Assembly: GCF_008727875.1 (NCBI RefSeq)
Contig: NZ_VTWS01000005.1
Location: 558,001-622,000, forward strand
Direction of reading: 5' to 3'
Source of the DNA: Larkinella humicola
Lineage (GTDB): Bacteria > Bacteroidota > Bacteroidia > Cytophagales > Spirosomataceae
Length of the DNA: 64,000 nt
The notes below the pieces were generated by a model. That model saw only the letters and a program-made list of their open reading frames with translations, had not been told where the DNA came from and made no database searches. Below are positions 1-64,000 of this stretch, piece after piece (position 1 is the stretch's first letter; each line of letters opens with the position of its first letter). The translations under genes and the position numbers were made by a program.

Positions 1-533
1 AACACGCCCGTCACCGTGATCGTACCGAACTCTTTGTGGTGGATGGTTTTACCAATCGGGTTCGACCGGCCAAAAAACTTCTCAGCCGTTTGGGGCGTCA
101 GCACGGCGGTATGGGGTTCCATAGCCGGTTGACCACTGGCCAGTTTGTAGCCTAAAACCGTAAAGAACGCCGGATCGACGGCACAATAGGATTCCTGAAG
201 CATTTTCCGATCGACCGTAAACTCGGCATACGTGCGAATGACGCGGGCGGTTTGTTCCACAAATCCGTAGTCCCGTTTCAGTACCCCGGCCAGCGGCATC
301 GGCGTGCTGGCATAAGCAACTACCTGATTTTCACCACTCGTTACATCGGTCAGGATGCGGTACGTTCGCTCCGGGTTCGGATGAAATTTCCCGTAATCAA
401 ACGCGCCTTTAATGTCGATCAAGGCCAGCAGGCACACCATGATGCCGGATGACAAACCCACCACATTGATGACGGAAAACAGCTTGTGCTTCCAGAGATT
501 GCGAAAAGCGATGACGACGTAATTGCGGAACAT
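1..533 (-). CDS. Orphan FtsX/MacB-type ABC permease, N-terminal part (truncated by window edge)
   Basis: The reverse strand reads from ATG at 533 (MFRNYVVIAF...) for 177 codons without a stop to the window edge, so only the N-terminus is visible. It shows a cytoplasmic amphipathic start, a first membrane helix at about residues 20-40, and the beginning of a MacB-like periplasmic domain (ERTYRI, AVLTPQTAEKFFGR and NPIGKT are family motifs). There is no prefix domain. The start is chosen because MFRNY/MLRNY is where prefix-less paralogues begin, and because a sigma-54-like promoter at 566-580 and a pair of palindromes at 633-670 lie just upstream. Substrate unknown. Confidence 0.85.
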   Translation of the reverse strand, partial: MFRNYVVIAFRNLWKHKLFSVINVVGLSSGIMVCLLALIDIKGAFDYGKFHPNPERTYRILTDVTSGENQVVAYASTPMPLAGVLKRDYGFVEQTARVIRTYAEFTVDRKMLQESYCAVDPAFFTVLGYKLASGQPAMEPHTAVLTPQTAEKFFGRSNPIGKTIHHKEFGTITVTGV

Positions 534-565
534 GGCGTTCAGAGGATCAGACTGCCTAGAAAGAC

Positions 566-580
566 TCAAGGCTTATGCCA
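566..580 (-). promoter_or_regulatory. Sigma-54-like promoter of the truncated permease
   Basis: The reverse strand reads TGGCATAAGCCTTGA: GG at 579-578, ten bases, then GA at 67-66 of the same hundred (567-566). The spacing is that of sigma-54 -24/-12 elements, but the -12 dinucleotide is GA instead of the usual GC. Predicted transcription would start about 20 nt before the ATG at 533. The operator at 633-648 begins 54 bp upstream of the GG. Confidence 0.65.
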
Positions 581-632
581 GAAAACCAAAAGGCTGATAA
601 TTAACGCCATACGCGCATTAAAAACAAAAGAG

Positions 633-670
633 TGTCCGGTGACGGACACTCTTTTGTTCACAAACGGACA
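633..670 (-). promoter_or_regulatory. Pair of palindromic activator sites (UAS), overlapping a 16-bp-stem hairpin
   Basis: Site 1 (633-648) is TGTCCG-GTGA-CGGACA, a perfect palindrome. Site 2 (655-670) is TGTTCA-CAAA-CGGACA. Their centres are 22 bp apart, two helical turns. Site 1 sits inside a longer perfect inverted repeat, 623-638 against 643-658 with a 4-nt loop, followed on the reverse strand by T-rich sequence. It could therefore also act as terminator of the DUF4097 gene upstream. Same site type as at 1945, 12048, 12133, 42562 and 61552. Confidence 0.7.
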
Positions 671-680
671 GGAAGGGGAG

Positions 681-750
681 TGAAGAATTAAGAGTTATGA
701 GTGAAGAGTTATATGCGTCAGCCAACTCTTCACTCACAACTCTTAACTTT
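681..750. repeat. Heptad-word inverted repeat H1
   Basis: The left arm (681-710) consists of GAGTTAT/GAGTGAA-type 7-nt words. The right arm (724-750) is its near reverse complement. The loop contains GCGTCAGCC. It lies directly behind the stop codon of the DUF4097 gene. Confidence 0.75.
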
Positions 751-1790
751 TACCTGTTCACATACACACTCCCGCTCCCGGCGGAGATGCGGACGGGAAC
801 ACCACCTCCGTTCAGACGGCCCCGGACGCGGTCTTTCTCCACCGTTCCGTCGAATTTACTCAGCGGAATATCGACCCGGTTTCCGGACAAATCAAGGTCG
901 ATACCCTGATCCAGCGGCATCCGGACTTTCACGCTGCCCGGCCCACCCGACAGCCGGACGTATTCGCCCAGTTTGGTAATTTCAACGTCCATTCCGCCCC
1001 CGCTGGTGCTGGCTTCAACGCTGCCCGAAATACCCGACAGCCGAACCGAACCGCCAGACGTACCGGCCACGAGTTCGCCCTTGATGCCCTCGCCTTTCAC
1101 ACTGCCGCCACTGGTGCGCGCATTGACCCGGCCGCTCAGGTTGGCCAGATGGACACTGCCACCCGAGGTCCGCAGATCCAGGTTGCCGTCAGAATCTTCG
1201 GCGTGGATGGACCCGCCACTGGTCGACAGGTCGATGTCTTTCCGGCAGCGATCCAGGTGAATGCTCCCACCCGACGTCCGGCCTTTGATCAGCCCTTCGA
1301 CACCGGTCAGGTGCAGGCTTCCACCACTGGTGGCAAAGTTCTGACTCCCCACCAGGTTGCTCAGCCGGATGCTGCCCCCACTGGTGTGCAGGTCGGTTGC
1401 GAAGGTTTTGGGCGTGTATACTTTAAACGAAATGCTGATCGACCGTTTCCAGTCCCAGTTGTCCCGGTTTTTCCGTTTGGCCGTTGCAATGACGGTATTT
1501 CCTTCAACGCCCAGTTTGATGTCGTATTCTTTCAGCCGTTCTTCGATTTCGTCTTTGGAGAGTTTGTTGCTCGGCCAGTTGTTGCCCCGTACGTACATTT
1601 CAACTTTGACGCCACTTGATTGATTGCCTTCTACCGAGATGCTGCCGCCGGAGGTTTCCACCCGAACGGTGTTCAGGCTACCGGAGAAATTCTTGGTCTC
1701 GTAGGGGGTTTCATCGTTGTCCTGGGCAAAAGAATGAAAGGAGAAGGCGATGGCACACGCAGCAGTGAAGAGGAAAGATGAACGTTTCAT
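750..1790 (-). CDS. Secreted DUF4097-type beta-repeat protein with exact 18-residue repeats
   Basis: 346 aa from ATG at 1790 (MKRSSFLFTAAC...). An in-frame ATG at 1856 is rejected because only the 1790 start gives a clean signal peptide (hydrophobic core about residues 6-19, likely cleavage near SFA-Q). The mature part has a short N-terminal region with one TSGGS. It is followed by seven repeats of exactly 18 residues beginning TSGGS (about residues 136-261) and a final TSGGG. Such DUF4097/putative auto-adhesin domains are predicted to fold as right-handed beta-solenoids at the cell surface or periplasm; molecular function is not known. It has a sigma-54-like promoter and an operator of the kind that precedes the permeases, so it probably belongs to the same regulon. 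Confidence 0.88.
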   Translation of the reverse strand: MKRSSFLFTAACAIAFSFHSFAQDNDETPYETKNFSGSLNTVRVETSGGSISVEGNQSSGVKVEMYVRGNNWPSNKLSKDEIEERLKEYDIKLGVEGNTVIATAKRKNRDNWDWKRSISISFKVYTPKTFATDLHTSGGSIRLSNLVGSQNFATSGGSLHLTGVEGLIKGRTSGGSIHLDRCRKDIDLSTSGGSIHAEDSDGNLDLRTSGGSVHLANLSGRVNARTSGGSVKGEGIKGELVAGTSGGSVRLSGISGSVEASTSGGGMDVEITKLGEYVRLSGGPGSVKVRMPLDQGIDLDLSGNRVDIPLSKFDGTVEKDRVRGRLNGGGVPVRISAGSGSVYVNR

Positions 1791-1873
1791 GGTATTTGTG
1801 TTTGAGATTGTTGGAGAGTTGGGTAAAAGATGCAGAATGCACGAACGGAGTTGCATCGTTTCTGATGAAAGAC

Positions 1874-1890
1874 GATCAAAGAATATACCA
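1874..1890 (-). promoter_or_regulatory. Sigma-54-like promoter of the DUF4097 gene
   Basis: The reverse strand reads TGGTATATTCTTTGATC: GG (1889-1888), ten bases, GA (1877-1876). It resembles the promoters of both padR genes, including the TTTGATC end. It lies about 85 bp before the ATG at 1790, leaving a leader of roughly 75 nt. Confidence 0.6.
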
Positions 1891-1944
1891 CAACCAGCAA
1901 GTTTCTATCTATCAACGACTTACCAAACCGTTCAATTTCAAAAC

Positions 1945-1960
1945 TGTCCGGGAACGGACG
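1945..1960 (-). promoter_or_regulatory. Palindromic activator site upstream of the DUF4097 gene
   Basis: TGTCCG-GGAA-CGGACG. It starts 56 bp upstream of the -24 GG at 1889-1888, matching the distance at the other units. No good second copy is found 22 bp away, so this locus appears to have a single site. Confidence 0.62.
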
Positions 1961-2303
1961 GTTGTTTAGGACAAACCAGCCGTAGATCGCGGTCGTTACC
2001 CAAGAAACGATCCAATTCGTTCCCGCTCGGGCCAATCGGAAAAATCATTCGGAGAAATAAGTCCGCAGGCGTATTTTTTAGAAAAATTAAATGAACCGAT
2101 GGTTTCAGGGGTCCAACCGAACTTTTTACCCCATCAACGCCGATACACTAACCCGGCCCGGCCCCTTACCGGGTTGACGTATACATCAGCACGTTATCAC
2201 TAATTCAGTTACCTTTAGTTAACGGTTTGTCCAAAACAGTGTACACAATTGATTGCCAACCCGTTGCACAAATACCCAATCCATTCGTTAGTAAACAGGA
2301 GTA

Positions 2304-4628
2304 ATGAAAACCGTTCTTTTTCCCGGGTTATTCATGGTGATGGGTTTGTCCGCCCATTGCCAGACCAGCCAACAACTGTTGACTCAATTAAAAACCGCAC
2401 AACAGGATACAACCCGCCTGCGGCTATATACAGAACTGAGTGAGGCCTATCGGAAGAATTACCAGTATGATTCGTTGTTCTTTTCGGCGCAGCAGTTGCT
2501 CGCTCTGGCCTCGAAACGTCCGCATTCCGACTATACCGGCCTAGCCAACTATTACCTGAGTGTTTCTTACAAGGAAAAGAAGGATCTGGTTCAAGGGAAG
2601 GAGGCTCTGCGAAAGGCGGTTGCGCTGCTGGAAAAGGGTGGCAAAACCGGACGGACGCCCTACGCACACCTTGCCCTGGTTCGGATGTATTCGAGCGACA
2701 AGGAGTTCAAAAAGTCACTGGCTCTGGCGCATTCCAGTGTGGCCACCCTTGAACGTCAGAACGACCCCCGGTCGGTTTTGAAAATGTACAAAGAAATGAC
2801 GTCCATCTACTACACACTGGATCAAAATGATTCACTGTATAGTACGGCGCAGAAGTACCTTCGTTTAGCCACCCGGCTTCATTCGGTGTACGACCTCGGT
2901 TTTGCTCACCTTAATCTGGGTTTTTACTATTTGGCAAAAGGCGTTTTCAGCCAAGCGATTGAACACCACAAGCAGGCGTTGCGGCTGCATCAGCAGGAAA
3001 AAAATGCCGGTGAGATTGCCTACCACCACATGGCGCTGGGAACAACCTATGGCTACAATGGGGACAAACAACGCTCTATCTCTCACTTGTTAACGAGCTT
3101 AACCTACCTGGAAACCCGTCATACCGCCAATACGCTGAATGTCTACCTGATGCTGGTGGCCAATTACCGGGGCCTGAACGAGCGCATGCGTGCTTTGTAT
3201 ACAGAAAAATACATGCAACTGGTTAAAACGACAGACGATGCTATTTTGAACGCGAATGCGTATAAACTGAAAGCCGAGATTTTTGAAGACCAGAAACAGT
3301 ATGGCAAAGCCCTGCCCTATCGAATTCAGGGATTGAAGCTCATGCGAAAAACCCAGGTTCCGGTGTATACCCTCGATGCGCTGTATTGGACCGCAGCCGC
3401 ACTTCGCAACGAAAACCGGTCGTCGGAGGCTCTTCCTTACCTGAAAGAAGCCCTTTCACTGGCCAATCAGATGCAGGTAACGTACTGGCAGTGTTATGTC
3501 GGACAGGAAATGGCGAAAAATCTGGCCCGGCTCAACCAACCTCAGCAGGCACTGCGGGCCGCCAACCAGGCGTTGGCTATCGCTATGAAATTCGACAATG
3601 CCTATGATTTATCGATGGCGTATGCCACCCTGACCACGGTGCAGGAAGCGACCGGCCAATACCGCCAGGCACTGGCTACCTATAAAAAATACCACGCTGC
3701 GAAAGACAGCACCAACAGCGTTGAACGTGCGAAGCAGATTGCCCGGATCCAATCTCAGTATGACCTGGAGAAAAAGGAAGCTACCATCCTGCTGCTTAAC
3801 AAGAATGCCCAGCTTCAGAAACTGAACGCCCAGCAGCAACAGAAAGAGCTGGTTATCGCCAACCAGCAACGGTTTGCTTTGTTACTGGGTATGGGAGCCC
3901 TGGCATTCATTCTGGGGGTTATCGTCTTCTTTCTGAGACAGCGAACCCGGCAAAAACGGAAAATTGAAATTCAGGCGCAACAACTTGGAGAAACCAACGC
4001 CCTGAAAGATCAGCTCTTTGCCATCATCGGTCATGACCTCCGCAGCCCCGTCGCGAGTATGAAAAGTTCGCTGATGCTGATCCGGTTGAAGAACCAGCCC
4101 GTTGAGGAACTGGACGAGATGGAATACCAGGTCAACGGCTTATACAACACGCTGGACAATTTGCTGTACTGGTCGCTCAACCAGCGGGAGGGAATCCGGG
4201 TCGTGTCCCGGTCTGTTAACCTGTCGGATATTGCCTACGACGTTTTGGAATCTTTCGAGGGAATGATCCGGCTCAAAAAACTCATTGTTACCGCCGACCT
4301 CGAAGACTTCATGGTCCGCATGGACGAAAACCTGACGTTGCTGGTGTTCCGGAACATTCTGCACAATGCGTTGAAGTTTACGCCGGAGGGCGGTGCCATC
4401 CGGGTCAGCATCCGGCAGGAACCTACCCAGATCCACTTGATCGTCACCGATACCGGCATTGGCATGGACAGGAACCGCGTTACCCAGGCCGCTACGGAAG
4501 AACGGGGCACCGGCCTGGGTTTGCGGATATCGAAAGACCTGATGATCCGCAACGGCGGTTGGCTCAGCATCGATAGCCAGTTGGGCAAAGGCACTACAGT
4601 TACACTCAGTTGGCAAACCGGTTCCTAG
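2304..4628 (+). CDS. Sensor histidine kinase with periplasmic TPR region
   Basis: 774 aa. A signal peptide (residues 1-20) leads into a long helical region of tetratricopeptide-like repeats (about 30-480; for example the YNGDKQRSISHL and YRQALATYKKYHAA units). Then come a coiled-coil stretch, one membrane helix (about 521-545) and a HisKA domain with H-box IIGHDLRSPVASM (His near 577). A HATPase_c domain (about 665-772) shows the N-box NILHNALKF, DTGIGM and GTGLGLRISKDL motifs. It should autophosphorylate on the His and signal through a response regulator not encoded here. The start is chosen for its signal peptide. Its stop is only 5 bp from the stop of the convergent permease. An envelope-stress role is inference from the neighbours. 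Confidence 0.9.
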   Translation: MKTVLFPGLFMVMGLSAHCQTSQQLLTQLKTAQQDTTRLRLYTELSEAYRKNYQYDSLFFSAQQLLALASKRPHSDYTGLANYYLSVSYKEKKDLVQGKEALRKAVALLEKGGKTGRTPYAHLALVRMYSSDKEFKKSLALAHSSVATLERQNDPRSVLKMYKEMTSIYYTLDQNDSLYSTAQKYLRLATRLHSVYDLGFAHLNLGFYYLAKGVFSQAIEHHKQALRLHQQEKNAGEIAYHHMALGTTYGYNGDKQRSISHLLTSLTYLETRHTANTLNVYLMLVANYRGLNERMRALYTEKYMQLVKTTDDAILNANAYKLKAEIFEDQKQYGKALPYRIQGLKLMRKTQVPVYTLDALYWTAAALRNENRSSEALPYLKEALSLANQMQVTYWQCYVGQEMAKNLARLNQPQQALRAANQALAIAMKFDNAYDLSMAYATLTTVQEATGQYRQALATYKKYHAAKDSTNSVERAKQIARIQSQYDLEKKEATILLLNKNAQLQKLNAQQQQKELVIANQQRFALLLGMGALAFILGVIVFFLRQRTRQKRKIEIQAQQLGETNALKDQLFAIIGHDLRSPVASMKSSLMLIRLKNQPVEELDEMEYQVNGLYNTLDNLLYWSLNQREGIRVVSRSVNLSDIAYDVLESFEGMIRLKKLIVTADLEDFMVRMDENLTLLVFRNILHNALKFTPEGGAIRVSIRQEPTQIHLIVTDTGIGMDRNRVTQAATEERGTGLGLRISKDLMIRNGGWLSIDSQLGKGTTVTLSWQTGS

Positions 4629-4633
4629 CCGGG

Positions 4634-7060
4634 CTATTCGCTCCGCAGGCTCTTCACCGGATTCATCAATGCGGCTTTGATGGACTGGAAGCTCACCGTG
4701 ACAAACGCGATGAAAACCGCAACGGTGCCGGCCAGTACGAACACCCACCACGGCACGTCGATCTTGTAGGCAAAGTCTTTCAGCCACGCGTTCATGCCAT
4801 ACCAGGCAATGGGCGACGCAATCAGAATGGCAATGAGCACCAGCCGGAGAAAATCTTTCGACAGCAAACCCACAATGCTGGCGGTGGTGGCCCCCAGCAC
4901 TTTCCGAACGCCAATTTCCTTCGTCCGCTGCTCGGCCATGAAAGCCGCCAGCCCGAACAGCCCCAGGCACGCAACCAGAATGGCCAGTACCGAGAACGTC
5001 AGCACGATTTGCCCGACGCGCTGTTCGGCGCGGTACATGGCATCGAAACTATCGTCCAGAAAAGAATAACTAAACGGCATTCCCGGGGCCATTTGCTTCC
5101 ATTTGGCTTCGATCTGCTTCACCAGCGCGGGGATATCCTGACTACTGAGCCGGAACGATACGGCACCTTGATTGGGGTCCATCATCAACGCCACCGAACC
5201 AATATTCTGCCGCAGAGACTCAAAATGGAAGTTTTTCACGACGCCAATCACCGTGTACGTTTTGAAAACTTTACCCTCATCGTCCAGCATCCGCCACACC
5301 CGTTTTCCGATGGGATCTTTAAAACCGAAAACCTTGACGGCGGTTTCATTCAAAATGATTCCGGTTGAATCGGCCCCAAACTCCCGCGAGAAATTCCGGC
5401 CTTCTTTCAGTTCCATGCCCAGGGTCGGGATGTACTCATAATCGACACCCCACTGCTGCGTCGAAACCGCTTTGCTTTGCTCCCGCTGTCCCTCCGGAAA
5501 CAGCGGACTGTCGCTCCGGTTCGAAGGCACGGGCAAATAGCCGGACACCGAACCGTTCGTCACACCGGGCAGTTTTCGCACCTCGTCTTTAAAGGCCTGC
5601 GTCTGCTTTCCCAGCGCATAGGCTTCGTTGATGGTCAGCACCTGATTGCGGTTGAACCCCACTTTGGTCGTCTGAATGAAATTGATCTGGCGATAAACCA
5701 CCATCGTTCCCACAATCAGAATCACCGACATCATGAACTGAAAAACCACCAGCCCGCTCCGCAAACCCGCACTTTTCAGCCCCAGATTGATCTTGCCTTT
5801 CAAGACGCTGATGGGCCGGAACGACGACAGGAAAAAAGCCGGATAACTCCCCGCCAGCAAGCCGACGCCCAGCGGCAACGCGAGCAAAACCGGCAGAAAT
5901 TGCGGCATAAACAGGTGATCGATGGTCAGTTGTTTGCTTGAAATGTCATTGAAAAAGGGTAATGTCAGCGCGACGATCACCAGCGCCAGCCCCATCGCCA
6001 GAATGGCCATCAGCACGGATTCGGTCATAAACTGCCCGATCAATTGCCGTTGCACCGATCCCAGCACTTTCCGAACCCCAACTTCCTTGGCCCGGTTGGC
6101 CGAACGGGCCGTCGAGAGGTTCATGAAATTGATGCAGGCAATCAGCAAAATAAAAATCGCCACCGCCGAGAACGTATATACGTACTGAATGTCACTGTTG
6201 GGGGCCAGTTCAATGTTCTGTTTGGAGCGCAGGTGAATGTCGGGCATCGGAATGAGTGAGTAGTCGATCCGGTTTCCGGATTTACGCAACTGGTCGATCG
6301 TCGTACCGACAAACTCCTGAGCCTGTGGCCCCACATATTTCTGAATGATGGTTTCAAAATTCTGACTAAACCGTTGGGGGTCAACGCCTTCTTTCAGGAG
6401 AATATAGGTTTGGTGGTTATTGCTGAGCCATCTTCCCCACTCATAATTGTCACTTCGCATGCAGACAAAAAAATCGGTATGGAAATGGGAGTTGGTCGGC
6501 ATGTCGCGCATGACAGCCGTTACCCGATAGGTAAACGCATTGTCAAACAGCAGCGTTTTCCCGATCGGATTCTGGTTGCCAAAATGCCGTTTGGCCGCCG
6601 ATTCACTAATCACCACCGTATTGGGTTCCACCAGCGCCCGTTTCGCGTTGCCGACCACCAGCGGCAGCGTAAACACATCGAACAGGGTCGAATCCGCATA
6701 CATGATGTCGTTTTCCCGCAGGCTATTCGTCTGCCCCGTCTGCTTGACGAGAAACGTACCGCGCCCGTGTATCCGCACAAAGTTTTCGACCTGCGGATAA
6801 TCTTTTAGCAAGGTTGGCCCCATCGGATCGGGCGAAACGGCCATGTGCATGTCGTTGCCGCCAAATTTGATATCGGTATTGATCCGGTAGATCCGGTCGG
6901 CTTTTTCGTGAAACCGGTCGAAGCTCAGTTCATCCACGACATAAAGCGTAATCAGCAGACAGCAGGCCAGGCCCGTAGCCAGACCAAAGATATTGATGAA
7001 CGTAAAGCCCCGCTGTTTGCGGAGGTTTCGGATGGCGATTTTGAGGTAGTTTCTGAGCAT
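4634..7060 (-). CDS. Orphan FtsX/MacB-type ABC permease, prefix-less (KVLGSVQ subgroup)
   Basis: 808 aa with the full family layout. Helix 1 is at about 20-42, the MacB-like periplasmic domain at about 45-280, and a first FtsX unit with three helices starts at about 285. Its cytoplasmic coupling stretch is RAKEVGVRKVLGSVQRQL. A fifth helix (about 430-453), a second periplasmic domain and a second FtsX unit (EQRTKEIGVRKVLGA) follow; the C-terminus is NPVKSLRSE. No nucleotide-binding domain is present. The core is closest by eye to the prefix-bearing permease at 33879-36524. It is last in a three-gene run behind the promoter at 11978-11995; inverted repeat H2 separates it from the gene before. 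Confidence 0.93.
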   Translation of the reverse strand: MLRNYLKIAIRNLRKQRGFTFINIFGLATGLACCLLITLYVVDELSFDRFHEKADRIYRINTDIKFGGNDMHMAVSPDPMGPTLLKDYPQVENFVRIHGRGTFLVKQTGQTNSLRENDIMYADSTLFDVFTLPLVVGNAKRALVEPNTVVISESAAKRHFGNQNPIGKTLLFDNAFTYRVTAVMRDMPTNSHFHTDFFVCMRSDNYEWGRWLSNNHQTYILLKEGVDPQRFSQNFETIIQKYVGPQAQEFVGTTIDQLRKSGNRIDYSLIPMPDIHLRSKQNIELAPNSDIQYVYTFSAVAIFILLIACINFMNLSTARSANRAKEVGVRKVLGSVQRQLIGQFMTESVLMAILAMGLALVIVALTLPFFNDISSKQLTIDHLFMPQFLPVLLALPLGVGLLAGSYPAFFLSSFRPISVLKGKINLGLKSAGLRSGLVVFQFMMSVILIVGTMVVYRQINFIQTTKVGFNRNQVLTINEAYALGKQTQAFKDEVRKLPGVTNGSVSGYLPVPSNRSDSPLFPEGQREQSKAVSTQQWGVDYEYIPTLGMELKEGRNFSREFGADSTGIILNETAVKVFGFKDPIGKRVWRMLDDEGKVFKTYTVIGVVKNFHFESLRQNIGSVALMMDPNQGAVSFRLSSQDIPALVKQIEAKWKQMAPGMPFSYSFLDDSFDAMYRAEQRVGQIVLTFSVLAILVACLGLFGLAAFMAEQRTKEIGVRKVLGATTASIVGLLSKDFLRLVLIAILIASPIAWYGMNAWLKDFAYKIDVPWWVFVLAGTVAVFIAFVTVSFQSIKAALMNPVKSLRSE

Positions 7061-7066
7061 AACTTT

Positions 7067-7153
7067 TTAGTTATGAGTGAAGAGTTAAGAATTAAAACGG
7101 CTTGAGCAGTTGGCGACTGCATTTTTAACTCATCACTCTTAATTCTTCACTCT
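7067..7153. repeat. Heptad-word inverted repeat H2
   Basis: The left arm (about 7068-7097, GAGTGAA/GAGTTAA words) pairs with the right arm (about 7122-7152), with one 7-nt word out of register. It fills the gap between two co-directional permease genes. Confidence 0.7.
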
Positions 7154-9551
7154 ATTCCGAACGAAGTGAAGTAACAGGATTCATTAATGCGGCTTTTGCG
7201 GACTGAACCGAAACCGTTGCCAACGTAATGAGGCTGGCCAGCAAACCGGTTGCGCCAAACACCCACCATCCAATCTCGATTCGGTAGGTGTAGTCCTGCA
7301 GCCAGGTGCTCATCAGCCACCACCCCAACGGCGCGGCTACCGCAAACCCCAACAGCACCAGCCGACCAAATTCCCGGCCAAACAGCCAGAGAATCTGCCC
7401 GACACTCGCCCCCAACACTTTCCGCACGCCAATTTCTTTCGTTTTTGATTCAGCCATAAACGACACCAGACCGTATAAACCCAGGCAACCGATCAGGATG
7501 GCAATCAGGGAAAACACCTGCGCAAAACCCAGCATGATGGTTTCGGCGGTGTAGAAGCGATCCATGATTTCGTCCATGAACTGGTAATGAAAGACCAGTT
7601 CGGGAAATAAACCGTTCCAGGTTTTTTCGACCTGCTTCAGCGTTTCGGCGAGGTGAGCCGGACTGACTTTCAGGGCGGCCATGCGGTTTTCGCTAAACGC
7701 TTTAAAAATAACCGTCGGTGCCACCGCCATCCGCAGCGAGTTGACTTGGAAATCGTTCACCACACCCACCACCGTCCGGTCGATGCCCAGCACGTTGAGG
7801 TGTTTCCCCAGAATGGCATCGGGCGAGGGCAAGCCCAGCCGCTTCACCAGCATCTCATTGACAATGATTTCCCTGGCGACGGTATCGCCGGATAGAAAAT
7901 TACGACCGGCCCGTAGTTTCAGGCCAAACAGGGGCACATAGTTTCCGTCCCCAATTTTAGTCTGGGTTTCGAATTTTTCCGGCTCGGCCCGGTTGTCAAA
8001 CGTAAACGGGCTCTTGTTGATGATGGAAGACGCGGGCGGAGCGTTGCCGAAGGCTACGTCCTGAATCGCCCCGATTTGCCGCAACCGACTCCGCAGCGTT
8101 TCCTGCCTGAGCGGATCAGGCGTCGGAACCGGAATGGTCAGAACGGTTTCTTTCGTAAAACCCAAATCGACATTGCGAACATACCGCAACTGCGCCATCA
8201 TCACAAGCACACTGATGACGAAGAGTTGCGTAATGAAAAATTGTACCACGACCAGCCCGCGACGTACCGAAATGCCGCCCACCTGCTCGGTTGTCATTTT
8301 CCGGCGCAAAGCCGCTATTGGATTAAACCCCGACACAATGAGCGACGGATAAAAACCGGCCAGCCCGATCACACACCCAATCAGCAGCAGGAAAAGCAGC
8401 AACGACTTTGGCTGCAGCAGGTCTGTCAGCGAAAAATCGGCGTTGAAAATCGCCATCGTCTGGTTAACCAACGGCAGCCCGGCCTGCGCCAGGGCCAGGG
8501 CCAGCGCCACAGCCGCCAGCGTAATCAGGGCGGTTTCGGTCATAAATTGCCGGAACAACTGCCCCCGGGTGCTGCCCAGTGCCTTCCGAACGCCCACCTC
8601 TTTTGAACGCCGGAGTGCCTGAGCCGTGGCCAGATTGACGAAATTGATGCAGGCTGCCAGCACCAGAAATACCCCAACAATCGCCATCGCATACAGCAGT
8701 TTTAGCTGCATCCGACCGCCGTAGGTCGTATTGAAGTGAATGTCATGCAGAGGTTGGGCGTGAAAATGATAGAATCGGGCATTTTCAGGGGTGTAATATG
8801 TTTGGATAATGCCCGGAAAAACCGCTTCCAACTGGCCGACCGGCGTATTTTCCGGCAGCGTAACGTAGGTCATTTCTTCGCTATTGAGGTCATCCCAGTT
8901 CTGCAACGACCGGGCTTCCAAACCCAACACCGTACTGTAAGAGATATACACCTCATCGCTCAGATTGGTTGCCACCGGATGATCTTTCAGAACGCCGGTC
9001 ACCGTCAGATTCAGGTTGTTGTCCAGTCGCAGGGTCCGGCCAATCGGGTTGGCGTCTCCGAAGTATTTGTGGACGTATTTTTCCGTCAGCACCACGGAAT
9101 TCGGCGCAGTCAGGGCGGTTTTCGGCGTACCGGTTTTCCACTGAAAATCAAATGCCTCGAACAGATCAGGATCGGCAAACGCGACCGTGCGCTCTTCCTG
9201 AAACTTCCGGAGAAAACCGCCATCGGCCCGGGGTATGCTCAGCAAAGTTCCCCGCAGCCGTTTGATCCGGGCGACCGTTTCGATGAAGGGATAATCACGA
9301 CGCAACACCCCGGCCAGTGCCTTCGGCGTTCCCCGCGAATAGGTAGTCGTTTCGTAGGTCAGCTCCGTCACCACGCGGTAGATCCGGTCGGCCTTTTGGT
9401 GGTAGGCATCGAATCCAAGCTGAAACCCGACGACCAGAAAAATCAGAATACCGCACGCCAGCCCGACCGCCAGCCCAATTACATTGAGCAGACTGTAGGT
9501 CCGGTGCCGCAACAAGGTGCGGAAGGCCACTTTGAAGTAGTTTTTTAGCAT
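7152..9551 (-). CDS. Orphan FtsX/MacB-type ABC permease, prefix-less (FVNLATAQA subgroup)
   Basis: 799 aa from MLKNYFKVAF. It belongs to the second core subgroup: the first FtsX unit reads INFVNLATAQALRRSKEVG and continues VRKALGSTRGQL. The central helix is preceded by SVRRGLVVVQFFITQLFV, where the other subgroup has VVFQFxxS-type sequence. The core is strikingly like that of the prefix-bearing permease at 28434-31085. The second FtsX unit has ESKTKEIGVRKVLGA and the tail NPVTSLRSE. Only 4 bp separate its start from the stop of the preceding gene, so the two are co-transcribed and possibly translationally coupled. Confidence 0.93.
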   Translation of the reverse strand: MLKNYFKVAFRTLLRHRTYSLLNVIGLAVGLACGILIFLVVGFQLGFDAYHQKADRIYRVVTELTYETTTYSRGTPKALAGVLRRDYPFIETVARIKRLRGTLLSIPRADGGFLRKFQEERTVAFADPDLFEAFDFQWKTGTPKTALTAPNSVVLTEKYVHKYFGDANPIGRTLRLDNNLNLTVTGVLKDHPVATNLSDEVYISYSTVLGLEARSLQNWDDLNSEEMTYVTLPENTPVGQLEAVFPGIIQTYYTPENARFYHFHAQPLHDIHFNTTYGGRMQLKLLYAMAIVGVFLVLAACINFVNLATAQALRRSKEVGVRKALGSTRGQLFRQFMTETALITLAAVALALALAQAGLPLVNQTMAIFNADFSLTDLLQPKSLLLFLLLIGCVIGLAGFYPSLIVSGFNPIAALRRKMTTEQVGGISVRRGLVVVQFFITQLFVISVLVMMAQLRYVRNVDLGFTKETVLTIPVPTPDPLRQETLRSRLRQIGAIQDVAFGNAPPASSIINKSPFTFDNRAEPEKFETQTKIGDGNYVPLFGLKLRAGRNFLSGDTVAREIIVNEMLVKRLGLPSPDAILGKHLNVLGIDRTVVGVVNDFQVNSLRMAVAPTVIFKAFSENRMAALKVSPAHLAETLKQVEKTWNGLFPELVFHYQFMDEIMDRFYTAETIMLGFAQVFSLIAILIGCLGLYGLVSFMAESKTKEIGVRKVLGASVGQILWLFGREFGRLVLLGFAVAAPLGWWLMSTWLQDYTYRIEIGWWVFGATGLLASLITLATVSVQSAKAALMNPVTSLRSE

Positions 9552-9555
9552 AACT

Positions 9556-11940
9556 CTATTCCGAACGAAGTGACTTCACCGGGTTGGCAATGGCGGCTTT
9601 GACGGATTGATACACCACTGTTATCCAGCAGATCAGTAGCGTCAGCACACACGCGACCACAAACACCCATATGCCGATGTCGGTTTTGTACGGAAAATGC
9701 TGTAGCCAGCGGTCCATCGAATACCAGGCGACCGGAATGGCAATCGGGAATGAGAACAGGACCAGCTTCGTAAAATCTTTGGAAAGCAGCAGCACTACGC
9801 TCGAAACCGACGCGCCCATCACTTTCCGAACGCCGATTTCCTTCACCCGCTGTTCGGTCGTGAATGTCGCCAAGCCAAATAAACCGAGGCAGGCAATCAG
9901 AATCGTCAGACCGGAGAACGCCGTAAAAATCCGGCCCCGCAGTTCGTCGGCTTTGTAGGCCGACTCGAAATCCTGGTCCAGAAACCGGTATTCAAACAGG
10001 CGATCCGGGTAAGTTTCGCGCCATTTCCGGCCAATGAATTCAACGGTTTGATCGGCATTTTTGGCATCGATTTTAATGTGAATCACCCCATTGTTCGGCC
10101 GATACAGCATAATCATCGGTTCGATGGGCATGTAGAGCGACTGCTGGTGAAAATCCTTCACCACGCCCACGACCTTAGCCTCCGGCGGAGCCGACTGACC
10201 GGCCTGCGGCAACCCGCCCAGCAACACTTTTTTGCCCAGCGGTTCTTTCCAGCCCATGCGTTTGACGGCGGCCTGGTTCACCAGCACACCATTGGACGTA
10301 TCCGCCGGAATTTTATCCGAAAAAGCCCGGCCGGCAACCACTTTCATCCCCATCGTTTGCAGGTAATCGTGGTCGATACCCATCGGTTTGAAGCCCATTT
10401 CTTTCAGTCCGGCGTTGGATTCAATGCCGAAAATAACCCGCCCGCCAATGTTGCTGGTGGGCGACGAAGCCGTGGCCACGCTGCGGACGTTCGGATTGGC
10501 CAACAGGTCGCTGCGCAGCCGGTTGTAGCGGTCGCGGGGCTGGCGGTCCTGGTAATCGATGGTCAACACCTGCTCGCGGTTGTACCCCAGATCCTTGTCC
10601 CGCATGTAGTTCAATTGATCGTACACAATCCAGGTACAAATCAGCATGATCAGCGAAATGGCGAACTGAACCACCACCAGCGTTTTCCGGAAAAAACTGC
10701 CACCTTTGGCATTGAACGAGCCTTTCAGCACCGTGGCCGGTTCGAAGGACGACAGATAAAAAGCCGGGTAACTGCCGCTGATAAAACCGGTAAAAACGAC
10801 AATGGAAAGGGCAATCAGCATGAACTGCGGCTGAATCAATTCCCGAAACTGAATCTCTTTTCCCGAAACCGAATTGAAAAACGGGAGCAGCAACGCCACA
10901 AACAGCAGACTCAGCAGGAGCGACAAAACCGTCATCAGCACCGACTCGGTCAGGAACTGGGCCATCAGGGCACTCCGGAGCGAGCCCATCACTTTCCGCA
11001 GCCCCACTTCCTTCGAGCGTTTGGCCGAGCGGGCCGTTGCCAGGTTCATGTAATTGATGCTGGCCAAGAGCAACATGAAAAAGGCGACGGCGCTGAAAAT
11101 GTAGACGTAACTGATATCGCCGTTGGCTTCGCCGTCGAGTTTGGAGTACAGGTGAATGCTCGTCAGCGGCTGCAACTGGTACGTAATCTTGATGCCCATC
11201 CGCTTGAAGATCGACGCCATGTTTTTGTCGTACAGTTGCGGAAACTTGCTTTCCAATATGCTGGTGTCGAAGTTTTTCGGCAAAACCAGGTAGCTGACGA
11301 TGTAAAAACCGCCCCAGCCGTCGGCCTTCCGCTCGTTCGGGCTCAGCGACAGCAGCGCGTTGAACGTAAAATGCGAGTTTCGGGGCACGTCTTCAATGAC
11401 GCCCGTGACCTGATACGAAGTCGTGTCGTTGGTACGCAGCGTCTGCCCCAGGGCAGTACCTTCACCAAAGAATTTCCGGGCGGTTTTCTCGGTCAGCACC
11501 ACGCTGCCGGGCCGGGCCAAAGCGGTTTTGGGGTCGCCCTCGATAAATTTGTGGGTAAAGACGTCGAATACCGTGGAGTCAGCCGCGTAGACCTCTTCTT
11601 CGTAAAACCGCTTCTCACCCTGCCGGAAGGCCACCCGGCCGTTGGGAAAAAACCGCACGTAGTTTTCCACGAAGGGATAGTCCCGTTTCAGTGAGGTCAC
11701 CAGGGGCGGCTGCGTGCTCTGCCACTTGTTGATTTTGTCGGGTTCGGTGATGTACGAGACGATGCGGTAAATCTGGTCGGCTTTTTTGTGGTACCGGTCG
11801 AAACTCAACTCATCGGTAACGTAGAGCAACAGCAACAGGCCGCAGGTGACCCCGATGGTCAGGCCCAGAATATTGATCAGGCTGTAGAATTTGTCCTTCA
11901 GTATATTCCGCCAGGCGATGGTCAGGTAGTTTTTCAGCAT
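9556..11940 (-). CDS. Orphan FtsX/MacB-type ABC permease, prefix-less, first gene of a three-permease operon
   Basis: 794 aa from MLKNYLTIAW. The first FtsX unit carries INYMNLATARSAKRSKEVG with coupling region LRKVMGSLRSAL. The second has EQRVKEIGVRKVMGASVSSV, and the tail is NPVKSLRSE. Eight membrane helices and two large periplasmic domains are predicted. It is the first gene behind the sigma-54-like promoter at 11978-11995, with an expected leader of about 28 nt. The operator pair at 12048-12085 lies 55 bp further up. Divergent from the padR operon. Substrate unknown; an ATPase would have to come from elsewhere in the genome. Confidence 0.93.
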   Translation of the reverse strand: MLKNYLTIAWRNILKDKFYSLINILGLTIGVTCGLLLLLYVTDELSFDRYHKKADQIYRIVSYITEPDKINKWQSTQPPLVTSLKRDYPFVENYVRFFPNGRVAFRQGEKRFYEEEVYAADSTVFDVFTHKFIEGDPKTALARPGSVVLTEKTARKFFGEGTALGQTLRTNDTTSYQVTGVIEDVPRNSHFTFNALLSLSPNERKADGWGGFYIVSYLVLPKNFDTSILESKFPQLYDKNMASIFKRMGIKITYQLQPLTSIHLYSKLDGEANGDISYVYIFSAVAFFMLLLASINYMNLATARSAKRSKEVGLRKVMGSLRSALMAQFLTESVLMTVLSLLLSLLFVALLLPFFNSVSGKEIQFRELIQPQFMLIALSIVVFTGFISGSYPAFYLSSFEPATVLKGSFNAKGGSFFRKTLVVVQFAISLIMLICTWIVYDQLNYMRDKDLGYNREQVLTIDYQDRQPRDRYNRLRSDLLANPNVRSVATASSPTSNIGGRVIFGIESNAGLKEMGFKPMGIDHDYLQTMGMKVVAGRAFSDKIPADTSNGVLVNQAAVKRMGWKEPLGKKVLLGGLPQAGQSAPPEAKVVGVVKDFHQQSLYMPIEPMIMLYRPNNGVIHIKIDAKNADQTVEFIGRKWRETYPDRLFEYRFLDQDFESAYKADELRGRIFTAFSGLTILIACLGLFGLATFTTEQRVKEIGVRKVMGASVSSVVLLLSKDFTKLVLFSFPIAIPVAWYSMDRWLQHFPYKTDIGIWVFVVACVLTLLICWITVVYQSVKAAIANPVKSLRSE

Positions 11941-11977
11941 AGGTCCAGTTAGAAAAGCGGTTCGGTTGCCTTGGGTC

Positions 11978-11995
11978 GCTCAACTTCCATGCCGA
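11978..11995 (-). promoter_or_regulatory. Sigma-54-like promoter of the three-permease operon
   Basis: The reverse strand reads TCGGCATGGAAGTTGAGC: GG (11993-11992), ten bases, GA (11981-11980). The start codon is about 40 bp downstream of the -12 element. Confidence 0.62.
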
Positions 11996-12047
11996 GCCTA
12001 TTATATCACTGACTAACAGTATTTTACAAAATGATTTCTTCTTTCTT

Positions 12048-12085
12048 TGTCCGAAATCGTACAATCGTTTGTCCGCCGATGTACA
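12048..12085 (-). promoter_or_regulatory. Operator pair for the leftward permease operon
   Basis: 12048-12063 is TGTCCG-AAAT-CGTACA and 12070-12085 is TGTCCG-CCGA-TGTACA. The sites start 22 bp apart, and the proximal one is 55 bp from the -24 GG. The second half-site TGTACA in place of CGGACA recurs in the pair before the other padR gene. Confidence 0.68.
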
Positions 12086-12132
12086 GGGCTTCGGCCTTCA
12101 TCACGCCACCGGCGCCTGCTCGTCATCCGGCT

Positions 12133-12170
12133 TGTCCGTTTTGGTACGTCACAATGTCCAAAACCGGACA
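12133..12170 (+). promoter_or_regulatory. Operator pair for the rightward padR operon
   Basis: 12155-12170 is TGTCCA-AAAC-CGGACA. 12133-12148 is the weaker TGTCCG-TTTT-GGTACG. They start 22 bp apart. The proximal site ends 65 bp before the -24 GG at 12235, about one helical turn further than in the other units. Confidence 0.6.
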
Positions 12171-12232
12171 CGTTTCCCATCCGGCTTATCTAAAATCCGC
12201 GTTTAACGGCTGTTAAAGCGGTTTTCTATCAA

Positions 12233-12250
12233 TTGGCATTGCATTTGATC
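12233..12250 (+). promoter_or_regulatory. Sigma-54-like promoter of padR operon 1
   Basis: TTGGCATTGCATTTGATC: GG (12235-12236), ten bases, GA (12247-12248). Nearly the same sequence precedes the other padR gene at 42492-42509. It lies inside the upstream extension of the padR reading frame, which supports ATG 12278 as the true start; the leader would be about 18 nt. Confidence 0.68.
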
Positions 12251-12277
12251 GGCATTATCGTATCATATCACTGCGCC

Positions 12278-12616
12278 ATGAAAAGGGCTTTTTTAGGAGA
12301 ATTTGAAGAGGTGGTTTTGTTGACGGTGGCCGTGCTGGACGAAAGCGCGTACGGCGTGACCGTTACGCAGGAAATCGAACAAAAAACCGGGCGGGCGGTG
12401 GGCTTCAGCACGGTTCATACGACGCTGCAACGGCTGGAAGAAAAAGGATACCTGTCGTCGAAAATGAGCGGAGCCACGGCCGAGCGCGGTGGTCGTCGGA
12501 AGCGGTTTTTCACGGTGACTGCCGCTGGTCGCAAAGCACTCATGGAAGTGAAAAGCATCCGTGAGCAGTTGTGGGATGCCCTGCCTCCGCAGACGTTGCA
12601 GTTGATGGGAGGATAA
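12278..12616 (+). CDS. PadR-family transcriptional regulator 1
   Basis: 112 aa from ATG 12278 (MKRAFLGEFEEVVLL). An upstream in-frame start at 12233 would overlap the promoter and is rejected. It is a winged-helix PadR protein: LGEFEEVVLLTVAVL leads the first helix, then YGVTVTQEIEQKTG, a recognition-helix region (STVHTTLQRLEEKGYL) and the wing TAERGGRRKRFFTVTAAGRKAL. It forms dimers in known family members. It is a clear paralogue of the PadR at 42127-42465. It heads an operon with four prefix-domain permeases; the same PadR-permease pairing is known in Acidobacteria. It probably represses or tunes its own operon; the ligand is unknown. Confidence 0.92.
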   Translation: MKRAFLGEFEEVVLLTVAVLDESAYGVTVTQEIEQKTGRAVGFSTVHTTLQRLEEKGYLSSKMSGATAERGGRRKRFFTVTAAGRKALMEVKSIREQLWDALPPQTLQLMGG

Positions 12617-12627
12617 CTGATGAAAAA

Positions 12628-12732
12628 TGAATAACGAATATTGAATATTGAACACTGAATATCGAAATCAAACACCAGAATCCGGAGCACTCACTTCGTT
12701 ATTCTCTATTCAGTGTTCATTATTCGATATTA
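12628..12732. repeat. Heptad-word inverted repeat H3
   Basis: Arms of GAATAAC/GAATATT/GAACACT words (left about 12628-12665, right about 12694-12732), between padR and the first permease. The right arm ends just before the permease start codon. Confidence 0.72.
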
Positions 12733-12739
12733 AAACCTT

Positions 12740-15403
12740 ATGAAACCACCAACCCCAAAACCGCCCCGCTGGGCCACCTCCCTGCTCGACTGGCTGGGTG
12801 ATCCCAACACCGTCGAAGAGGTCCAGGGGGATTTGCTGGAACTGTATGCGTATTGGGTGAAAACCGTTGGTGAACGGAAAGCCGATTGGCGGTATGTCCT
12901 GAGTGCGTTGAAATTGTTGCGGCCGCTGGCCAACCGAAAAAAAGCCGAGTCGAATCCATTTTTCCTACATCCTGCTATGGTACGAAACTATTTCAAAATT
13001 GCCCTCCGCAATCTGCTCAAACACAAAGGGTATTCGGGTATCAACATGGGAGGATTGGCGGTAGGGATGGCGGTGGCCCTGTTGACGGGTCTCTGGATTT
13101 ACGATGAATTATCGTTTAACCGGTATCACCAGCATTACGACCGCATTGCCCTGGTAATGCAGAATCAGGTGGTAAATGGCGAACTGCACACGTCGCAATC
13201 CCTGCCGTATCCGTTTATTCAGGAACTGAAAAGTAACTACAGCAGTCCCTTTAAACACATCGTAACCGCAACGCATCTGGACGATCACATTTTAACGGCA
13301 GGTGAAACGAAGCTCTCGAAACGAGGGCAATTCATTGGCGCCGAAGCCCCGGAAATGCTGACGTTGAAGATGGTAGAAGGCACCCGGGCGGGTTTGCAGG
13401 ACCCCCAATCCATTCTACTGTCGGCTTCAACGGCGAAAGCCCTGTTCGGCAACGCTGATCCAATCAATAAACCGGTGAAAATCAATACAGATTGGCTGGT
13501 AAAAGTGACCGGAGTATATGAAGATTTACCCCAAAATACCCAGTTCCATGATGCGCAGTTTCTGGCGTCCTGGGAATATTTTGTGGCCAATAACCGGTAT
13601 ATGAGAGACAAAAAATGGGATAACCACGCCCTTTTAATTTACGTGGAAATTCAGCCGAATACTGACTTTGACAAGGCCACGGCGACCATCAAAGACTCTG
13701 AACTGAACGCCATTCGGCACCTTGAGAGTATGAAGGAAGAAGCCGCAACCCGGCCGCAAATGTGGCTGCATCCGATGCGCGACTGGCATTTGTATTCGGA
13801 TTTCAAAAACGGTGTGGTTGGGAAAGGGCCGGTTCAATACGTCTGGATGGTGGGCCTGATCGGTTTTTTCGTGCTGCTGTTGGCCTGCATCAATTTCATG
13901 AACCTCTCGACGGCCCGCTCCGAAAAACGCGCCAAGGAAGTGGGCATCCGGAAAACCGTCGGTTCGCGTCGTTCCCAGTTGATGGGTCAGTTTTTCAGCG
14001 AATCCCTGCTGGTGGTTTTCCTGTCCTTTCTGATTGCCCTGCTGCTGGCGACGGTTTCGTTGCCGTGGTTCAATAACCTGGCCGCCAAGCAGATGACGAT
14101 TCCCTGGGCGAATGGCTATTTTGGGTTGTTCTGCCTTGGTTTCATTGGGATAACGGGTTTCCTGGCGGGCAGCTATCCGGCCTTGTATTTGACTTCGTTT
14201 CAGCCCATTCAGGTCCTGAAGGGGGGTGGATCGGCGCGGTTGCAGCGGGGTCGGTCGGCTTCCATACCCCGCCAGATTCTGGTAGTGACGCAGTTCACGG
14301 TTTCCATTGCGCTGATCATCAGCACCCTGGTCGTTTACCGGCAGATTCAGTTTGCGAAAAGCCGTCCGGTCGGTTACGCCCGCGACGGGTTGTTGCTGGT
14401 GCCGATGCAGTCGGACGATTTTTACGGAAAAACTGCGTTGCTGCGAAATGAACTGAAAAACACCGGCGTGGTGAGCGAAGTGGCCGAGTCGCAAAGCCCG
14501 ATTACGGGTGTCTGGTCGTCGAATGAGGGATTTAGCTGGAAAGGCATGCCGCCCGGTTTGAACGAGCGATTTGCTACGCTAACGGTTTCGCCCGAATACG
14601 CCGAAACCGTCGGCTGGCAATTTAGTGGGGGCCGGAATTTCTCGAAAGAACTGGCGTCCGATTCCGCCGGGTTTATCATTAACGAAACAGCCGCCAAACT
14701 GCTGGGTTTTCGGCAACCCGTGGGCGAATTCGTCCGCTGGAAGAGCCAATGGATGACCAACAATGTGGAAAAACAATTCCGGATTTTGGGGGTGGTGAAA
14801 GACATGGTGATGGAGTCGCCCTTCAAGCCGATCAAACCCACGGTTTTCTTCCTGTTTGGCTCGCCCAACTGGATCAACATCAAAATCAGGCCCGGAGCTG
14901 ATGCCGGCAACGCGCTATCCCAAATTGAAGCGGTATTTAAAAAGCTGATTCCGGCAGCCCCGTTTGAGTACAAATTTGCTGATGAAGAATATGACGCCAA
15001 GTTCCGGGCCGAAGAACGGATTGGCAAGCTGGCGACCTTCTTTGCGGTTTTGGCCATCTTTATTTCCTGCCTGGGTTTGTTTGGGCTGGCGTCGTTCGTG
15101 GCTGAGCAGCGCACCAAGGAGATTGGCGTGCGGAAAGTGATGGGCGCATCGGTGCTCAACCTGTGGCGTTTGTTGTCGAAAGACTTCATGGTATTGGTCT
15201 TGCTTGCCTTCGGGATTGCCACGCCCGTCGCTGCGTATTTCCTCCGTAGCTGGTTGCAGCAGTACGACTACCGCACCGAGCTTTCCTGGTGGATTTTTGC
15301 CGCATCGGGTGTCGGCGCGCTGGTGATTACGTTGCTAACCGTCAGTTTCCAGAGCATCAAAGCCGCTTTGATGAATCCGGTGAAAAGTCTGCGAAGTGAG
15401 TGA
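12740..15403 (+). CDS. Orphan ABC permease with N-terminal permease-prefix domain
   Basis: 887 aa. Residues 1-79 form the extra cytoplasmic prefix domain (PPRWATSLLDWLGDPNTVEE, then VQGDLLELYAYW and GERKADWRY). The ordinary permease core begins at internal Met80 (MVRNYFKIALRNLL). The first FtsX unit has INFMNLSTARSEKRAKEVG with IRKTVGSRRSQL; the second has EQRTKEIGVRKVMGASVLNL. The tail is NPVKSLRSE. The core has two periplasmic domains and eight predicted helices. It is the first permease of padR operon 1. The prefix sequence is closer to those of its operon mates than the cores are to one another. Confidence 0.93.
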   Translation: MKPPTPKPPRWATSLLDWLGDPNTVEEVQGDLLELYAYWVKTVGERKADWRYVLSALKLLRPLANRKKAESNPFFLHPAMVRNYFKIALRNLLKHKGYSGINMGGLAVGMAVALLTGLWIYDELSFNRYHQHYDRIALVMQNQVVNGELHTSQSLPYPFIQELKSNYSSPFKHIVTATHLDDHILTAGETKLSKRGQFIGAEAPEMLTLKMVEGTRAGLQDPQSILLSASTAKALFGNADPINKPVKINTDWLVKVTGVYEDLPQNTQFHDAQFLASWEYFVANNRYMRDKKWDNHALLIYVEIQPNTDFDKATATIKDSELNAIRHLESMKEEAATRPQMWLHPMRDWHLYSDFKNGVVGKGPVQYVWMVGLIGFFVLLLACINFMNLSTARSEKRAKEVGIRKTVGSRRSQLMGQFFSESLLVVFLSFLIALLLATVSLPWFNNLAAKQMTIPWANGYFGLFCLGFIGITGFLAGSYPALYLTSFQPIQVLKGGGSARLQRGRSASIPRQILVVTQFTVSIALIISTLVVYRQIQFAKSRPVGYARDGLLLVPMQSDDFYGKTALLRNELKNTGVVSEVAESQSPITGVWSSNEGFSWKGMPPGLNERFATLTVSPEYAETVGWQFSGGRNFSKELASDSAGFIINETAAKLLGFRQPVGEFVRWKSQWMTNNVEKQFRILGVVKDMVMESPFKPIKPTVFFLFGSPNWINIKIRPGADAGNALSQIEAVFKKLIPAAPFEYKFADEEYDAKFRAEERIGKLATFFAVLAIFISCLGLFGLASFVAEQRTKEIGVRKVMGASVLNLWRLLSKDFMVLVLLAFGIATPVAAYFLRSWLQQYDYRTELSWWIFAASGVGALVITLLTVSFQSIKAALMNPVKSLRSE

Positions 15404-15405
15404 AA

Positions 15406-15500
15406 AATAAATAACGAATATCGAATAATGAACACCAAATAACGAAGAGGCTTCGCCGACGTCCAACCTTCGATATTCGACGTTCAGTATTCGATATTAA
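15406..15500. repeat. Heptad-word inverted repeat H4
   Basis: GAATAAC/GAATATC words in both arms. The centre (GGCTTCGCCGACGTCCAACC) is identical to that of H7, which lies 8 kb away. Confidence 0.75.
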
Positions 15501-15505
15501 AAAAC

Positions 15506-18160
15506 ATGGAGCCAGCCAAAACGCCAGATCATCCAAACCGAAACATTGGACCGCCACCCCGCTGGGCTACCACCCTCCTCGACTGGCTGGGTGATCCCAA
15601 CACCGTCGAAGAAGTCCAGGGCGACTTGCTGGAACTCTTCACGTACTGGGTTGAAACTGTGGGAGAACGAAAAGCCCGCTGGCGGTATGGCCTGAGTGTT
15701 TTGAAGTTGTTGCGGCCATTAGCCAAACGAAAAGAACGGTATTCAACCCCATTTTCCCTGAGTCCTGCTATGCTACGGAATTACCTGAAAATCGCTTTTC
15801 GAAATCTGGTTAAGAGCAAAGTGTACAGCGCCCTGACATTATTGGGACTAGCTGCCGGTATGACATGCGCTATTCTGCTGGGTCTGTATGTTCACGACGA
15901 ATTGAACTACGACCATTATCACAAGCACGCGGAGCGGATTTTTCGGGTCAATCAATACATCAAATGGTCCGATAATGAATACAAACTGGGCATCACATCG
16001 GCCCCGATGGGACCCGCTTTGCAACAGGAATACCCGGAAGTTAACAACATACTGCGCGTAAAAAAGAGCAACGAAACCCTGTTTCGGGCGGGCGAAAAAG
16101 TCCTGTATGCGAAGAATGTTATTTACGCCGACTCGACGCTATTTACCTTTTTCGATTATGAATTTATTCAGGGCACCCCCCAAACTGCCTTCCTCAACCG
16201 CAATAGCGTGGTTCTGACGCAAAAACTGGCGGTCAATCTCTTCGGCAGGACGGATGGCTTACTGGGCACCGTTATCCAGGTAAAAGATCATCTACCGGTT
16301 ATGGTTGCTGGAGTGATCAGGGACGTACCCACCAACCACCACTTGAAATTTGAGGCCATTCTGCCGTATGCGAATGAAGCCATCAGCGGTATCAATCCGG
16401 GCAAGTGGGATAGCTTCAACTCGATGGTGTATGTCCTGCTAAACCGGGCGGATGAGCAACGGAAGTTGGAAGCCAAAATGCCCGCTTTTTATAAAAAACA
16501 CATCGCCCAGGCTCTTAAAGACGATGGCGGAAACAAAGTCAAATTCGATATCACTTTTCAACCGGTAACGGATATCCACCTTCGGTCAACGCATTTGATG
16601 GGTGAAGAGAATGGCGGTAACATGGCGTACGTCTACACGTTTTCGGCCATTGGGTTATTCATCCTGCTGATTGCGGTTGTCAACTACATCAACCTGGCAA
16701 CCGCCCGGTCGGCCGGTCGGGCAAAAGAAATTGGCATTCGGAAAGCCATCGGGTCACTTCGCTTGCAGCTTCTGGGGCAGTTTCTGGCCGAATCCATTCT
16801 GTCGTCGTTTCTGGCTTTATTCTTCAGTCTGCTCCTGTTGTATATGCTTTTGCCACTTTTCAATCAACTGACGGACAAGTCGTTGACGCTCGCTCTGTGG
16901 AATGGACAAACCGGTTTTCAACTCATCGGTTTTGCGCTGGTCATCGGTCTGGTCAGCGGCCTTTACCCGGCTTTCATTCTCTCCCGCTTCAAACCAGCCG
17001 TGGTCTTGAAAGGGAGCTTTACGGCCGGCGGAAAAGGCGCGTTGCTGCGGCAGTCGCTGGTGGTGGTTCAGTTTACGATTTCGATGGTCATGATGGTGGG
17101 GACGATCATCGTTTATCGCCAGTTGCAGTTTATGCGGCACACCCAACTGGGGCTCAATCAGGAGCAGGTACTCACCATTCCGCTCAAAGTGCCTTCCGCT
17201 CAAAAGTCGGGCATTGTGCTCAAAAGTAAATTACTGCAAAACCCCATGATCAAAGGAGCCAGCCTGACCAACGGCACGGTGGGGAGCGAAATGAACAACA
17301 AGAGTGCTTTCACTTTTTATGTGGGAGGCACCGAACAGAGTGTAAGCACGGAACACTTTTCGATTGACCACGACTTTCTCAGTGTCTTGCAGATCAAGCT
17401 AAAAGAGGGTCGTAATTTTTCACCGGATCTGGCCAGCGATTCGACCGGAGCGGTTCTGGTCAATGAAGCGATGCTCAAGCGCCTGGGTTGGAAAAACCGT
17501 ACGGCCGGACTCGTTGAGCTGGGTTCGAGAAAAATACCGATCGCGGGTGTTATCCGGGATTTCCACCTGCATTCACTGCACAACAAAATCGAACCGCTGG
17601 TGCTGGTTTTACACCCGGATCGGGGCGATAACCTGCTGGTTCGGGTGATGCCCCGGAACATCCCGGCTGCGCTGGCGTATGTGAAGACGGTTTATGAGGA
17701 GGTCAATCCCAATCAGCCGTTCGAATACACGTTTCTGGATCAGACATTCGCCGAACAATACCGCTCCGATGAGCAGAAAGGAGGACTCTTTCTGGGCTTT
17801 TCGGGCATGGCCATCTTCATTGCCTGCCTGGGTCTGTTCGGGCTCGCAACGTTCACGGCGGAGCAGCGCACCAAAGAAATTGGCGTCCGGAAAGTGCTGG
17901 GCGCGTCGGTCGCCAGCATCGTGGCCCTGCTGTCGAAAGACTTCCTGAAACTGGTGGGCATCGCCATCCTGATTGCGTCGCCCATTGCCTGGTACGGCAT
18001 GAACCGCTGGCTACAGGATTTTGCCTACAAAATCGATCTGGAATGGTGGGTATTTGCCCTGGCGGGTTTGGTGGCGATTGGCATTGCCTTATTAACCGTC
18101 AGCTTCCAAAGTATCAAAGCCGCGTTGATGAATCCGGTGAAGAGTTTGCGTTCGGAATGA
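15506..18160 (+). CDS. Orphan ABC permease with N-terminal permease-prefix domain
   Basis: 884 aa. Prefix at residues 1-88, preceded by a short extension (MEPAKTPDHPNRN) shared with the next two genes but absent from the first gene of the operon. The core starts at internal Met89 (MLRNYLKIAFRNLV). The first FtsX unit is VNYINLATARSAGRAKEIG with IRKAIGSLRLQL. The second is EQRTKEIGVRKVLGASVASI. The tail is NPVKSLRSE. It is the second permease of padR operon 1, flanked by H4 and H5. Confidence 0.93.
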   Translation: MEPAKTPDHPNRNIGPPPRWATTLLDWLGDPNTVEEVQGDLLELFTYWVETVGERKARWRYGLSVLKLLRPLAKRKERYSTPFSLSPAMLRNYLKIAFRNLVKSKVYSALTLLGLAAGMTCAILLGLYVHDELNYDHYHKHAERIFRVNQYIKWSDNEYKLGITSAPMGPALQQEYPEVNNILRVKKSNETLFRAGEKVLYAKNVIYADSTLFTFFDYEFIQGTPQTAFLNRNSVVLTQKLAVNLFGRTDGLLGTVIQVKDHLPVMVAGVIRDVPTNHHLKFEAILPYANEAISGINPGKWDSFNSMVYVLLNRADEQRKLEAKMPAFYKKHIAQALKDDGGNKVKFDITFQPVTDIHLRSTHLMGEENGGNMAYVYTFSAIGLFILLIAVVNYINLATARSAGRAKEIGIRKAIGSLRLQLLGQFLAESILSSFLALFFSLLLLYMLLPLFNQLTDKSLTLALWNGQTGFQLIGFALVIGLVSGLYPAFILSRFKPAVVLKGSFTAGGKGALLRQSLVVVQFTISMVMMVGTIIVYRQLQFMRHTQLGLNQEQVLTIPLKVPSAQKSGIVLKSKLLQNPMIKGASLTNGTVGSEMNNKSAFTFYVGGTEQSVSTEHFSIDHDFLSVLQIKLKEGRNFSPDLASDSTGAVLVNEAMLKRLGWKNRTAGLVELGSRKIPIAGVIRDFHLHSLHNKIEPLVLVLHPDRGDNLLVRVMPRNIPAALAYVKTVYEEVNPNQPFEYTFLDQTFAEQYRSDEQKGGLFLGFSGMAIFIACLGLFGLATFTAEQRTKEIGVRKVLGASVASIVALLSKDFLKLVGIAILIASPIAWYGMNRWLQDFAYKIDLEWWVFALAGLVAIGIALLTVSFQSIKAALMNPVKSLRSE

Positions 18161-18163
18161 AAA

Positions 18164-18268
18164 GTTAATGAATGATAAATATCAAATGATGAATGTAAAA
18201 TGATAAAGGGCGAATGCAGCCGGAATACTTTATCATTTTACATTCATCATTTAACATTTGATATTGAA
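18164..18268. repeat. Heptad-word inverted repeat H5
   Basis: Arms made of words such as AAATGAT, GATGAAT and GTAAAAT. It is almost identical to H6 in front of the next gene, in both arms and in the centre. Confidence 0.77.
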
Positions 18269-18273
18269 AAAAC

Positions 18274-20946
18274 ATGGAGCCTATCAAACGGCCAGATCAT
18301 CCAAACCGAAACGTCGGACCGCCACCCCGCTGGGCCACCACCCTTCTCGGCTGGCTGGGCGATCCCAACACCGTCGAGGAGGTCCAGGGCGATTTGCTGG
18401 AACTGTATGCGTATTGGGTGAAAACCGTGGGGATGCGGAAAGCGCGCTGGCGGTATAACCTGAGTGTTTTAAAGTTGTTGCGGCCACGGGCCAAACGAAA
18501 ACCATCTGCTGAGTACCCTTCACCTTTTTTACTGCGTCCTGACATGATCCGGAATTATTTGAAAATCGCCCTCCGAAACCTCGCCAAAAGCAAAGGGTAT
18601 TCATTTATCAACATCGCCGGGCTGGCTGCGGGCCTGGCGTGTACGGTCGTGATTTTTCTGGTGATCAGGCACGAAACCAGCTACGACCGGAACCACACCA
18701 ACGGAAGCCGGATTTACCGCGTTGAAACCGAAAATACCAAAGAGAAACACACCTATCCGGGTACCTATACCGGCATGGCGAACGCTTTACAAACGGATGT
18801 CCCCGAAGCAGAACTCGTCGTTCCGCTGTTCAAGGTCAGGGGAAGCACCTTTGCCGTTCCCTCGACCGACAAACGGTTTAAGGAATCGTTCCTATTTGCC
18901 GACAACAGGCTATTTCATTTACTGAACTATCAGTGGCTTGCGGGCAATGCCCGGACGGCTCTCTCGCAACCCAACACCGTTGTCTTAAGCCGGTCGTATG
19001 CCGAAAAGTATTTTGGTACCACGGACGTCCTCAACAAAACCCTTCAACTCGACAACAAACAGGATTTGATGGTGGCCGGTGTGCTGGAAGATCAGCCGTC
19101 CACATCCAGTTTTCCGTTCGATATGCTGGTTTCGTTTTCCACCCTCAAAAACACCAGTCCAGATTTCGATTTGAATAACTGGAACGGATGGGGCGACAAT
19201 TTCCAGGTGTTTGTGTTGCTAAAAAAAGACATTGACCCCGCGCAACTGAACAAACGGTTTCGGTCGATCATACTCAAATACATGGATAAAGAAGCGCTGT
19301 CCACCAAAAACTTTTTGCTGACCCCCTTATCCCAACTCCATTACAGCAGCAACCTGAGCGGTCGGACGGCCAACCTCAGTTTACTCAAGACCCTGTCATT
19401 CGTTAGCGTGCTGGTGCTGCTGATTGCCTGCTTCAACTTCATTAACCTCAGCACCGCCCAGGCATTCAAACGGGCGAAAGAGGTTGGCATTCGCAAAGCG
19501 GTGGGCAGTAACCGCTGGTCGCTGGTCTATCAGTTTCTGACGGAAGCCGGGCTGATTACGTTTCTGGCGGTTTTGCTAGCCATCCTGCTCGCACAAATTA
19601 CCCTCTCGACCGTCGCTGGTATGCTGGCGGTTCCCCTTGCCACCTCGGATTTGTTCTCGTGGCAAACCGGTTTGTTTGCTTTCATCCTGGCGGGCCTGAC
19701 TACGTTGCTGGCGGGCGTTTATCCGGCGTTCCGGCTGTCGGGCATGGCACCGATCTGGGCGTTGAAAAACAATACGCTGACGCAGAGAAAGCAGTGGTTT
19801 TCGTTGCGGCAGGGTTTGGTTGTCGTTCAGTTTACGGTTTCGCTGATTCTCATCAGCAGTGCGCTATTGATCAACCAGCAGCTTACTCTCTTCCGAAACG
19901 CGGATCTGGGTTTTAATAAAGCGGCCATTATTACCGTCGGATTACCCGAAAACAAACCCGAAAAACTACAAGCCCTTCGCCATCAACTGGTCGGGTCTTC
20001 GCAGATCAAGGACGTCAGTTTCTCGTTCAACAGCGCATCCGCAGAAAGCAACTGGATGCAGAGCATGCAATACCGAAAAGGTACCAAAGCCATCGACATC
20101 AGGACCCAGACGAAAATGGGCGATTCCCGTTACCTGGATACCTACGGCATCCCATTGCTGGCCGGGGAAAAACTCAGGGATACCGATACCTCTTCCGCGT
20201 CGCTCAAAGTCATCGTCAATGAGATTTTCCTGAACCGATCGGGCATTAGCCGACCCGCCGAGGCCATTGGACAGAAAGTCTATTTTGGAGACGGTCAGGA
20301 GTTCGCCACGATTGTTGGCGTAACCAAAAACTTCAATGTCAACTCACTGCACCAGAAAATCGACCCGACACTGATTATGGTCGTACCAAAGAATTTTTAT
20401 CAGGCGGGTATCAAACTGCAAAGCGAGAAGCCAACCGCCGAAACCGTACAGGCGGCTTTGGCACACATTGAAAAAGTCTGGACAGCCACGTTCCCGAACC
20501 AGGTGTTTGAGTATAGTTTCCTGGACGAAACCCTGGCGCAGGCCTACAAGTCGGAAACCCGGACGGCACAACTCATTGATGCATCGACGTTTCTGGCGGT
20601 TTTGATTGCCTGTCTCGGTTTGTTCGGTCTGGCCACGTTTACTGCCGAGCAGCGCACCAAAGAAATCGGCGTTCGTAAAGTACTGGGCGCATCCGTAGCC
20701 AGCATTATTACGCTGCTCTCCAGAGACTTCCTGAAACTGATTCTGATTGCCATCGTTCTGGCGTCACCGATTGCCTGGTACGCCATGAACCAATGGCTAC
20801 AGAATTTTGAGTTCAAGATTGAGATCAGGTGGTGGGTATTTGCACTGACGGGCCTGCTGATGGCGGGAATCGCCCTGCTGACCGTCAGTTTCCAGAGCAT
20901 CAAAGCGGCTTTGATGAATCCGGTGAAGTCACTGCGTTCGGAATGA
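18274..20946 (+). CDS. Orphan ABC permease with N-terminal permease-prefix domain
   Basis: 890 aa. Prefix at residues 1-90, core from internal Met91 (MIRNYLKIALRNLA). The first 230 nt are, by eye, about 90 percent identical to those of the next gene, while the cores have diverged strongly. The first FtsX unit is FNFINLSTAQAFKRAKEVG with IRKAVGSNRWSL, placing the core near the ATAQA subgroup. The second FtsX unit is EQRTKEIGVRKVLGASVASI and the tail NPVKSLRSE. The hydrophobic first helix (CTVVIFLVIRHE) lacks the usual DEL motif after it. It is the third permease of padR operon 1. Confidence 0.93.
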   Translation: MEPIKRPDHPNRNVGPPPRWATTLLGWLGDPNTVEEVQGDLLELYAYWVKTVGMRKARWRYNLSVLKLLRPRAKRKPSAEYPSPFLLRPDMIRNYLKIALRNLAKSKGYSFINIAGLAAGLACTVVIFLVIRHETSYDRNHTNGSRIYRVETENTKEKHTYPGTYTGMANALQTDVPEAELVVPLFKVRGSTFAVPSTDKRFKESFLFADNRLFHLLNYQWLAGNARTALSQPNTVVLSRSYAEKYFGTTDVLNKTLQLDNKQDLMVAGVLEDQPSTSSFPFDMLVSFSTLKNTSPDFDLNNWNGWGDNFQVFVLLKKDIDPAQLNKRFRSIILKYMDKEALSTKNFLLTPLSQLHYSSNLSGRTANLSLLKTLSFVSVLVLLIACFNFINLSTAQAFKRAKEVGIRKAVGSNRWSLVYQFLTEAGLITFLAVLLAILLAQITLSTVAGMLAVPLATSDLFSWQTGLFAFILAGLTTLLAGVYPAFRLSGMAPIWALKNNTLTQRKQWFSLRQGLVVVQFTVSLILISSALLINQQLTLFRNADLGFNKAAIITVGLPENKPEKLQALRHQLVGSSQIKDVSFSFNSASAESNWMQSMQYRKGTKAIDIRTQTKMGDSRYLDTYGIPLLAGEKLRDTDTSSASLKVIVNEIFLNRSGISRPAEAIGQKVYFGDGQEFATIVGVTKNFNVNSLHQKIDPTLIMVVPKNFYQAGIKLQSEKPTAETVQAALAHIEKVWTATFPNQVFEYSFLDETLAQAYKSETRTAQLIDASTFLAVLIACLGLFGLATFTAEQRTKEIGVRKVLGASVASIITLLSRDFLKLILIAIVLASPIAWYAMNQWLQNFEFKIEIRWWVFALTGLLMAGIALLTVSFQSIKAALMNPVKSLRSE

Positions 20947-20949
20947 AAA

Positions 20950-21083
20950 GCTAATGAATGATAAATATCAAATGATGAATGTAAAATGATAAAGGGCGGA
21001 TGCAGCCCGGATCCCTTATCATTCGTCCCCGCGCGGGTGGCCACTTTATGAGTTTACATTCATCATTTAACATTTGATATTCA
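20950..21083. repeat. Heptad-word inverted repeat H6 with GC-rich insert
   Basis: Near copy of H5, but the right arm is split by a GC-rich insert at about 21025-21050 (core CCGCGCGGGTGGCCAC). A similar insert sits in H14 at 47471-47490. Confidence 0.75.
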
Positions 21084-21088
21084 AAAAC

Positions 21089-23746
21089 ATGAAGCCCATC
21101 AAACGGCCAGATCATCCAAACCGAAACGTCGGACCGCCACCCCGCTGGGCCACCACCCTGCTCGGCTGGCTGGGCGATCCCAATACGGTGGAAGAGGTGC
21201 AGGGTGATTTGCTGGAACTGTATGCGTATTGGGTGAAAACCGTGGGCGAGCGTAAAGCGCGCTGGCGGTATACTCTGAGTATCTTGAAGTTATTGCGGCC
21301 ACTGGCCAAACGAAAACCATCAAACGACTATTCCCAACCTTTTTTCCTGAGTCCTGCTATGATCCGGAATTACTTCAAAATCGCCATACGGAACCTTTTC
21401 AAACAGAAGGTTTACAGTGCATTCAATCTGGTTGGCCTGGCGTTGGGCATTTCGTGCGGATTGCTGCTGACGCTGCACATCAAGGAAGAACTTAGTTACG
21501 AGAAGGGGTTTCCGAATCACGACCGGATTTACCGGGTAGTCTCCACGGAATGGTCGAAGTCCTCTCCCCCATTGGCGGGTGAAATGAAGCCCTTTTTTCC
21601 GGATATCGAACACATCACCCGGTTTGCCAGCCGGGGAACGCAGGTTGTCAATTCGGAATTCAACGAGCAGGGCGAAAGCACCGGTTTTTATGCCGATTCG
21701 TCGGCGGTCCCGGTTTTCAGCCTTAAACGGGTTGCCGGCGATCCGGTTCGGGCACTGGCCGAGCGTTCCTCCATCGTCATTTCCCGCAAGATGGCCGAAA
21801 AGTTTTTCGGGAAACGAGACCCGGTTGGCCGGAAACTGATTTTCGACAACAAAGAAGAATTGCGGGTGAATGCCGTCATCGAAGAGCTGCCCGAAAATAG
21901 CCATTTGAAATTTGACTACCTGGTTTCGATGCCGACTTTTTATAAAGACGTACCAGAAAACGCGACGAATAACAAAGGCTGGATGTTTGGCTGGACGTAC
22001 GTTTTGTTTCGGGACAAAGCCGGGGTAGCCAAAGCCGAAAAACGGCTACTGGATTTTTTTAAGCAGTATTATGGCGGATGGCCAAAAGACGAAATGGATG
22101 GAATAATGGAATTCGCCAAAACCGTTCGTTTTCAGCCGCTGACCGACATTCACCTGAAGTCGAATCTGATTCAGGAAATGGGTCCCAACAGCAACATTCT
22201 CTACATCTATGTTTTCCTGGCAGTCGAAATTCTGATCCTGGTGATTGCCTGCGTCAATTTTATCAACCTCTTTACGACCCAGGCACTGAAACGGGCGAAG
22301 GAAGTGGGCATGCGGAAAGTGCTGGGGGCGCGCAAGATGCAGGTGGTCGGGCAGTTTCTGGGCGAAGCGTTTATTCTGACGATACTGGCCAGTCTGATGG
22401 CGGTTTTTCTGTACGAAATTGCCCTGCCTTTTTACAACGACATCGCCGGAAAGCAGGTCTCCGGCTGGGAAATCGCCCGGCCCGAAAATTTGATAATCAT
22501 CGGCCTGATTGTGCTTTTTGTCGGATTGCTATCCGGTTTATTTCCGTCGCTGTTCATCGCCCGGTTTGAGCCCATTACATCGCTAAAAGCGGATAAACTG
22601 CCCAAATCCTCCGCCAATGCGTTGCGGAAAAGCCTGATCGTGGTGCAGTTTGTGGTGTCGGCGTTTCTGATTATTTCAACGGTTCTAATTTATCAGCAAA
22701 TGAATCTGCTCCGAAACCAGCAACTCGGTTTCGACAAAGAGCAAGTGCTCGTGGTGAAGCTGTACGGAAAACTGAAAGAAAAACTACTGCTCAATCCCGA
22801 TCTTTTTAAGAACGAAATCGCCCGAAATTCGGCGATTCTGGCCGTCGGGCAGTCGTCTAACCTCATCGGCGATGACTTGAGCGTGGAGTCGGTGACGCCC
22901 ATAAATCCGCCCGCCGGAAAAGAATATCCTTCCGTAAAAGTAACCCGGGTCGATGCGGATTACCTGACCGTCCTGAATATAAAACTGAAAGAAGGCCGCA
23001 ATTTTTCCCGCCAGTTCAACGACTCTGCTTCGTTCATCATCAACGAGAAAACCGCCCAGATCCTCGACCTGAAAAACCCCGTTGGTGCCTTCGTGGAAAA
23101 TAAGTCGATGAACCTGAAGGGCAAGATCGTCGGCGTGATCCGGGATTACAATTTTGCGTCGCTACACAACCAGGTCGAACCCCTGGTGCTGGAATACAAA
23201 CCGCAATGGACCGGGAATTTACTGGTAAAAATCAAGCCTGGAAATCCGCAGGAAACGATCGCTTTCCTGAAAAATACCGTCGAGAACCTGGCTCCCAACA
23301 CGCTGTTCAGTTACAGCTTTCTGGACGAACGGATGGCGGCTTTGTACAGGAAAGAAGACCACATGAGCACGATCCTGAACGCGTTTTCCGGTCTGGCGAT
23401 TGTGATTTCCTGCCTGGGCCTATTCGGCGTGGTTGCGCACGAATCCAAAATACGGACCAAAGAAATCGGGATTCGGAAGGTACTGGGAGCTTCCGTTGGC
23501 AGTCTGGTATCGCTACTTTCCGGCTCCTTTCTGAAACTTGTGATCATCGGTATTCTGATTGCCTCGCCGATTACGTGGTATGCAACCGATCAATGGTTAC
23601 AGGGTTTTGCGTACAAAATTGACGTTCACTGGTGGATTTTTGGGCTGGCCGGGCTGGTCATCCTGGCCATTGCCCTGCTGACAGTTTCGTTGGTAAGCAT
23701 CAAAGCCGCGCTGATGAATCCGGTAAAAAGTCTGCGAAGTGAATGA
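21089..23746 (+). CDS. Orphan ABC permease with N-terminal permease-prefix domain
   Basis: 885 aa from ATG 21089 (MKPIKRPDHPNRN). An upstream start at 21074 lies in repeat H6 and is rejected because sister genes begin at the same MxPIKRPDHP. Prefix at 1-90, core from internal Met91 (MIRNYFKIAIRNLF). The first FtsX unit is VNFINLFTTQALKRAKEVG with MRKVLGARKMQV. The second reads ESKIRTKEIGIRKVLGASVG, where others have EQRTKEIG. The tail is NPVKSLRSE. It is the last permease of padR operon 1 and converges on the receiver-kinase gene across H7. Confidence 0.92.
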   Translation: MKPIKRPDHPNRNVGPPPRWATTLLGWLGDPNTVEEVQGDLLELYAYWVKTVGERKARWRYTLSILKLLRPLAKRKPSNDYSQPFFLSPAMIRNYFKIAIRNLFKQKVYSAFNLVGLALGISCGLLLTLHIKEELSYEKGFPNHDRIYRVVSTEWSKSSPPLAGEMKPFFPDIEHITRFASRGTQVVNSEFNEQGESTGFYADSSAVPVFSLKRVAGDPVRALAERSSIVISRKMAEKFFGKRDPVGRKLIFDNKEELRVNAVIEELPENSHLKFDYLVSMPTFYKDVPENATNNKGWMFGWTYVLFRDKAGVAKAEKRLLDFFKQYYGGWPKDEMDGIMEFAKTVRFQPLTDIHLKSNLIQEMGPNSNILYIYVFLAVEILILVIACVNFINLFTTQALKRAKEVGMRKVLGARKMQVVGQFLGEAFILTILASLMAVFLYEIALPFYNDIAGKQVSGWEIARPENLIIIGLIVLFVGLLSGLFPSLFIARFEPITSLKADKLPKSSANALRKSLIVVQFVVSAFLIISTVLIYQQMNLLRNQQLGFDKEQVLVVKLYGKLKEKLLLNPDLFKNEIARNSAILAVGQSSNLIGDDLSVESVTPINPPAGKEYPSVKVTRVDADYLTVLNIKLKEGRNFSRQFNDSASFIINEKTAQILDLKNPVGAFVENKSMNLKGKIVGVIRDYNFASLHNQVEPLVLEYKPQWTGNLLVKIKPGNPQETIAFLKNTVENLAPNTLFSYSFLDERMAALYRKEDHMSTILNAFSGLAIVISCLGLFGVVAHESKIRTKEIGIRKVLGASVGSLVSLLSGSFLKLVIIGILIASPITWYATDQWLQGFAYKIDVHWWIFGLAGLVILAIALLTVSLVSIKAALMNPVKSLRSE

Positions 23747-23754
23747 AAATTAAG

Positions 23755-23893
23755 GGAATAGCGAAGAGTGAATAATGAATAAGGAACACTGAATAGTGAA
23801 TAACGAATATTGAATAACGAAGAGGCTTCGCCGACGTCCAACCTTCGTTATTCATTATTCACTATTCAATATTCACTATTCACTATTCACTCC
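23755..23893. repeat. Heptad-word inverted repeat H7 between convergent genes
   Basis: The longest member of the family: about nine GAATAAC/GAATATT/GAACACT words per arm, with a centre identical to H4. It lies between converging operons, where a bidirectional transcription stop is plausible, though there is no clear U-tract. Confidence 0.75.
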
Positions 23894-24967
23894 TTGAAAA
23901 ACAGCCATTACCGACGTCTCTCCCGTTGGCAGGCTTTCGATTTCGAGGGCATTTCCCGTTACTTCCAGCACTTTTTTAACGATGGCAAGACCCAGACCGG
24001 AGCCTTGCTGTTCGTAGCTCTTGCGGTCGAACTGGACGTACGGCGCAATGCGGGCGATGTCTTCCGGTTTGAACGGTTGTCCACGGTTTACAATCGTCAA
24101 TCGGTAGGAATCGCCCTCCCGGTGACCCGTGATCCGAATGGGACTTGACCCATTGGAAAACTTGTGTGCATTGTCGATCAACTCATCCAGCACAATCCGC
24201 AGACCGGTTTCCGAAATACGAACCGGAGCTCCGGTCACCTCAATCTGATTCTGGATGATCTGATCGTGCCGCTCATTCACGGTCTGGATTTGCTGCCGGA
24301 TCACCTCCGAATCCAGGTTTGCAACCCCATTGACAAACTCGGTGGAAGCCGGATTTTCCTGAAGATCTTCCATGAGCCGCAGGTTGTCCAGCGAACGTTT
24401 CAGCCGCAACCCACAGGTCTTGATCATGCCCAGCATCGACAGGCTATCTTCCTGATCGAATTCGTTGTAATGCTCCATCAGCAACGTAACGAAACCGAGA
24501 ATGCCGCTCAGGGGGGTGTTGTATTCATGATTGGACATCCGGGTGATGGTCCGGCGGAGTTCTCCCAACCGACTTTGCAGATCGGACTCCCGCAGTGCTT
24601 CGCGCTGGAGACGGCTTTCGATGGCCAGCAACAGGCTTTCCAGCGTGAACGGTTTGGTGAGGTAATCATCGGCCCCCGAGATCATGCCCCGGCGCACATC
24701 GGCTTCCTCCGTTTTGGCCGTCAGAAAAATAAAAGGTACCGTTGCCAGCGAACGGTTGCTCCGAACCGCTTCCAGCACCTGGTATCCATCCATCTCCGGC
24801 ATCATGATGTCGCACAGGATGAGGTCAGGCTGCGACACCATCGCCAGACTAATGCCCTCCCGCCCGTTGGGAGCCGATTCCACATCGTAGCCCTTCAGAC
24901 TGAGTAAGGTGGTTACATTGTCCCGAATCGGGGTTTCGTCTTCAATCAGTACGATTCGCGTAGCCAT
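23876..24967 (-). CDS. Receiver domain fused to a histidine-kinase-like module
   Basis: 363 aa from ATG 24967 (MATRIVLIEDE). The longer frame from 25039 would overlap the upstream kinase and is rejected. A receiver domain (about 1-120) has the acidic pair in LIEDE, phospho-acceptor Asp in CDIMMPEMDG, and TAK and TKPF motifs. It is followed by a HisKA-like segment with SNHEYNTPLSGILGF, retaining the His, and HATPase_c (about 255-358; DELIDNAHKF, GSGLGLAIVKK). It has no DNA-binding domain, so output is probably phosphotransfer. It is co-directional with, and 37 bp behind, the multi-PAS kinase, its likely partner. The order REC-kinase is unusual compared with kinase-REC hybrids. Confidence 0.88.
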   Translation of the reverse strand: MATRIVLIEDETPIRDNVTTLLSLKGYDVESAPNGREGISLAMVSQPDLILCDIMMPEMDGYQVLEAVRSNRSLATVPFIFLTAKTEEADVRRGMISGADDYLTKPFTLESLLLAIESRLQREALRESDLQSRLGELRRTITRMSNHEYNTPLSGILGFVTLLMEHYNEFDQEDSLSMLGMIKTCGLRLKRSLDNLRLMEDLQENPASTEFVNGVANLDSEVIRQQIQTVNERHDQIIQNQIEVTGAPVRISETGLRIVLDELIDNAHKFSNGSSPIRITGHREGDSYRLTIVNRGQPFKPEDIARIAPYVQFDRKSYEQQGSGLGLAIVKKVLEVTGNALEIESLPTGETSVMAVFQGVNSE

Positions 24968-25004
24968 AAAGGGTGGATTTTTAGTGGGAATGAACAGGCC
25001 GTGA

Positions 25005-28000
25005 TTACGCCGATGGGATAGAATGACTGTCGGGTTCAATGGGCAACCGGATCGTAAACGTTGATCCCTGTGTTTCCTGGCTTTCGACGGTGAGCGTCCC
25101 CCCGTGAAGCTCTACAAACTGACGGGCAATCACCAGACCGAGTCCGGTGCCCTGAATGCTGGCGGTATTGCTAGCCCGGAAAAAGGTTTGAAAGAGCGAC
25201 GAAAGCTCGGTAGCCGGGATGCCGATGCCTTCATCGGTGACCTCAATGACCAACGTCTGTTTCTCAAACCGGATCGCCAGACCGGGATTGGTTTTTGAAA
25301 ATTTAAAGGCATTCGAAAGTAAATTAACCAAAACGTGGGTCATCAGCTTTTCATCCAGGTATGCGCGGGACGACGGCCCGACCAACGAAACACGGACGGT
25401 TCGCCCGTCGGGCTGATGGCTAAAATGACTGCCGATGATCTGCTGACACAACGCCAGCACATCGACCCAGCGGGGATTGAAAGCCACTTTGCCCGATTCA
25501 ATCTTACCGATGGTGAGCATGTCTGAGAGCAGGCCGGTATAATTCTGAACCTGCTGCTGAATCACCCCCAAATAGTTTTTAATGGCCGGCCTGGCGGTTT
25601 CCGGCGGTTGTTCCAGATAGAGACGAATCAAATCGACACTGGTCTGGATCGTGGCCAGGGGCGTCCGGAATTCGTGCGACGCCGTCGAAACAACCTGCGA
25701 CTTGAGCTTGCTGAGTTCCTGTTCGCGGGCCAGGGATTGCTGCAACACCAATTCCTTTTCTTTCTGGCTGGTGATGTCGTTGGCAATCCCGATATACCGA
25801 ACCGGCACGCCCTGGCTGTCTTTCATGACGAACGTTCGGATCAGGAGCCACCGAATCGCCTGGTGCGTCCCTTTCACGCGGCATTGAACCGTCACTTCCT
25901 GCCCCTGCCGGTATTTTTCAAATTCGGCCAGCGTTGCGGCCCGGTCTTCTTCCAGAATCGTGTCCAGAAAAGAATGCTCGTTCCCGGGCACCTGCTGGCG
26001 TACAATCCCAAACACGCGCTCATACGCCGGATTGATATACAGCAACTTGAACGGCTCGACCGCGTGAATCCAGAAGACCTCATCCACGTTTTCGGCAATC
26101 TCGCGAAACCGCTGCTCGCTCTCCCGCAGGGCATCTTCGGCCAGTTTTCGCTGGGTAATATCACGGGCCGACCCGTATACCAGATTATCGATTCCAATGG
26201 CATTCCACTCGATGATCCGGTAGGTGCCGTCTTTTTTGCGAAACCGGTTAATCTGGTTGCGAACTGGTCGGTGCAGAATGCCTGTCAGCAGATTTTGAAA
26301 AACAAACTTCTGTTCATCGGGATGCAGCAAATGCAAAAACGGAATGGCCATCAACTCAGCTTCCGTATACCCCAGCGCAACCTGAAAAGCCTGGTTGATT
26401 TTCGATATATTGCCCTGGCTGTCGGAAATGCAGTGCATGTCCAGCGCCCCCACAAAGAAGGTGTTCAGCTCCCGGTTTTTCTGTTTCAGTTTTTCTTCAG
26501 CCGCCTTGAGCAACGAAATATCCGTCGCCATGCCCACATACCCCGTGATCTCGCCTTCTTCATTTTGCAGCGTGCTGGTGGTTAACAAAACCGGAAACCG
26601 CTTTCCGCCTTTGCCCTCAATCAGGCATTCGGTCTGAAAAAACCCCTGTTCTTGCAGGATCGGCTGAATCAGAAAAGTAGGCGGGGCACTGGGTAGTTCG
26701 GCCTGGTAGGTCAGAATGGGAACCGGTGCTTCGGAAACGTCAAAACGCGTCCTTGGGTGTCTTCCAATGAGTTCGTCGGCCCGGTAGCCCGACACCTGTT
26801 CAACGGCCGGATTCGCCGTCAGAACCACGCCCTGCGTATCGGTTGAGATGATGGCCTGCCCGGCATTTTTGAGGATGGCGTTTTGCAGTGCCAGGAGTTG
26901 TCCAATTTCCCGGGTTCGCTCCGCCACCCGTTGTTCGAGCTGTTCAGTATGCTGCTGAAGCTGTTCGTTGAGATGCTGCTGGTAAATAACGATGGCTAGC
27001 TGACTGGCCACCTCGCCGGCAATCTGGCGGTATTCTTCCGTAAAAAACCGGGGCGTGTGCGACAGCAGCACAAAAGCGCCGATGTATTGCTGCTGGCTGA
27101 ACAGCGGAATAACGAGCAGCGACCGAAACCCCCGTTTATACAGGTTCAGTTCCGGCGGAATGCCCACAGAATCCGGTTGCAGGTGATCCAGCAGCCAGGA
27201 TTGCCCACTCAGCAACGGTTCGACGTGAAACAGGTGGCTGGGCAATCCGGAAGCCGTTCGGGTAGCCCTTTCATTGCCCACCAGCCAGCTTTCCGCCTGC
27301 GCCAGTCCCGTCGCGTGGTTGAACCGAAAAACCACCAGTTGCTCGCACGGAACCAGTTCCCGGATGTGCAGAAGGGCGGCCGCTTCGGGGCCCTGTTCGG
27401 TCAAGCTCTGGTTGAGCAAGGCCCGTTCAATGGCCTGAAACCCCTGAAGCCGCTGGTTTGTCCGGGTTAATGCCTGATTGATTTGGTGCAGTTGTTCATT
27501 CTTTTGGTGCAGCAGATCGGCCTGCTCCCGCAGTGCCTGTTGCTGCTTTTGCAGGGGTGTATTGTCCAGATACGTCAGCAACACCCCGTCTCCGATCCGG
27601 GTCAGATGGCCTTCCACCCACAAATCCAGCCCATCGGCCTGGTAATGCGTTTCGTAGTGTTTGGGAATTCCGGTTTGTAACACCTCCACGAGTCGCCCCA
27701 AAGAACCCTGTTCGCGGGCCGAAGGGAAAATATCGAGGACGCTGCGGTTGATCAGTTGCTCAACGGAGAGACCCACCGTCCGGGCGTTGACCGGATTAGT
27801 TAAGACATAGCGAAAGTCCGTAACATTACCAGCCTCGTTCCGAACCGGATGAAACAACGTCAGGCCGGCCGGTAAATGTTCCACAATCGTTTTCAGCAAC
27901 TGGGTTTGTTGCTCCAGCGCCAGTTGGGCTTGTTTGGACGCGGTAATATCGAGGGAGGTGATGATGATCCCTTCGTATTTTTTGCTCACCGTGACATCCA

Positions 28001-28331
28001 CCCAGTTTATGTGGCTGCCAATCGGATGTGGCCTTTCAAAGCGCTGGGTGATGCCGGTTTCCCAGGCCTGAACGTACCGGCTAAATACGCCCGTATCGAC
28101 AAAACTGGGAAAAACCTGGAGCATCGTCCTCTGACCAATCTCGCCGGGCGTCAGGGCCGACATCGTCAGGGCAGCATGATTCCCCCAAATGTAGCGAAAG
28201 TCGGCTACCTGGTCGTTCTGAAAAATAGGCTGGCAATACAACACCGCAACCGGGATGACATCCTGAAAACTCTCCAGTTGTTGTGCCCGAACGGTTTCGT
28301 CCTGAAAAATCATACACGCTGAGTACCCCAT
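25005..28331 (-). CDS. Large cytoplasmic PAS/GAF sensor histidine kinase
   Basis: 1108 aa; ATG 28313 (MIFQDETVRAQ) is an equally possible start. No signal peptide or membrane helix is evident. In order, there are two PAS-like domains (about 20-130 and 145-260), a coiled coil, a GAF domain (about 290-440) and a second coiled coil (EQLEQRVAERTREI). Three PAS domains (about 470-850; YVGMATDISLLK, YGSARDITQRK, YIGIANDITSQK ends) follow. HisKA has STASHEFRTPLATIQ (His near 875). HATPase_c (about 985-1095) has NLLSNAFKF, DEGIGIP and GTGLGLVIARQF. It probably signals with the receiver-kinase protein encoded next. It lies about 100 bp behind the last permease of padR operon 2 and could be co-transcribed with it. 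Confidence 0.9.
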   Translation of the reverse strand: MGYSACMIFQDETVRAQQLESFQDVIPVAVLYCQPIFQNDQVADFRYIWGNHAALTMSALTPGEIGQRTMLQVFPSFVDTGVFSRYVQAWETGITQRFERPHPIGSHINWVDVTVSKKYEGIIITSLDITASKQAQLALEQQTQLLKTIVEHLPAGLTLFHPVRNEAGNVTDFRYVLTNPVNARTVGLSVEQLINRSVLDIFPSAREQGSLGRLVEVLQTGIPKHYETHYQADGLDLWVEGHLTRIGDGVLLTYLDNTPLQKQQQALREQADLLHQKNEQLHQINQALTRTNQRLQGFQAIERALLNQSLTEQGPEAAALLHIRELVPCEQLVVFRFNHATGLAQAESWLVGNERATRTASGLPSHLFHVEPLLSGQSWLLDHLQPDSVGIPPELNLYKRGFRSLLVIPLFSQQQYIGAFVLLSHTPRFFTEEYRQIAGEVASQLAIVIYQQHLNEQLQQHTEQLEQRVAERTREIGQLLALQNAILKNAGQAIISTDTQGVVLTANPAVEQVSGYRADELIGRHPRTRFDVSEAPVPILTYQAELPSAPPTFLIQPILQEQGFFQTECLIEGKGGKRFPVLLTTSTLQNEEGEITGYVGMATDISLLKAAEEKLKQKNRELNTFFVGALDMHCISDSQGNISKINQAFQVALGYTEAELMAIPFLHLLHPDEQKFVFQNLLTGILHRPVRNQINRFRKKDGTYRIIEWNAIGIDNLVYGSARDITQRKLAEDALRESEQRFREIAENVDEVFWIHAVEPFKLLYINPAYERVFGIVRQQVPGNEHSFLDTILEEDRAATLAEFEKYRQGQEVTVQCRVKGTHQAIRWLLIRTFVMKDSQGVPVRYIGIANDITSQKEKELVLQQSLAREQELSKLKSQVVSTASHEFRTPLATIQTSVDLIRLYLEQPPETARPAIKNYLGVIQQQVQNYTGLLSDMLTIGKIESGKVAFNPRWVDVLALCQQIIGSHFSHQPDGRTVRVSLVGPSSRAYLDEKLMTHVLVNLLSNAFKFSKTNPGLAIRFEKQTLVIEVTDEGIGIPATELSSLFQTFFRASNTASIQGTGLGLVIARQFVELHGGTLTVESQETQGSTFTIRLPIEPDSHSIPSA

Positions 28332-28433
28332 TTGGAAGCCTGTAGGGGTCTGGCCTACAAAGAGGTAAGTACCTGATTACGGCAAAAATTGAGCCAGATA
28401 GCGGGCTCACTCCGTAATCATTGCGTGCTCACT

Positions 28434-31085
28434 TTATTCGGAACGCAGCGACTTCACGGGACTCCTGAAAGCGGCTTTGACAGACTCATAAGACACGGTG
28501 AGCAGGGTAATGCCCATAGTCAGCAGCGCGGCCAGCGCAAAAATCCACCAGCTCAGCTCAATCCGGTATTCGTAGCTCCGGAGCCAGTGGGTCATCAGCC
28601 ACCAGCCCAGCGGAGCAGCCACCAGAAAGCCCAGCAAAACCAACTTGCCGAACTCCCGGCCAAACAGCCACAAAAGCTGCACCTGAGTGGCTCCAAGCAC
28701 TTTCCGGACGCCGATTTCCTTCGTCTTCGATTCGGCCATGAACGCCACCAAACCGTAGACGCCCAGACCACCAATCAGAATGGCCACCAGCGAAAACACC
28801 TGAATCAGTCCCAGCAAAATCCGTTCGGTCACGTAAAACTCATTCACCAGGTCGTCTACGAAAACCGGCTTGAAGATGTTTTCGGGAAACTGCCCATTCC
28901 AGACTTTCTCAACCGCCTGAACCGTAGCAGTCCGGTTGTCCGGAACTACTTTTAAAGCGGCTATGGCGAAATCCGTATGCGAATTGAGCAGGGCCATGGG
29001 CGGCACACTGCCGTGGACTTTGCCAATCTGAAAATCATTCACTACGCCCACCACGGTTTGGGTTCTCCCAAAAACCGTGAGCCGTTTGCCCAGGATAGCC
29101 GCGGGGGTTGGCAGCGTCAGTTGTTTGATCATGGCCTGATTCACCAGCACTTCGTTGTTCGTCGAATCGTTGGTGCGGAAATTCCGCCCGGCAACCAGCT
29201 TCAGGCCGAACAGCGGAATGTAGTCTTTGTCGCCTACTTTCACATTAACCGGGAATTTCTCCGGTTCCGGATGACTGTCGTAGGTAAACGGAACCGGCGG
29301 CCGGCGATACGAAGCGGGGGGATCGCCCGCCAGCGCCACCTGTTCAACGCCGGGGAGCTGAGCCAGTTGCTCGCGCAGGGTCTGTTGTTTCAGTGGGTTG
29401 TTCGTCGGCACCGGAACCGTCAGCACCGATTCTTTCCTAAAACCCAGATCGGCCTGCTGCATGTGCTGCACCTGCCTCGTCATGACAATGGCCCCAATCA
29501 CGAAAAGTTGCGTAATGAAAAACTGAACGACCACCAGACCGCGCCGAACCGAAACGCCACCGATCTGTTGCGTCGTCAGCCGTCCGCGCAACGCCATGAC
29601 CGGATTGAACCGCGACAGAATCAGGGCCGGATAGAAACCGGCCAGCAGAATGACCGCCAGAATCAGCCCACCAAACCACCACAACGCGTCGGGCCGAAAC
29701 ACATTCAGCACCGAGAGATCCGCATTCAATTTCGCCAAAGCCGTATTCAACAGGGGCAGGTTGAGTTGAGTCAACAGTAAGGCCAGCCCGACTGCCGCCA
29801 GCACCACCAGGGTGGTTTCGGTCAGAAACTGGCCGATCAACTGCCCGCGCGTGCTCCCGATCGCTTTCCGAACGCCCACTTCTTTCGACCGTTTGATGGC
29901 GCGGGCCGTGGCGACGTTGACAAAATTGATGCAGGCAGCCCCAACCAGAAAGAGGCCCAGGATGATCAGCGCATACAGAATAGGGCGCGGGGCATGACCG
30001 CCGTATTGGGGATTGTGGTTCAGGTCGCTCAGGGGCAAGGCTCGAAAGTCCAGCCGTTTCGCTTCCGGCCCGGCCAGGTATTTTCGGCGAATGGCCGGAA
30101 AGGCCCGGGTCAACTGACCAACGGAAGCTCCTTCCCGAAGCGTTACAAAGCACAGGGCAGCGGGGGCATCCCAGCGTTGCATGGCGTGTGAATCGCCCGT
30201 TAACACGGGAAAAGTCGTGTAGGAAACCAGCATCTCCAGGGGCAGCTTGGTATTGGACGGCGGGTTTTTGATAACGCCCGTAACGGTCAGGCTCGTCTGG
30301 TTATCAAACCGCAGTGTACGGCCGATGGGGTCGGCATTGTCGAAGTATTTGTGGGCGTAGCGTTCCGATAAAACAACCGTATTGGGCGCGTTCAGGGCGG
30401 TTTCCGGACTTCCTTTTACCCATTCCGTTCCGAATACCTCAAAATACTGTGGTTCGACAAACCCGATGTTCCGCGATTCTTCAAACTTCTTTGCCAAACC
30501 GCCTTTTCCGTCCGGTATTCCGATGATTTTCCGGAACGCCAGTTCCAGCCGGACGGCGGTTTCCACAAACGGATAATCCCGGCGCAGCACATCGCCCAGC
30601 GGCCGGGGCGTGGCATCGCTCGGAACCACCTGATCGTGCCGAATGTCTGTCACGACCCAGTAGGTCCGGTCGGCCTTGGCGTGATACCGGTCGAAGCTGA
30701 ACAGCCAGTCGACCAGCAGAAAAATCATCAGGCCACTCGCCAGACCGATGGCCAATCCGACCGTGCTGATGGCACTCGAAAGGCGGTTTCGCCAGAGATT
30801 GCGCAGGGAAATCAGAAGGTAATTGCTTAGCATAGTTGGGTTTAGAATAGAAATTAAAGAAGAATCATCCGATTTAAACGGCCATCCGGCCGAACGTCGG
30901 CCCGGTCGGGGCTTTGCAAATCCCAGCACCTCCCGCCAATACCGCAACCGGGCCCGCCGTTCGCCAATGCGTTTTACCTGAAAGGCAAACTCCTCGTGCA
31001 AATCGCCTTGTACCTCCTCCAGCCGGTGGGTAGAACAGAAGAATTTCAGAAGCTGGTCGGCGAGTTTTGGGGGAGCAGGTATCAC
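28434..31085 (-). CDS. Orphan ABC permease with N-terminal permease-prefix domain
   Basis: 883 aa. The prefix (residues 1-84) is of the second type: LADQLLKFFCSTHRLEEVQG, then DLHEEFAFQVKRIGERRAR. The core starts at internal Met85 (MLSNYLLISLRNLW). The core is of the FVNLATAQA subgroup (INFVNVATARAIKRSKEVG; IRK-type coupling VRKAIGSTRGQL). It is very like the prefix-less permease at 7152-9551, including the segment SVRRGLVVVQFFITQLFVIG. The second FtsX unit is ESKTKEIGVRKVLGATQVQL. The tail is SPVKSLRSE, with Ser in place of the usual Asn. It is the last of five permeases in padR operon 2. Confidence 0.93.
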   Translation of the reverse strand: MIPAPPKLADQLLKFFCSTHRLEEVQGDLHEEFAFQVKRIGERRARLRYWREVLGFAKPRPGRRSAGWPFKSDDSSLISILNPTMLSNYLLISLRNLWRNRLSSAISTVGLAIGLASGLMIFLLVDWLFSFDRYHAKADRTYWVVTDIRHDQVVPSDATPRPLGDVLRRDYPFVETAVRLELAFRKIIGIPDGKGGLAKKFEESRNIGFVEPQYFEVFGTEWVKGSPETALNAPNTVVLSERYAHKYFDNADPIGRTLRFDNQTSLTVTGVIKNPPSNTKLPLEMLVSYTTFPVLTGDSHAMQRWDAPAALCFVTLREGASVGQLTRAFPAIRRKYLAGPEAKRLDFRALPLSDLNHNPQYGGHAPRPILYALIILGLFLVGAACINFVNVATARAIKRSKEVGVRKAIGSTRGQLIGQFLTETTLVVLAAVGLALLLTQLNLPLLNTALAKLNADLSVLNVFRPDALWWFGGLILAVILLAGFYPALILSRFNPVMALRGRLTTQQIGGVSVRRGLVVVQFFITQLFVIGAIVMTRQVQHMQQADLGFRKESVLTVPVPTNNPLKQQTLREQLAQLPGVEQVALAGDPPASYRRPPVPFTYDSHPEPEKFPVNVKVGDKDYIPLFGLKLVAGRNFRTNDSTNNEVLVNQAMIKQLTLPTPAAILGKRLTVFGRTQTVVGVVNDFQIGKVHGSVPPMALLNSHTDFAIAALKVVPDNRTATVQAVEKVWNGQFPENIFKPVFVDDLVNEFYVTERILLGLIQVFSLVAILIGGLGVYGLVAFMAESKTKEIGVRKVLGATQVQLLWLFGREFGKLVLLGFLVAAPLGWWLMTHWLRSYEYRIELSWWIFALAALLTMGITLLTVSYESVKAAFRSPVKSLRSE

Positions 31086-31095
31086 GTCAACCTTT

Positions 31096-31197
31096 TTAAT
31101 TTAAAATGTTAAATGATGAATATTAAATATAAAAGGATAAGTACCGCCTAACTCCTTTGACATTCATCATTTGAAATTTACTATTTATTATTTCCTT
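31096..31197. repeat. Heptad-word inverted repeat H8
   Basis: AAATGAT/GAATATT-type words on the left and their complement (CATTCATCATTTGAAATTTA) on the right. Same class as H5, H6 and H11. Confidence 0.72.
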
Positions 31198-31200
31198 ATT

Positions 31201-33804
31201 TCATTCGTTTCTCAGGCTCTTCACCGGATTCATTAATGCCGCTTTAATCGCCTGATAACTGACCGTCAATAAAGTAATTACAGTAATCGACAATCCGGCG
31301 ATGATGAATACCCCCAGCTCCAGATCGACATGGTAGGCAAAGTTGTGCAGCCACTGCTGCAGCACCCAGCCGATGACCGGAAAAGCGATCACCAGCGCGA
31401 TCAACAACAGCTTCAGGAAATCCATGGACAGCATGACGGCGACATTGCCGACTGTGGCACCCACCACTTTCCGAATGCCGATTTCCTTCTGCCGCCGTTG
31501 GGCCGTAAAAGCCGCTAAACCGAACAGGCCCAGACAGGAAATGAGGATGGTGAGTCCGGCAAAATACCGGGATAAAACCCCGATCTGGCGCTCGGCGGCA
31601 TAGAGCGCCTGGTAGTTTTCGTCCAGAAACTGGTAGTCAAAAACGAGGCCCTGGTGGTGGGCTTCGAATACCTTCTGAATGCGCGCAATCGTCTGTTGTT
31701 CCGTGCCGCCCTGCATCTTCACCATGATGTTGGGCATGACTGGATAGACCTGGAAAAAGCACGGTTTCACGGTTTCATACAGCGATTCGAAGTTGAAGTT
31801 TCTGACCACGCCCACAATCTGCCGCTCCCGATCCCAGAACTTGACGGTTTTGCCAATCGGATCTTTTAATCCCATGCTTTTAATAGCCGCTTCGTTGAAA
31901 ATAATTTCGTTGTACGAACCCGGGTTGTTTGAAAAACCGCGCCCTTCTTTCAGCTCCATGCCGAGGGTTTCGATGAAGTTATAGCCCACTTCCAGGTTGG
32001 AAAACTCGATGTCTTTACCCGGCGGTTTTCCCGGCCACTGAAAACCGGAAATGGCCCCGTGGTCGCCGGTCAGGTTGTGGTAATAACTCGACGCGTTGAC
32101 CACGCCCGGAATCGTTTTGATTTCGGCCAGAAAACCCTCTGCCGATTTCAGCTTGACGGAATCCATTTCCAGCGGAATTTCGAAATGAATGATATTCTCC
32201 CGGTTGTAGCCCAGATTTTTGGTCTGGATATACTCAATCTGACGATACACCACCAGAACCGAGACGATAAACAGGATGGAAACCGTGAATTGAAAAACCA
32301 CCAGGCCTTTTCTGACCAGCAACTCGCCGACCGACGTTTTGAGTTTGCCTTTCAAAACCGCCGTCGGATTAAAACCGGAAAGATACAAAGCCGGGTAACT
32401 CCCGGCGATTAAACCGGTCAGTGCCGTGATGCCGACAATCGCCAGCAGCAGCGTGCCGTCAAACTCCAGACTGATGTGTTTGCCGGTAATCAAATTGAAT
32501 TGTGGAAGCAACAGGATCAGGAGAAAAACCGCTATAATGAGCGACAGAAAAGCCATCAAAAGAGATTCGCCCAGGTATTGAAAAACCAGCGAACTGCGCA
32601 GCGCTCCCACCACTTTTTTGATGCCTACTTCTTTGATTCGCCCCGACGCTTTCGCCGTCGATAAATTCATAAAATTGATGCAGGCAATGAGCAGAATGAA
32701 GACCGCGATGACCGAAAACAGTTTTACATAGGTAATCCGTCCGCCAACTGGCTTGCCATTTTCAAATTGTCCGTGGAGGTATTTATCGGAATACCGGATT
32801 GCGAATAATTGCGTCTTCGTTTTATCTTTTGTCTGTAAATAATTCCTGATTTTTGCATTAAATCGATCTAAATCAGTACCTTCCCTCAAAACCAGAAACG
32901 TACTTGGATCACTATTCCCCCAGTTTTCCATACCGGGTCGTCTGACAAAAAAGACGTTAAAACTGAACAGAAGGTCAAACGGTTCGGTCGAATTGGCCGG
33001 GCTATTGGCGAAAATACCACCCACCCGGTAGGTTCCGCTGAATTCCTCGTGATCCCATTTGACGGCCTTGCCAAGCACATCTTTCGTAGTACCAAACAGT
33101 TTTATAGCCACCTCCTCGGAAAGCGCAACGGTATGGTTATCCGAAAAAAGGCTGTTTTGATCTCCCTGGAGAAACGGGCAGGTAAAGACATTAAAGTAAT
33201 CCTTCCCAACAAACTGCCCACCCGATTTTAGCCGGGTTTCGCCCACTGAAATGATCCCTTTGCTGGAAAACCAGGACGCCGGAACCACCGTAACAGCGTG
33301 CTCGACTTCGGGCATTTCGGCCGCCAGCGCATCCGCCAGCAAACCGGGCGTATGATTGATGGTGTTCACGTCATCTTCGTGAAAATGATTGGCCATGACC
33401 TGAAAAAGCTGCTCGTCTTTTTCATTGTATGTATCCATGCGTAATTCATCCTTCACCCACAGATAAATCAACAACGTACACGCCAAACCGGTGGATAAAC
33501 CGACCAGGTTAAGCGCCGTAAACTGACGGTCTTTCGTCAAATTTCGCCAGGCAATTTTGACATGATTCCGGAACATAATCGGGTTCGTTCGATGCGTTGT
33601 TGACTCTTTTTTTGACCTTTTTTTACTCGCAGACGACAGCACAAATCCCAGCACTTCCCGCCAATACCGCAACCGGGCCCGCCGTTCGCCCATGCGTTTT
33701 ACCTGAAAGGCAAACTCCTCGTGCAAATCGCCTTGAATCTCCTCCAGCCGGTGGGGAGAACAGAAAAAGCTCAGAAGCTGGTCGGCGAGTTGGGGTGGTT
33801 GCAT
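31201..33804 (-). CDS. Orphan ABC permease with N-terminal permease-prefix domain
   Basis: 867 aa from ATG 33804 (MQPPQLADQLLSFFC). An upstream in-frame ATG at 33849 lies within repeat H9 and is rejected. Prefix at 1-76, core from internal Met77 (MFRNHVKIAWRNLT). It is of the KVVGA subgroup: INFMNLSTAKASGRIKEVG, then IKKVVGALRSSL, with Lys in place of the usual Arg. The second FtsX unit has QRRQKEIGIRKVVGATVGNV, where most have EQRTKEIG. The tail is NPVKSLRNE. The first 150 nt are nearly identical (about 95 percent by eye) to the prefix of the following gene at 28434-31085, though the cores belong to different subgroups. Confidence 0.93.
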   Translation of the reverse strand: MQPPQLADQLLSFFCSPHRLEEIQGDLHEEFAFQVKRMGERRARLRYWREVLGFVLSSASKKRSKKESTTHRTNPIMFRNHVKIAWRNLTKDRQFTALNLVGLSTGLACTLLIYLWVKDELRMDTYNEKDEQLFQVMANHFHEDDVNTINHTPGLLADALAAEMPEVEHAVTVVPASWFSSKGIISVGETRLKSGGQFVGKDYFNVFTCPFLQGDQNSLFSDNHTVALSEEVAIKLFGTTKDVLGKAVKWDHEEFSGTYRVGGIFANSPANSTEPFDLLFSFNVFFVRRPGMENWGNSDPSTFLVLREGTDLDRFNAKIRNYLQTKDKTKTQLFAIRYSDKYLHGQFENGKPVGGRITYVKLFSVIAVFILLIACINFMNLSTAKASGRIKEVGIKKVVGALRSSLVFQYLGESLLMAFLSLIIAVFLLILLLPQFNLITGKHISLEFDGTLLLAIVGITALTGLIAGSYPALYLSGFNPTAVLKGKLKTSVGELLVRKGLVVFQFTVSILFIVSVLVVYRQIEYIQTKNLGYNRENIIHFEIPLEMDSVKLKSAEGFLAEIKTIPGVVNASSYYHNLTGDHGAISGFQWPGKPPGKDIEFSNLEVGYNFIETLGMELKEGRGFSNNPGSYNEIIFNEAAIKSMGLKDPIGKTVKFWDRERQIVGVVRNFNFESLYETVKPCFFQVYPVMPNIMVKMQGGTEQQTIARIQKVFEAHHQGLVFDYQFLDENYQALYAAERQIGVLSRYFAGLTILISCLGLFGLAAFTAQRRQKEIGIRKVVGATVGNVAVMLSMDFLKLLLIALVIAFPVIGWVLQQWLHNFAYHVDLELGVFIIAGLSITVITLLTVSYQAIKAALMNPVKSLRNE

Positions 33805-33884
33805 AGAGTTATGAGTGAAGAGTGAAGAATTATGAGTTGGCTGACGCACTTAACTCATAATTCTTCACTCTTAATTCTTCATTC
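33805..33884. repeat. Heptad-word inverted repeat H9
   Basis: GAGTTAT/GAGTGAA/GAATTAT words, with a centre containing GGCTGACGCA, the reverse complement of the H1 loop. It directly abuts the start codon of one permease and the stop of the next. Confidence 0.75.
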
Positions 33885-36524
33885 CGAGCGCAGCGAGCGA
33901 ACAGGATTCACCAAAGCCGCTTTGATACTTTGAAAACTGACGGTTAGCAGTGCCACGGCCACCGCCAGCAAACCGGCCAGCCCGAAAACCCACCATTCCA
34001 GATCGATCCGGTAGGCAAAATCCGCCAGCCACTCCTTCATGGCATACCAGCCGATGGGCGTGGCAATCAGGATGGCGACAAACACCAACCGCAGAAAGTC
34101 TTTGGATAGCAGGGCTACAATGCTGGCAACGGATGCGCCCAGCACCTTGCGAACGCCGATTTCCTTGGTACGCTGCAAAGTGGTAAAAGCCGCCAGACCG
34201 AACAGGCCCAGGCATGCAATGAAAACCGCCAGCCCCGCGAAAATGCCGAACAGTTCCCCGATCCGTTGTTCGGACTCGTACATCCTGTTAAACCGCTCAC
34301 TTAGAAAAGAATACGAGAAGGGATTATCGGTTTCGGCTTTCCATTTCTGTTCTACTGTTTTGAGAAAAGCCGGTAAATTCTCCGTCCGGATGCGCAGGGC
34401 CAACTGGTACCCATCTCCGCCATACACCATAATCAGGGGCGCAATGTGCTGGTGCATGGACTCAAAATGAAAGTCTCTGATGACGCCAACCACTGTGTAG
34501 GTGTGCCGGTCGCCCGGACTGCCGTCGCCCACGGTTGCGATGCGCTGCCCAATCGGGTTTTTCCAGCCAAATTGCCGAACGGTAGCTTCGTTGACCAGCA
34601 CCGCAGCGCTATCGCCCGAAAACGCTTTGGAGAAGTTGCGGCCCAGTGCCAGCCGAATGCCCAGAGTCGGCAAATACTGCTCGTCGATCCGGTAGGTTTT
34701 CAGCCGATAGGGGCTCGTTTCTGCGGGGGCATTCACATCCCGAACCCCGTCAAAACCACTGTTGGAATTCCCGGCGGGTAGATAACCCGCCAGACTGACA
34801 CTCGCGACCTGCGATTGCTTCGCCAGTTCGGCTTTGAACGCATTCAGTTTGTTACCCAGCACGTAGGTATCGTGCAGAATCAACACCTGTTCTTTGTCGA
34901 AGCCCACTTTCTTGTTCTGAATAAACCGCAGTTGCTGATGGACCACCAGCGTTCCGATGATCATGCCGATGGAAACGACGAATTGGATCGTAACCAGCGT
35001 ATTCCGTAACCAGCCGCTGCGCACCCCGGACGCGAGTTTGCCTTTCAGCACGCTAACCGGTTTGAACGACGACAGGAAAAAAGCCGGATAGCTGCCGGCC
35101 AGCAACCCGACCACCAGACAGCCCGCCAGCGTGTACGTAATCATCCGGACGTTCAACAGCGTATCCAGACCGAACGTCTTGGTCGCCAGCTGATTGAATG
35201 TCGGCAGTACGGCAATCACCAAACCGCAGGCTACCAGCAGCGCCAGAAACGTGATCAGCAGCGATTCGGCCAGAAACTGGCGAATCAACTGCTGCTGCAC
35301 CGAACCCAGCACCTTGCGAATGCCGACCTCCTTGGCCCGGTTGGCCGACCCGGCCGTCGACAGGTTCATGAAATTGATGCAAGCCAGCAACAGGATAAAA
35401 ACCGCAATGGCCGAGAAAATGTAAACGTATTTCTCATCGCTGTTTGGCTCCAGTTCACCTTCCCGGTCCGACTTCAGGTGAAGGTCCGTAATCGGCTGGA
35501 ACTGAAACTCGAACCGGTCGCCTTTGCGGAGGTATTCGTCGTAGCTCATGCCGAGAAATTCCTGCACTTCCGGGCCCAGATACTTCCGGACAATCTGCGG
35601 GCTCTGAGCTGCCAGCTTGTCTATCGAATAGTCTTTCCGCAGCAGGAAGTACGTGTTTGCACCGCTCGACATCCACTTTTCACGCGCGTGAAGCGAGCGG
35701 TAGGAGCCAAAAAAGTCGTAATGAAAATGCGAGTTGGACGGCACATCCTGGCAAACCCCTGTTACCCGAAAAAGGCCCATGGTTCCCATCGTCAGGCTTT
35801 TGCCGACGGGGTTCTGAGTGCCAAAATACTTCCGGGCGGTCGATTGGGTGAGAACGACGGTATTGGGTTCGGTCAAAACCGTCAGACGGTTTCCTTTCAA
35901 CAGCGGGATCGAAAAAATCGTAAAAAAACTGGAATCCGTAAACACCACCCGTTCTTCCTTGAACCGTTCGTTGCCGTATTTGATCACAAACGTCCCTTGT
36001 TCTTCCAGGCGGGTAAAGGCTTCCACACCCGGATAATCGTGTTGGATGGCGGGTCCGGCGGGGGCGGGGGCATACGCGATATCGAGTTCCTTGCCGCCTA
36101 TGCTGCCCTGCAGCGTCATGCGAAAAATCCGGTCGGCGTTCGCGTTGTAGCGGTCGTAACTCAGCTCGTCCTGCACAAACAGCACAATGAGCAGACAGGT
36201 GGCCAGACCGACGGCCAGACCGGCGATGTTGATGACCGAAAACGCTTTTTTCCGCCAGAGATTCCGCCAGGCAATTTTGAAGTAGTTCTGAATCATCGTC
36301 GGGTTGGTTAGATGCGTTGTTGAATACTCAATTGACTTTCTTTTAAGCGCAAACGACAGAATAAACCCCAGCACATCCCACCAATACCGTTCCCTCGCCC
36401 GCCGTTCGCCCACCTGCCGAAGCTGGTACTGAAACTCCTCGTGCAAATCGCCCTGTACCTCTTCCAGCCGACCGGGGGCGCAGAAGAATTTCAGAAGTCG
36501 GTCGGCGAGGTGGGGCGGTTTCAT
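33879..36524 (-). CDS. Orphan ABC permease with N-terminal permease-prefix domain
   Basis: 881 aa. Prefix at residues 1-76 (LADRLLKFFCAPGRLEEVQG; DLHEEFQYQLRQVGERRAR), core from internal Met77 (MIQNYFKIAWRNLW). The core belongs with the prefix-less permease at 4634-7060: INFMNLSTAGSANRAKEVG, IRKVLGSVQQQL, and SFKPVSVLKGKL after the fourth helix. The second FtsX unit is LQRTKEIGVRKVLGASVASI. The tail is NPVRSLRSE. It is third in padR operon 2. The close pairing of a prefixed and an unprefixed core argues that the prefix has been gained, lost or exchanged. Confidence 0.93.
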   Translation of the reverse strand: MKPPHLADRLLKFFCAPGRLEEVQGDLHEEFQYQLRQVGERRARERYWWDVLGFILSFALKRKSIEYSTTHLTNPTMIQNYFKIAWRNLWRKKAFSVINIAGLAVGLATCLLIVLFVQDELSYDRYNANADRIFRMTLQGSIGGKELDIAYAPAPAGPAIQHDYPGVEAFTRLEEQGTFVIKYGNERFKEERVVFTDSSFFTIFSIPLLKGNRLTVLTEPNTVVLTQSTARKYFGTQNPVGKSLTMGTMGLFRVTGVCQDVPSNSHFHYDFFGSYRSLHAREKWMSSGANTYFLLRKDYSIDKLAAQSPQIVRKYLGPEVQEFLGMSYDEYLRKGDRFEFQFQPITDLHLKSDREGELEPNSDEKYVYIFSAIAVFILLLACINFMNLSTAGSANRAKEVGIRKVLGSVQQQLIRQFLAESLLITFLALLVACGLVIAVLPTFNQLATKTFGLDTLLNVRMITYTLAGCLVVGLLAGSYPAFFLSSFKPVSVLKGKLASGVRSGWLRNTLVTIQFVVSIGMIIGTLVVHQQLRFIQNKKVGFDKEQVLILHDTYVLGNKLNAFKAELAKQSQVASVSLAGYLPAGNSNSGFDGVRDVNAPAETSPYRLKTYRIDEQYLPTLGIRLALGRNFSKAFSGDSAAVLVNEATVRQFGWKNPIGQRIATVGDGSPGDRHTYTVVGVIRDFHFESMHQHIAPLIMVYGGDGYQLALRIRTENLPAFLKTVEQKWKAETDNPFSYSFLSERFNRMYESEQRIGELFGIFAGLAVFIACLGLFGLAAFTTLQRTKEIGVRKVLGASVASIVALLSKDFLRLVFVAILIATPIGWYAMKEWLADFAYRIDLEWWVFGLAGLLAVAVALLTVSFQSIKAALVNPVRSLRSE

Positions 36525-36530
36525 ATTGCT

Positions 36531-36632
36531 TTTAATATCGAATAATGAATAGAGAATAACGAAAGCCGAAGTGTCGTCCGCGGAGCCACTTCGTTATTCG
36601 TTATTTAATATTCAGTGTTCGATATTCTCTTC
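36531..36632. repeat. Heptad-word inverted repeat H10
   Basis: GAATAAT/GAATAAC words in both arms. The centre has its own small inverted repeat (CGAAGTG with CACTTCG). Confidence 0.72.
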
Positions 36633-39239
36633 TTATTCACTTTTCAGACTCTTCACCGGATTCATCAAAGCGGCTTTGACGCTCTGAAAACTGACCGTCA
36701 GCAGCGCGATCACCACCGTCAGCAAACCCGCCAGCGCGAAGACCCACCACGCGAGATCAACCTGATACGCAAACCCCTGCAACCAGCGGTCCATGGCATA
36801 CCAGGCAACCGGAAAAGCGATCAGCATGGCGATGGCGACGGGTTTCAGGAAGTTGGCCGACAGCAGAACCACAATGTTCGGAACCGATGCGCCCAGCACC
36901 TTGCGAACGCCGATTTCTTTCGTGCGCTGCTCGGCCATGAAAGCCGCCAGCCCAAACAAACCCAGACAGGAAATGAAAATGGCCAGAAAAGCAAAGGCAT
37001 TGGCGAGTTGGCTGACCACCTGTTCGCTGTGGTATAATTTGGCGTATTCCAGATCCGAAAACTGGTAGGTAAACGGAAAATTGGGATTCAGCTCTTTGCA
37101 GATTTTTTCGAGACTAGCCAGCGCTTCCCGGGTTTTGCCGGCTTCGGTCCGAACCAGAATACTGCCCCATTTTTGCTGTTCGTCCAGCCGGACAATCAGC
37201 GGTTCAATGGTCTGGTGCATGGAATTGAAATGAAAATCTTTCAAAACGCCGATGATCTTGCCCTCCCGGTTTCCCCACCACATCGACTTTCCGATCGGAT
37301 TTTTGTAGCCAATTTTCCGAACAGCCGCTTCATTGACGAGGTAGCTGGCCGAATCGGTGCCGAATTCGCGGGAAAAATCGCGCCCTTCGGCCAGTTTCAG
37401 GTTCATGGTTTTCAGGAAATCGAAGCCCACCACGGCGTCGGCAAACGGCACCAACAGGCCCGGATCTTTACCAACCCATTCGATGTCGCTCCGGTGGTGG
37501 CCAATCAGGGTGGGGGATTCCTTCATCCTCGAAATGGTGAGGATGCCCGGCTGTTTCCCCGCTTCGTCCTTGAACAGATTGTATTTCTGAACCAAATCTC
37601 CCTCGATGGGAATATAAAGCAGATTTTCGCGGTCATACCCAATGTTTTTGGACTGGATATAGCCCATTTGGCGGTAGATCACGATCATGCCCACGATGAG
37701 AATCATGGAAAGCGAAAACTGAAAAACCACCAGACTTTTCCGGAAAAACGTTGCGCCAAATCCCAGACGCGCCGACAGCATTCGTCCTTTCAAAGCCCGG
37801 ATCGGATTCATGGAAGACAGAAACAGGGCCGGATAACTCCCCGACACCAGACCCGTCAGGAGCAGAAGCCCGACCAGGCTGGCCCAGAAAACCGGTTGTC
37901 CGAACGGCAAAAACAGGCGCTTTCCGGTCAGTTCATTAAAGGCGGGCAGGAGGATGAGCACCAGCATTACCGCCAGCACCACCGCGAAAAACGTGAGCAG
38001 AATGGCCTCACCCATAAACTGCCCGATCAAGGCGGAACGAACGGCCCCGACCACCTTCCGAACACCCACTTCCTTCGCCCGTTTGGTGGAGCGGGCCGTG
38101 GCCAGGTTCATAAAATTGATGCAGGCAATGAGCAGAATGAAAACCGCTACGATACTAAAAAGCCGCACGTACTCAATCCGTCCGCCATCGACCTGGCCGT
38201 TTTTGAAAGTCGCATTCAGGTACTTTTCGGGATAAGGCTGCAAGGCGAGTTCGGTATGTGATCCGGCGGTTTTCGTCGTATACTGGTATATGAACTCCTT
38301 GATTTTAGCCTCAACTTTTGCGGGATCGGCTCCCGGACGAAGCTGCACGAAAGTAAAAGGGCTCGTGTTGCTCCAGTTATTCACCCACTGGTTTTCTTTC
38401 ACATACGCTTTCCAGCTTCGCAAAAAATCAAATTGCTGCGACGAGTTGGCGGGCAGATCCTCGAAAACCGCCGTCACCATCAGGTCGTCCTGGTCCTGGT
38501 AGCGAATCGTCTGACCGATGGCCTTCTCCGGTTTTCCAAAAAACTGTTCGGCCATCTTTCGCGAAATGGCGATGCCTTCCGGCGTGTTCAAGGCGGTTTC
38601 GGGGGTTCCCTGCACCAGCGGATAGCTGAACATGCTGAAAAAGTCGGCACCCGCAAACGATCCATCGGCCTTGTTGATTTTCCCGGCCACTTCAAACGTG
38701 GCGGTTCGGCTCTGCTCCAGACTGCTGCTCCACTCAACTTCGGGAACCACGCGTTTTAATTCCTGCGCCAGCAGGCCCTGCGTGTAATACGAGGCTTCCA
38801 CCTTGCCGTCATAAAAACCGCGTTCGTAGATCTGAAAAAGTCGGTCGCCGTTGGCGTGAAAGCCGTCGACGCTGCGTTCGTCCTGCACCCACAGCAGGAT
38901 GAGCAGGCTGCACGCCATGCCGAGGGCCAGCCCGAGGATGTTGATGGCCGAAAACGCTTTGTTGCGAACCAGATTCCGCCGGGCAATTTTAAAATAGTTG
39001 CTGATCATTGTTGGGTTCATCGGTTGAGTTGTTGTTGGATATTTCATTGATTTTCGTCTGATCGCAAATGGTTTCAGAAAGCCCAGGACACCCCACCAAT
39101 ACCACCTCTTAGCCCGCCGTTCGCCCATCCGCCGGAGCTGGTATTGAAACTCCTCGTGCAAATCCCCCTGCACCTCCTCCAGCCGGTGGGGAGCACAGAA
39201 AAATTTGAGGAGACGGTCGGCGAGTTGGGGCGGTTTCAT
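36633..39239 (-). CDS. Orphan ABC permease with N-terminal permease-prefix domain
   Basis: 868 aa. Prefix at residues 1-77 (LADRLLKFFCAPHRLEEVQG; DLHEEFQYQLRRMGERRAK), core from internal Met78 (MISNYFKIARRNLV). It is of the KVVGA subgroup: INFMNLATARSTKRAKEVG, VRKVVGAVRSAL. The first helix region GLALGMACSLLILLWVQDER is almost the same as in the prefix-less permease at 47500-49863. The second FtsX unit is EQRTKEIGVRKVLGASVPNI and the tail NPVKSLKSE. It is second in padR operon 2. Confidence 0.93.
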   Translation of the reverse strand: MKPPQLADRLLKFFCAPHRLEEVQGDLHEEFQYQLRRMGERRAKRWYWWGVLGFLKPFAIRRKSMKYPTTTQPMNPTMISNYFKIARRNLVRNKAFSAINILGLALGMACSLLILLWVQDERSVDGFHANGDRLFQIYERGFYDGKVEASYYTQGLLAQELKRVVPEVEWSSSLEQSRTATFEVAGKINKADGSFAGADFFSMFSYPLVQGTPETALNTPEGIAISRKMAEQFFGKPEKAIGQTIRYQDQDDLMVTAVFEDLPANSSQQFDFLRSWKAYVKENQWVNNWSNTSPFTFVQLRPGADPAKVEAKIKEFIYQYTTKTAGSHTELALQPYPEKYLNATFKNGQVDGGRIEYVRLFSIVAVFILLIACINFMNLATARSTKRAKEVGVRKVVGAVRSALIGQFMGEAILLTFFAVVLAVMLVLILLPAFNELTGKRLFLPFGQPVFWASLVGLLLLTGLVSGSYPALFLSSMNPIRALKGRMLSARLGFGATFFRKSLVVFQFSLSMILIVGMIVIYRQMGYIQSKNIGYDRENLLYIPIEGDLVQKYNLFKDEAGKQPGILTISRMKESPTLIGHHRSDIEWVGKDPGLLVPFADAVVGFDFLKTMNLKLAEGRDFSREFGTDSASYLVNEAAVRKIGYKNPIGKSMWWGNREGKIIGVLKDFHFNSMHQTIEPLIVRLDEQQKWGSILVRTEAGKTREALASLEKICKELNPNFPFTYQFSDLEYAKLYHSEQVVSQLANAFAFLAIFISCLGLFGLAAFMAEQRTKEIGVRKVLGASVPNIVVLLSANFLKPVAIAMLIAFPVAWYAMDRWLQGFAYQVDLAWWVFALAGLLTVVIALLTVSFQSVKAALMNPVKSLKSE

Positions 39240-39242
39240 TGG

Positions 39243-39367
39243 GTTTATAATTTCAAATGGTAAATTTCAAATGATGAATGATAAAATATCTCAGCACGTC
39301 ACCGTCTCCTCAATTATCAAATTTTTACATTCATCATTTGAAATTTACTATTTATCATTCCCCTTCT
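39243..39367. repeat. Heptad-word inverted repeat H11
   Basis: Words of the AAATGAT/GATGAAT/GGTAAAT kind. The right arm contains CATTCATCATTTGAAATTTA, shared with H8. Confidence 0.72.
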
Positions 39368-39368
39368 T

Positions 39369-42005
39369 TCATTCACTTTTCAGGCTTTTCACCGGATTCA
39401 TCAATGCGGCTTTGACGCTTTGGAAACTGACCGTCAGGGCTGCCACGATCATCGTCGCCAGCAAAGCCATTCCAAAAATGCCGGGACCGATCTCGATCTT
39501 ATAGGCAAAATCCTGCAACCAGTGCGTCATCACCCACCATGCCACGGGCGTTGCCACCACGAAGGCCACGGCAATCAACCGGGCGAACTCCTTGCCAAAC
39601 AGCCACAAGATGTTACTGATGCTGGCTCCCAGCACCTTGCGGACGCCGATTTCCTTCGTTTTTTGATTCGCCATAAACAACACCAGTCCATACAGCCCCA
39701 GACAACCGATCACCACGGCGATTCCGGCGAAGAAATTGATCAGCTTGGCCATCGTCTGTTCCTGAACGTAGTATTCCTGCAATTGCTCATCGACGAACTG
39801 TGCGGTGAAATAACTGTCGGGATAGATCTGGTTATACTCTTTTTCCAGTTGGTGGATAACCCGTTCAAAATTGCCGTTGTGTAATTGTAGACTGGCATAA
39901 TAGTACTTGGTCGCCCGGGTGGTCATGAAGAGCGGAAAAATCCCACTTTTCAGATCGCGCTCATTGAAGTCTTTCACAACGCCCACGATTTCCAGTTTTC
40001 GGGACGTATGCAGGATTTTTCCCAGCACCTGGGCCGGATTACGAATGCCCAACTGCTTGACGAAGGTTTCATTGACCAGCGTTTCCCGGGACGTATCCGC
40101 AGGCTGAAGATTTCGCCCGGCCACCAGTTTCAACCCGTACACATCGACGTAAGCAGCATCGATGAACTTTTGCTGGGGTGTGAATTTTTCCGGCTCGGGG
40201 CGGGTGTCAAATTTGATAACCGTCTGGCTGATCCAGCCCGTCTGGGGTGGGCCGCTCATAGAATAACTTAATTTCTCAACCTCGGGAATGGCCATTGCCC
40301 GGTGACGGAAGTCCGCCATTTTGCCGACCTCCTGCTGGGGTGATGAAGGCAACCGAACCGTAAGAATGGCCTTTTGCCGGAAACCGAGGTCTTTCGTTTG
40401 AATGTACTGCAACTGATTGGCGACCACGACCATACCCACAATCAGCATTTGTGAAATGGCAAACTGGGTGACCACCAGACTCCGGCGTATGGAAAAACCA
40501 CCCACCTGCCGGGAGGTGATCCGTCCGGCCAACGCCAAGGCCGGTTTGAAGCCCGTCAGCACCAGAGCGGGATAAAAACCGGACAGGAAAATGACCCCCG
40601 TCACGATCAGTACCAACCAGCCAATGACGGATGGATCGTAATAGAAAGTGAACCGGAAGACCCCGTGTAAATATTCCTGAGCCAACTGCTGACCAACCTG
40701 GAAAAAGAAGAGTGCAATGGCCGTGGCCGTGAGGGTTAACAAGGCGGTTTCGCCCATGAATTGCCAGAACAATTGGGGCCGCGTGCTGCCCAGCACTTTC
40801 CGGACGCCCACTTCCCGGGATCGGTTCAGGGCCTGCGCCGTGGCCAGATTGACAAAATTGATGCAGGCCGTGATGAGCAGAAAAATGCCGATGGCAAACA
40901 ACGACCAGATCAAGCCCGAGCTGACCCCACCGGTTTCGGTCGAGAAATGAATATCCCGCAGGGGTTGCATCGGAAACCGGGTATCTTTAAGGCCGTGCGG
41001 TTTGTACTTTTTCACAAAAGCCAGCATCTGCCGATCCCAGTCGGCTTTCGTAAAGTGGCTGTTCAGGCTCACAAAGCACTGCGTACCACTGTCGACATTG
41101 TCAAAATCTACGTTCAGCGGGCGGTCATGAAATTCGGGCAAACTGGCCCAGGATGCCATCAGGGAATAGGCAAAATCGGTGTTATCCCGGTAGTCCTTGA
41201 ACACCCCAACAATTCGGGCATTCAGCGTTGCATTGATCTTAATGATTTTGCCAAGTACCTCCGTCGTCCCAAAGTATTTGGTGGCATTTTCAGCACTGAG
41301 AACTACCGTATTGGGTTGAGCCAGCCCGGTTGGTCCGCCAGCCAGCCACTCGTAATCGAAGATTTTAAAATAGGAAGGCTGCACAAAGGCCCCCATTTTG
41401 TGAGCGTCTTTAAATTTTCGGTCAGGTTCATTGGCTACGGGAATGGCCACCAACGGGTCCCGGTAAAGCTCGATCATCGCCAGGTTTTCGATATCCGGAT
41501 GATCATTCCGAAGGGCCTTCCCCAGTTCGTAAGGAACGCCGGTTACGTTAAAATTGCCCTCAGGCGTAACAAACTCGGTGGTTACCCGGTAAATGGAAGC
41601 GTATTTCTGGTGGTGTGTATCAATGGTATGATGGTAGCGAACGAGCGAAAAAATCAGCAGCGCAGCGCCAATGCCCAATGCCAGGCCCGTGACATTAATC
41701 AAGGCGTAAGTCTGGTTTTTAATCAGATTCCGCCGGGCAATTTTGAAATAATTGCTAATCATGGTTGGGTTCATTGTATGAGTTGTTGAATACGCAGTTG
41801 CTTTTCGTTTGATGGCGAACGGCCATCCAGCCGGGGGTTTCAGAAATCCCAGCACATCCCGCCAGTACCGTATTCTGGCCCGTCGTTCGCCGATCCGTTT
41901 CACCTGATAATCAAACTCCTCGTGCAAATCCCCCTGCACTTCCTCCAGCCGGTGGGGAGCGCAGAAAAATTTGAGGAAACGGTCGGCTAAACGGGGCGGT
42001 TTCAT
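39369..42005 (-). CDS. Orphan ABC permease with N-terminal permease-prefix domain
   Basis: 878 aa. Prefix at residues 1-81 (LADRFLKFFCAPHRLEEVQG; DLHEEFDYQVKRIGERRAR), core from internal Met82 (MISNYFKIARRNLI). The core is of the FVNLATAQA subgroup: INFVNLATAQALNRSREVG, VRKVLGSTRPQL, with SIRRSLVVTQFAISQMLIVG before the central loop. The second FtsX unit is NQKTKEIGVRKVLGASISNI, where most have EQR. The tail is NPVKSLKSE. It is the first permease after padR 2. Its internal start context (AACCCAACCATG) is nearly the same as in the next gene. Confidence 0.93.
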   Translation of the reverse strand: MKPPRLADRFLKFFCAPHRLEEVQGDLHEEFDYQVKRIGERRARIRYWRDVLGFLKPPAGWPFAIKRKATAYSTTHTMNPTMISNYFKIARRNLIKNQTYALINVTGLALGIGAALLIFSLVRYHHTIDTHHQKYASIYRVTTEFVTPEGNFNVTGVPYELGKALRNDHPDIENLAMIELYRDPLVAIPVANEPDRKFKDAHKMGAFVQPSYFKIFDYEWLAGGPTGLAQPNTVVLSAENATKYFGTTEVLGKIIKINATLNARIVGVFKDYRDNTDFAYSLMASWASLPEFHDRPLNVDFDNVDSGTQCFVSLNSHFTKADWDRQMLAFVKKYKPHGLKDTRFPMQPLRDIHFSTETGGVSSGLIWSLFAIGIFLLITACINFVNLATAQALNRSREVGVRKVLGSTRPQLFWQFMGETALLTLTATAIALFFFQVGQQLAQEYLHGVFRFTFYYDPSVIGWLVLIVTGVIFLSGFYPALVLTGFKPALALAGRITSRQVGGFSIRRSLVVTQFAISQMLIVGMVVVANQLQYIQTKDLGFRQKAILTVRLPSSPQQEVGKMADFRHRAMAIPEVEKLSYSMSGPPQTGWISQTVIKFDTRPEPEKFTPQQKFIDAAYVDVYGLKLVAGRNLQPADTSRETLVNETFVKQLGIRNPAQVLGKILHTSRKLEIVGVVKDFNERDLKSGIFPLFMTTRATKYYYASLQLHNGNFERVIHQLEKEYNQIYPDSYFTAQFVDEQLQEYYVQEQTMAKLINFFAGIAVVIGCLGLYGLVLFMANQKTKEIGVRKVLGASISNILWLFGKEFARLIAVAFVVATPVAWWVMTHWLQDFAYKIEIGPGIFGMALLATMIVAALTVSFQSVKAALMNPVKSLKSE

Positions 42006-42009
42006 ATAA

Positions 42010-42118
42010 ATTTTTAATATCGAATACTGAATACCGAATTATGAAGCGGCTTCGCCAGCGCCCGGTGTTCATTATTCGTTATTCAACATTCAGTATTCAT
42101 ATTTTATCATTGTTCATT
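42010..42118. repeat. Heptad-word inverted repeat H12
   Basis: GAATACT/GAATACC/GAATTAT words. The centre GCGGCTTCGCCAGCGCCC resembles those of H4 and H7. It occupies the gap between padR 2 and its first permease, as H3 does in operon 1. Confidence 0.72.
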
Positions 42119-42126
42119 TTGCTCTT

Positions 42127-42465
42127 TCAAAGGCTCGTCGCCGGCTTAAACGGATTCAGCAAACGCGCCCAGAAGCTGACGCGGACTTCCTGGATTTCCT
42201 GCAACGTCCGACGACCATAGGCCGTCACCGTAAACAGCCGTTTCCGTCGGCCTCCGCGCTCGGCGGTGGGTTCGCCCATTTCCGATTTCAGCATGCCCTT
42301 GTCTTCCAGGCGTTCCAGAGCCGCGTGGACCTGATTCAGCCGCACCGCACGACCGGTCTGCTCGCTGATTTCGTGGGTGATCGCTACGCCATACGCCCCG
42401 CCTTCCATGACGGCCACGGTTAGTAATACGATTTCTTCAAACTCGCCCAAGTAGCTGCGTTTCAT
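42127..42465 (-). CDS. PadR-family transcriptional regulator 2
   Basis: 112 aa from ATG 42465 (MKRSYLGEFEEIVLL). A TTG three codons upstream is disregarded because PadR 1 starts at the same MKR. Winged-helix PadR fold: YGVAITHEISEQTG, recognition region NQVHAALERLEDKGML, wing TAERGGRRKRLFTVTAYGRRTL. It shares the core with PadR 1, but the recognition helix differs, so DNA targets may differ. It heads a run of five prefix-domain permeases. The expected leader from the promoter at 42492-42509 is about 17 nt, almost the same as for PadR 1. Confidence 0.92.
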   Translation of the reverse strand: MKRSYLGEFEEIVLLTVAVMEGGAYGVAITHEISEQTGRAVRLNQVHAALERLEDKGMLKSEMGEPTAERGGRRKRLFTVTAYGRRTLQEIQEVRVSFWARLLNPFKPATSL

Positions 42466-42491
42466 CGCTGTCAATTAGTTCTATCTTTGCT

Positions 42492-42509
42492 GATCAAATG
42501 CCTTGCCAA
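42492..42509 (-). promoter_or_regulatory. Sigma-54-like promoter of padR operon 2
   Basis: The reverse strand reads TTGGCAAGGCATTTGATC: GG (42507-42506), ten bases, GA (42495-42494). It differs from the padR 1 promoter at only two or three positions. Confidence 0.7.
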
Positions 42510-42561
42510 CTTCCAAAATTGGCTTCAGCAGCGGTTTTAGGCGGATTGTAGACGGGGAAGC

Positions 42562-42598
42562 TGTACGATTTCGGACAGTTCCTGTCCGCTAATGTACA
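42562..42598 (-). promoter_or_regulatory. Operator pair for padR operon 2
   Basis: 42562-42577 is TGTACG-ATTT-CGGACA and 42583-42598 is TGTCCG-CTAA-TGTACA. They start 21 bp apart, and the proximal site is 55 bp from the -24 GG. The pair resembles the one at 12048-12085 read in the opposite direction. Confidence 0.7.
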
Positions 42599-42680
42599 GG
42601 GAGATGGATCGGCGCTGACGGGTAAAAACTGCTCCCGAATGTCTTACATTGGTTTCCGGTTCCTGAATCCGACTTTACCC

Positions 42681-43916
42681 ATGAAACGCTTCCTTTTTCT
42701 GCTGCTCCTTAGCACAAGTGCCGGGTTTGCCCAAACGAAAACCGCACCGGTCATCGATGCCAGCGTGATCAAAGTCGACTCGCTGCTGTGGGATTTGAAG
42801 GCGCTGAGCAAGGCCCCGGCGGTGGAGTGGCTCAGCCAAACCGGACCGGTTCGTGCGCTTTTATACAAAAGCGTCGATTACGAAGGCAAACCGACGCAGG
42901 TGTTTGCGTATTACTCCAATCCGGATTTGATCCGGGGAAAACCGGTCAGCAAGCGGAAATTTCCGGGCGTTGTCCTGATCCACGGCGGGGGCGGAAAAGC
43001 GTTTAAAGAATGGGTGGAAAAATGGGCTGCCGACGGCTACGCAGCCATCGCGATGGATCTGGCGGGGAAGGGGGAGGACGGAAAACGGCTCGCGCAGGCC
43101 GGACCCGATCAGGGCGAAGTCGATAAATTCTCGAAACTGGAAAAAGCCGCTTTGCGCGACATGTGGACCTATCACGCTGTTTCAGGAGCGATTCTGGCGC
43201 ATTCGCTGCTGCTGAGTTTTCCCGAAGTCGATGCCACCAAAACGGCGGTTACCGGCATCAGTTGGGGCGGTTATCTGACCTGCCTCGTTGCCAGTCTCGA
43301 CAACCGGTTTAAGGTGGCCGCGCCGGTGTATGGCTGCGCGTATTACGACGAATCCGATGTTTTCAAAACCTCCATCCGCAAGCTTTCGCCAAGCGGTCAG
43401 CAGAAGTGGATGCGGTATTTCGATCCGTCGGTGTATCTGCCGTTTGCTAAACCGCAGTTTCTGTTCGTCAATGGCAACAAAGACCGGTTTTACAACGTCG
43501 TTCCCTACCACAAAACCTACAGCCTGATTCCTCCAAAGCAGCGGACGATGTGCCTGATCCCGGACATGAAGCACGGCCACGAAGCGGGTTGGGAACCGCA
43601 CGAAATCCGGTATTTCTTCGAAAGCATCCTCAACGACGGCATTCCGCTGGCGGCCGTTGCGCCGGTTTCCGTACAGGACTCGACCCTCCGTTTGTCCTAC
43701 CAATCACCGGTTACGGTCTATACCGCCGAGTTTTATTATTCCAATGACACGACCTCGGTGAATGAGAACCGGGTCTGGTCGAAGCAGAAAGCGACCCTCG
43801 ATCGAAACGCCCGAACCGTGACCAGCCCCATGCCGAAAGAAGGTTTTCAATACGGTTTTTTCTATCTGAAAGACCACCGGAACGTTGCAGTTTCGAGCCC
43901 GTTCCTCGTGAAATAA
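42681..43916 (+). CDS. Secreted alpha/beta-hydrolase (acetylxylan esterase / dienelactone hydrolase-like)
   Basis: 411 aa from ATG 42681 (MKRFLFLLLLSTSAGFAQ), chosen over an in-frame ATG at 42639 because it opens a clean signal peptide cut after GFA. The hydrolase core shows VLIHGGGGKAFKEW (oxyanion region), a nucleophile elbow TGISWGGYLT (Ser near 195), and NGNKDRFYNVVP with likely catalytic Asp near 268. The His is in MKHGHEAGW (about 298-300). About 90 C-terminal residues form an added beta domain. The product should act in the periplasm or outside the cell on an ester or peptide substrate that the sequence does not identify. It is divergent from padR 2 and may only by chance share its control region. 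Confidence 0.83.
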   Translation: MKRFLFLLLLSTSAGFAQTKTAPVIDASVIKVDSLLWDLKALSKAPAVEWLSQTGPVRALLYKSVDYEGKPTQVFAYYSNPDLIRGKPVSKRKFPGVVLIHGGGGKAFKEWVEKWAADGYAAIAMDLAGKGEDGKRLAQAGPDQGEVDKFSKLEKAALRDMWTYHAVSGAILAHSLLLSFPEVDATKTAVTGISWGGYLTCLVASLDNRFKVAAPVYGCAYYDESDVFKTSIRKLSPSGQQKWMRYFDPSVYLPFAKPQFLFVNGNKDRFYNVVPYHKTYSLIPPKQRTMCLIPDMKHGHEAGWEPHEIRYFFESILNDGIPLAAVAPVSVQDSTLRLSYQSPVTVYTAEFYYSNDTTSVNENRVWSKQKATLDRNARTVTSPMPKEGFQYGFFYLKDHRNVAVSSPFLVK

Positions 43917-43947
43917 CCTTACAAGCTGTTTGAGTTAACCGGGGAGA

Positions 43948-43997
43948 GCCCTGGAAGGGCGGTCTGTCAATTATTGACAGGACAGGCCTCCGGCCTT
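43948..43997. terminator. Cluster of three short hairpins between convergent genes
   Basis: In a row: GCCCT-GGA-AGGGC (43948-43960), CTGTCAA-TTA-TTGACAG (43964-43980) and AGGCC-TCC-GGCCT (43984-43996), followed by TTAATT. It lies between the stops of the hydrolase and the trehalase, so a bidirectional terminator is plausible. The last hairpin recurs at 62741-63058. Confidence 0.5.
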
Positions 43998-44012
43998 AAT
44001 TCAAACAACTTC

Positions 44013-45587
44013 TTAGTGTTTCTCATTACCCGGTGTTACGCCGTCGCTGGCTTGCAGGGCTAAATAAATCCCGTTGGTCCAGCCAAAACCGTCCTGATTG
44101 GGGTATTCTCCCCCGCCCGCCGGCAAATCGATGTCCACGACGTTGTATTTTTCCATCATTTTGCCGGTCTCCCGGAACACCTTGTCATTGAGCGCCATCC
44201 AGCGGTGCCTGATTTCAGCGGCTGTCTGCGTAAACCCATACCGCAACAGACCCTGGTGCGCGATCCATTGCAACGGTGCCCAGCCATTCGGAGAATCCCA
44301 TTGCTGCCCGCTTCGCAGAAGCGTTGAAACCACTCCGCCTTCTTTCAGAAAGCTTTTCCGGACATGCCCGTGAACCTGAGCTGCCTGTTCGTCGGTCGCC
44401 AGCCCAAAGAACAGCGGAAACAGAGCCGCCAGCGACCAGACCGGCGTTGGCTTATGCAAAACGACGTTGTAATCCATGAAAAACTGACTTTTTTCGTCCC
44501 AGAGATACGTCATGATGGCTTTTCGCCGGGCCTCGGCTTTTTGCCTGAAATGCTCATACGGTTCCTGAAAAGAACTCTGCAAGTAGGCGTCCGACAGGGT
44601 TATTTCCAGATCATACATCAGGCCGTTCAGATCCACCGGAATGATATCCGTGGTGTGAATGGTGGCCAGATGTTCCGGATCACCAAACCAGCGGCAACTG
44701 AAATCCCAGCCGGATTCGCAAGCGGCCCGGATGTGTCGGTACAGCGTTCCGGGTGCAACGCCGTAGGGTGCCGCTTCGCGGGCCAGTTCCACGTCTTCCC
44801 GGTAGGATTCGGGACGAGGGGCGGAGAGGTCATCCCAATAGCGGTTTAAAATACTGCCGTCGGGCAACACCACCACGCGCCGGAAAGCGCCTTCGTGATC
44901 GTCGAGCCGAAAGTAGCCATCCATCCAGTAATTGTATTCTTTCTGCATGTGGGGCAGGTAGCGAACGAGGACGTCCGGACCGTCGATTTCGGAAAGCAGC
45001 CGGACCATCAGGGCAAAAAACGGCGGTTGCGAGCGGGTCAGGTAATAGCTCCGGTTGGCATTCGGAATGTGGCCGTAGGTATCGATCAGGTGGGCAAAAT
45101 TAGCGACCATGTGCCGGATCAGTTCGTTTTCGCCCGACACCCGCAGCCCCAGCATGGTGAAGTATGTATCCCAGTAATAGAGCCCCCGAAAACGCCCGCC
45201 GGGGACAATATACGGTTTGGGAACCGGCAACATGGAGCAGGAAGATTCTGACTGCCGCGTCAAAACCGGCCACATCCGATGCAGATGCACGGACGTCGGC
45301 AACGACTGGTCACTGATGTGATCGGTTTCCAGGGTTTTCGGCAGGTGAAAATAGGCATGAACAAAGTCCTCCAGTCGAAATCCCTCCCGGTGTTTCTCAA
45401 TTTCATACTGGCTCAGAATTTCTTCCGGTGCCCGCCGGGGATAGCAGTCGGCAAAGGTGATGGAGTCGGCAAAAACCGGCAGCATCTGCACGTCGTGAAA
45501 CAAAGGGCCAAATAGTTGATCGGGAGGTAATATGGCCGGTACTACACTGTATATTTGGGGGGGAAGTTGGGGAGTCGTGTCTGCCAT
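44013..45587 (-). CDS. Alpha,alpha-trehalase (GH37)
   Basis: 524 aa, about the usual family length, with no signal peptide, so probably cytoplasmic (TreF-like). It would hydrolyse trehalose to two glucose. Signature 1 is present as PGGRFRGLYYWDTYFTMLGL (about residues 125-145), with Gly where the family pattern normally has Glu. Signature 2 is QWDSPNGWAPLQW (about 423). The catalytic regions PRPESYREDVE (general acid Asp) and GGGEYPNQDGFGWTNG (general base Glu, about 490) are intact. No sugar transporter or regulator adjoins it. Starting MADTTPQLPP fits the conserved N-terminus. Confidence 0.92.
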   Translation of the reverse strand: MADTTPQLPPQIYSVVPAILPPDQLFGPLFHDVQMLPVFADSITFADCYPRRAPEEILSQYEIEKHREGFRLEDFVHAYFHLPKTLETDHISDQSLPTSVHLHRMWPVLTRQSESSCSMLPVPKPYIVPGGRFRGLYYWDTYFTMLGLRVSGENELIRHMVANFAHLIDTYGHIPNANRSYYLTRSQPPFFALMVRLLSEIDGPDVLVRYLPHMQKEYNYWMDGYFRLDDHEGAFRRVVVLPDGSILNRYWDDLSAPRPESYREDVELAREAAPYGVAPGTLYRHIRAACESGWDFSCRWFGDPEHLATIHTTDIIPVDLNGLMYDLEITLSDAYLQSSFQEPYEHFRQKAEARRKAIMTYLWDEKSQFFMDYNVVLHKPTPVWSLAALFPLFFGLATDEQAAQVHGHVRKSFLKEGGVVSTLLRSGQQWDSPNGWAPLQWIAHQGLLRYGFTQTAAEIRHRWMALNDKVFRETGKMMEKYNVVDIDLPAGGGEYPNQDGFGWTNGIYLALQASDGVTPGNEKH

Positions 45588-45705
45588 AAAATCAAATTGC
45601 GTTTAATAATAAACCCCGCGCAATCGGGTTGGTTCACGAATTTCCGGAATAAGTCCCCTGTTTTCTCCTCTACTTTTATTTGTTAAACCGGTTAGAAACA
45701 TCGTT

Positions 45706-46176
45706 ATGTGGACCAATTCCCCACACTCCGGCAAGACCATCCAGGCGGTTTTGCTCCTCTTCTGGGCGCTCTATTTTTCCCTCGTGCTGGGCAGCAACAG
45801 CACCGACGCCCTCAAAGCCCTCGGCCTGCTGCCGACCGACTGGGTTTTTGCTTCGGGCAATTATGCGATGGTTCGAACGGTTGTCGGGATCTATCACCCG
45901 CCGGTCTGGGTGGCAGGGCTCTTCTACACCGGCGTTCTCGTCTGGCAGGCGGTTGGCGCGGTGCTGCTCTGGAGAGCGTTCGCGGCCACCGTCAGGCAAA
46001 CACAACACTACCCGCAGGCGGCCTACCAGGCGCTCACCGTCACGATCGGTTTGTGGGCGGCCTTCATCCTCGCCGATGAGTTCTTTCTGGCCTACGAGAT
46101 GAGCGGTTTATCCGCCACCCATTTCAGCCTCCTCATCGCCGAAATCGGCACACTTTTAGTTTTTAGAAAAGAATGA
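45706..46176 (+). CDS. Small four-helix membrane protein of unknown function
   Basis: 156 aa. Four hydrophobic stretches are visible: about residues 12-30 (AVLLLFWALYFSLVLG), 60-85 (the region around GLFYTGVLVWQAVG), 105-125 (ALTVTIGLWAAFILADEFF) and 135-152. It has a short charged C-terminus and no signal peptide distinct from helix 1. I do not recognise the family. It is divergent from the trehalase gene (118 bp apart) and ends 70 bp from the mannonate dehydratase stop, across H13. Confidence 0.72.
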   Translation: MWTNSPHSGKTIQAVLLLFWALYFSLVLGSNSTDALKALGLLPTDWVFASGNYAMVRTVVGIYHPPVWVAGLFYTGVLVWQAVGAVLLWRAFAATVRQTQHYPQAAYQALTVTIGLWAAFILADEFFLAYEMSGLSATHFSLLIAEIGTLLVFRKE

Positions 46177-46248
46177 TGAGTTATGGATGATGAACGATGA
46201 ATGGGCTAACGCAGGGCATTCATCGTTCATCATCCATAACTCATCATT
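46172..46248. repeat. Heptad-word inverted repeat H13
   Basis: GATGAGT/TATGGAT/GATGAAC/GATGAAT words. The right arm (about 46217-46247) is an almost perfect reverse complement. The centre GGGCTAACGCAGGGC resembles the GCGTCAGCC loops. It lies between convergent, non-permease genes. Confidence 0.78.
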
Positions 46249-47380
46249 AAGTTCTCCGCTTACTCACGGCTTCCATCAAACCCCGCGTATAGCCCAGCGC
46301 ATACAAGGTGCCGATGGTACTGTAACCGGGGTTCTGGTTGCTGTCGCCGTACATGGTCGGAACGTGATCGGGGCGAATCGGGCCTTTGAAACCGACCGCA
46401 TAATACGCTTTCATGGCCTGGTACATGTCGATAATGCCCTCATCGTGAAAGGTTTCCTCGAAGGCAAACTTGTCGCCCCGCACATTCCGGAAATGCACAA
46501 AATGGATTTTCTTCCGTTTCCCGAAGTAGTCGATGAGCGCAGGAATCCCGCTATCGTCGCCCATGAGCGCAAAATTGCCCTGGCACATCGTAATGCCGTT
46601 GCTCGGACTGGGGTAGAGTTCCAGCAATCGTTTGAACGAATCGACGGTATTCATGATGCGGGCGATGCCCCGAACGCTGTCTACCTGCGGATCATCGGGG
46701 TGCATGGCCAGTTTCATGCCGACTTTCTCCGCTTCCGGCACGACGGCTTTCAGAAAATAGGCCAGATTTTTCCAAAGCGTTTCCTTCGACACTTTGCCGT
46801 ATTGCGTCAACGGCAGATTCTTGATAGCTTCGTAATCGAATGCTGTGACCAGCGCCCCTCCCCGACCCGGACGGTCGTTCTGCGTGCGATACCAGCCAAC
46901 CACCGGCATCCAGTTGTAGCAAATCGTATCGATCCCGACCTGCATCAGGTTTTTCATCAGGGTAATAAAATTGGCAATTTCTTCATCCCGACCGGCCAGT
47001 CCCAGCTTGGTTTTTTCGCCCAGCGCGGGCGGCCCTTCGATGACGCGCAGTTGAAGACCCACCTTGTCCCAGGCTTCCTTCACCGCCAAAACCGCCTTGG
47101 ATTCCCAGGGCTTCACGTCTTTCAGGCCGACCATGCCGGGATTGATGCCACCCACCGCCCCCAACACCGCCATCTGCTTCGTCAGGGCGATTTTCTGTTC
47201 GTTCATCCCGCTGAAATACGCTTCGCAGAGCTGCATCCCGGCATCCTTGAGCACCGCCTTATCAACAGCCGGTTTTGCCCCGACTGCTTGTTCAGATGCC
47301 TGAGCCGATGTGATTCCACCGACTGTCAGGGCAGCCAGGGAAGTGCTTTTTCTAAGAAAGTCGCGACGTGAAGTTTCCAT
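46247..47380 (-). CDS. uxuA: Mannonate dehydratase with Tat signal
   Basis: 377 aa. The enzyme dehydrates D-mannonate to 2-keto-3-deoxygluconate in hexuronate catabolism. Family hallmarks are present: RVIEGPPALGEKTKLGLAGRDEEI, AMHPDDPQ, ITMCQGNFA, HFRNVRG and RPDHVPTMYG, with metal-binding His/Cys/Asp positions as expected. Unusually, it begins METSRRDFLRKSTSLAALTV, a twin-arginine signal followed by a hydrophobic core, so the enzyme is probably exported folded. Classical UxuA is cytoplasmic. No other uronate genes are nearby. It is followed by H13 and preceded by permease 47500-49863 in the opposite sense of operon logic (same strand, 119 bp apart). Confidence 0.92.
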   Translation of the reverse strand: METSRRDFLRKSTSLAALTVGGITSAQASEQAVGAKPAVDKAVLKDAGMQLCEAYFSGMNEQKIALTKQMAVLGAVGGINPGMVGLKDVKPWESKAVLAVKEAWDKVGLQLRVIEGPPALGEKTKLGLAGRDEEIANFITLMKNLMQVGIDTICYNWMPVVGWYRTQNDRPGRGGALVTAFDYEAIKNLPLTQYGKVSKETLWKNLAYFLKAVVPEAEKVGMKLAMHPDDPQVDSVRGIARIMNTVDSFKRLLELYPSPSNGITMCQGNFALMGDDSGIPALIDYFGKRKKIHFVHFRNVRGDKFAFEETFHDEGIIDMYQAMKAYYAVGFKGPIRPDHVPTMYGDSNQNPGYSTIGTLYALGYTRGLMEAVSKRRT

Positions 47381-47421
47381 GTAAGCGAAAGAAAACCACG
47401 CCTGTTATTTACCTATACACC

Positions 47422-47508
47422 GAATGATGAGTTATGAACGATGAATGGGCTGACACAATTCATCGTTCATAACCGCGCGGGCGGCCCCGTCATAATGCAT
47501 CATTCGGT
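47422..47508. repeat. Heptad-word inverted repeat H14 with GC-rich insert
   Basis: GATGAGT/TATGAAC/GATGAAT words. The right arm is interrupted by AACCGCGCGGGCGGCCCCGT (47471-47490), like the insert in H6. The centre is GGGCTGACACAATT. Confidence 0.7.
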
Positions 47509-49863
47509 CTTAAGGCTCTTCACCGGATTCATCAAAGCCGCTTTGATGCTTTGGAAACTGATGGTAAAGAGGGCGATGGCGAGTGAAGCCAGCACGGCGA
47601 CTACAAACATCCACCACTCGATTTCGATGCGGTTGGCGTATTTTTCCAGCCAGCTATTCATCGCCCACCAGGCCACCGGAAGTGCCACCACCGACGACAG
47701 CAAAACCAGCAGCAGAAAATCTTTGGAAAGCATCAGCACGATATTGACAATGCTGGCCCCCAGCACTTTCCGGATGCCGATTTCTTTCGTACGCTGCTCC
47801 GCCGTGAAAGCCGCCAATCCAAACAGTCCGAGACAAGAGATGAAAATGGCCAGAAACGCAAAGTAGTTCGACAGTTTGCTGATGATGTTTTCGCTCTTGT
47901 AGTTATTGCCAAACTCCTGATCCGTGAATTTGTATTCGAACGGATAGCGCGGATTGAACTTCCGGAAAGTCCTTTCCAGATTGGCAAGGGCCTCTTTGGT
48001 GCGGCCGCCTTCGGTGCGCACCAGCACAACCCCGTCGAATTCATTCCGCTGCATGTGCAGAATGAGCGGTTCGATGGCCACGTGCAACGAGTTGATGTGG
48101 TAGTCTTTCACCACGCCCACAATGATGCCCTTTCGACCCCAGAACGTCAGCTCCTGCCCCACCGGATTTTTGTAGCCAATCTTTCGGGCCGACGCTTCGT
48201 TGATGAGGTAGTTGGTGGTATCGGTGCCGTAATCCGGTGAGAATTCGCGCCCCTCTTTCAGCCGGACACCCATTGCCTTGAGGTAGTCGTAATGCACGGC
48301 GGTCTGGTTGAACAAAATCCGCTGCGTGGTGTCTTTGCCCCGCCAGCCAACGCCGATGGTCGAACTGCCGACCTCCAGCGGGTCGGCCCACGAAGCTGAA
48401 ACCGCCTGGATGCCCGGCTGGGTCAGCAATTCGCTGCGGAACGTCTGGTAGTTCTTTTTCAGATCACCTTCCAGCGGCATATACACCAGATTGCCCTTGT
48501 CGAACCCCAGGTTTTTGGTTTGGATATACTGAATCTGCCGGTAAATGATGATCATCCCGACGATGAGAATGATCGACAGCGAAAACTGGAAAACCACCAG
48601 CCCCTTGCGGAAGATGGTCGCACTCGGTTTGAATTTCAGCACGCCTTTCAGGACCACAACCGGTTTCAGTGACGACAGGAACAAGGCTGGGTAACTGCCC
48701 GAAACCAACCCGGTTATGAGCGTCAGACCCAGCAAAACCAGCCAGAAAAACGGATCGGCAAACTGAAACGTCAGGTGTTTTTCCGTCAGCTCATTAAAAA
48801 TGGGCAGCGTCAGCGCCACCACCAAAACCGCTACGAACAGCGACAGAAACGAGATGAGCAGCGATTCGCCCACGAACTGCCCCATCAAAGACCCCCGCTC
48901 GGCGCCCACCACTTTCCGAACACCCACTTCCTTCGCCCGTTTGACCGAACGCGCCGTGGCCAGGTTCATGAAGTTGATGCAGGCAATGACCAGAATAAAA
49001 ACCGCTACGATGATAAACAACCGCACGTATTCGATCCGACCGCCGTCAAGCTGCCCGTTTTTGAAATTGGAATGCAGATAAGCCTCGCTGCTTTTTTGCA
49101 GAAACAACTCGATGTTGTTGGTTTGCTTGTTGGTCTTTTGCTTGATGTAATCCTTGATCTTGGCCGATACTTTATCTGGATCGGCCTTTGCACTCAGCAA
49201 CACGAACGCCCGGGGGCCATTGTTACCCCATTCTTTCACCCAGGCGTTGTATTTCACAAACCGTTCCCACGAAATCAGGTAATCGAATTTCAGCGAGCTG
49301 TTTTCCGGCACTTCCGCCATCACGCCCGTCACCATCATGTCGTCGGTATTGTCCACCCGGATCACTTTCCCGAGCGCATCCTGATGGGGGAAGTATTTCT
49401 GCGCCAGCTTTTCGGAGATCACAATACCGTCCGGACGCGCCAGGGCGGTTCGCGCGTCTCCCTGTTTCAGCGGGAACGAGAAAATGGTCAGAAAATCGCC
49501 ACTGGCAAACCGTCCCTTTTCTTTGCCGAACGTGTTGCCGACCGTCAGCAGAATGTTTTGTTCCCACGTCATCATGGCGGCTTTCTCGACTTCCGGGAAA
49601 TCCTTTTTCAGGTTTTCGGCCAGAATACCGGGTGTCGAGGGCGTTGTACTGACGTCCTGACCCGCCCAGGCCTGGTTTTCCATGACCCGATAAATCCGGT
49701 CGTCGTTCGCATGAAACCGGTCCATTGCGCGTTCGTCCTGCACCCACAGCAGAATAACCAGACTGCAGGCCATGCCGAGCGCCAGACCGAGGATGTTGAT
49801 CAGCGAGAACGTTTTGTTGCGTTTAAGATTACGCCAGGCGATTTTGAGGTAGTTGCGAAACAT
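47500..49863 (-). CDS. Orphan FtsX/MacB-type ABC permease, prefix-less (KVVGA subgroup)
   Basis: 787 aa from ATG 49863 (MFRNYLKIAWRNLK). The longer frame from 49890 adds only MLSIHPSLC and is rejected by comparison with sister genes. The first FtsX unit is INFMNLATARSVKRAKEVG, VRKVVGAERGSL; the second is EQRTKEIGIRKVLGASIVNI. The tail is NPVKSLKTE. The core is nearly a match to the prefix-bearing permease at 36633-39239. It is a single-gene unit. Upstream there is a TTTTGATC like the -12 end of the other promoters, but no GG at the right distance, so its promoter is uncertain. Confidence 0.93.
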   Translation of the reverse strand: MFRNYLKIAWRNLKRNKTFSLINILGLALGMACSLVILLWVQDERAMDRFHANDDRIYRVMENQAWAGQDVSTTPSTPGILAENLKKDFPEVEKAAMMTWEQNILLTVGNTFGKEKGRFASGDFLTIFSFPLKQGDARTALARPDGIVISEKLAQKYFPHQDALGKVIRVDNTDDMMVTGVMAEVPENSSLKFDYLISWERFVKYNAWVKEWGNNGPRAFVLLSAKADPDKVSAKIKDYIKQKTNKQTNNIELFLQKSSEAYLHSNFKNGQLDGGRIEYVRLFIIVAVFILVIACINFMNLATARSVKRAKEVGVRKVVGAERGSLMGQFVGESLLISFLSLFVAVLVVALTLPIFNELTEKHLTFQFADPFFWLVLLGLTLITGLVSGSYPALFLSSLKPVVVLKGVLKFKPSATIFRKGLVVFQFSLSIILIVGMIIIYRQIQYIQTKNLGFDKGNLVYMPLEGDLKKNYQTFRSELLTQPGIQAVSASWADPLEVGSSTIGVGWRGKDTTQRILFNQTAVHYDYLKAMGVRLKEGREFSPDYGTDTTNYLINEASARKIGYKNPVGQELTFWGRKGIIVGVVKDYHINSLHVAIEPLILHMQRNEFDGVVLVRTEGGRTKEALANLERTFRKFNPRYPFEYKFTDQEFGNNYKSENIISKLSNYFAFLAIFISCLGLFGLAAFTAEQRTKEIGIRKVLGASIVNIVLMLSKDFLLLVLLSSVVALPVAWWAMNSWLEKYANRIEIEWWMFVVAVLASLAIALFTISFQSIKAALMNPVKSLKTE

Positions 49864-50046
49864 ACACAGGGATGGATGGATTGATAACACATGATCAAAA
49901 GATGCTTTTTCAGGATCGACGTTGCATGCGTCATTAACTATATTCTCTGACTATCAAATTCTTACAGGACCTCCAGCGCGCCCGGCAATCCAGAGTACAG
50001 GACGGATCGTTAGTATGAATGGAAATAACCCTGACTACTCAACGTT

Positions 50047-50634
50047 ATGAAAATCTTAGCCAATCTTTTCGACCGTTTCGATCATCTGGATACCAGCATG
50101 AACCGCTGGCTGGTCACCTACAGCATTCCCATCCTGCGGGTCAGCATGGGGCTGGTTTTTCTCGGTTTTGGCTTCCTGAAATTTTTTCCCGGAATTAGCC
50201 CAATCGAAGTTCTAGCGACCAAAACCACGACCGTTCTCACCCTGGGTCAGCTCCGTGGACACGGTGCCATGGATCTGGTTGCCACGCTCGAATGCATCAT
50301 TGGCGTGTGTTTCATTACAGGTCGGTTCCTGCGCGTTGGGGTCTGGCTGATGGGCGCCCAGATGCTGGGGGCCATGTCCCCCCTGGTTCTTTATCCGGCG
50401 GAGCTTTTCCCAGGCCCCCTCCATGCGCCTACCCTGGCCGCCCAGTACATCATCAAGGATATTATCCTGATTGCCGCCGGTTTGATTATTGCATCCACCT
50501 GGACGGGAGCGCGCATTGTTTCAGAACCCAAAAGCATGAAGAGCACGCTTTTCAAACGAATTCCGGGTGTGTACGGCCCTGATCCGGTTTTCAAACCCAC
50601 CCTGTCAACACCCGCCAAGACCCGTCAGGCGTAA
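50047..50634 (+). CDS. DUF417/DoxX-like inner-membrane protein
   Basis: 195 aa with four predicted helices: about residues 28-50 (ILRVSMGLVFLGFGFLKFFP), 75-95, 98-118 and 130-152. The opening RxSMGLVFLGFGxLKFFPG and the TGRFLRVGVWLM segment are typical of the DUF417/YkgB group within the DoxX-like superfamily. The E. coli relative RclC takes part in reactive chlorine resistance. No redox gene adjoins it, so the role here is open. A soluble tail of about 40 residues follows helix 4. It is divergent from permease 47500-49863 and convergent, 21 bp apart, with permease 50656-53064. Confidence 0.82.
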   Translation: MKILANLFDRFDHLDTSMNRWLVTYSIPILRVSMGLVFLGFGFLKFFPGISPIEVLATKTTTVLTLGQLRGHGAMDLVATLECIIGVCFITGRFLRVGVWLMGAQMLGAMSPLVLYPAELFPGPLHAPTLAAQYIIKDIILIAAGLIIASTWTGARIVSEPKSMKSTLFKRIPGVYGPDPVFKPTLSTPAKTRQA

Positions 50635-50655
50635 TTTCCCCAAAGCGTCCGTGTT

Positions 50656-53064
50656 TCACTCACTCTTCAAACTCTTCACCGGATTCGTCAAAGCCGCTTT
50701 CACCGACTGGAACGAAACCGTCAGCAGGGCGATCAAAACCGCCAGCGCCCCAGCCAGCACAAACACCCACCAGGAGATGTCGATCCGATAGGCAAAGTCT
50801 TGCAACCACCGATGAATCGCATACCAGGCGATGGGCGACGCAATCAGGATGGCGATGAGCACCAGCTTCAGGAAATCCCGGGAAAGCAGCGCAATGATCC
50901 CCGCCACCGAAGCGCCCAGCACCTTGCGAATGCCGATCTCCTTGACGCGCCGTTCGGCCGAAAACGACGCCAGCCCGAACAGGCCGAGACAGGAAATGAT
51001 GATGGCCAGCGACGCCAGAATGCCGACGATTTCGCTCACCTGACCATCGGCGCGGTAGAGTTCGGCGAAATGCTCGTCCAGGAAGGAGTAATCGAACGGC
51101 TGATCGGGTGCGAGTTTGGCCCAGACGGATTTGGCGTAGGCAATGGCTTCCGGGGCGTTTTTACCGCTGATCCGAACCGACATTTCGTTGTATCCCCAAT
51201 CCTTCTGGTTGAAAATGCAGAGCGTTTCAATTTTGTGGTGAAGCGAGTTGAAATTGAAATCTTTCGAAATCCCGACAATCCGGCCCAGCGAATCCATCCC
51301 GCCGAAACCGAAATTCCGGCCGATCAGCGATTGCATCGTGGCTTTTGGTTGTTCCTTCAGCAGCTCTTTCGCCAGCGTTTCGTTGATGATATACGCCCGG
51401 GCGTTGTCGGTTTTGCTGTCCTTCAGAAAGTTACGACCGAAAAGAATCGGAATTTTATACAGCGTCAGGTAATCCGGATCGACAATCACCTGCGAGGTCG
51501 CCAATTCACGAACCGGCCCGTCGCCGTGAAACTTAACCCCGGTTTGGTGCAGGTTATTCCCCAGCCGTTGTTGCGAACCCGTCACCGCCGTGATCAGCGA
51601 ATTGGACAGGAGTTCCTGTTTAAGCGCATCGTATTTCGGCTCTGTCGTGGAATTCAGCGGAATGACCATCACCTGATCACGGGAAAAACCGGGATCCCGC
51701 TCCTGCATAAACCGCAGTTGCTTTACCACAAAAGCCGTGGCAATGATCAGAAAAACCGCCCCCGTAAACTGGCCGATCACCAGCATATTTCGGAACGACC
51801 CTTTGTTTTTGCCAATTTCCAGACTGCCTTTCAAGACTTTTGTGGGCTGATACGACGAAAGGAAAAAGGCAGGATAACTACCGGAAATGACGCCGATTAA
51901 AATGGCAAAGGCGATGAATAAAATCAAAACCGATGGGTTACTAAACAGGGCTAATTCCAATTCCCGCTGACTGAGTTCGGTGACGAAGGGCAGACAGAGT
52001 TTCACCAGCACAACCGCAAAAACCAAAGCGATAAACGACAGCAGAATGGATTCGCCGATAAACTGAGCCGCCAGTTGCGTTCGCTCCGCCCCCACCGATT
52101 TCCGAATTCCGACTTCCTTCGCCCGACCCGATGATTTGGCCGTCGACAGATTCATGAAATTGATGCAGGCAATCAGTAGAACGATCACCGCGATGACCAG
52201 AAAAATGTACGTATAATTCTTGTCGAATTTTTGAAAATTGAGGTAATCATGCGTGATCGCCATCGAATTATCATGTACCTCATTCAGCGGCTGGAGAAAC
52301 AGTTCGTAGTGTTTCCAGCCCTCGCCACTCATGTGCCGTTTGAGGAAAGCCGGGAATTTTTTCTCCAGAGCCGCAACGTCGGCATTTTTGGCTAGTTCCA
52401 GATACGTCACCAGCCAGTTTCCGCCCCAGTTATTCATGGCGTCGGCTTTGACAAACGAATTAAACGAGAATAAACCGTCGAACTGCAAGTGCGAGTTTTT
52501 GGGGGCATTTTCAAGAATACCGGTCACTTTAAAACTGATCGTATCCGAATCATACCGCACGAGCGTTTTCCCGATTGGATTCGCATTACCAAAGAATTTA
52601 ACCGCGCTTTCTTCCGTCAGCACCACACTATTCGGACTCTTCAGAATACTTTTCGCGTCACCCTGGAGCAGTTTATAATCGAAGAGTTGCAAAAAGGACG
52701 AATCCGCCCACAGCATTTGGGGCATCACGATCTTTTTATCGCCATACGTCAGCCGCACCTCCTTATTGGGCCGAACCCGGACGAAACTGCGGATTTCCGG
52801 ATATTCCTTGGTCAATGTTGGTCCCATCGGAAACATCGATAACGCCACATTTTGCGGGGCCACCATGCCCGGGAATTTCTGCACTTCATCGAGCCGGTAA
52901 ATGTTCTTTTTATGAATCCCGTCAAAACTCGTTTCGTACGATACGAACAGCATAATCAGAATACAGGCTGCCATTCCGATGGCCAGTCCGATGATGTTGA
53001 TGGCTGAAAAAACCTTGTTTTTCCACAAATTCCGCCAGGCGATTTTGAGATAGTTTTGTAGCAT
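50656..53064 (-). CDS. Orphan FtsX/MacB-type ABC permease, prefix-less, divergent member
   Basis: 802 aa from MLQNYLKIAWRNLW. Its first helix ends in SYETSFDGIHKKNIYRL, where most paralogues have DELSFDRYH-type sequence, and its first periplasmic domain is among the most divergent. The first FtsX unit is INFMNLSTAKSSGRAKEVG, IRKSVGAERTQL. The second is ERRVKEIGIRKVLGASVAGI, with Arg-Arg in place of EQR. The tail is NPVKSLKSE. Eight helices are predicted. It lies 84 bp behind the permease at 53149-55530 across H15 and is probably co-transcribed with it. Confidence 0.92.
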   Translation of the reverse strand: MLQNYLKIAWRNLWKNKVFSAINIIGLAIGMAACILIMLFVSYETSFDGIHKKNIYRLDEVQKFPGMVAPQNVALSMFPMGPTLTKEYPEIRSFVRVRPNKEVRLTYGDKKIVMPQMLWADSSFLQLFDYKLLQGDAKSILKSPNSVVLTEESAVKFFGNANPIGKTLVRYDSDTISFKVTGILENAPKNSHLQFDGLFSFNSFVKADAMNNWGGNWLVTYLELAKNADVAALEKKFPAFLKRHMSGEGWKHYELFLQPLNEVHDNSMAITHDYLNFQKFDKNYTYIFLVIAVIVLLIACINFMNLSTAKSSGRAKEVGIRKSVGAERTQLAAQFIGESILLSFIALVFAVVLVKLCLPFVTELSQRELELALFSNPSVLILFIAFAILIGVISGSYPAFFLSSYQPTKVLKGSLEIGKNKGSFRNMLVIGQFTGAVFLIIATAFVVKQLRFMQERDPGFSRDQVMVIPLNSTTEPKYDALKQELLSNSLITAVTGSQQRLGNNLHQTGVKFHGDGPVRELATSQVIVDPDYLTLYKIPILFGRNFLKDSKTDNARAYIINETLAKELLKEQPKATMQSLIGRNFGFGGMDSLGRIVGISKDFNFNSLHHKIETLCIFNQKDWGYNEMSVRISGKNAPEAIAYAKSVWAKLAPDQPFDYSFLDEHFAELYRADGQVSEIVGILASLAIIISCLGLFGLASFSAERRVKEIGIRKVLGASVAGIIALLSRDFLKLVLIAILIASPIAWYAIHRWLQDFAYRIDISWWVFVLAGALAVLIALLTVSFQSVKAALTNPVKSLKSE

Positions 53065-53065
53065 A

Positions 53066-53148
53066 ATTTTTTTAGTTAAGAGTGATGAGTTAAGAGTGAT
53101 GAGTTAAAAGCGTGCGTCAGCCAACTCATCACTCTTAACTCTCTTTTT
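53066..53148. repeat. Heptad-word inverted repeat H15
   Basis: Left arm with repeated GAGTTAAGAGTGAT units, right arm AACTCATCACTCTTAACTC, loop GCGTGCGTCAGCC. It fills the gap between two permease genes. Confidence 0.75.
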
Positions 53149-55530
53149 TCATTCCGAACGAAGTGACGTAACCGGGTTCGTCAACGCGGCTTTCACCGAC
53201 TGAACCGAAACCGTCAGCAGGGCAATCAGTCCGGCCAGACCGCCGGCCAGCGCAAACACCCACCAGGAAAGGTCGATTTTGTATTGGTATTCCTGCAAAA
53301 ACCGGCTCATGGCGTACCAGCCAATGGGCGCAGCAATCACAAAAGCGACCAGAACCAGCTTCAGAAAGTCTTTCGACAACAGCGAGACGATGCTCGCGAC
53401 GGTGGCGCCCAGCACCTTCCGAATTCCGATTTCCTTGGTGCGCTGCGTTACGACGAACGAGACCAGACCAAACAAACCCAGACAGCCGATCAGAATGCCG
53501 ACGGCGGCAAAGAGCGTCAGGAAGTTGGTCAGTTTGCGTTCGTCGTCGTAGAACGCCCGGATGTCCTGATCGAGGAATTTGGCTTCAAAATAATAGTTCG
53601 GAAAAACCGCTTTCCAGTGCTGCTCAATGTATTGCAACGCTTTGGTCTGCTGCTTTGGATCGATCCGAATGCTGGCTTCCTGGAAATTCCAGTCGGCATA
53701 CAGGAAAACGTGGGGAACAATAGACGACCGCAGGCTTTGCGAATGATAATCTTTGACGACACCCATCACCGTAAACGGCTGGTTTCCATCCAGATTAATC
53801 CGTTCGCCAATCGCTTTTTCAGGATTCGTATATCCCAAATCCCGGGCGGCTTTTTCGTTGATCATCGCGACCGTGTTCGTATCGACGCGGGTCCACGACC
53901 GACCGGCAAGCAGTGGAATTTTGAAGAAGTGGAAGTAATTCGTATCGACGTATTGCATCCGAAACTCGCCTGCTCCGTTGGGCAGATTCCGGTGATGAAT
54001 CGTGCGCCACCACCAGTTGCGGTTGCTCGAGGGTGTGGTCAGGGCAAACGCCACATCCTTTATTTCCGGATGTTCCAGCAACTGCTGCCGAAACCGTTCC
54101 CGCAAAACCCCGTTGCTTCGCTCCGGCATGGTAACCGTCACAATCGCTTTTTTATCGAAACCCAGATCAGTTTCGTAGAAATACCGGATTTGTTTGCTGC
54201 CGATCAACGTGCAAATGACCAGCACCTGCGCAATCACAAATTGCGTTACAACCAGCGACGAGCGCAACGAAATCCCTTTGGGATTGGCGACATAAAACCG
54301 CCCCCGCAACACCTTCACCGGCTGAAAACCGGACAACACCAAGGCCGGATAGAAGCCCGCCAGCAGCGTTACGGCAACCCCCAAGCCCAGCAGAAATGCA
54401 ATAGCTCCGGCGTCCCAAACGTTCGACAGTGCGACCTGCGTGTTGAGCAACTGGTCGGCGTACTGAATCAACTGCGTGGCCAGCAAACCGCCCAGGCCGA
54501 TGGCGGCAAAAACCAGAAAAGCGGTTTCTCCGAAAAACTGCGCCATCAACTGTTTCCGGCTGCTGCCCAGCACTTTCCGAACGGCAATCTCGCGGCTCCG
54601 CTGAACTGCCTGAACCGTGGCCAGATTGACAAAGTTGATGCAGGCGATGATCACCAGAAACAGACCGATAGCCCCCAGCGTGTTGAGCATCCACTGCGGA
54701 ATGACGTAATTGAACGGGTCGGGGTCGGTTTCCGTATTGCGATGTACCTCCCTAATCGGCAGAAGCTCGAATCCGGTCAGGGCGGAGTATTTCTGGTGCT
54801 GGATAGCCACTTTTTTGAGGGCGGCTTCGATGGCAGAAGGCGAAACACCCGGTTTCAGAACAACGTAGCCGTGGTGCATCGAATCGCCCCCGCCCCAGTA
54901 TTCTTCGTTGGTATACTCGTGCGCAATGCGTTTCAGCGTCTCGCGGGAAGCCAGCACCTGAAACTGAAATTCCGAGTTGACCGGCGCTTTGCGAATGATG
55001 CCCGACACCACCAGATCCGTCTGATTATTGAACCGGATAATTTTGCCCATCGGGTCGCTTTCGTTGAAAAACCGCCGGGCCGTCGGTTCGTCCAGCACCA
55101 CCTGATACGGCTGGCTAAGCGACTGCTGCGGAGAGCCTTTCACCCACTCCACATCGATCATTTCCAGAAACCGGGGTGGCGCAAAAAAGAGGTGTTTGAC
55201 GTTAAAAAGCTGTTGCCCGACCCGCAATCCGTTGGAACTGTAGCCATAGGCATTGGCCGCATTTTCGACCCCCGGAATCTGCTCGTTGAGCGCCTTGATG
55301 ACGCCGTGCGGAACGGAAGTGCCCTTTTCGCCGTACTTATCGACCGCAATGAGCCGGTATAGCCGGTCGGCTTTTTTGTGGTATGCATCGAAGCTGTATT
55401 CAAACCGCACAATCCAGAACAACACGATGGCAACGCCCAGTCCCAGGGTCAGCCCGGTGAGGTTGATAAGGGCGTAATTCCGGTTGCGAATCAGGCTGCG
55501 CCAGGTGGTTTTGAGGTAATTGCGAAGCAT
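53149..55530 (-). CDS. Orphan FtsX/MacB-type ABC permease, prefix-less (FVNLATAQA subgroup)
   Basis: 793 aa from MLRNYLKTTWRSLI. The first FtsX unit is INFVNLATVQAVQRSREIA with coupling VRKVLGSSRKQL, where Ala replaces the common Gly of KEVGVRK. SLRSSLVVTQFVIAQVLVI precedes the central loop. The second FtsX unit is TQRTKEIGIRKVLGATVASI. The tail is NPVTSLRSE. Its start is only 54 bp from the start of the divergent Uma2-like gene, leaving little room for a promoter. It may originally have been continuous with the operon at 56608-61443. Confidence 0.92.
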   Translation of the reverse strand: MLRNYLKTTWRSLIRNRNYALINLTGLTLGLGVAIVLFWIVRFEYSFDAYHKKADRLYRLIAVDKYGEKGTSVPHGVIKALNEQIPGVENAANAYGYSSNGLRVGQQLFNVKHLFFAPPRFLEMIDVEWVKGSPQQSLSQPYQVVLDEPTARRFFNESDPMGKIIRFNNQTDLVVSGIIRKAPVNSEFQFQVLASRETLKRIAHEYTNEEYWGGGDSMHHGYVVLKPGVSPSAIEAALKKVAIQHQKYSALTGFELLPIREVHRNTETDPDPFNYVIPQWMLNTLGAIGLFLVIIACINFVNLATVQAVQRSREIAVRKVLGSSRKQLMAQFFGETAFLVFAAIGLGGLLATQLIQYADQLLNTQVALSNVWDAGAIAFLLGLGVAVTLLAGFYPALVLSGFQPVKVLRGRFYVANPKGISLRSSLVVTQFVIAQVLVICTLIGSKQIRYFYETDLGFDKKAIVTVTMPERSNGVLRERFRQQLLEHPEIKDVAFALTTPSSNRNWWWRTIHHRNLPNGAGEFRMQYVDTNYFHFFKIPLLAGRSWTRVDTNTVAMINEKAARDLGYTNPEKAIGERINLDGNQPFTVMGVVKDYHSQSLRSSIVPHVFLYADWNFQEASIRIDPKQQTKALQYIEQHWKAVFPNYYFEAKFLDQDIRAFYDDERKLTNFLTLFAAVGILIGCLGLFGLVSFVVTQRTKEIGIRKVLGATVASIVSLLSKDFLKLVLVAFVIAAPIGWYAMSRFLQEYQYKIDLSWWVFALAGGLAGLIALLTVSVQSVKAALTNPVTSLRSE

Positions 55531-55584
55531 GTGCTTTTTCGGTATGTTTGTTTAATCAAATCAGTCTAACTTCTCTGAATAGCC

Positions 55585-56034
55585 ATGTATATCCCTCCAC
55601 CACGCGCCAGCAAGTTTTTTGTCAATGAAGATGAGATGGGCGTCAATGCGCCGGTCATTCACCAACGTATCATTGCAAAATTGACTATAGGCTTGGGAAA
55701 TTTGTACCACGGCAACCACAGTATTCCGTTAGAACCCTTGCCCGAAATGATGTTGGATTTTACCTACAGCAGTCCAACACCGGATGTTATTTTATTTGAT
55801 AATGAAGCCGATCAAACCCGCATCATTATTGAAATCTGTCATACTAGTGGTTTAAAACATGACCTTGCCAAAACGATTCGATTAATCGACGAAGATGATT
55901 ATGGCGTCCTTGAAGGCTTTGTTTACAATTACAAAACCGATCAGTGGTTCCGGTATCGCAAAGGCGATGGCGGACTAACCGAACCCTCCTCCTTCTCCGA
56001 AATCCTGCAACTTGACCTGAATAGCTTTTTATGA
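55585..56034 (+). CDS. Uma2-like (PD-(D/E)xK fold) protein, copy 1
   Basis: 149 aa. The pattern SPTPDVILFDN followed by RIIIEICHT and a C-terminal part with DYGVLEGFVYNYKTDQWFRY resembles Uma2/DUF820 restriction-like proteins. The acidic PD and E positions are visible, but the Lys of the xK motif is not in its usual place (EICH), so catalytic activity is doubtful. It is clearly homologous to the next gene, especially the last 30 residues. The sequence looks more AT-rich than its neighbours and lies against the direction of the surrounding permeases, which suggests insertion into their operon. Function unknown. Confidence 0.72.
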   Translation: MYIPPPRASKFFVNEDEMGVNAPVIHQRIIAKLTIGLGNLYHGNHSIPLEPLPEMMLDFTYSSPTPDVILFDNEADQTRIIIEICHTSGLKHDLAKTIRLIDEDDYGVLEGFVYNYKTDQWFRYRKGDGGLTEPSSFSEILQLDLNSFL

Positions 56035-56068
56035 CTTTCCCATCGTGATCCCTTAAAACCGTAATAGT

Positions 56069-56512
56069 ATGTATTTTCCATCCACCAATCCTCTATCCAG
56101 CGTTCATGAAGATCAGGGTGTTTGGGCGCCTGTCGATCACCAACGCGTTATTGCCAAGCTGATGATGGGGCTGGGCGTGCTTTTTCACCGCGAAAAAACC
56201 ATCCATCTGGAACCCCTCCCCGAAACGATGCTCGATGAAGGCAAAGCCAGCCTCATACCGGATCTTTTACTACGCGACAATGAAACGGCTCAAACGCCAA
56301 TCATTATCGAAGTATGTCATACCAACGGACTGCAAGGTGATCTGCATAAAGTTTTTCAGTTAATCGATCAGGGTTTTTACGGTATCCGCGAAGGATTCAT
56401 TTACGATTACCGAACCGGCCAATGGTTCCGCTACCGCAAAGGCGACGGTGGCTTGACCGAAAATTCTTCCTTCTCCGAAATCCTGCAACTCGATTTGAAT
56501 AGCTTTTTATAA
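56069..56512 (+). CDS. Uma2-like (PD-(D/E)xK fold) protein, copy 2
   Basis: 147 aa, a tandem duplicate of the preceding gene at roughly 55-60 percent identity by eye, near-identical from QWFRYRKGDGGLTE to the end. It keeps IPDLLLRDN and IIIEVCHTNGL, again with CH instead of a Lys after the acidic residue. The gap to copy 1 is 34 bp, so the two are probably co-transcribed. The strong conservation of the C-terminus against a looser N-terminus hints at recent partial gene conversion. It ends close to repeat H16. Confidence 0.7.
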   Translation: MYFPSTNPLSSVHEDQGVWAPVDHQRVIAKLMMGLGVLFHREKTIHLEPLPETMLDEGKASLIPDLLLRDNETAQTPIIIEVCHTNGLQGDLHKVFQLIDQGFYGIREGFIYDYRTGQWFRYRKGDGGLTENSSFSEILQLDLNSFL

Positions 56513-56602
56513 TAACGAATATTGAATAGCGAACTTCGAAGTAGCTCTGCGGACGCCCATTTCGATATTCGTTATTCAATATTCATTATTCTTTATTCCT
56601 TT
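56513..56602. repeat. Heptad-word inverted repeat H16 between convergent genes
   Basis: GAATATT/GAATAGC words on the left; GATATTCGTTATTCAATATT on the right. The centre contains CTGCGGACGCCC with a small CGAAGT/ATTTCG arm. Confidence 0.7.
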
Positions 56603-56607
56603 CATTT

Positions 56608-59025
56608 TCATTCCGCCCGCAGGCTTTTTACCGGATTCATCAAAGCCGCCCGGATGCTCTGGAAACTGACCGTCACCAGCGCAATCGCAGTTGCCATCAC
56701 ACCCGCCAACGCAAACATCCACCACTCGATGTCAATTTTATACGCAAAATCCTGAAGCCACTGGTTTGTGAAATACCAGGCAATGGGCGCGGCAATCAGC
56801 AGGGCGATCAGCACCAGTTTCAGGAACTGGAACGAGAACAGCCCAAAAATGTGCGAAGTCGATGCGCCCAACGCTTTCCGAATGCCAACCTCCTTCGTCC
56901 GCGACTCCGCCATGAAAGCCACAACGCCGTATAAACCCAGACAGCCGATAAAAATGGCGATACCGGCCAGCAACCGGAACAAGGCATACAAGCGTTCCTC
57001 AGCCGCGTAAAAATCGGCGATGGTTTTGTCCAGGTAATCGTATTTAAACAGAAAATCCGGAAAAGTAGCCGCCCAGGCCGCTTCCACTTCCGCCAGCGTT
57101 TTGCTTACCTGCGCCGAATTACCCGACACTTTGATACCCAGACTTGAATAGGCATCCCGATGCGTAGTTAGAATACACGGCTCGGTTTCCTGATGCAGCG
57201 AAAACGTGTTGAAGTTCTTAATTACGCCGACGATGGGCAGCCGACGACCGTTCAGCAGAACCGTTTTGCCCAGAATCTCGTTGGGATTCTTCATGCCCAG
57301 CTTCGTCATAAACCGTTCGTTGACCAGCACTTCCCGCATCGTGTCGGCGGGCAGGTTGATCCGCCCGGCCATCAGTTTCAGCCCATACGTCCGGACGTAG
57401 GACGTGTCGGAAGGGCGCATGACGACGCCGTACTCCTCATCTTTTTCGCGGTTTTCATAGCGAAAACCGGTCCACCAGTTGCCCCGGGCCGAAGGCGATG
57501 AAATCCCGAAGCTCATTGAGCTGATGCCCGGCAAGCCCGTCAGTTTAGCCCGCAACGATTCCATTTTTCCCGGTTTTTTCTCCGGAATCGGAATCATCAC
57601 GATGGCGTCTTTCTGAAAACCCAGATCGGCATTCCGGAAATAATCCATCTGGTTGTAAACGATCACGGTACCGATGATGAGCGTTTGCGAAATCGTGAAC
57701 TGGAGCACAATCAGCGTCCGGCGAAGTGTCAACTGCCCGCTGCCCGAACCCCGAATCTTGCCTTTCAGGGCCAGAACCGGCTGATAACCCGACAAAACCA
57801 GGGCCGGATAGAAACCCGCCAAAACCGTGGTAAAGACCGCCAGCAACAGCAGGAAGCCCAGTACCAGCGGATCACTGAAGAGCGTTGTTTGGAGTTTAAT
57901 GTTGAGTAAATCAGCCACTGATGCCAGCGAGAAATTGGCAATCAGCAAGGCCAGCAGAACGGCCAGACCCGTCAGGAAACCGGTTTCGCCCAGAAACTGC
58001 CGCACCAACTGCATCCGCGAACTGCCCAAAACCTTCCGCACACCCACTTCTTTCGACCGCCGGATGGCCTGCGCCGTGGCCAGATTGACGAAGTTGACAC
58101 AGGCGGTTACCAGCAGAAAAAGCCCGATCAGCGCCATCGCCCAGATCATGGATCGGCTGATGGTTCGGCCACTGTAGTTACTCATTTCGGTGCTGTAGTG
58201 AATTTCCGTCAGCGGTTGCAGTTCAAATCGCTGGTTTTTAGCATCTTCCGCACTGACATATTTACGAAGAAAAGGCACCAGCTTCTGTTCCATTTGGGCC
58301 GCTGGCGTGGTTTCCGGCAATGTCAGATACAGTTGTGCGCCCGTGTAGGAAGAGACCCAGTCATCCCAATTGGTGTTGGCCCCGTATTCTTTCAGCGAAG
58401 CAAACGAGATGAGCATTTTGAACGGGATGCTGCTCGTGACCGGCGGGTTTTGCACCACGCCCGACACCAGAACGGTCAGCTTATTATCGATTTTCAGCGT
58501 GCGCCCCATCGGATCGGTGTCTCCAAAATACTTGCGGGCCAGTTCTTCCGTCAATACCACCGTACCCGGGCGGTTGAGTGCCGTGGCCGGATTCCCGCTG
58601 ATCCACTGGTAGTCGAACAACCCGAAATACTCCGGCTCGACAAAAGCAGCCACCCCGCCCGTTTCCTGAAACCGGCGCACCGTTCCCTTCGCCCGCCCGT
58701 CTTCGGTTGCCACCAACGGGTTACGAACGTCATGAATAAGCGTTAGTTGGTGTTTCAGATCCGAAAAATCGTTTCGCATCGCAGCCAAAAACGGCAGCGG
58801 CATTCCCACATTAAAACCGTCTTGCGGTGCCGTATAGTGAGTCACCAGCCGGTAGGTCCGGTCGGCGTTGGCATGGTGCCGGTCGAAACTCCGTTCATAC
58901 CGAACCACGATAAACAATAACATACAGCACGCCAGACTGAGCGCCAGGCCGACGACGTTGATGACGGAATAATTCCAGTTGCGCCGGAAAGCGCGGAGGG
59001 CGGTGGTGAAGTAACTTTCTAGCAT
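56608..59025 (-). CDS. Orphan FtsX/MacB-type ABC permease, prefix-less (FVNLATAQA subgroup)
   Basis: 805 aa from MLESYFTTALRAFR, an N-terminus less typical than MLRNY. The first FtsX unit is VNFVNLATAQAIRRSKEVG, VRKVLGSSRMQL. TLRRTLIVLQFTISQTLIIG precedes the central loop. The second unit is ESRTKEVGIRKALGASTSHI, differing from the EQRTKEIGVRKVLG norm at several positions. The tail is NPVKSLRAE. It is second in the operon started by the promoter at 61481-61497. Confidence 0.93.
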   Translation of the reverse strand: MLESYFTTALRAFRRNWNYSVINVVGLALSLACCMLLFIVVRYERSFDRHHANADRTYRLVTHYTAPQDGFNVGMPLPFLAAMRNDFSDLKHQLTLIHDVRNPLVATEDGRAKGTVRRFQETGGVAAFVEPEYFGLFDYQWISGNPATALNRPGTVVLTEELARKYFGDTDPMGRTLKIDNKLTVLVSGVVQNPPVTSSIPFKMLISFASLKEYGANTNWDDWVSSYTGAQLYLTLPETTPAAQMEQKLVPFLRKYVSAEDAKNQRFELQPLTEIHYSTEMSNYSGRTISRSMIWAMALIGLFLLVTACVNFVNLATAQAIRRSKEVGVRKVLGSSRMQLVRQFLGETGFLTGLAVLLALLIANFSLASVADLLNIKLQTTLFSDPLVLGFLLLLAVFTTVLAGFYPALVLSGYQPVLALKGKIRGSGSGQLTLRRTLIVLQFTISQTLIIGTVIVYNQMDYFRNADLGFQKDAIVMIPIPEKKPGKMESLRAKLTGLPGISSMSFGISSPSARGNWWTGFRYENREKDEEYGVVMRPSDTSYVRTYGLKLMAGRINLPADTMREVLVNERFMTKLGMKNPNEILGKTVLLNGRRLPIVGVIKNFNTFSLHQETEPCILTTHRDAYSSLGIKVSGNSAQVSKTLAEVEAAWAATFPDFLFKYDYLDKTIADFYAAEERLYALFRLLAGIAIFIGCLGLYGVVAFMAESRTKEVGIRKALGASTSHIFGLFSFQFLKLVLIALLIAAPIAWYFTNQWLQDFAYKIDIEWWMFALAGVMATAIALVTVSFQSIRAALMNPVKSLRAE

Positions 59026-59040
59026 TGTTGTTTGAATTAT

Positions 59041-59110
59041 GCGTTCGGAATGAAGAGTTATGAGTGAAGAGTTGGCTGACGCACCCTTAACTCTTCATTC
59101 CGAACGAAGT
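59041..59110. repeat. Inverted repeat H17 reaching into the 3' end of a permease gene
   Basis: Left arm CGTTCGGAATGAAGAGTT at about 59042-59059. The right arm AACTCTTCATTCCGAACG covers about 59090-59107 and includes the stop codon and last codons of the permease at 59095. The loop contains GGCTGACGCA. Class words GAGTTAT/GAGTGAA. Confidence 0.78.
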
Positions 59111-61443
59111 GAGGTTACCGGATTCATGCGGGCGGCTTTGATCGACTGATAGCTCACGGTGAGGAAGGCGATGAAAACCGCCAGCACCCCGGCCACCGCA
59201 AACAGCCACCACGACAGGTCGACCCGGTATTGAAACGTGTCCAGCCATTGTGAAATCGCCCACCACGCCAGCGGAGAGGCCAGCAGCAGCGCGACCAGAA
59301 CCAGTTTCAGGAAGTCTTTTGAAACCAGTGAGACAATGCTGGATACCGACGCACCCAACACTTTCCGAACGCCAATTTCTTTCATCCGCTGCTCCGCCGT
59401 GAAAGCCGCCAGCGCAAACAGTCCCAGACAGGAAATCAGGATGGCGAGTGTTCCAAAGTAATTGATGAGTGTATTGACCTGCTGTTCACCGCGGTACAGT
59501 TTCTCGTAGGCATCGTCCAGAAAATGATACTCAAACGGATAACTCGGATTAAATTTCCGCGTAACCCGTTCCAGTTCGTCGATGGCTTCGGTGGTTTTTC
59601 CCTTCTCCGTCCGTACCAGCAGATAGCTCGTATTGCCCGGAATCAGGGTTAAAATCAGGGGCGTAATCGGACTGTGCAACGATTGCAGGTGGAAATCTTT
59701 CATCAGTCCGATGATTGGGCCTTTGCCCATCCAGAAGCCGACCTGCTGGCCCACCGGATTCTTCATGCCCATCATTTTAGCGGCCGCTTCGTTGATGATG
59801 TACGACGCCGAATCGGCCTTGCGGGCACTCGAAAAATCCCGGCCCTCCACGAGCTGAATATTCATGGTCTTGATAAAATCATAGCCCACCGACATGGTCG
59901 CTGCATTCGAATTCTGATCCGGTTTTTGACCCGGCCAGGTCAAATCGCCGGAGGTAGACTCAATATTGACGGGTAAGCTCATCGTTACCGAGGCCGAAGC
60001 AATCGACGGTGTGCGAATCAGTTCCTGCCGAAAGGCCTCCATTTTCGCATAGGTATCCCCTTCCAGCGGTACGAAGAGGACATTTTCGCGGTCGAGACCC
60101 AGATTTTTAGTGCGGATATAGTCCATCTGATGCGCCACGGCCAGCATACCGATGATCAGAAAAATCGATAACGTAAATTGAAAAATAACCAGCGTCCGGC
60201 GAAACAAAACCGCTCCGGAACCAAACTTCAGGGTGCCTTTCAGAATGCGGATGGGTTGCAGCGACGACAGGAACAAAGCCGGATAACTGCCCGACACAAA
60301 ACCGGTGATCAATACTAGAATCAGAATGCCCAGCCACAGCGTCGGGTCTGCCAGATTCAGCGTGAGGTGTTTGGAGAAAACGGCATTGAAGGTCGGCAAA
60401 ACTACGCTCACGATGCTCAGGGCCAGAAAAACCGCCAACAGGCTCGTCAGTACCGACTCGCTCATGAACTGCCCGATCAGCGAAGACCGCAACGCGCCGA
60501 CCACCTTCCGAACGCCCACTTCCTTCGCCCGCATGGCCGAGCGGGCCGTGGCCAGGTTCATGAAATTGACGCAGGCAATGAGCAGAATAAAGAGGGCTAC
60601 CAATGCAAAAATCCGCACATATTCGATCTTGCCCCCAACGGCCTTTCCGTTCTCATATTTAGCGTATAAATGCACATCCTTCATGGGCTGAAGCGTTGGC
60701 ACAGGCACTTCCTTCCAGTCGGTATTGCGTCGGTAAATCCCCTTCATTCCGGCTTCCGCTTTGGCCGGATCGGCCTTTGGGTCCAGCCGGACGAAGGTCA
60801 TAAACGAGCTGTTGCCCCATTTTTTTTTCCAATCCTCCTCCTGCACGTCGTAATTGATGATCCAGTCGAACTGAAAAGTCGAGTTGCCGGGCAAATCTTC
60901 AATAACCGCGCCAACGGTATAATACGTTTTATTGTCAAATTGCAGGCGTTTTCCGAGCACCTGAGTCGTGCCGAAAAACTTCTCTGCCACCCTCCGCGTA
61001 ATAATAATCTGATCCAGCTTCGAGTGCGCCACCAGTGGACTCCCGACAACGGCGGGATAATCGAAAAGCAGAAAAAAGTCTTTCGTTGCATAAAACCCCT
61101 GTTGCTTCACCGATTTCTCGCCCACTTTCAGGAGTTTTTCTTCCGGAAACTGCACTTTGGCCGCGTAGCGTACTTCCGGCACATCGCGTTTCAAAACCTC
61201 AGCCAGCGGGCCCGGTGTGACGGTATTGGTATAAATGATACCCTGATTGGTGCTATTGGTCCGTACGAAGAAAATGGTATCGAGATGGGGTAAAAACCGG
61301 TCGTAGCTCAACTCGTCATTCACCCAAAGACCAATCATCAGGCTGCACGACATACCGAGAGCCAGGCCAAAAATGTTGATAAAAGAAAAGAGCTTGTTTT
61401 TCAGCAGGCTCCGCCAGGCAATTTTAAGGTAGCTCGTTAGCAT
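59095..61443 (-). CDS. Orphan FtsX/MacB-type ABC permease, prefix-less (KVVGA subgroup), first gene of operon
   Basis: 782 aa, the shortest of the set, from MLTSYLKIAWRSLL. The first helix is GLALGMSCSLMIGLWVNDEL. The first FtsX unit is VNFMNLATARSAMRAKEVG, VRKVVGALRSSL. The second unit is EQRMKEIGVRKVLGASVSSI and the tail NPVTSLRSE. The N-terminal half of the periplasmic domain begins IFFVRTN, where most have IYRVxT. It is the first gene behind the sigma-54-like promoter at 61481-61497, with an expected leader of about 28 nt, as for the permease at 11940. Confidence 0.93.
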   Translation of the reverse strand: MLTSYLKIAWRSLLKNKLFSFINIFGLALGMSCSLMIGLWVNDELSYDRFLPHLDTIFFVRTNSTNQGIIYTNTVTPGPLAEVLKRDVPEVRYAAKVQFPEEKLLKVGEKSVKQQGFYATKDFFLLFDYPAVVGSPLVAHSKLDQIIITRRVAEKFFGTTQVLGKRLQFDNKTYYTVGAVIEDLPGNSTFQFDWIINYDVQEEDWKKKWGNSSFMTFVRLDPKADPAKAEAGMKGIYRRNTDWKEVPVPTLQPMKDVHLYAKYENGKAVGGKIEYVRIFALVALFILLIACVNFMNLATARSAMRAKEVGVRKVVGALRSSLIGQFMSESVLTSLLAVFLALSIVSVVLPTFNAVFSKHLTLNLADPTLWLGILILVLITGFVSGSYPALFLSSLQPIRILKGTLKFGSGAVLFRRTLVIFQFTLSIFLIIGMLAVAHQMDYIRTKNLGLDRENVLFVPLEGDTYAKMEAFRQELIRTPSIASASVTMSLPVNIESTSGDLTWPGQKPDQNSNAATMSVGYDFIKTMNIQLVEGRDFSSARKADSASYIINEAAAKMMGMKNPVGQQVGFWMGKGPIIGLMKDFHLQSLHSPITPLILTLIPGNTSYLLVRTEKGKTTEAIDELERVTRKFNPSYPFEYHFLDDAYEKLYRGEQQVNTLINYFGTLAILISCLGLFALAAFTAEQRMKEIGVRKVLGASVSSIVSLVSKDFLKLVLVALLLASPLAWWAISQWLDTFQYRVDLSWWLFAVAGVLAVFIAFLTVSYQSIKAARMNPVTSLRSE

Positions 61444-61480
61444 CGGTTTCAGCAGAATAGAAAGACGTATCTGTGCTTAC

Positions 61481-61497
61481 TCCCAAATGGCATACCA
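61481..61497 (-). promoter_or_regulatory. Sigma-54-like promoter of the 61443-56608 permease operon
   Basis: The reverse strand reads TGGTATGCCATTTGGGA: GG (61496-61495), ten bases, GG (61484-61483). The -24 half is close to consensus; the -12 half has GG instead of GA or GC. Confidence 0.6.
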
Positions 61498-61551
61498 GAA
61501 TCAGTAAGACATTCACAATCAATTTCTTACTGGAAAGCAAATAAAATAAAA

Positions 61552-61589
61552 TGTCCGCAAACGGACGGTTTTCCGGCCATTTGCGGACA
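61552..61589 (-). promoter_or_regulatory. Operator pair upstream of the 61443 permease
   Basis: 61552-61567 is TGTCCG-CAAA-CGGACG. 61574-61589 keeps only one good half (CGGCCA-TTTG-CGGACA) and starts 22 bp away. The proximal site is 56 bp from the -24 GG. The distal half overlaps the region just behind the stop of the PA14-OmpA gene. Confidence 0.6.
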
Positions 61590-61594
61590 AGGGA

Positions 61595-62611
61595 TTATTT
61601 CACACTGAACTCGACCCGGCGGTTTTTCGCCCGGCCCTCTTCCGTCGTATTGTCGGCGATGGGCTGGGTTCCGCCGTAACCTTTGGTTGCAATTCGCCCG
61701 TCGGCAACGCCGTTCCTAATCAGGTACGTCGTAATGACTTTGGCCCGGTTTTCGGACAATGCCAGATTCAGGCGCGGATCACCCACATTATCCGTATGGC
61801 CGCTAATTTCAATTCGGAGGGTTGGGTTCTTCGTCATCGCCCGCACCAGTTTATCCAGTTCTGCGTACGATTCCGGCAAGAGACGGTATTCGCTTTGCGC
61901 AAAGAACACCTGATTCAGCACCAGTTTATCCCCCGTTTTCAAGCCTTCAAAACGCTCCGGCGTTTTAACCGGAACGCGGGTGACCGTATCTTTCGGAGTC
62001 GCTCGTACAACCGGCGGTTTACGGGCCACTGCGGGTTGAACGTTGGGTTTTACCGCCACCGGTTTAGGCACGACCTTCGGCGCAGCGGGTTTTGGCGGCT
62101 GAAAGTCGGGCCTGAACAGATAGTTACCGGTAACGGGGCTGGGTGCGGTTTGGTTGGGTGGTATCCAAAACAAACTGATGCTTCCTCCCAGCGGATCATT
62201 GAAAAAATCGACCCGCAAGTCGTAGTACTGACCCGCTTTCAGATAAACATCGCCTTTAAAGGTCTGATTATCATTTAATCGCCACACGTCGATCACCTTC
62301 TTGCCCCCCACCCAAAGGCGGATTCCATCGTCTACCGTAGCCGTAAATTTATAAACGCCGGTCGTGGGTGCATACAATTTCCCGGTCCATCGAACGGAGT
62401 AATACGAGCGCCCAAGCCCCGGCCCCGGTCGGCGGCCCTCCCAATCAAAATCGATCTGCGGATCCATCCGGGTGAACACTTTTCGTTCGAAGTTCGTACC
62501 ATCGAAATAGTCTCCCCTTAATCCATTTCCTGCCGTAGCTGTCGATTGACCATTGGCACTTTGCACCACAAACAGGCCGATCATCCCCCCAATCAAACAC
62601 CTCGCGACCAT
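61595..62611 (-). CDS. PA14 domain - OmpA C-terminal domain protein
   Basis: 338 aa. A signal peptide (about 1-22) precedes a PA14 domain at about 30-165 (GLRGDYFDG, YYSVRWTGKLYAPTTGVYKF, VDDGIRLWVGGKKVID), a carbohydrate-binding beta-barrel in known members. A proline/lysine/valine-rich linker spans about 168-225. An OmpA-like peptidoglycan-binding domain (about 230-338) has ISGHTDNVGDPRLNLALSENRA and GYGGTQPIADNTTEEGRAKNRRVEF. It probably anchors to peptidoglycan in the periplasm and presents a glycan-binding module near the outer membrane. It is co-directional with the permease operon downstream; the gap holds operators and a promoter, so it is likely a separate unit. Confidence 0.9.
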   Translation of the reverse strand: MVARCLIGGMIGLFVVQSANGQSTATAGNGLRGDYFDGTNFERKVFTRMDPQIDFDWEGRRPGPGLGRSYYSVRWTGKLYAPTTGVYKFTATVDDGIRLWVGGKKVIDVWRLNDNQTFKGDVYLKAGQYYDLRVDFFNDPLGGSISLFWIPPNQTAPSPVTGNYLFRPDFQPPKPAAPKVVPKPVAVKPNVQPAVARKPPVVRATPKDTVTRVPVKTPERFEGLKTGDKLVLNQVFFAQSEYRLLPESYAELDKLVRAMTKNPTLRIEISGHTDNVGDPRLNLALSENRAKVITTYLIRNGVADGRIATKGYGGTQPIADNTTEEGRAKNRRVEFSVK

Positions 62612-63077
62612 AGCTTCAGCAGTTAAGTTTCGGATGTATTAAAGATAAATGCGAGCGGTTTTTAATGGTTTCGTTTTGGTACAGACGGCTGTTATTCCGT
62701 TAAGAATGAAGAGGTAAGATGGAAGCGCCCGTTCGGTGAAGGATAGAAGGCGTCGTTCGGGTGAAGGCCGGAGGCCTTTTAATAGAAAGCGAGTCGCCCC
62801 TTTAAAGAAGTATGACGGGAGTGCTCGTGCAGAATGGAAGGCGTCGTTCGGGTGAAGGCCGGAGGCCTTGCCTGTCAATAGAAAGCGGTTCGCCCATTTA
62901 CCGATAGCTCCGGAGGAGCGGTCTGAGCGTGTCTTTTAGGCCGCTCCTCCGGAGCTTCGACTACCCAGGGTTCATTTATTACTATTAACAGGAAAGGCCT
63001 CCGGCCTTCACCCGAACGACGCCTTCCATTCTTCACCCGAATGACGCCTTCCATTCTGTACGGGCGCTTCCATCTTT
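62612..63077. other. Noncoding repeat-rich region
   Basis: 466 bp without a credible gene. Short frames here are made of repeat sequence. The first 30-60 bp should contain the promoter of the PA14-OmpA gene; I see no clear one. The rest is described under 62741-63058. Confidence 0.65.
62741..63058. repeat. Clustered direct and inverted repeats with GGA/TCC-loop hairpins
   Basis: A unit of about 40 bp (AGAAGGCGTCGTTCGGGTGA followed by AGGCCGGAGGCCTT) occurs at about 62745 and 62836. It recurs inverted, with an added partial copy, at about 62995-63058. Between them is a large hairpin, AGCTCCGGAGGAGCGG at 62906 against CCGCTCCTCCGGAGCT ending at about 62958. The small palindromes share a GGA or TCC loop with the hairpins at 43948-43996. 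Confidence 0.7.
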
Positions 63078-64000
63078 TCATTCCGACCGCAGCGAGGTCA
63101 CCGGATTCATCAAAGCGGCTTTGATGCTTTGGAACGAAACCGTCAGCAGCGCAATCAGAATCGCCAGCCCGCCCGCCAGCACAAACACCCCGACGCTCAG
63201 GCTAATGCGGTAATCAAACTGTGAGAGCCAGTCGTTCAGGAAATAAGCCGCCAGGGGTGATGCCAGCAGACAGGCGACGATCACCAGCCCGACAAACTCG
63301 CGGGACAACAACCCCCATAAACTCACGACGCTGGCCCCCAGCACCTTGCGAATCCCGACTTCTTTGGTCCTTTGTTCGGCGAGAGAAGCCGCCAGCCCAA
63401 ATAGCCCGAGGCAGGCAATGAAAACGGCCAGAACCGCAAACACGCCCGCCAGTTTGCCGATCAGTTCTTCCTGTTTAAACTTGCGGTTGTAGGCATCGTC
63501 GACAAACTGGTAATCGAAGGGGAAAGCCGGGTTGAATTTCTGAAAAATCGGTTCGATCCGCGCCAGGGCTTCGGTCGTGTTGAGATTCGCAGCCAACCGA
63601 AAAATCACGTAACGTTCAAACGGACGGCCGGTGATCAGAATGAGCGGATTGACGGGCGTATACGGCGATTCGATGATCGAATTTTCGACCACGCCGACGA
63701 TTCGCAGCTTTGTGCCGGGGTCCCAGACAAAACTCAACTCCTGGTTCAGCGGATTCTTCAGCCGCATGGCTTTCACGGCTGCTTCGTTTAGAATGGCCGA
63801 TACCGAATCCGTGCCGTTGGCATAAAAATCGCGACCAGTTTTCAGTTCAATTCCCATCGTTTTCAGATAATCCGGCGAAGCGGCAATCAGGTTGAGCCGC
63901 ATGATTTCGTCGGGGGCTTTGCCCGACCAGTCCACCCGCGTGTCGCCCGTGATGGTGGTGGCCGGACTCGACGCTTTCGTCACGCTTTCCACCGCGCCAG
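63078..64000 (-). CDS. Orphan FtsX/MacB-type ABC permease, C-terminal part (truncated by window edge)
   Basis: The frame is open up to the window end. An apparent start at 63992 is a GTG inside the gene, so the entry is the C-terminal 307 or so residues of a longer permease. It contains most of the second periplasmic domain (NEAAVKAMRLKNPLNQ, IVGVVENSIIESPYTP) and the second FtsX unit with EQRTKEVGIRKVLGASVVSL. The tail is NPVTSLRSE. Whether it carries a prefix domain cannot be seen. It is the same strand as the PA14-OmpA gene, which follows after the repeat cluster. Confidence 0.9.
   Translation of the reverse strand, partial: GAVESVTKASSPATTITGDTRVDWSGKAPDEIMRLNLIAASPDYLKTMGIELKTGRDFYANGTDSVSAILNEAAVKAMRLKNPLNQELSFVWDPGTKLRIVGVVENSIIESPYTPVNPLILITGRPFERYVIFRLAANLNTTEALARIEPIFQKFNPAFPFDYQFVDDAYNRKFKQEELIGKLAGVFAVLAVFIACLGLFGLAASLAEQRTKEVGIRKVLGASVVSLWGLLSREFVGLVIVACLLASPLAAYFLNDWLSQFDYRISLSVGVFVLAGGLAILIALLTVSFQSIKAALMNPVTSLRSE

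Follow-up and report, generated by a model that had tools for sequence, protein, structure and literature searches.

The six promoter-like units in the analysed window (a stretch of 64,000 nucleotides from Larkinella humicola) are very probably sigma-54 promoters of a genome-wide regulon run by two paralogous enhancer-binding proteins, EBP-A and EBP-B, with probable local feedback by PadR proteins in padR-headed operons. Judging from the genome sequence, the host appears to turn on much of its large orphan permease family jointly via such promoters.

All six units were recovered where the original prediction had placed them (Table 1). Each has a -24 GG and a -12 TTG at fixed spacing (GG-N10-GN; the -24 of unit 3, start 11940, reads CGG) downstream of a 16-bp palindrome, and in five of the six a second palindrome, counting degenerate copies, lies 21-22 bp further out, as had been claimed. 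The predicted 54-66 bp between palindrome and GG hold when measured from the 3' end of the palindrome, but not from its start. A relaxed scan of the window for the composite pattern returned exactly these six units and none in each of 15 Markov windows, and the strict pattern gave five matches against none in 60 Markov windows. The palindrome alone, with at most one mismatch, has 19 strand matches in the window against 1.5 expected, most sites counting on both strands; with three mismatches allowed there is no enrichment in the window (28 against 32 expected). Another palindrome, at 34267-34282, is located within a permease gene and has no promoter.

Table 1. Features of the six units and the two candidate activator genes. 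The 5' end is that of the proximal palindrome or of the -24 element.
Feature	Position	Strand	5' end	Sequence or remarks
Unit 1 -24/-12 element	566..580	-	580	TGGCATAAGCCTTGA
Unit 1 proximal palindrome	633..648	-	648	TGTCCGTCACCGGACA
Unit 1 distal palindrome	655..670	-		degenerate
LiaG-like (DUF4097-type) repeat protein, unit 2 target	750..1790	-		
Unit 2 -24/-12 element	1876..1890	-	1890	TGGTATATTCTTTGA
Unit 2 palindrome	1945..1960	-	1960	CGTCCGTTCCCGGACA; sole copy found
Three orphan permeases behind unit 3	4634..11940	-		9556-11940, 7152-9551, 4634-7060
Unit 3 -24/-12 element	11980..11994	-	11994	CGGCATGGAAGTTGA
Unit 3 tandem palindromes	12048..12085	-	12063	proximal 12048-12063, distal 12070-12085
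Unit 4 tandem palindromes	12133..12170	+	12155	distal 12133-12148, proximal 12155-12170
Unit 4 -24/-12 element	12234..12248	+	12234	TGGCATTGCATTTGA; palindrome one helical turn further off
padR gene 1, unit 4	12278..12616	+		ATG 12278; PF03551 E=8e-11
Four permeases downstream of padR 1	12740..23746	+		
Five permeases downstream of padR 2	28434..42005	-		
padR gene 2, unit 5	42127..42465	-		PF03551 E=4.6e-10
Unit 5 -24/-12 element	42494..42508	-	42508	TGGCAAGGCATTTGA; TTTG opens TTTG-N5-CAAA inverted repeat
Unit 5 tandem palindromes	42562..42598	-	42577	proximal 42562-42577, distal 42583-42598
Four more same-strand permeases after unit 6	56608-59025, 53149-55530, 50656-53064, 47500-49890	-		
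First permease of unit 6	59095..61443	-		
Unit 6 -24/-12 element	61483..61497	-	61497	TGGTATGCCATTTGG
Unit 6 tandem palindromes	61552..61589	-	61567	proximal 61552-61567, distal (degenerate) 61574-61589
EBP-A gene	C13:205805-207187			host genome; receiver, AAA+ with GAFTDA loop, Fis-type HTH
EBP-B gene	C1:8429-9787			host genome; paralogue of EBP-A

The target of unit 1 is a permease gene (start 533) that runs out of the window. That of unit 2 had been called a DUF4097 gene; even at E<=5 Pfam returns nothing for the protein, and only a sub-cutoff match to NCBIfam LiaG (E=1.8e-9) was obtained. Both PadR proteins pass the PF03551 gathering cut-off (42.2 and 39.8 versus 27 bits), and the first permease after padR 1, the one of the four that was tested, carries permease prefix domain 2 and resembles ADOP below the cut-off. 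How far unit 6 extends is uncertain because plus-strand ORFs occupy some of the gaps between the permeases that follow it.

Beyond the window, the genome-wide scan that had been proposed yielded 17 sites in the host against one for the reversed pattern, and 185 against four over the nine genomes of the genus (host included, 17-26 sites in every one), so that the pattern is not equally common at random. For every host site there is an open frame with its earliest possible start 3-93 bp after the GG, and the targets comprise orphan MacB/FtsX permeases, padR-permease operons, HlyD efflux operons and exported proteins. In the order, 36 of 148 genomes have at least one site, other families among them; a phylum scan found the pattern in 16 of 296 genomes, mostly as single matches outside the family, part of which are perhaps due to chance. 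The host has about 65 MacB-domain genes, of which 49 fall in site-headed same-strand runs, near-misses counted, these runs being grouped by strand and distance only and hence not proven operons. No site was found for 14 of the 29 permease runs; the relaxed rule was applied to two site-less runs and gave one of them a site.

The arrangement of the sites is regular. Among 70 scored sites (72 site loci minus L101, left out, and L081, unparsed), 48 have a second palindrome 20-22 bp out, as do 13 of the 17 host sites, against 0-4 of 70 at control offsets. The spacings from palindrome to promoter follow a ladder of about 10.5 bp, with a phase R of 0.77 for the 70 sites and 0.91 for 23 regulator-adjacent sites; each value was reached in none of 20,000 uniform draws, although the sites are related to one another and the statistics thus do not stand on independent data. 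The spacers differ in sequence between units while the elements and the phasing are retained. This bears on whether some sites of a genuine sigma-54 regulon are unused relics of permease operon duplication, as the plainly duplicated state of these numerous permeases might suggest. Such divergence around conserved elements, the exported proteins and HlyD operons among the targets, and the sites in other families of the order make this improbable.

The host genome has one RpoN gene (PF04552, E=1.6e-54) and eleven proteins matching PF00158, eight strongly and three weakly. Two of the strong ones, EBP-A and EBP-B, are tied to composite sites, and the other six have none within the stretches read. 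These results favour the predicted sigma-54 regulon with its enhancer-binding regulator outside the window, but in place of a single regulator there are two paralogous NtrC-type candidates. Downstream of the EBP-A gene lies a histidine kinase gene, and a HlyD/ABC/permease operon diverges from it on the other side. EBP-A and EBP-B both combine a receiver, a PF00158 AAA+ domain and a Fis-type HTH, the composition of the NtrC family; they are only 42% identical, and another EBP, without an HTH, reaches 41% as well. Against curated models, the best 25 matches of the candidates (PEP-CTERM response regulator, AtoC, ZraR, NtrC and others) are all below cut-off. Neither has the exact GAFTGA loop, both reading GAFTDA, and GAFTDA, GAYTDA or GSFTDA was found in 77 of 80 orthologue loci (two unread and one, L198, in the wrong frame); in one set of 30 loci the loop was unread in two, and L181 has no readable EBP. 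In D. vulgaris, GAFTDA is among the loop variants said to keep activity, and target operons are assigned to one regulator of this type (PMC4641369); a pull-down with Dickeya VfmH, which also has GAFTDA, reportedly found no sigma-54 (PMC10714721).

The linkage of regulator and palindrome extends to relatives: 30 of the 80 orthologue loci have the palindrome within 500 bp upstream, against 0 of 80 when reversed. In the other 50 (including L198, read in the wrong frame) no palindrome matching at 11 of 12 positions was found, so the regulator uses another site or place in many lineages, such as the Mucilaginibacter and Spirosoma loci. The half-sites also vary with the regulator. Sixteen of the 17 host sites have TGTCCG/TGTACG-type halves and the remaining one, before the operon of EBP-B, has TGTGCG; among regulators with a site found, TGTGCG occurs with all eight that have a phenylalanine in the recognition helix (one locus also has TGTCCG) and with none of five that lack it. 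Two exceptions lack the phenylalanine but have one TGTGCG half in a mixed palindrome, namely L241, with Thr and no promoter, and L123, with Ala. A different EBP of the genome might still be the activator, given that linkage does not prove binding and that six further strong PF00158 proteins are present; however, in the stretches read around the eight, only the linked pair has a composite site, and the association of helix and half-site follows the EBP-A/EBP-B family, which renders this very improbable. Sequence thus points to EBP-A and EBP-B as the proteins that most likely recognise the paired sites.

As for the promoter type, the palindromes could instead be operators of a repressor, or of another regulator that works through the main sigma factor of Bacteroidota and its TAnnTTTG box, the GG-N10 being incidental. 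The -12 part does read TTTG, like the main -7 box, and by itself the -24/-12 element shows no genome-wide enrichment (14 against 16 reversed). However, TAnnTTTG occurs in just two of the 70 sites, the linked regulators carry sigma-54 activation domains, and when palindromes are picked with no regard to promoters, TGG[CT]A-N6-TTG is nonetheless found within 120 bp, in phase, in 23 of the 30 palindrome-bearing orthologue loci (0.4 of 30 in shuffles). We consider this the most improbable of the readings weighed here and retain sigma-54 promoters.

The -12 base departs from the textbook C in 68 of the 70 sites (C in two), with A or T common across this wider set. None of the 23 regulator-adjacent elements at loci with a palindrome has C, and hence none reads GG-N10-GC; G stands there in 19 and A in 4. 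That a missing C is unique to the regulon was suggested by the grpE promoters of the genus (C in eight of nine; in the genus controls groES was read in seven of nine, with two wrong frames), but is contradicted by those of the order, with A 15, C 6, T 2 and G 0 (n=23), where a strict -12 C rule thus does not hold. This control was read in 27 of 30 cases and selected by TGG[CT]A-N6-TTG, some elements being oddly distant from the chosen start. As a result, the claim of uniqueness narrows to G: the GA that had been thought unusual is ordinary in the order, and only G looks special. G dominates at regulator-adjacent palindrome promoters and never occurs at grpE, which would suit a private activator-promoter pair in which the GAFTDA loop and the -12 G co-evolved, the promoters being opened by this lineage but only poorly by GAFTGA activators of the same cell. 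We regard this as unlikely, given the frequent A or T in the wider set, and slightly more so in view of eight regulator-adjacent elements in palindrome-less loci (T in three, A and C in two each, G in one).

In the mechanism we propose, EBP-A would bind 16-bp TGTCCG-N4-CGGACA sites in pairs, with two helical turns between them so that both lie on the same helix face, and about 52-56 or 63-67 bp from the -24 element (in relatives also 74 or 85). The kinase would phosphorylate EBP-A on an envelope signal, and the activated protein would remodel RNA polymerase-sigma-54, with the predicted outcome that orphan MacB/FtsX permeases, efflux operons and exported proteins are switched on. EBP-B, with its helix phenylalanine, would read TGTGCG sites and serve the efflux operon of its own locus. 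Where padR heads the operon, its product probably exerts local feedback, presumably as a repressor, via TTTG-N5-CAAA, which overlaps the -12 and the start. This inverted repeat is present in 8 of 14 padR sites against 1 of 56 others, unit 5 having it and unit 4 lacking an exact copy. A further inverted repeat in the PadR-class spacers, AAATGGCC..GGCCATTT, was by eye too variable, so that TTTG-N5-CAAA alone was retained.

Separately, an IHF-like WATCARNNNNTTR was observed in the spacers of 7 of the 17 host sites (mean 0.08 in 300 shuffles) and 16 of the 70 (0.31), and on the reverse strand in 3 and 11, respectively (0.14 and 0.41). It suits some permease and HlyD-class sites.

Some Bacteroidota have many duplicated orphan permeases, and we found no publication on their control, nor on the operator or the activator described here. 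In the host, by the grouping used, as many as 49 of the 65 MacB-domain genes follow a sigma-54 promoter of a single kind, for which there are a candidate regulator and a candidate kinase; the inducing conditions and the permease function thereby become directly testable. The paralogue pair, with one residue linked to half-site choice, offers a natural experiment on enhancer specificity, and the association of GAFTDA with -12 G one on the sensing of the -12 region by the activator loop.

A 2025 statistical study of 33 classes first stated a link of sigma-54 to FtsX-like permeases, with COG0577 enriched in Bacteroidia; its computed regulons differ in resting on matrix-scored promoters, and for the permeases the available portion of the paper describes neither an operator or activator nor a geometry or PadR layer (PMC12316311). 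The sigma-54 regulon of Flavobacterium psychrophilum SM4, with promoters mapped by 5'-end sequencing, likewise has Bacteroidota sigma-54 promoters, exported proteins and envelope stress; it differs in that its activators are not assigned to sites in the portion available, and its main text mentions neither permease nor PadR by name (PMC9723704). In phage-shock/Lia modules the enhancer-binding PspF, DUF4097 'Toastrack' (LiaG) and PadR-like regulators recur (PMC11237479), whereas in the present regulon the activator is of the receiver type and orphan permeases are included. Two-repeat permeases adjoining padR are also known as the ADOP permeases and TIGR03433 PadR of Acidobacteria, and two Dyadobacter have 28 and 33 ADOP-annotated copies (PMC11573002); unlike these, the two window permeases tested score 288.5 and 340.2 against a curated ADOP cut-off (TIGR03434) of 622.3 bits, and the one window PadR tested is below that of TIGR03433. 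Regulons of the NtrBC, ZraSR and AtoSC type share RpoN, a receiver-AAA+-Fis activator with a neighbouring kinase, paired upstream sites and a -24/-12 promoter; the regulon described here differs from them in its GAFTDA loop, its mostly G, A or T at -12 and its orphan permease targets.

Re-reading of the window confirmed, at the positions originally predicted, all six units of 16-bp palindrome and putative sigma-54 promoter. A relaxed composite search (palindrome 11/12; spacing of 50–56 or 61–67 to the base preceding GG; GG[CT]A-N6-NTG) recovered only these six units, with no match in 15 Markov windows. Across the 7.86-Mb host genome, the composite GTNCG-N4-YGNACA-N42..72-GGNA-N6-TTG gave 17 matches versus one reversed, among them five of the six window units; unit 4 fails at a single base of the palindrome. 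Contig C20 has a comparable near-miss, with a spacing one turn longer, at a padR-permease operon. Behind each of the 17 sites is an open frame that could begin 3–93 bp past GG at the earliest, the true starts possibly being further downstream. The targets comprise orphan permeases, padR-permease operons, two HlyD efflux operons, a LiaG-like protein and small exported proteins. The 114 PF12704 domain matches of the genome correspond to about 65 genes; when these are grouped by hand into same-strand runs by strand and distance, which are not proven operons, a site stands at the head of 14 of 29 runs (45/65 genes), unit 4 counted, or of 15 runs (49 genes) if the C20 near-miss is added. Neighboring features of the window are tabulated below; the imperfect inverted repeats, noted by eye in gaps preceding permeases in the padR runs (e.g., GAATATTGAACACTGAATA ... 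TATTCAGTGTTCATTATTC), perhaps form mRNA hairpins.

Positions of features in the window and of one element on host contig C15
Feature	Position	Remark
Gene starts, units 1–6	533, 1790, 11940, 12278, 42465, 61443
Shared intergenic region, units 3 and 4	11941-12277	four palindromes, two per direction
PA14-OmpA protein	61595-62611	adjoins unit 6
Two histidine kinases among permeases	2304-4628, 25005-28331	one with TPR, one with GAF/PAS domains
Gaps with imperfect inverted repeats	12620-12739, 15404-15505, 18161-18273	and similar gaps; by eye
Element of L142	C15:405590	host locus

The composite recurs in all nine genus genomes compared, the host among them, with 17–26 sites in each (185 in total versus 4 reversed). 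In the order, at least one site is found in 36 of 148 genomes (maximum 19; one reversed match among the entries listed), and a stricter pattern matched 16 of 296 genomes sampled from the phylum. The palindrome-to-GG gap is 52–56 in 50 of 70 scored sites and 63–67 in 17, with 44, 46 and 72 once each; with the T of TGG as end point, the gap in 23 regulator-adjacent sites is 52–55 (10), 64–65 (6), 74 (2) or 85 (5). The 10.5-bp phase concentration is 0.77 and 0.91 for the two sets, respectively, values that none of 20,000 uniform draws attained, the sites being related rather than independent. A second palindrome lies 20–22 bp further out in 48/70 sites. Some permease and HlyD-class sites have an IHF-like WATCAR-N4-TTR motif in the spacer, mostly about 20 bp ahead of GG.

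Eight of the eleven PF00158 matches in the host are strong, and two of these NtrC-type proteins, EBP-A and EBP-B (42% mutual identity), are linked to sites. The EBP-A gene (contig C13) precedes a kinase gene and is oriented divergently to a site that heads HlyD, an ABC ATPase and three permeases. EBP-B (contig C1) lies inside a run headed by a TGTGCG site (HlyD, OEP, a 230-aa gene, two MacB-type permeases, EBP-B, kinase). EBP-A shares 87–92% identity with proteins of three named Larkinella and no more than 70% with the remaining loci listed, so the host probably belongs to Larkinella; matches at E<=1e-60 occur in 123/148 genomes, paralogues included. At 30 of 80 loci from named records a palindrome lies within 500 bp upstream of the regulator (0 in reversed sequence); the divergent strand carries a -24/-12 element at 23 of them, as against 0.4 of 30 in shuffles.

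The putative recognition helix, located by position in the Fis-type HTH, varies with the half-site type. All eight regulators with Phe after [ST]R and a detected site (host EBP-B, L168, L169, L171, L172, L173, L178 and L180) have TGTGCG, L169 having TGTCCG as well; of those without Phe, L164-L167 have TGTCCG and L170 TGTTCG. L170, from compared genome G018, carries Ser in the helix and TGTTCG-N4-CGAACA upstream, possibly a third half-site class. No site was found at seven more loci of this comparison, two of them Phe-bearing; L181 was left out, its EBP being unreadable. Phe is likewise absent at L123 and L241 of the EBP-A set, whose palindromes are mixed, one half being TGTGCG.

At the -12 base, 70 sites have G 32, A 19, T 17 and C 2. 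Promoters of grpE served as control; one study assigns the start of the F. psychrophilum counterpart to the sigma-54 motif (PMC9723704). In grpE the -12 base is C in 8/9 genus genomes, and in 23 genomes of the order it is A in 15, C in 6 and T in 2; thus GA, originally held to be unusual, is normal here, and G is the difference from grpE. Regulator-adjacent promoters with a palindrome have G 19 and A 4, and eight without have A 2, G 1, T 3 and C 2. The activators have GAFTDA-type loops at 77/80 loci, the remainder being unread; in the other six strong host EBPs the loop ends in TGA (GAFTGA, GSYTGA or GSFTGA). According to a review (PMC7175178), the loop lies at the -11/-12 region; a link between the GAFTDA-type loop and the -12 base is plausible.

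In genus genomes, groES (L146, L148-L153) and grpE (L155-L163) carry sigma-54-like elements (TGGCACAATAAGTGAC; TGGCAACTAATTTGC and variants) preceded by repeats of CTGACA/TGTCAG type, which suggests a second, chaperone EBP regulon. At L142, TGGCACAGGGTTTGAA stands 93 bp ahead of a 149-aa gene, which we take to resemble a small heat-shock protein.

TTTG-N5-CAAA continues from the promoter in 8/14 padR-class sites versus 1/56 others, a candidate PadR operator covering -12 and the start. In padR operons, the regulon would activate and PadR would add local feedback.

In the literature searched, which took in few subscription papers, one computed association links sigma-54 to FtsX permeases (PMC12316311); nothing turned up there on the TGTCCG-N4-CGGACA-type operator, on the EBP-A/EBP-B activator family or on how the orphan permeases are controlled.
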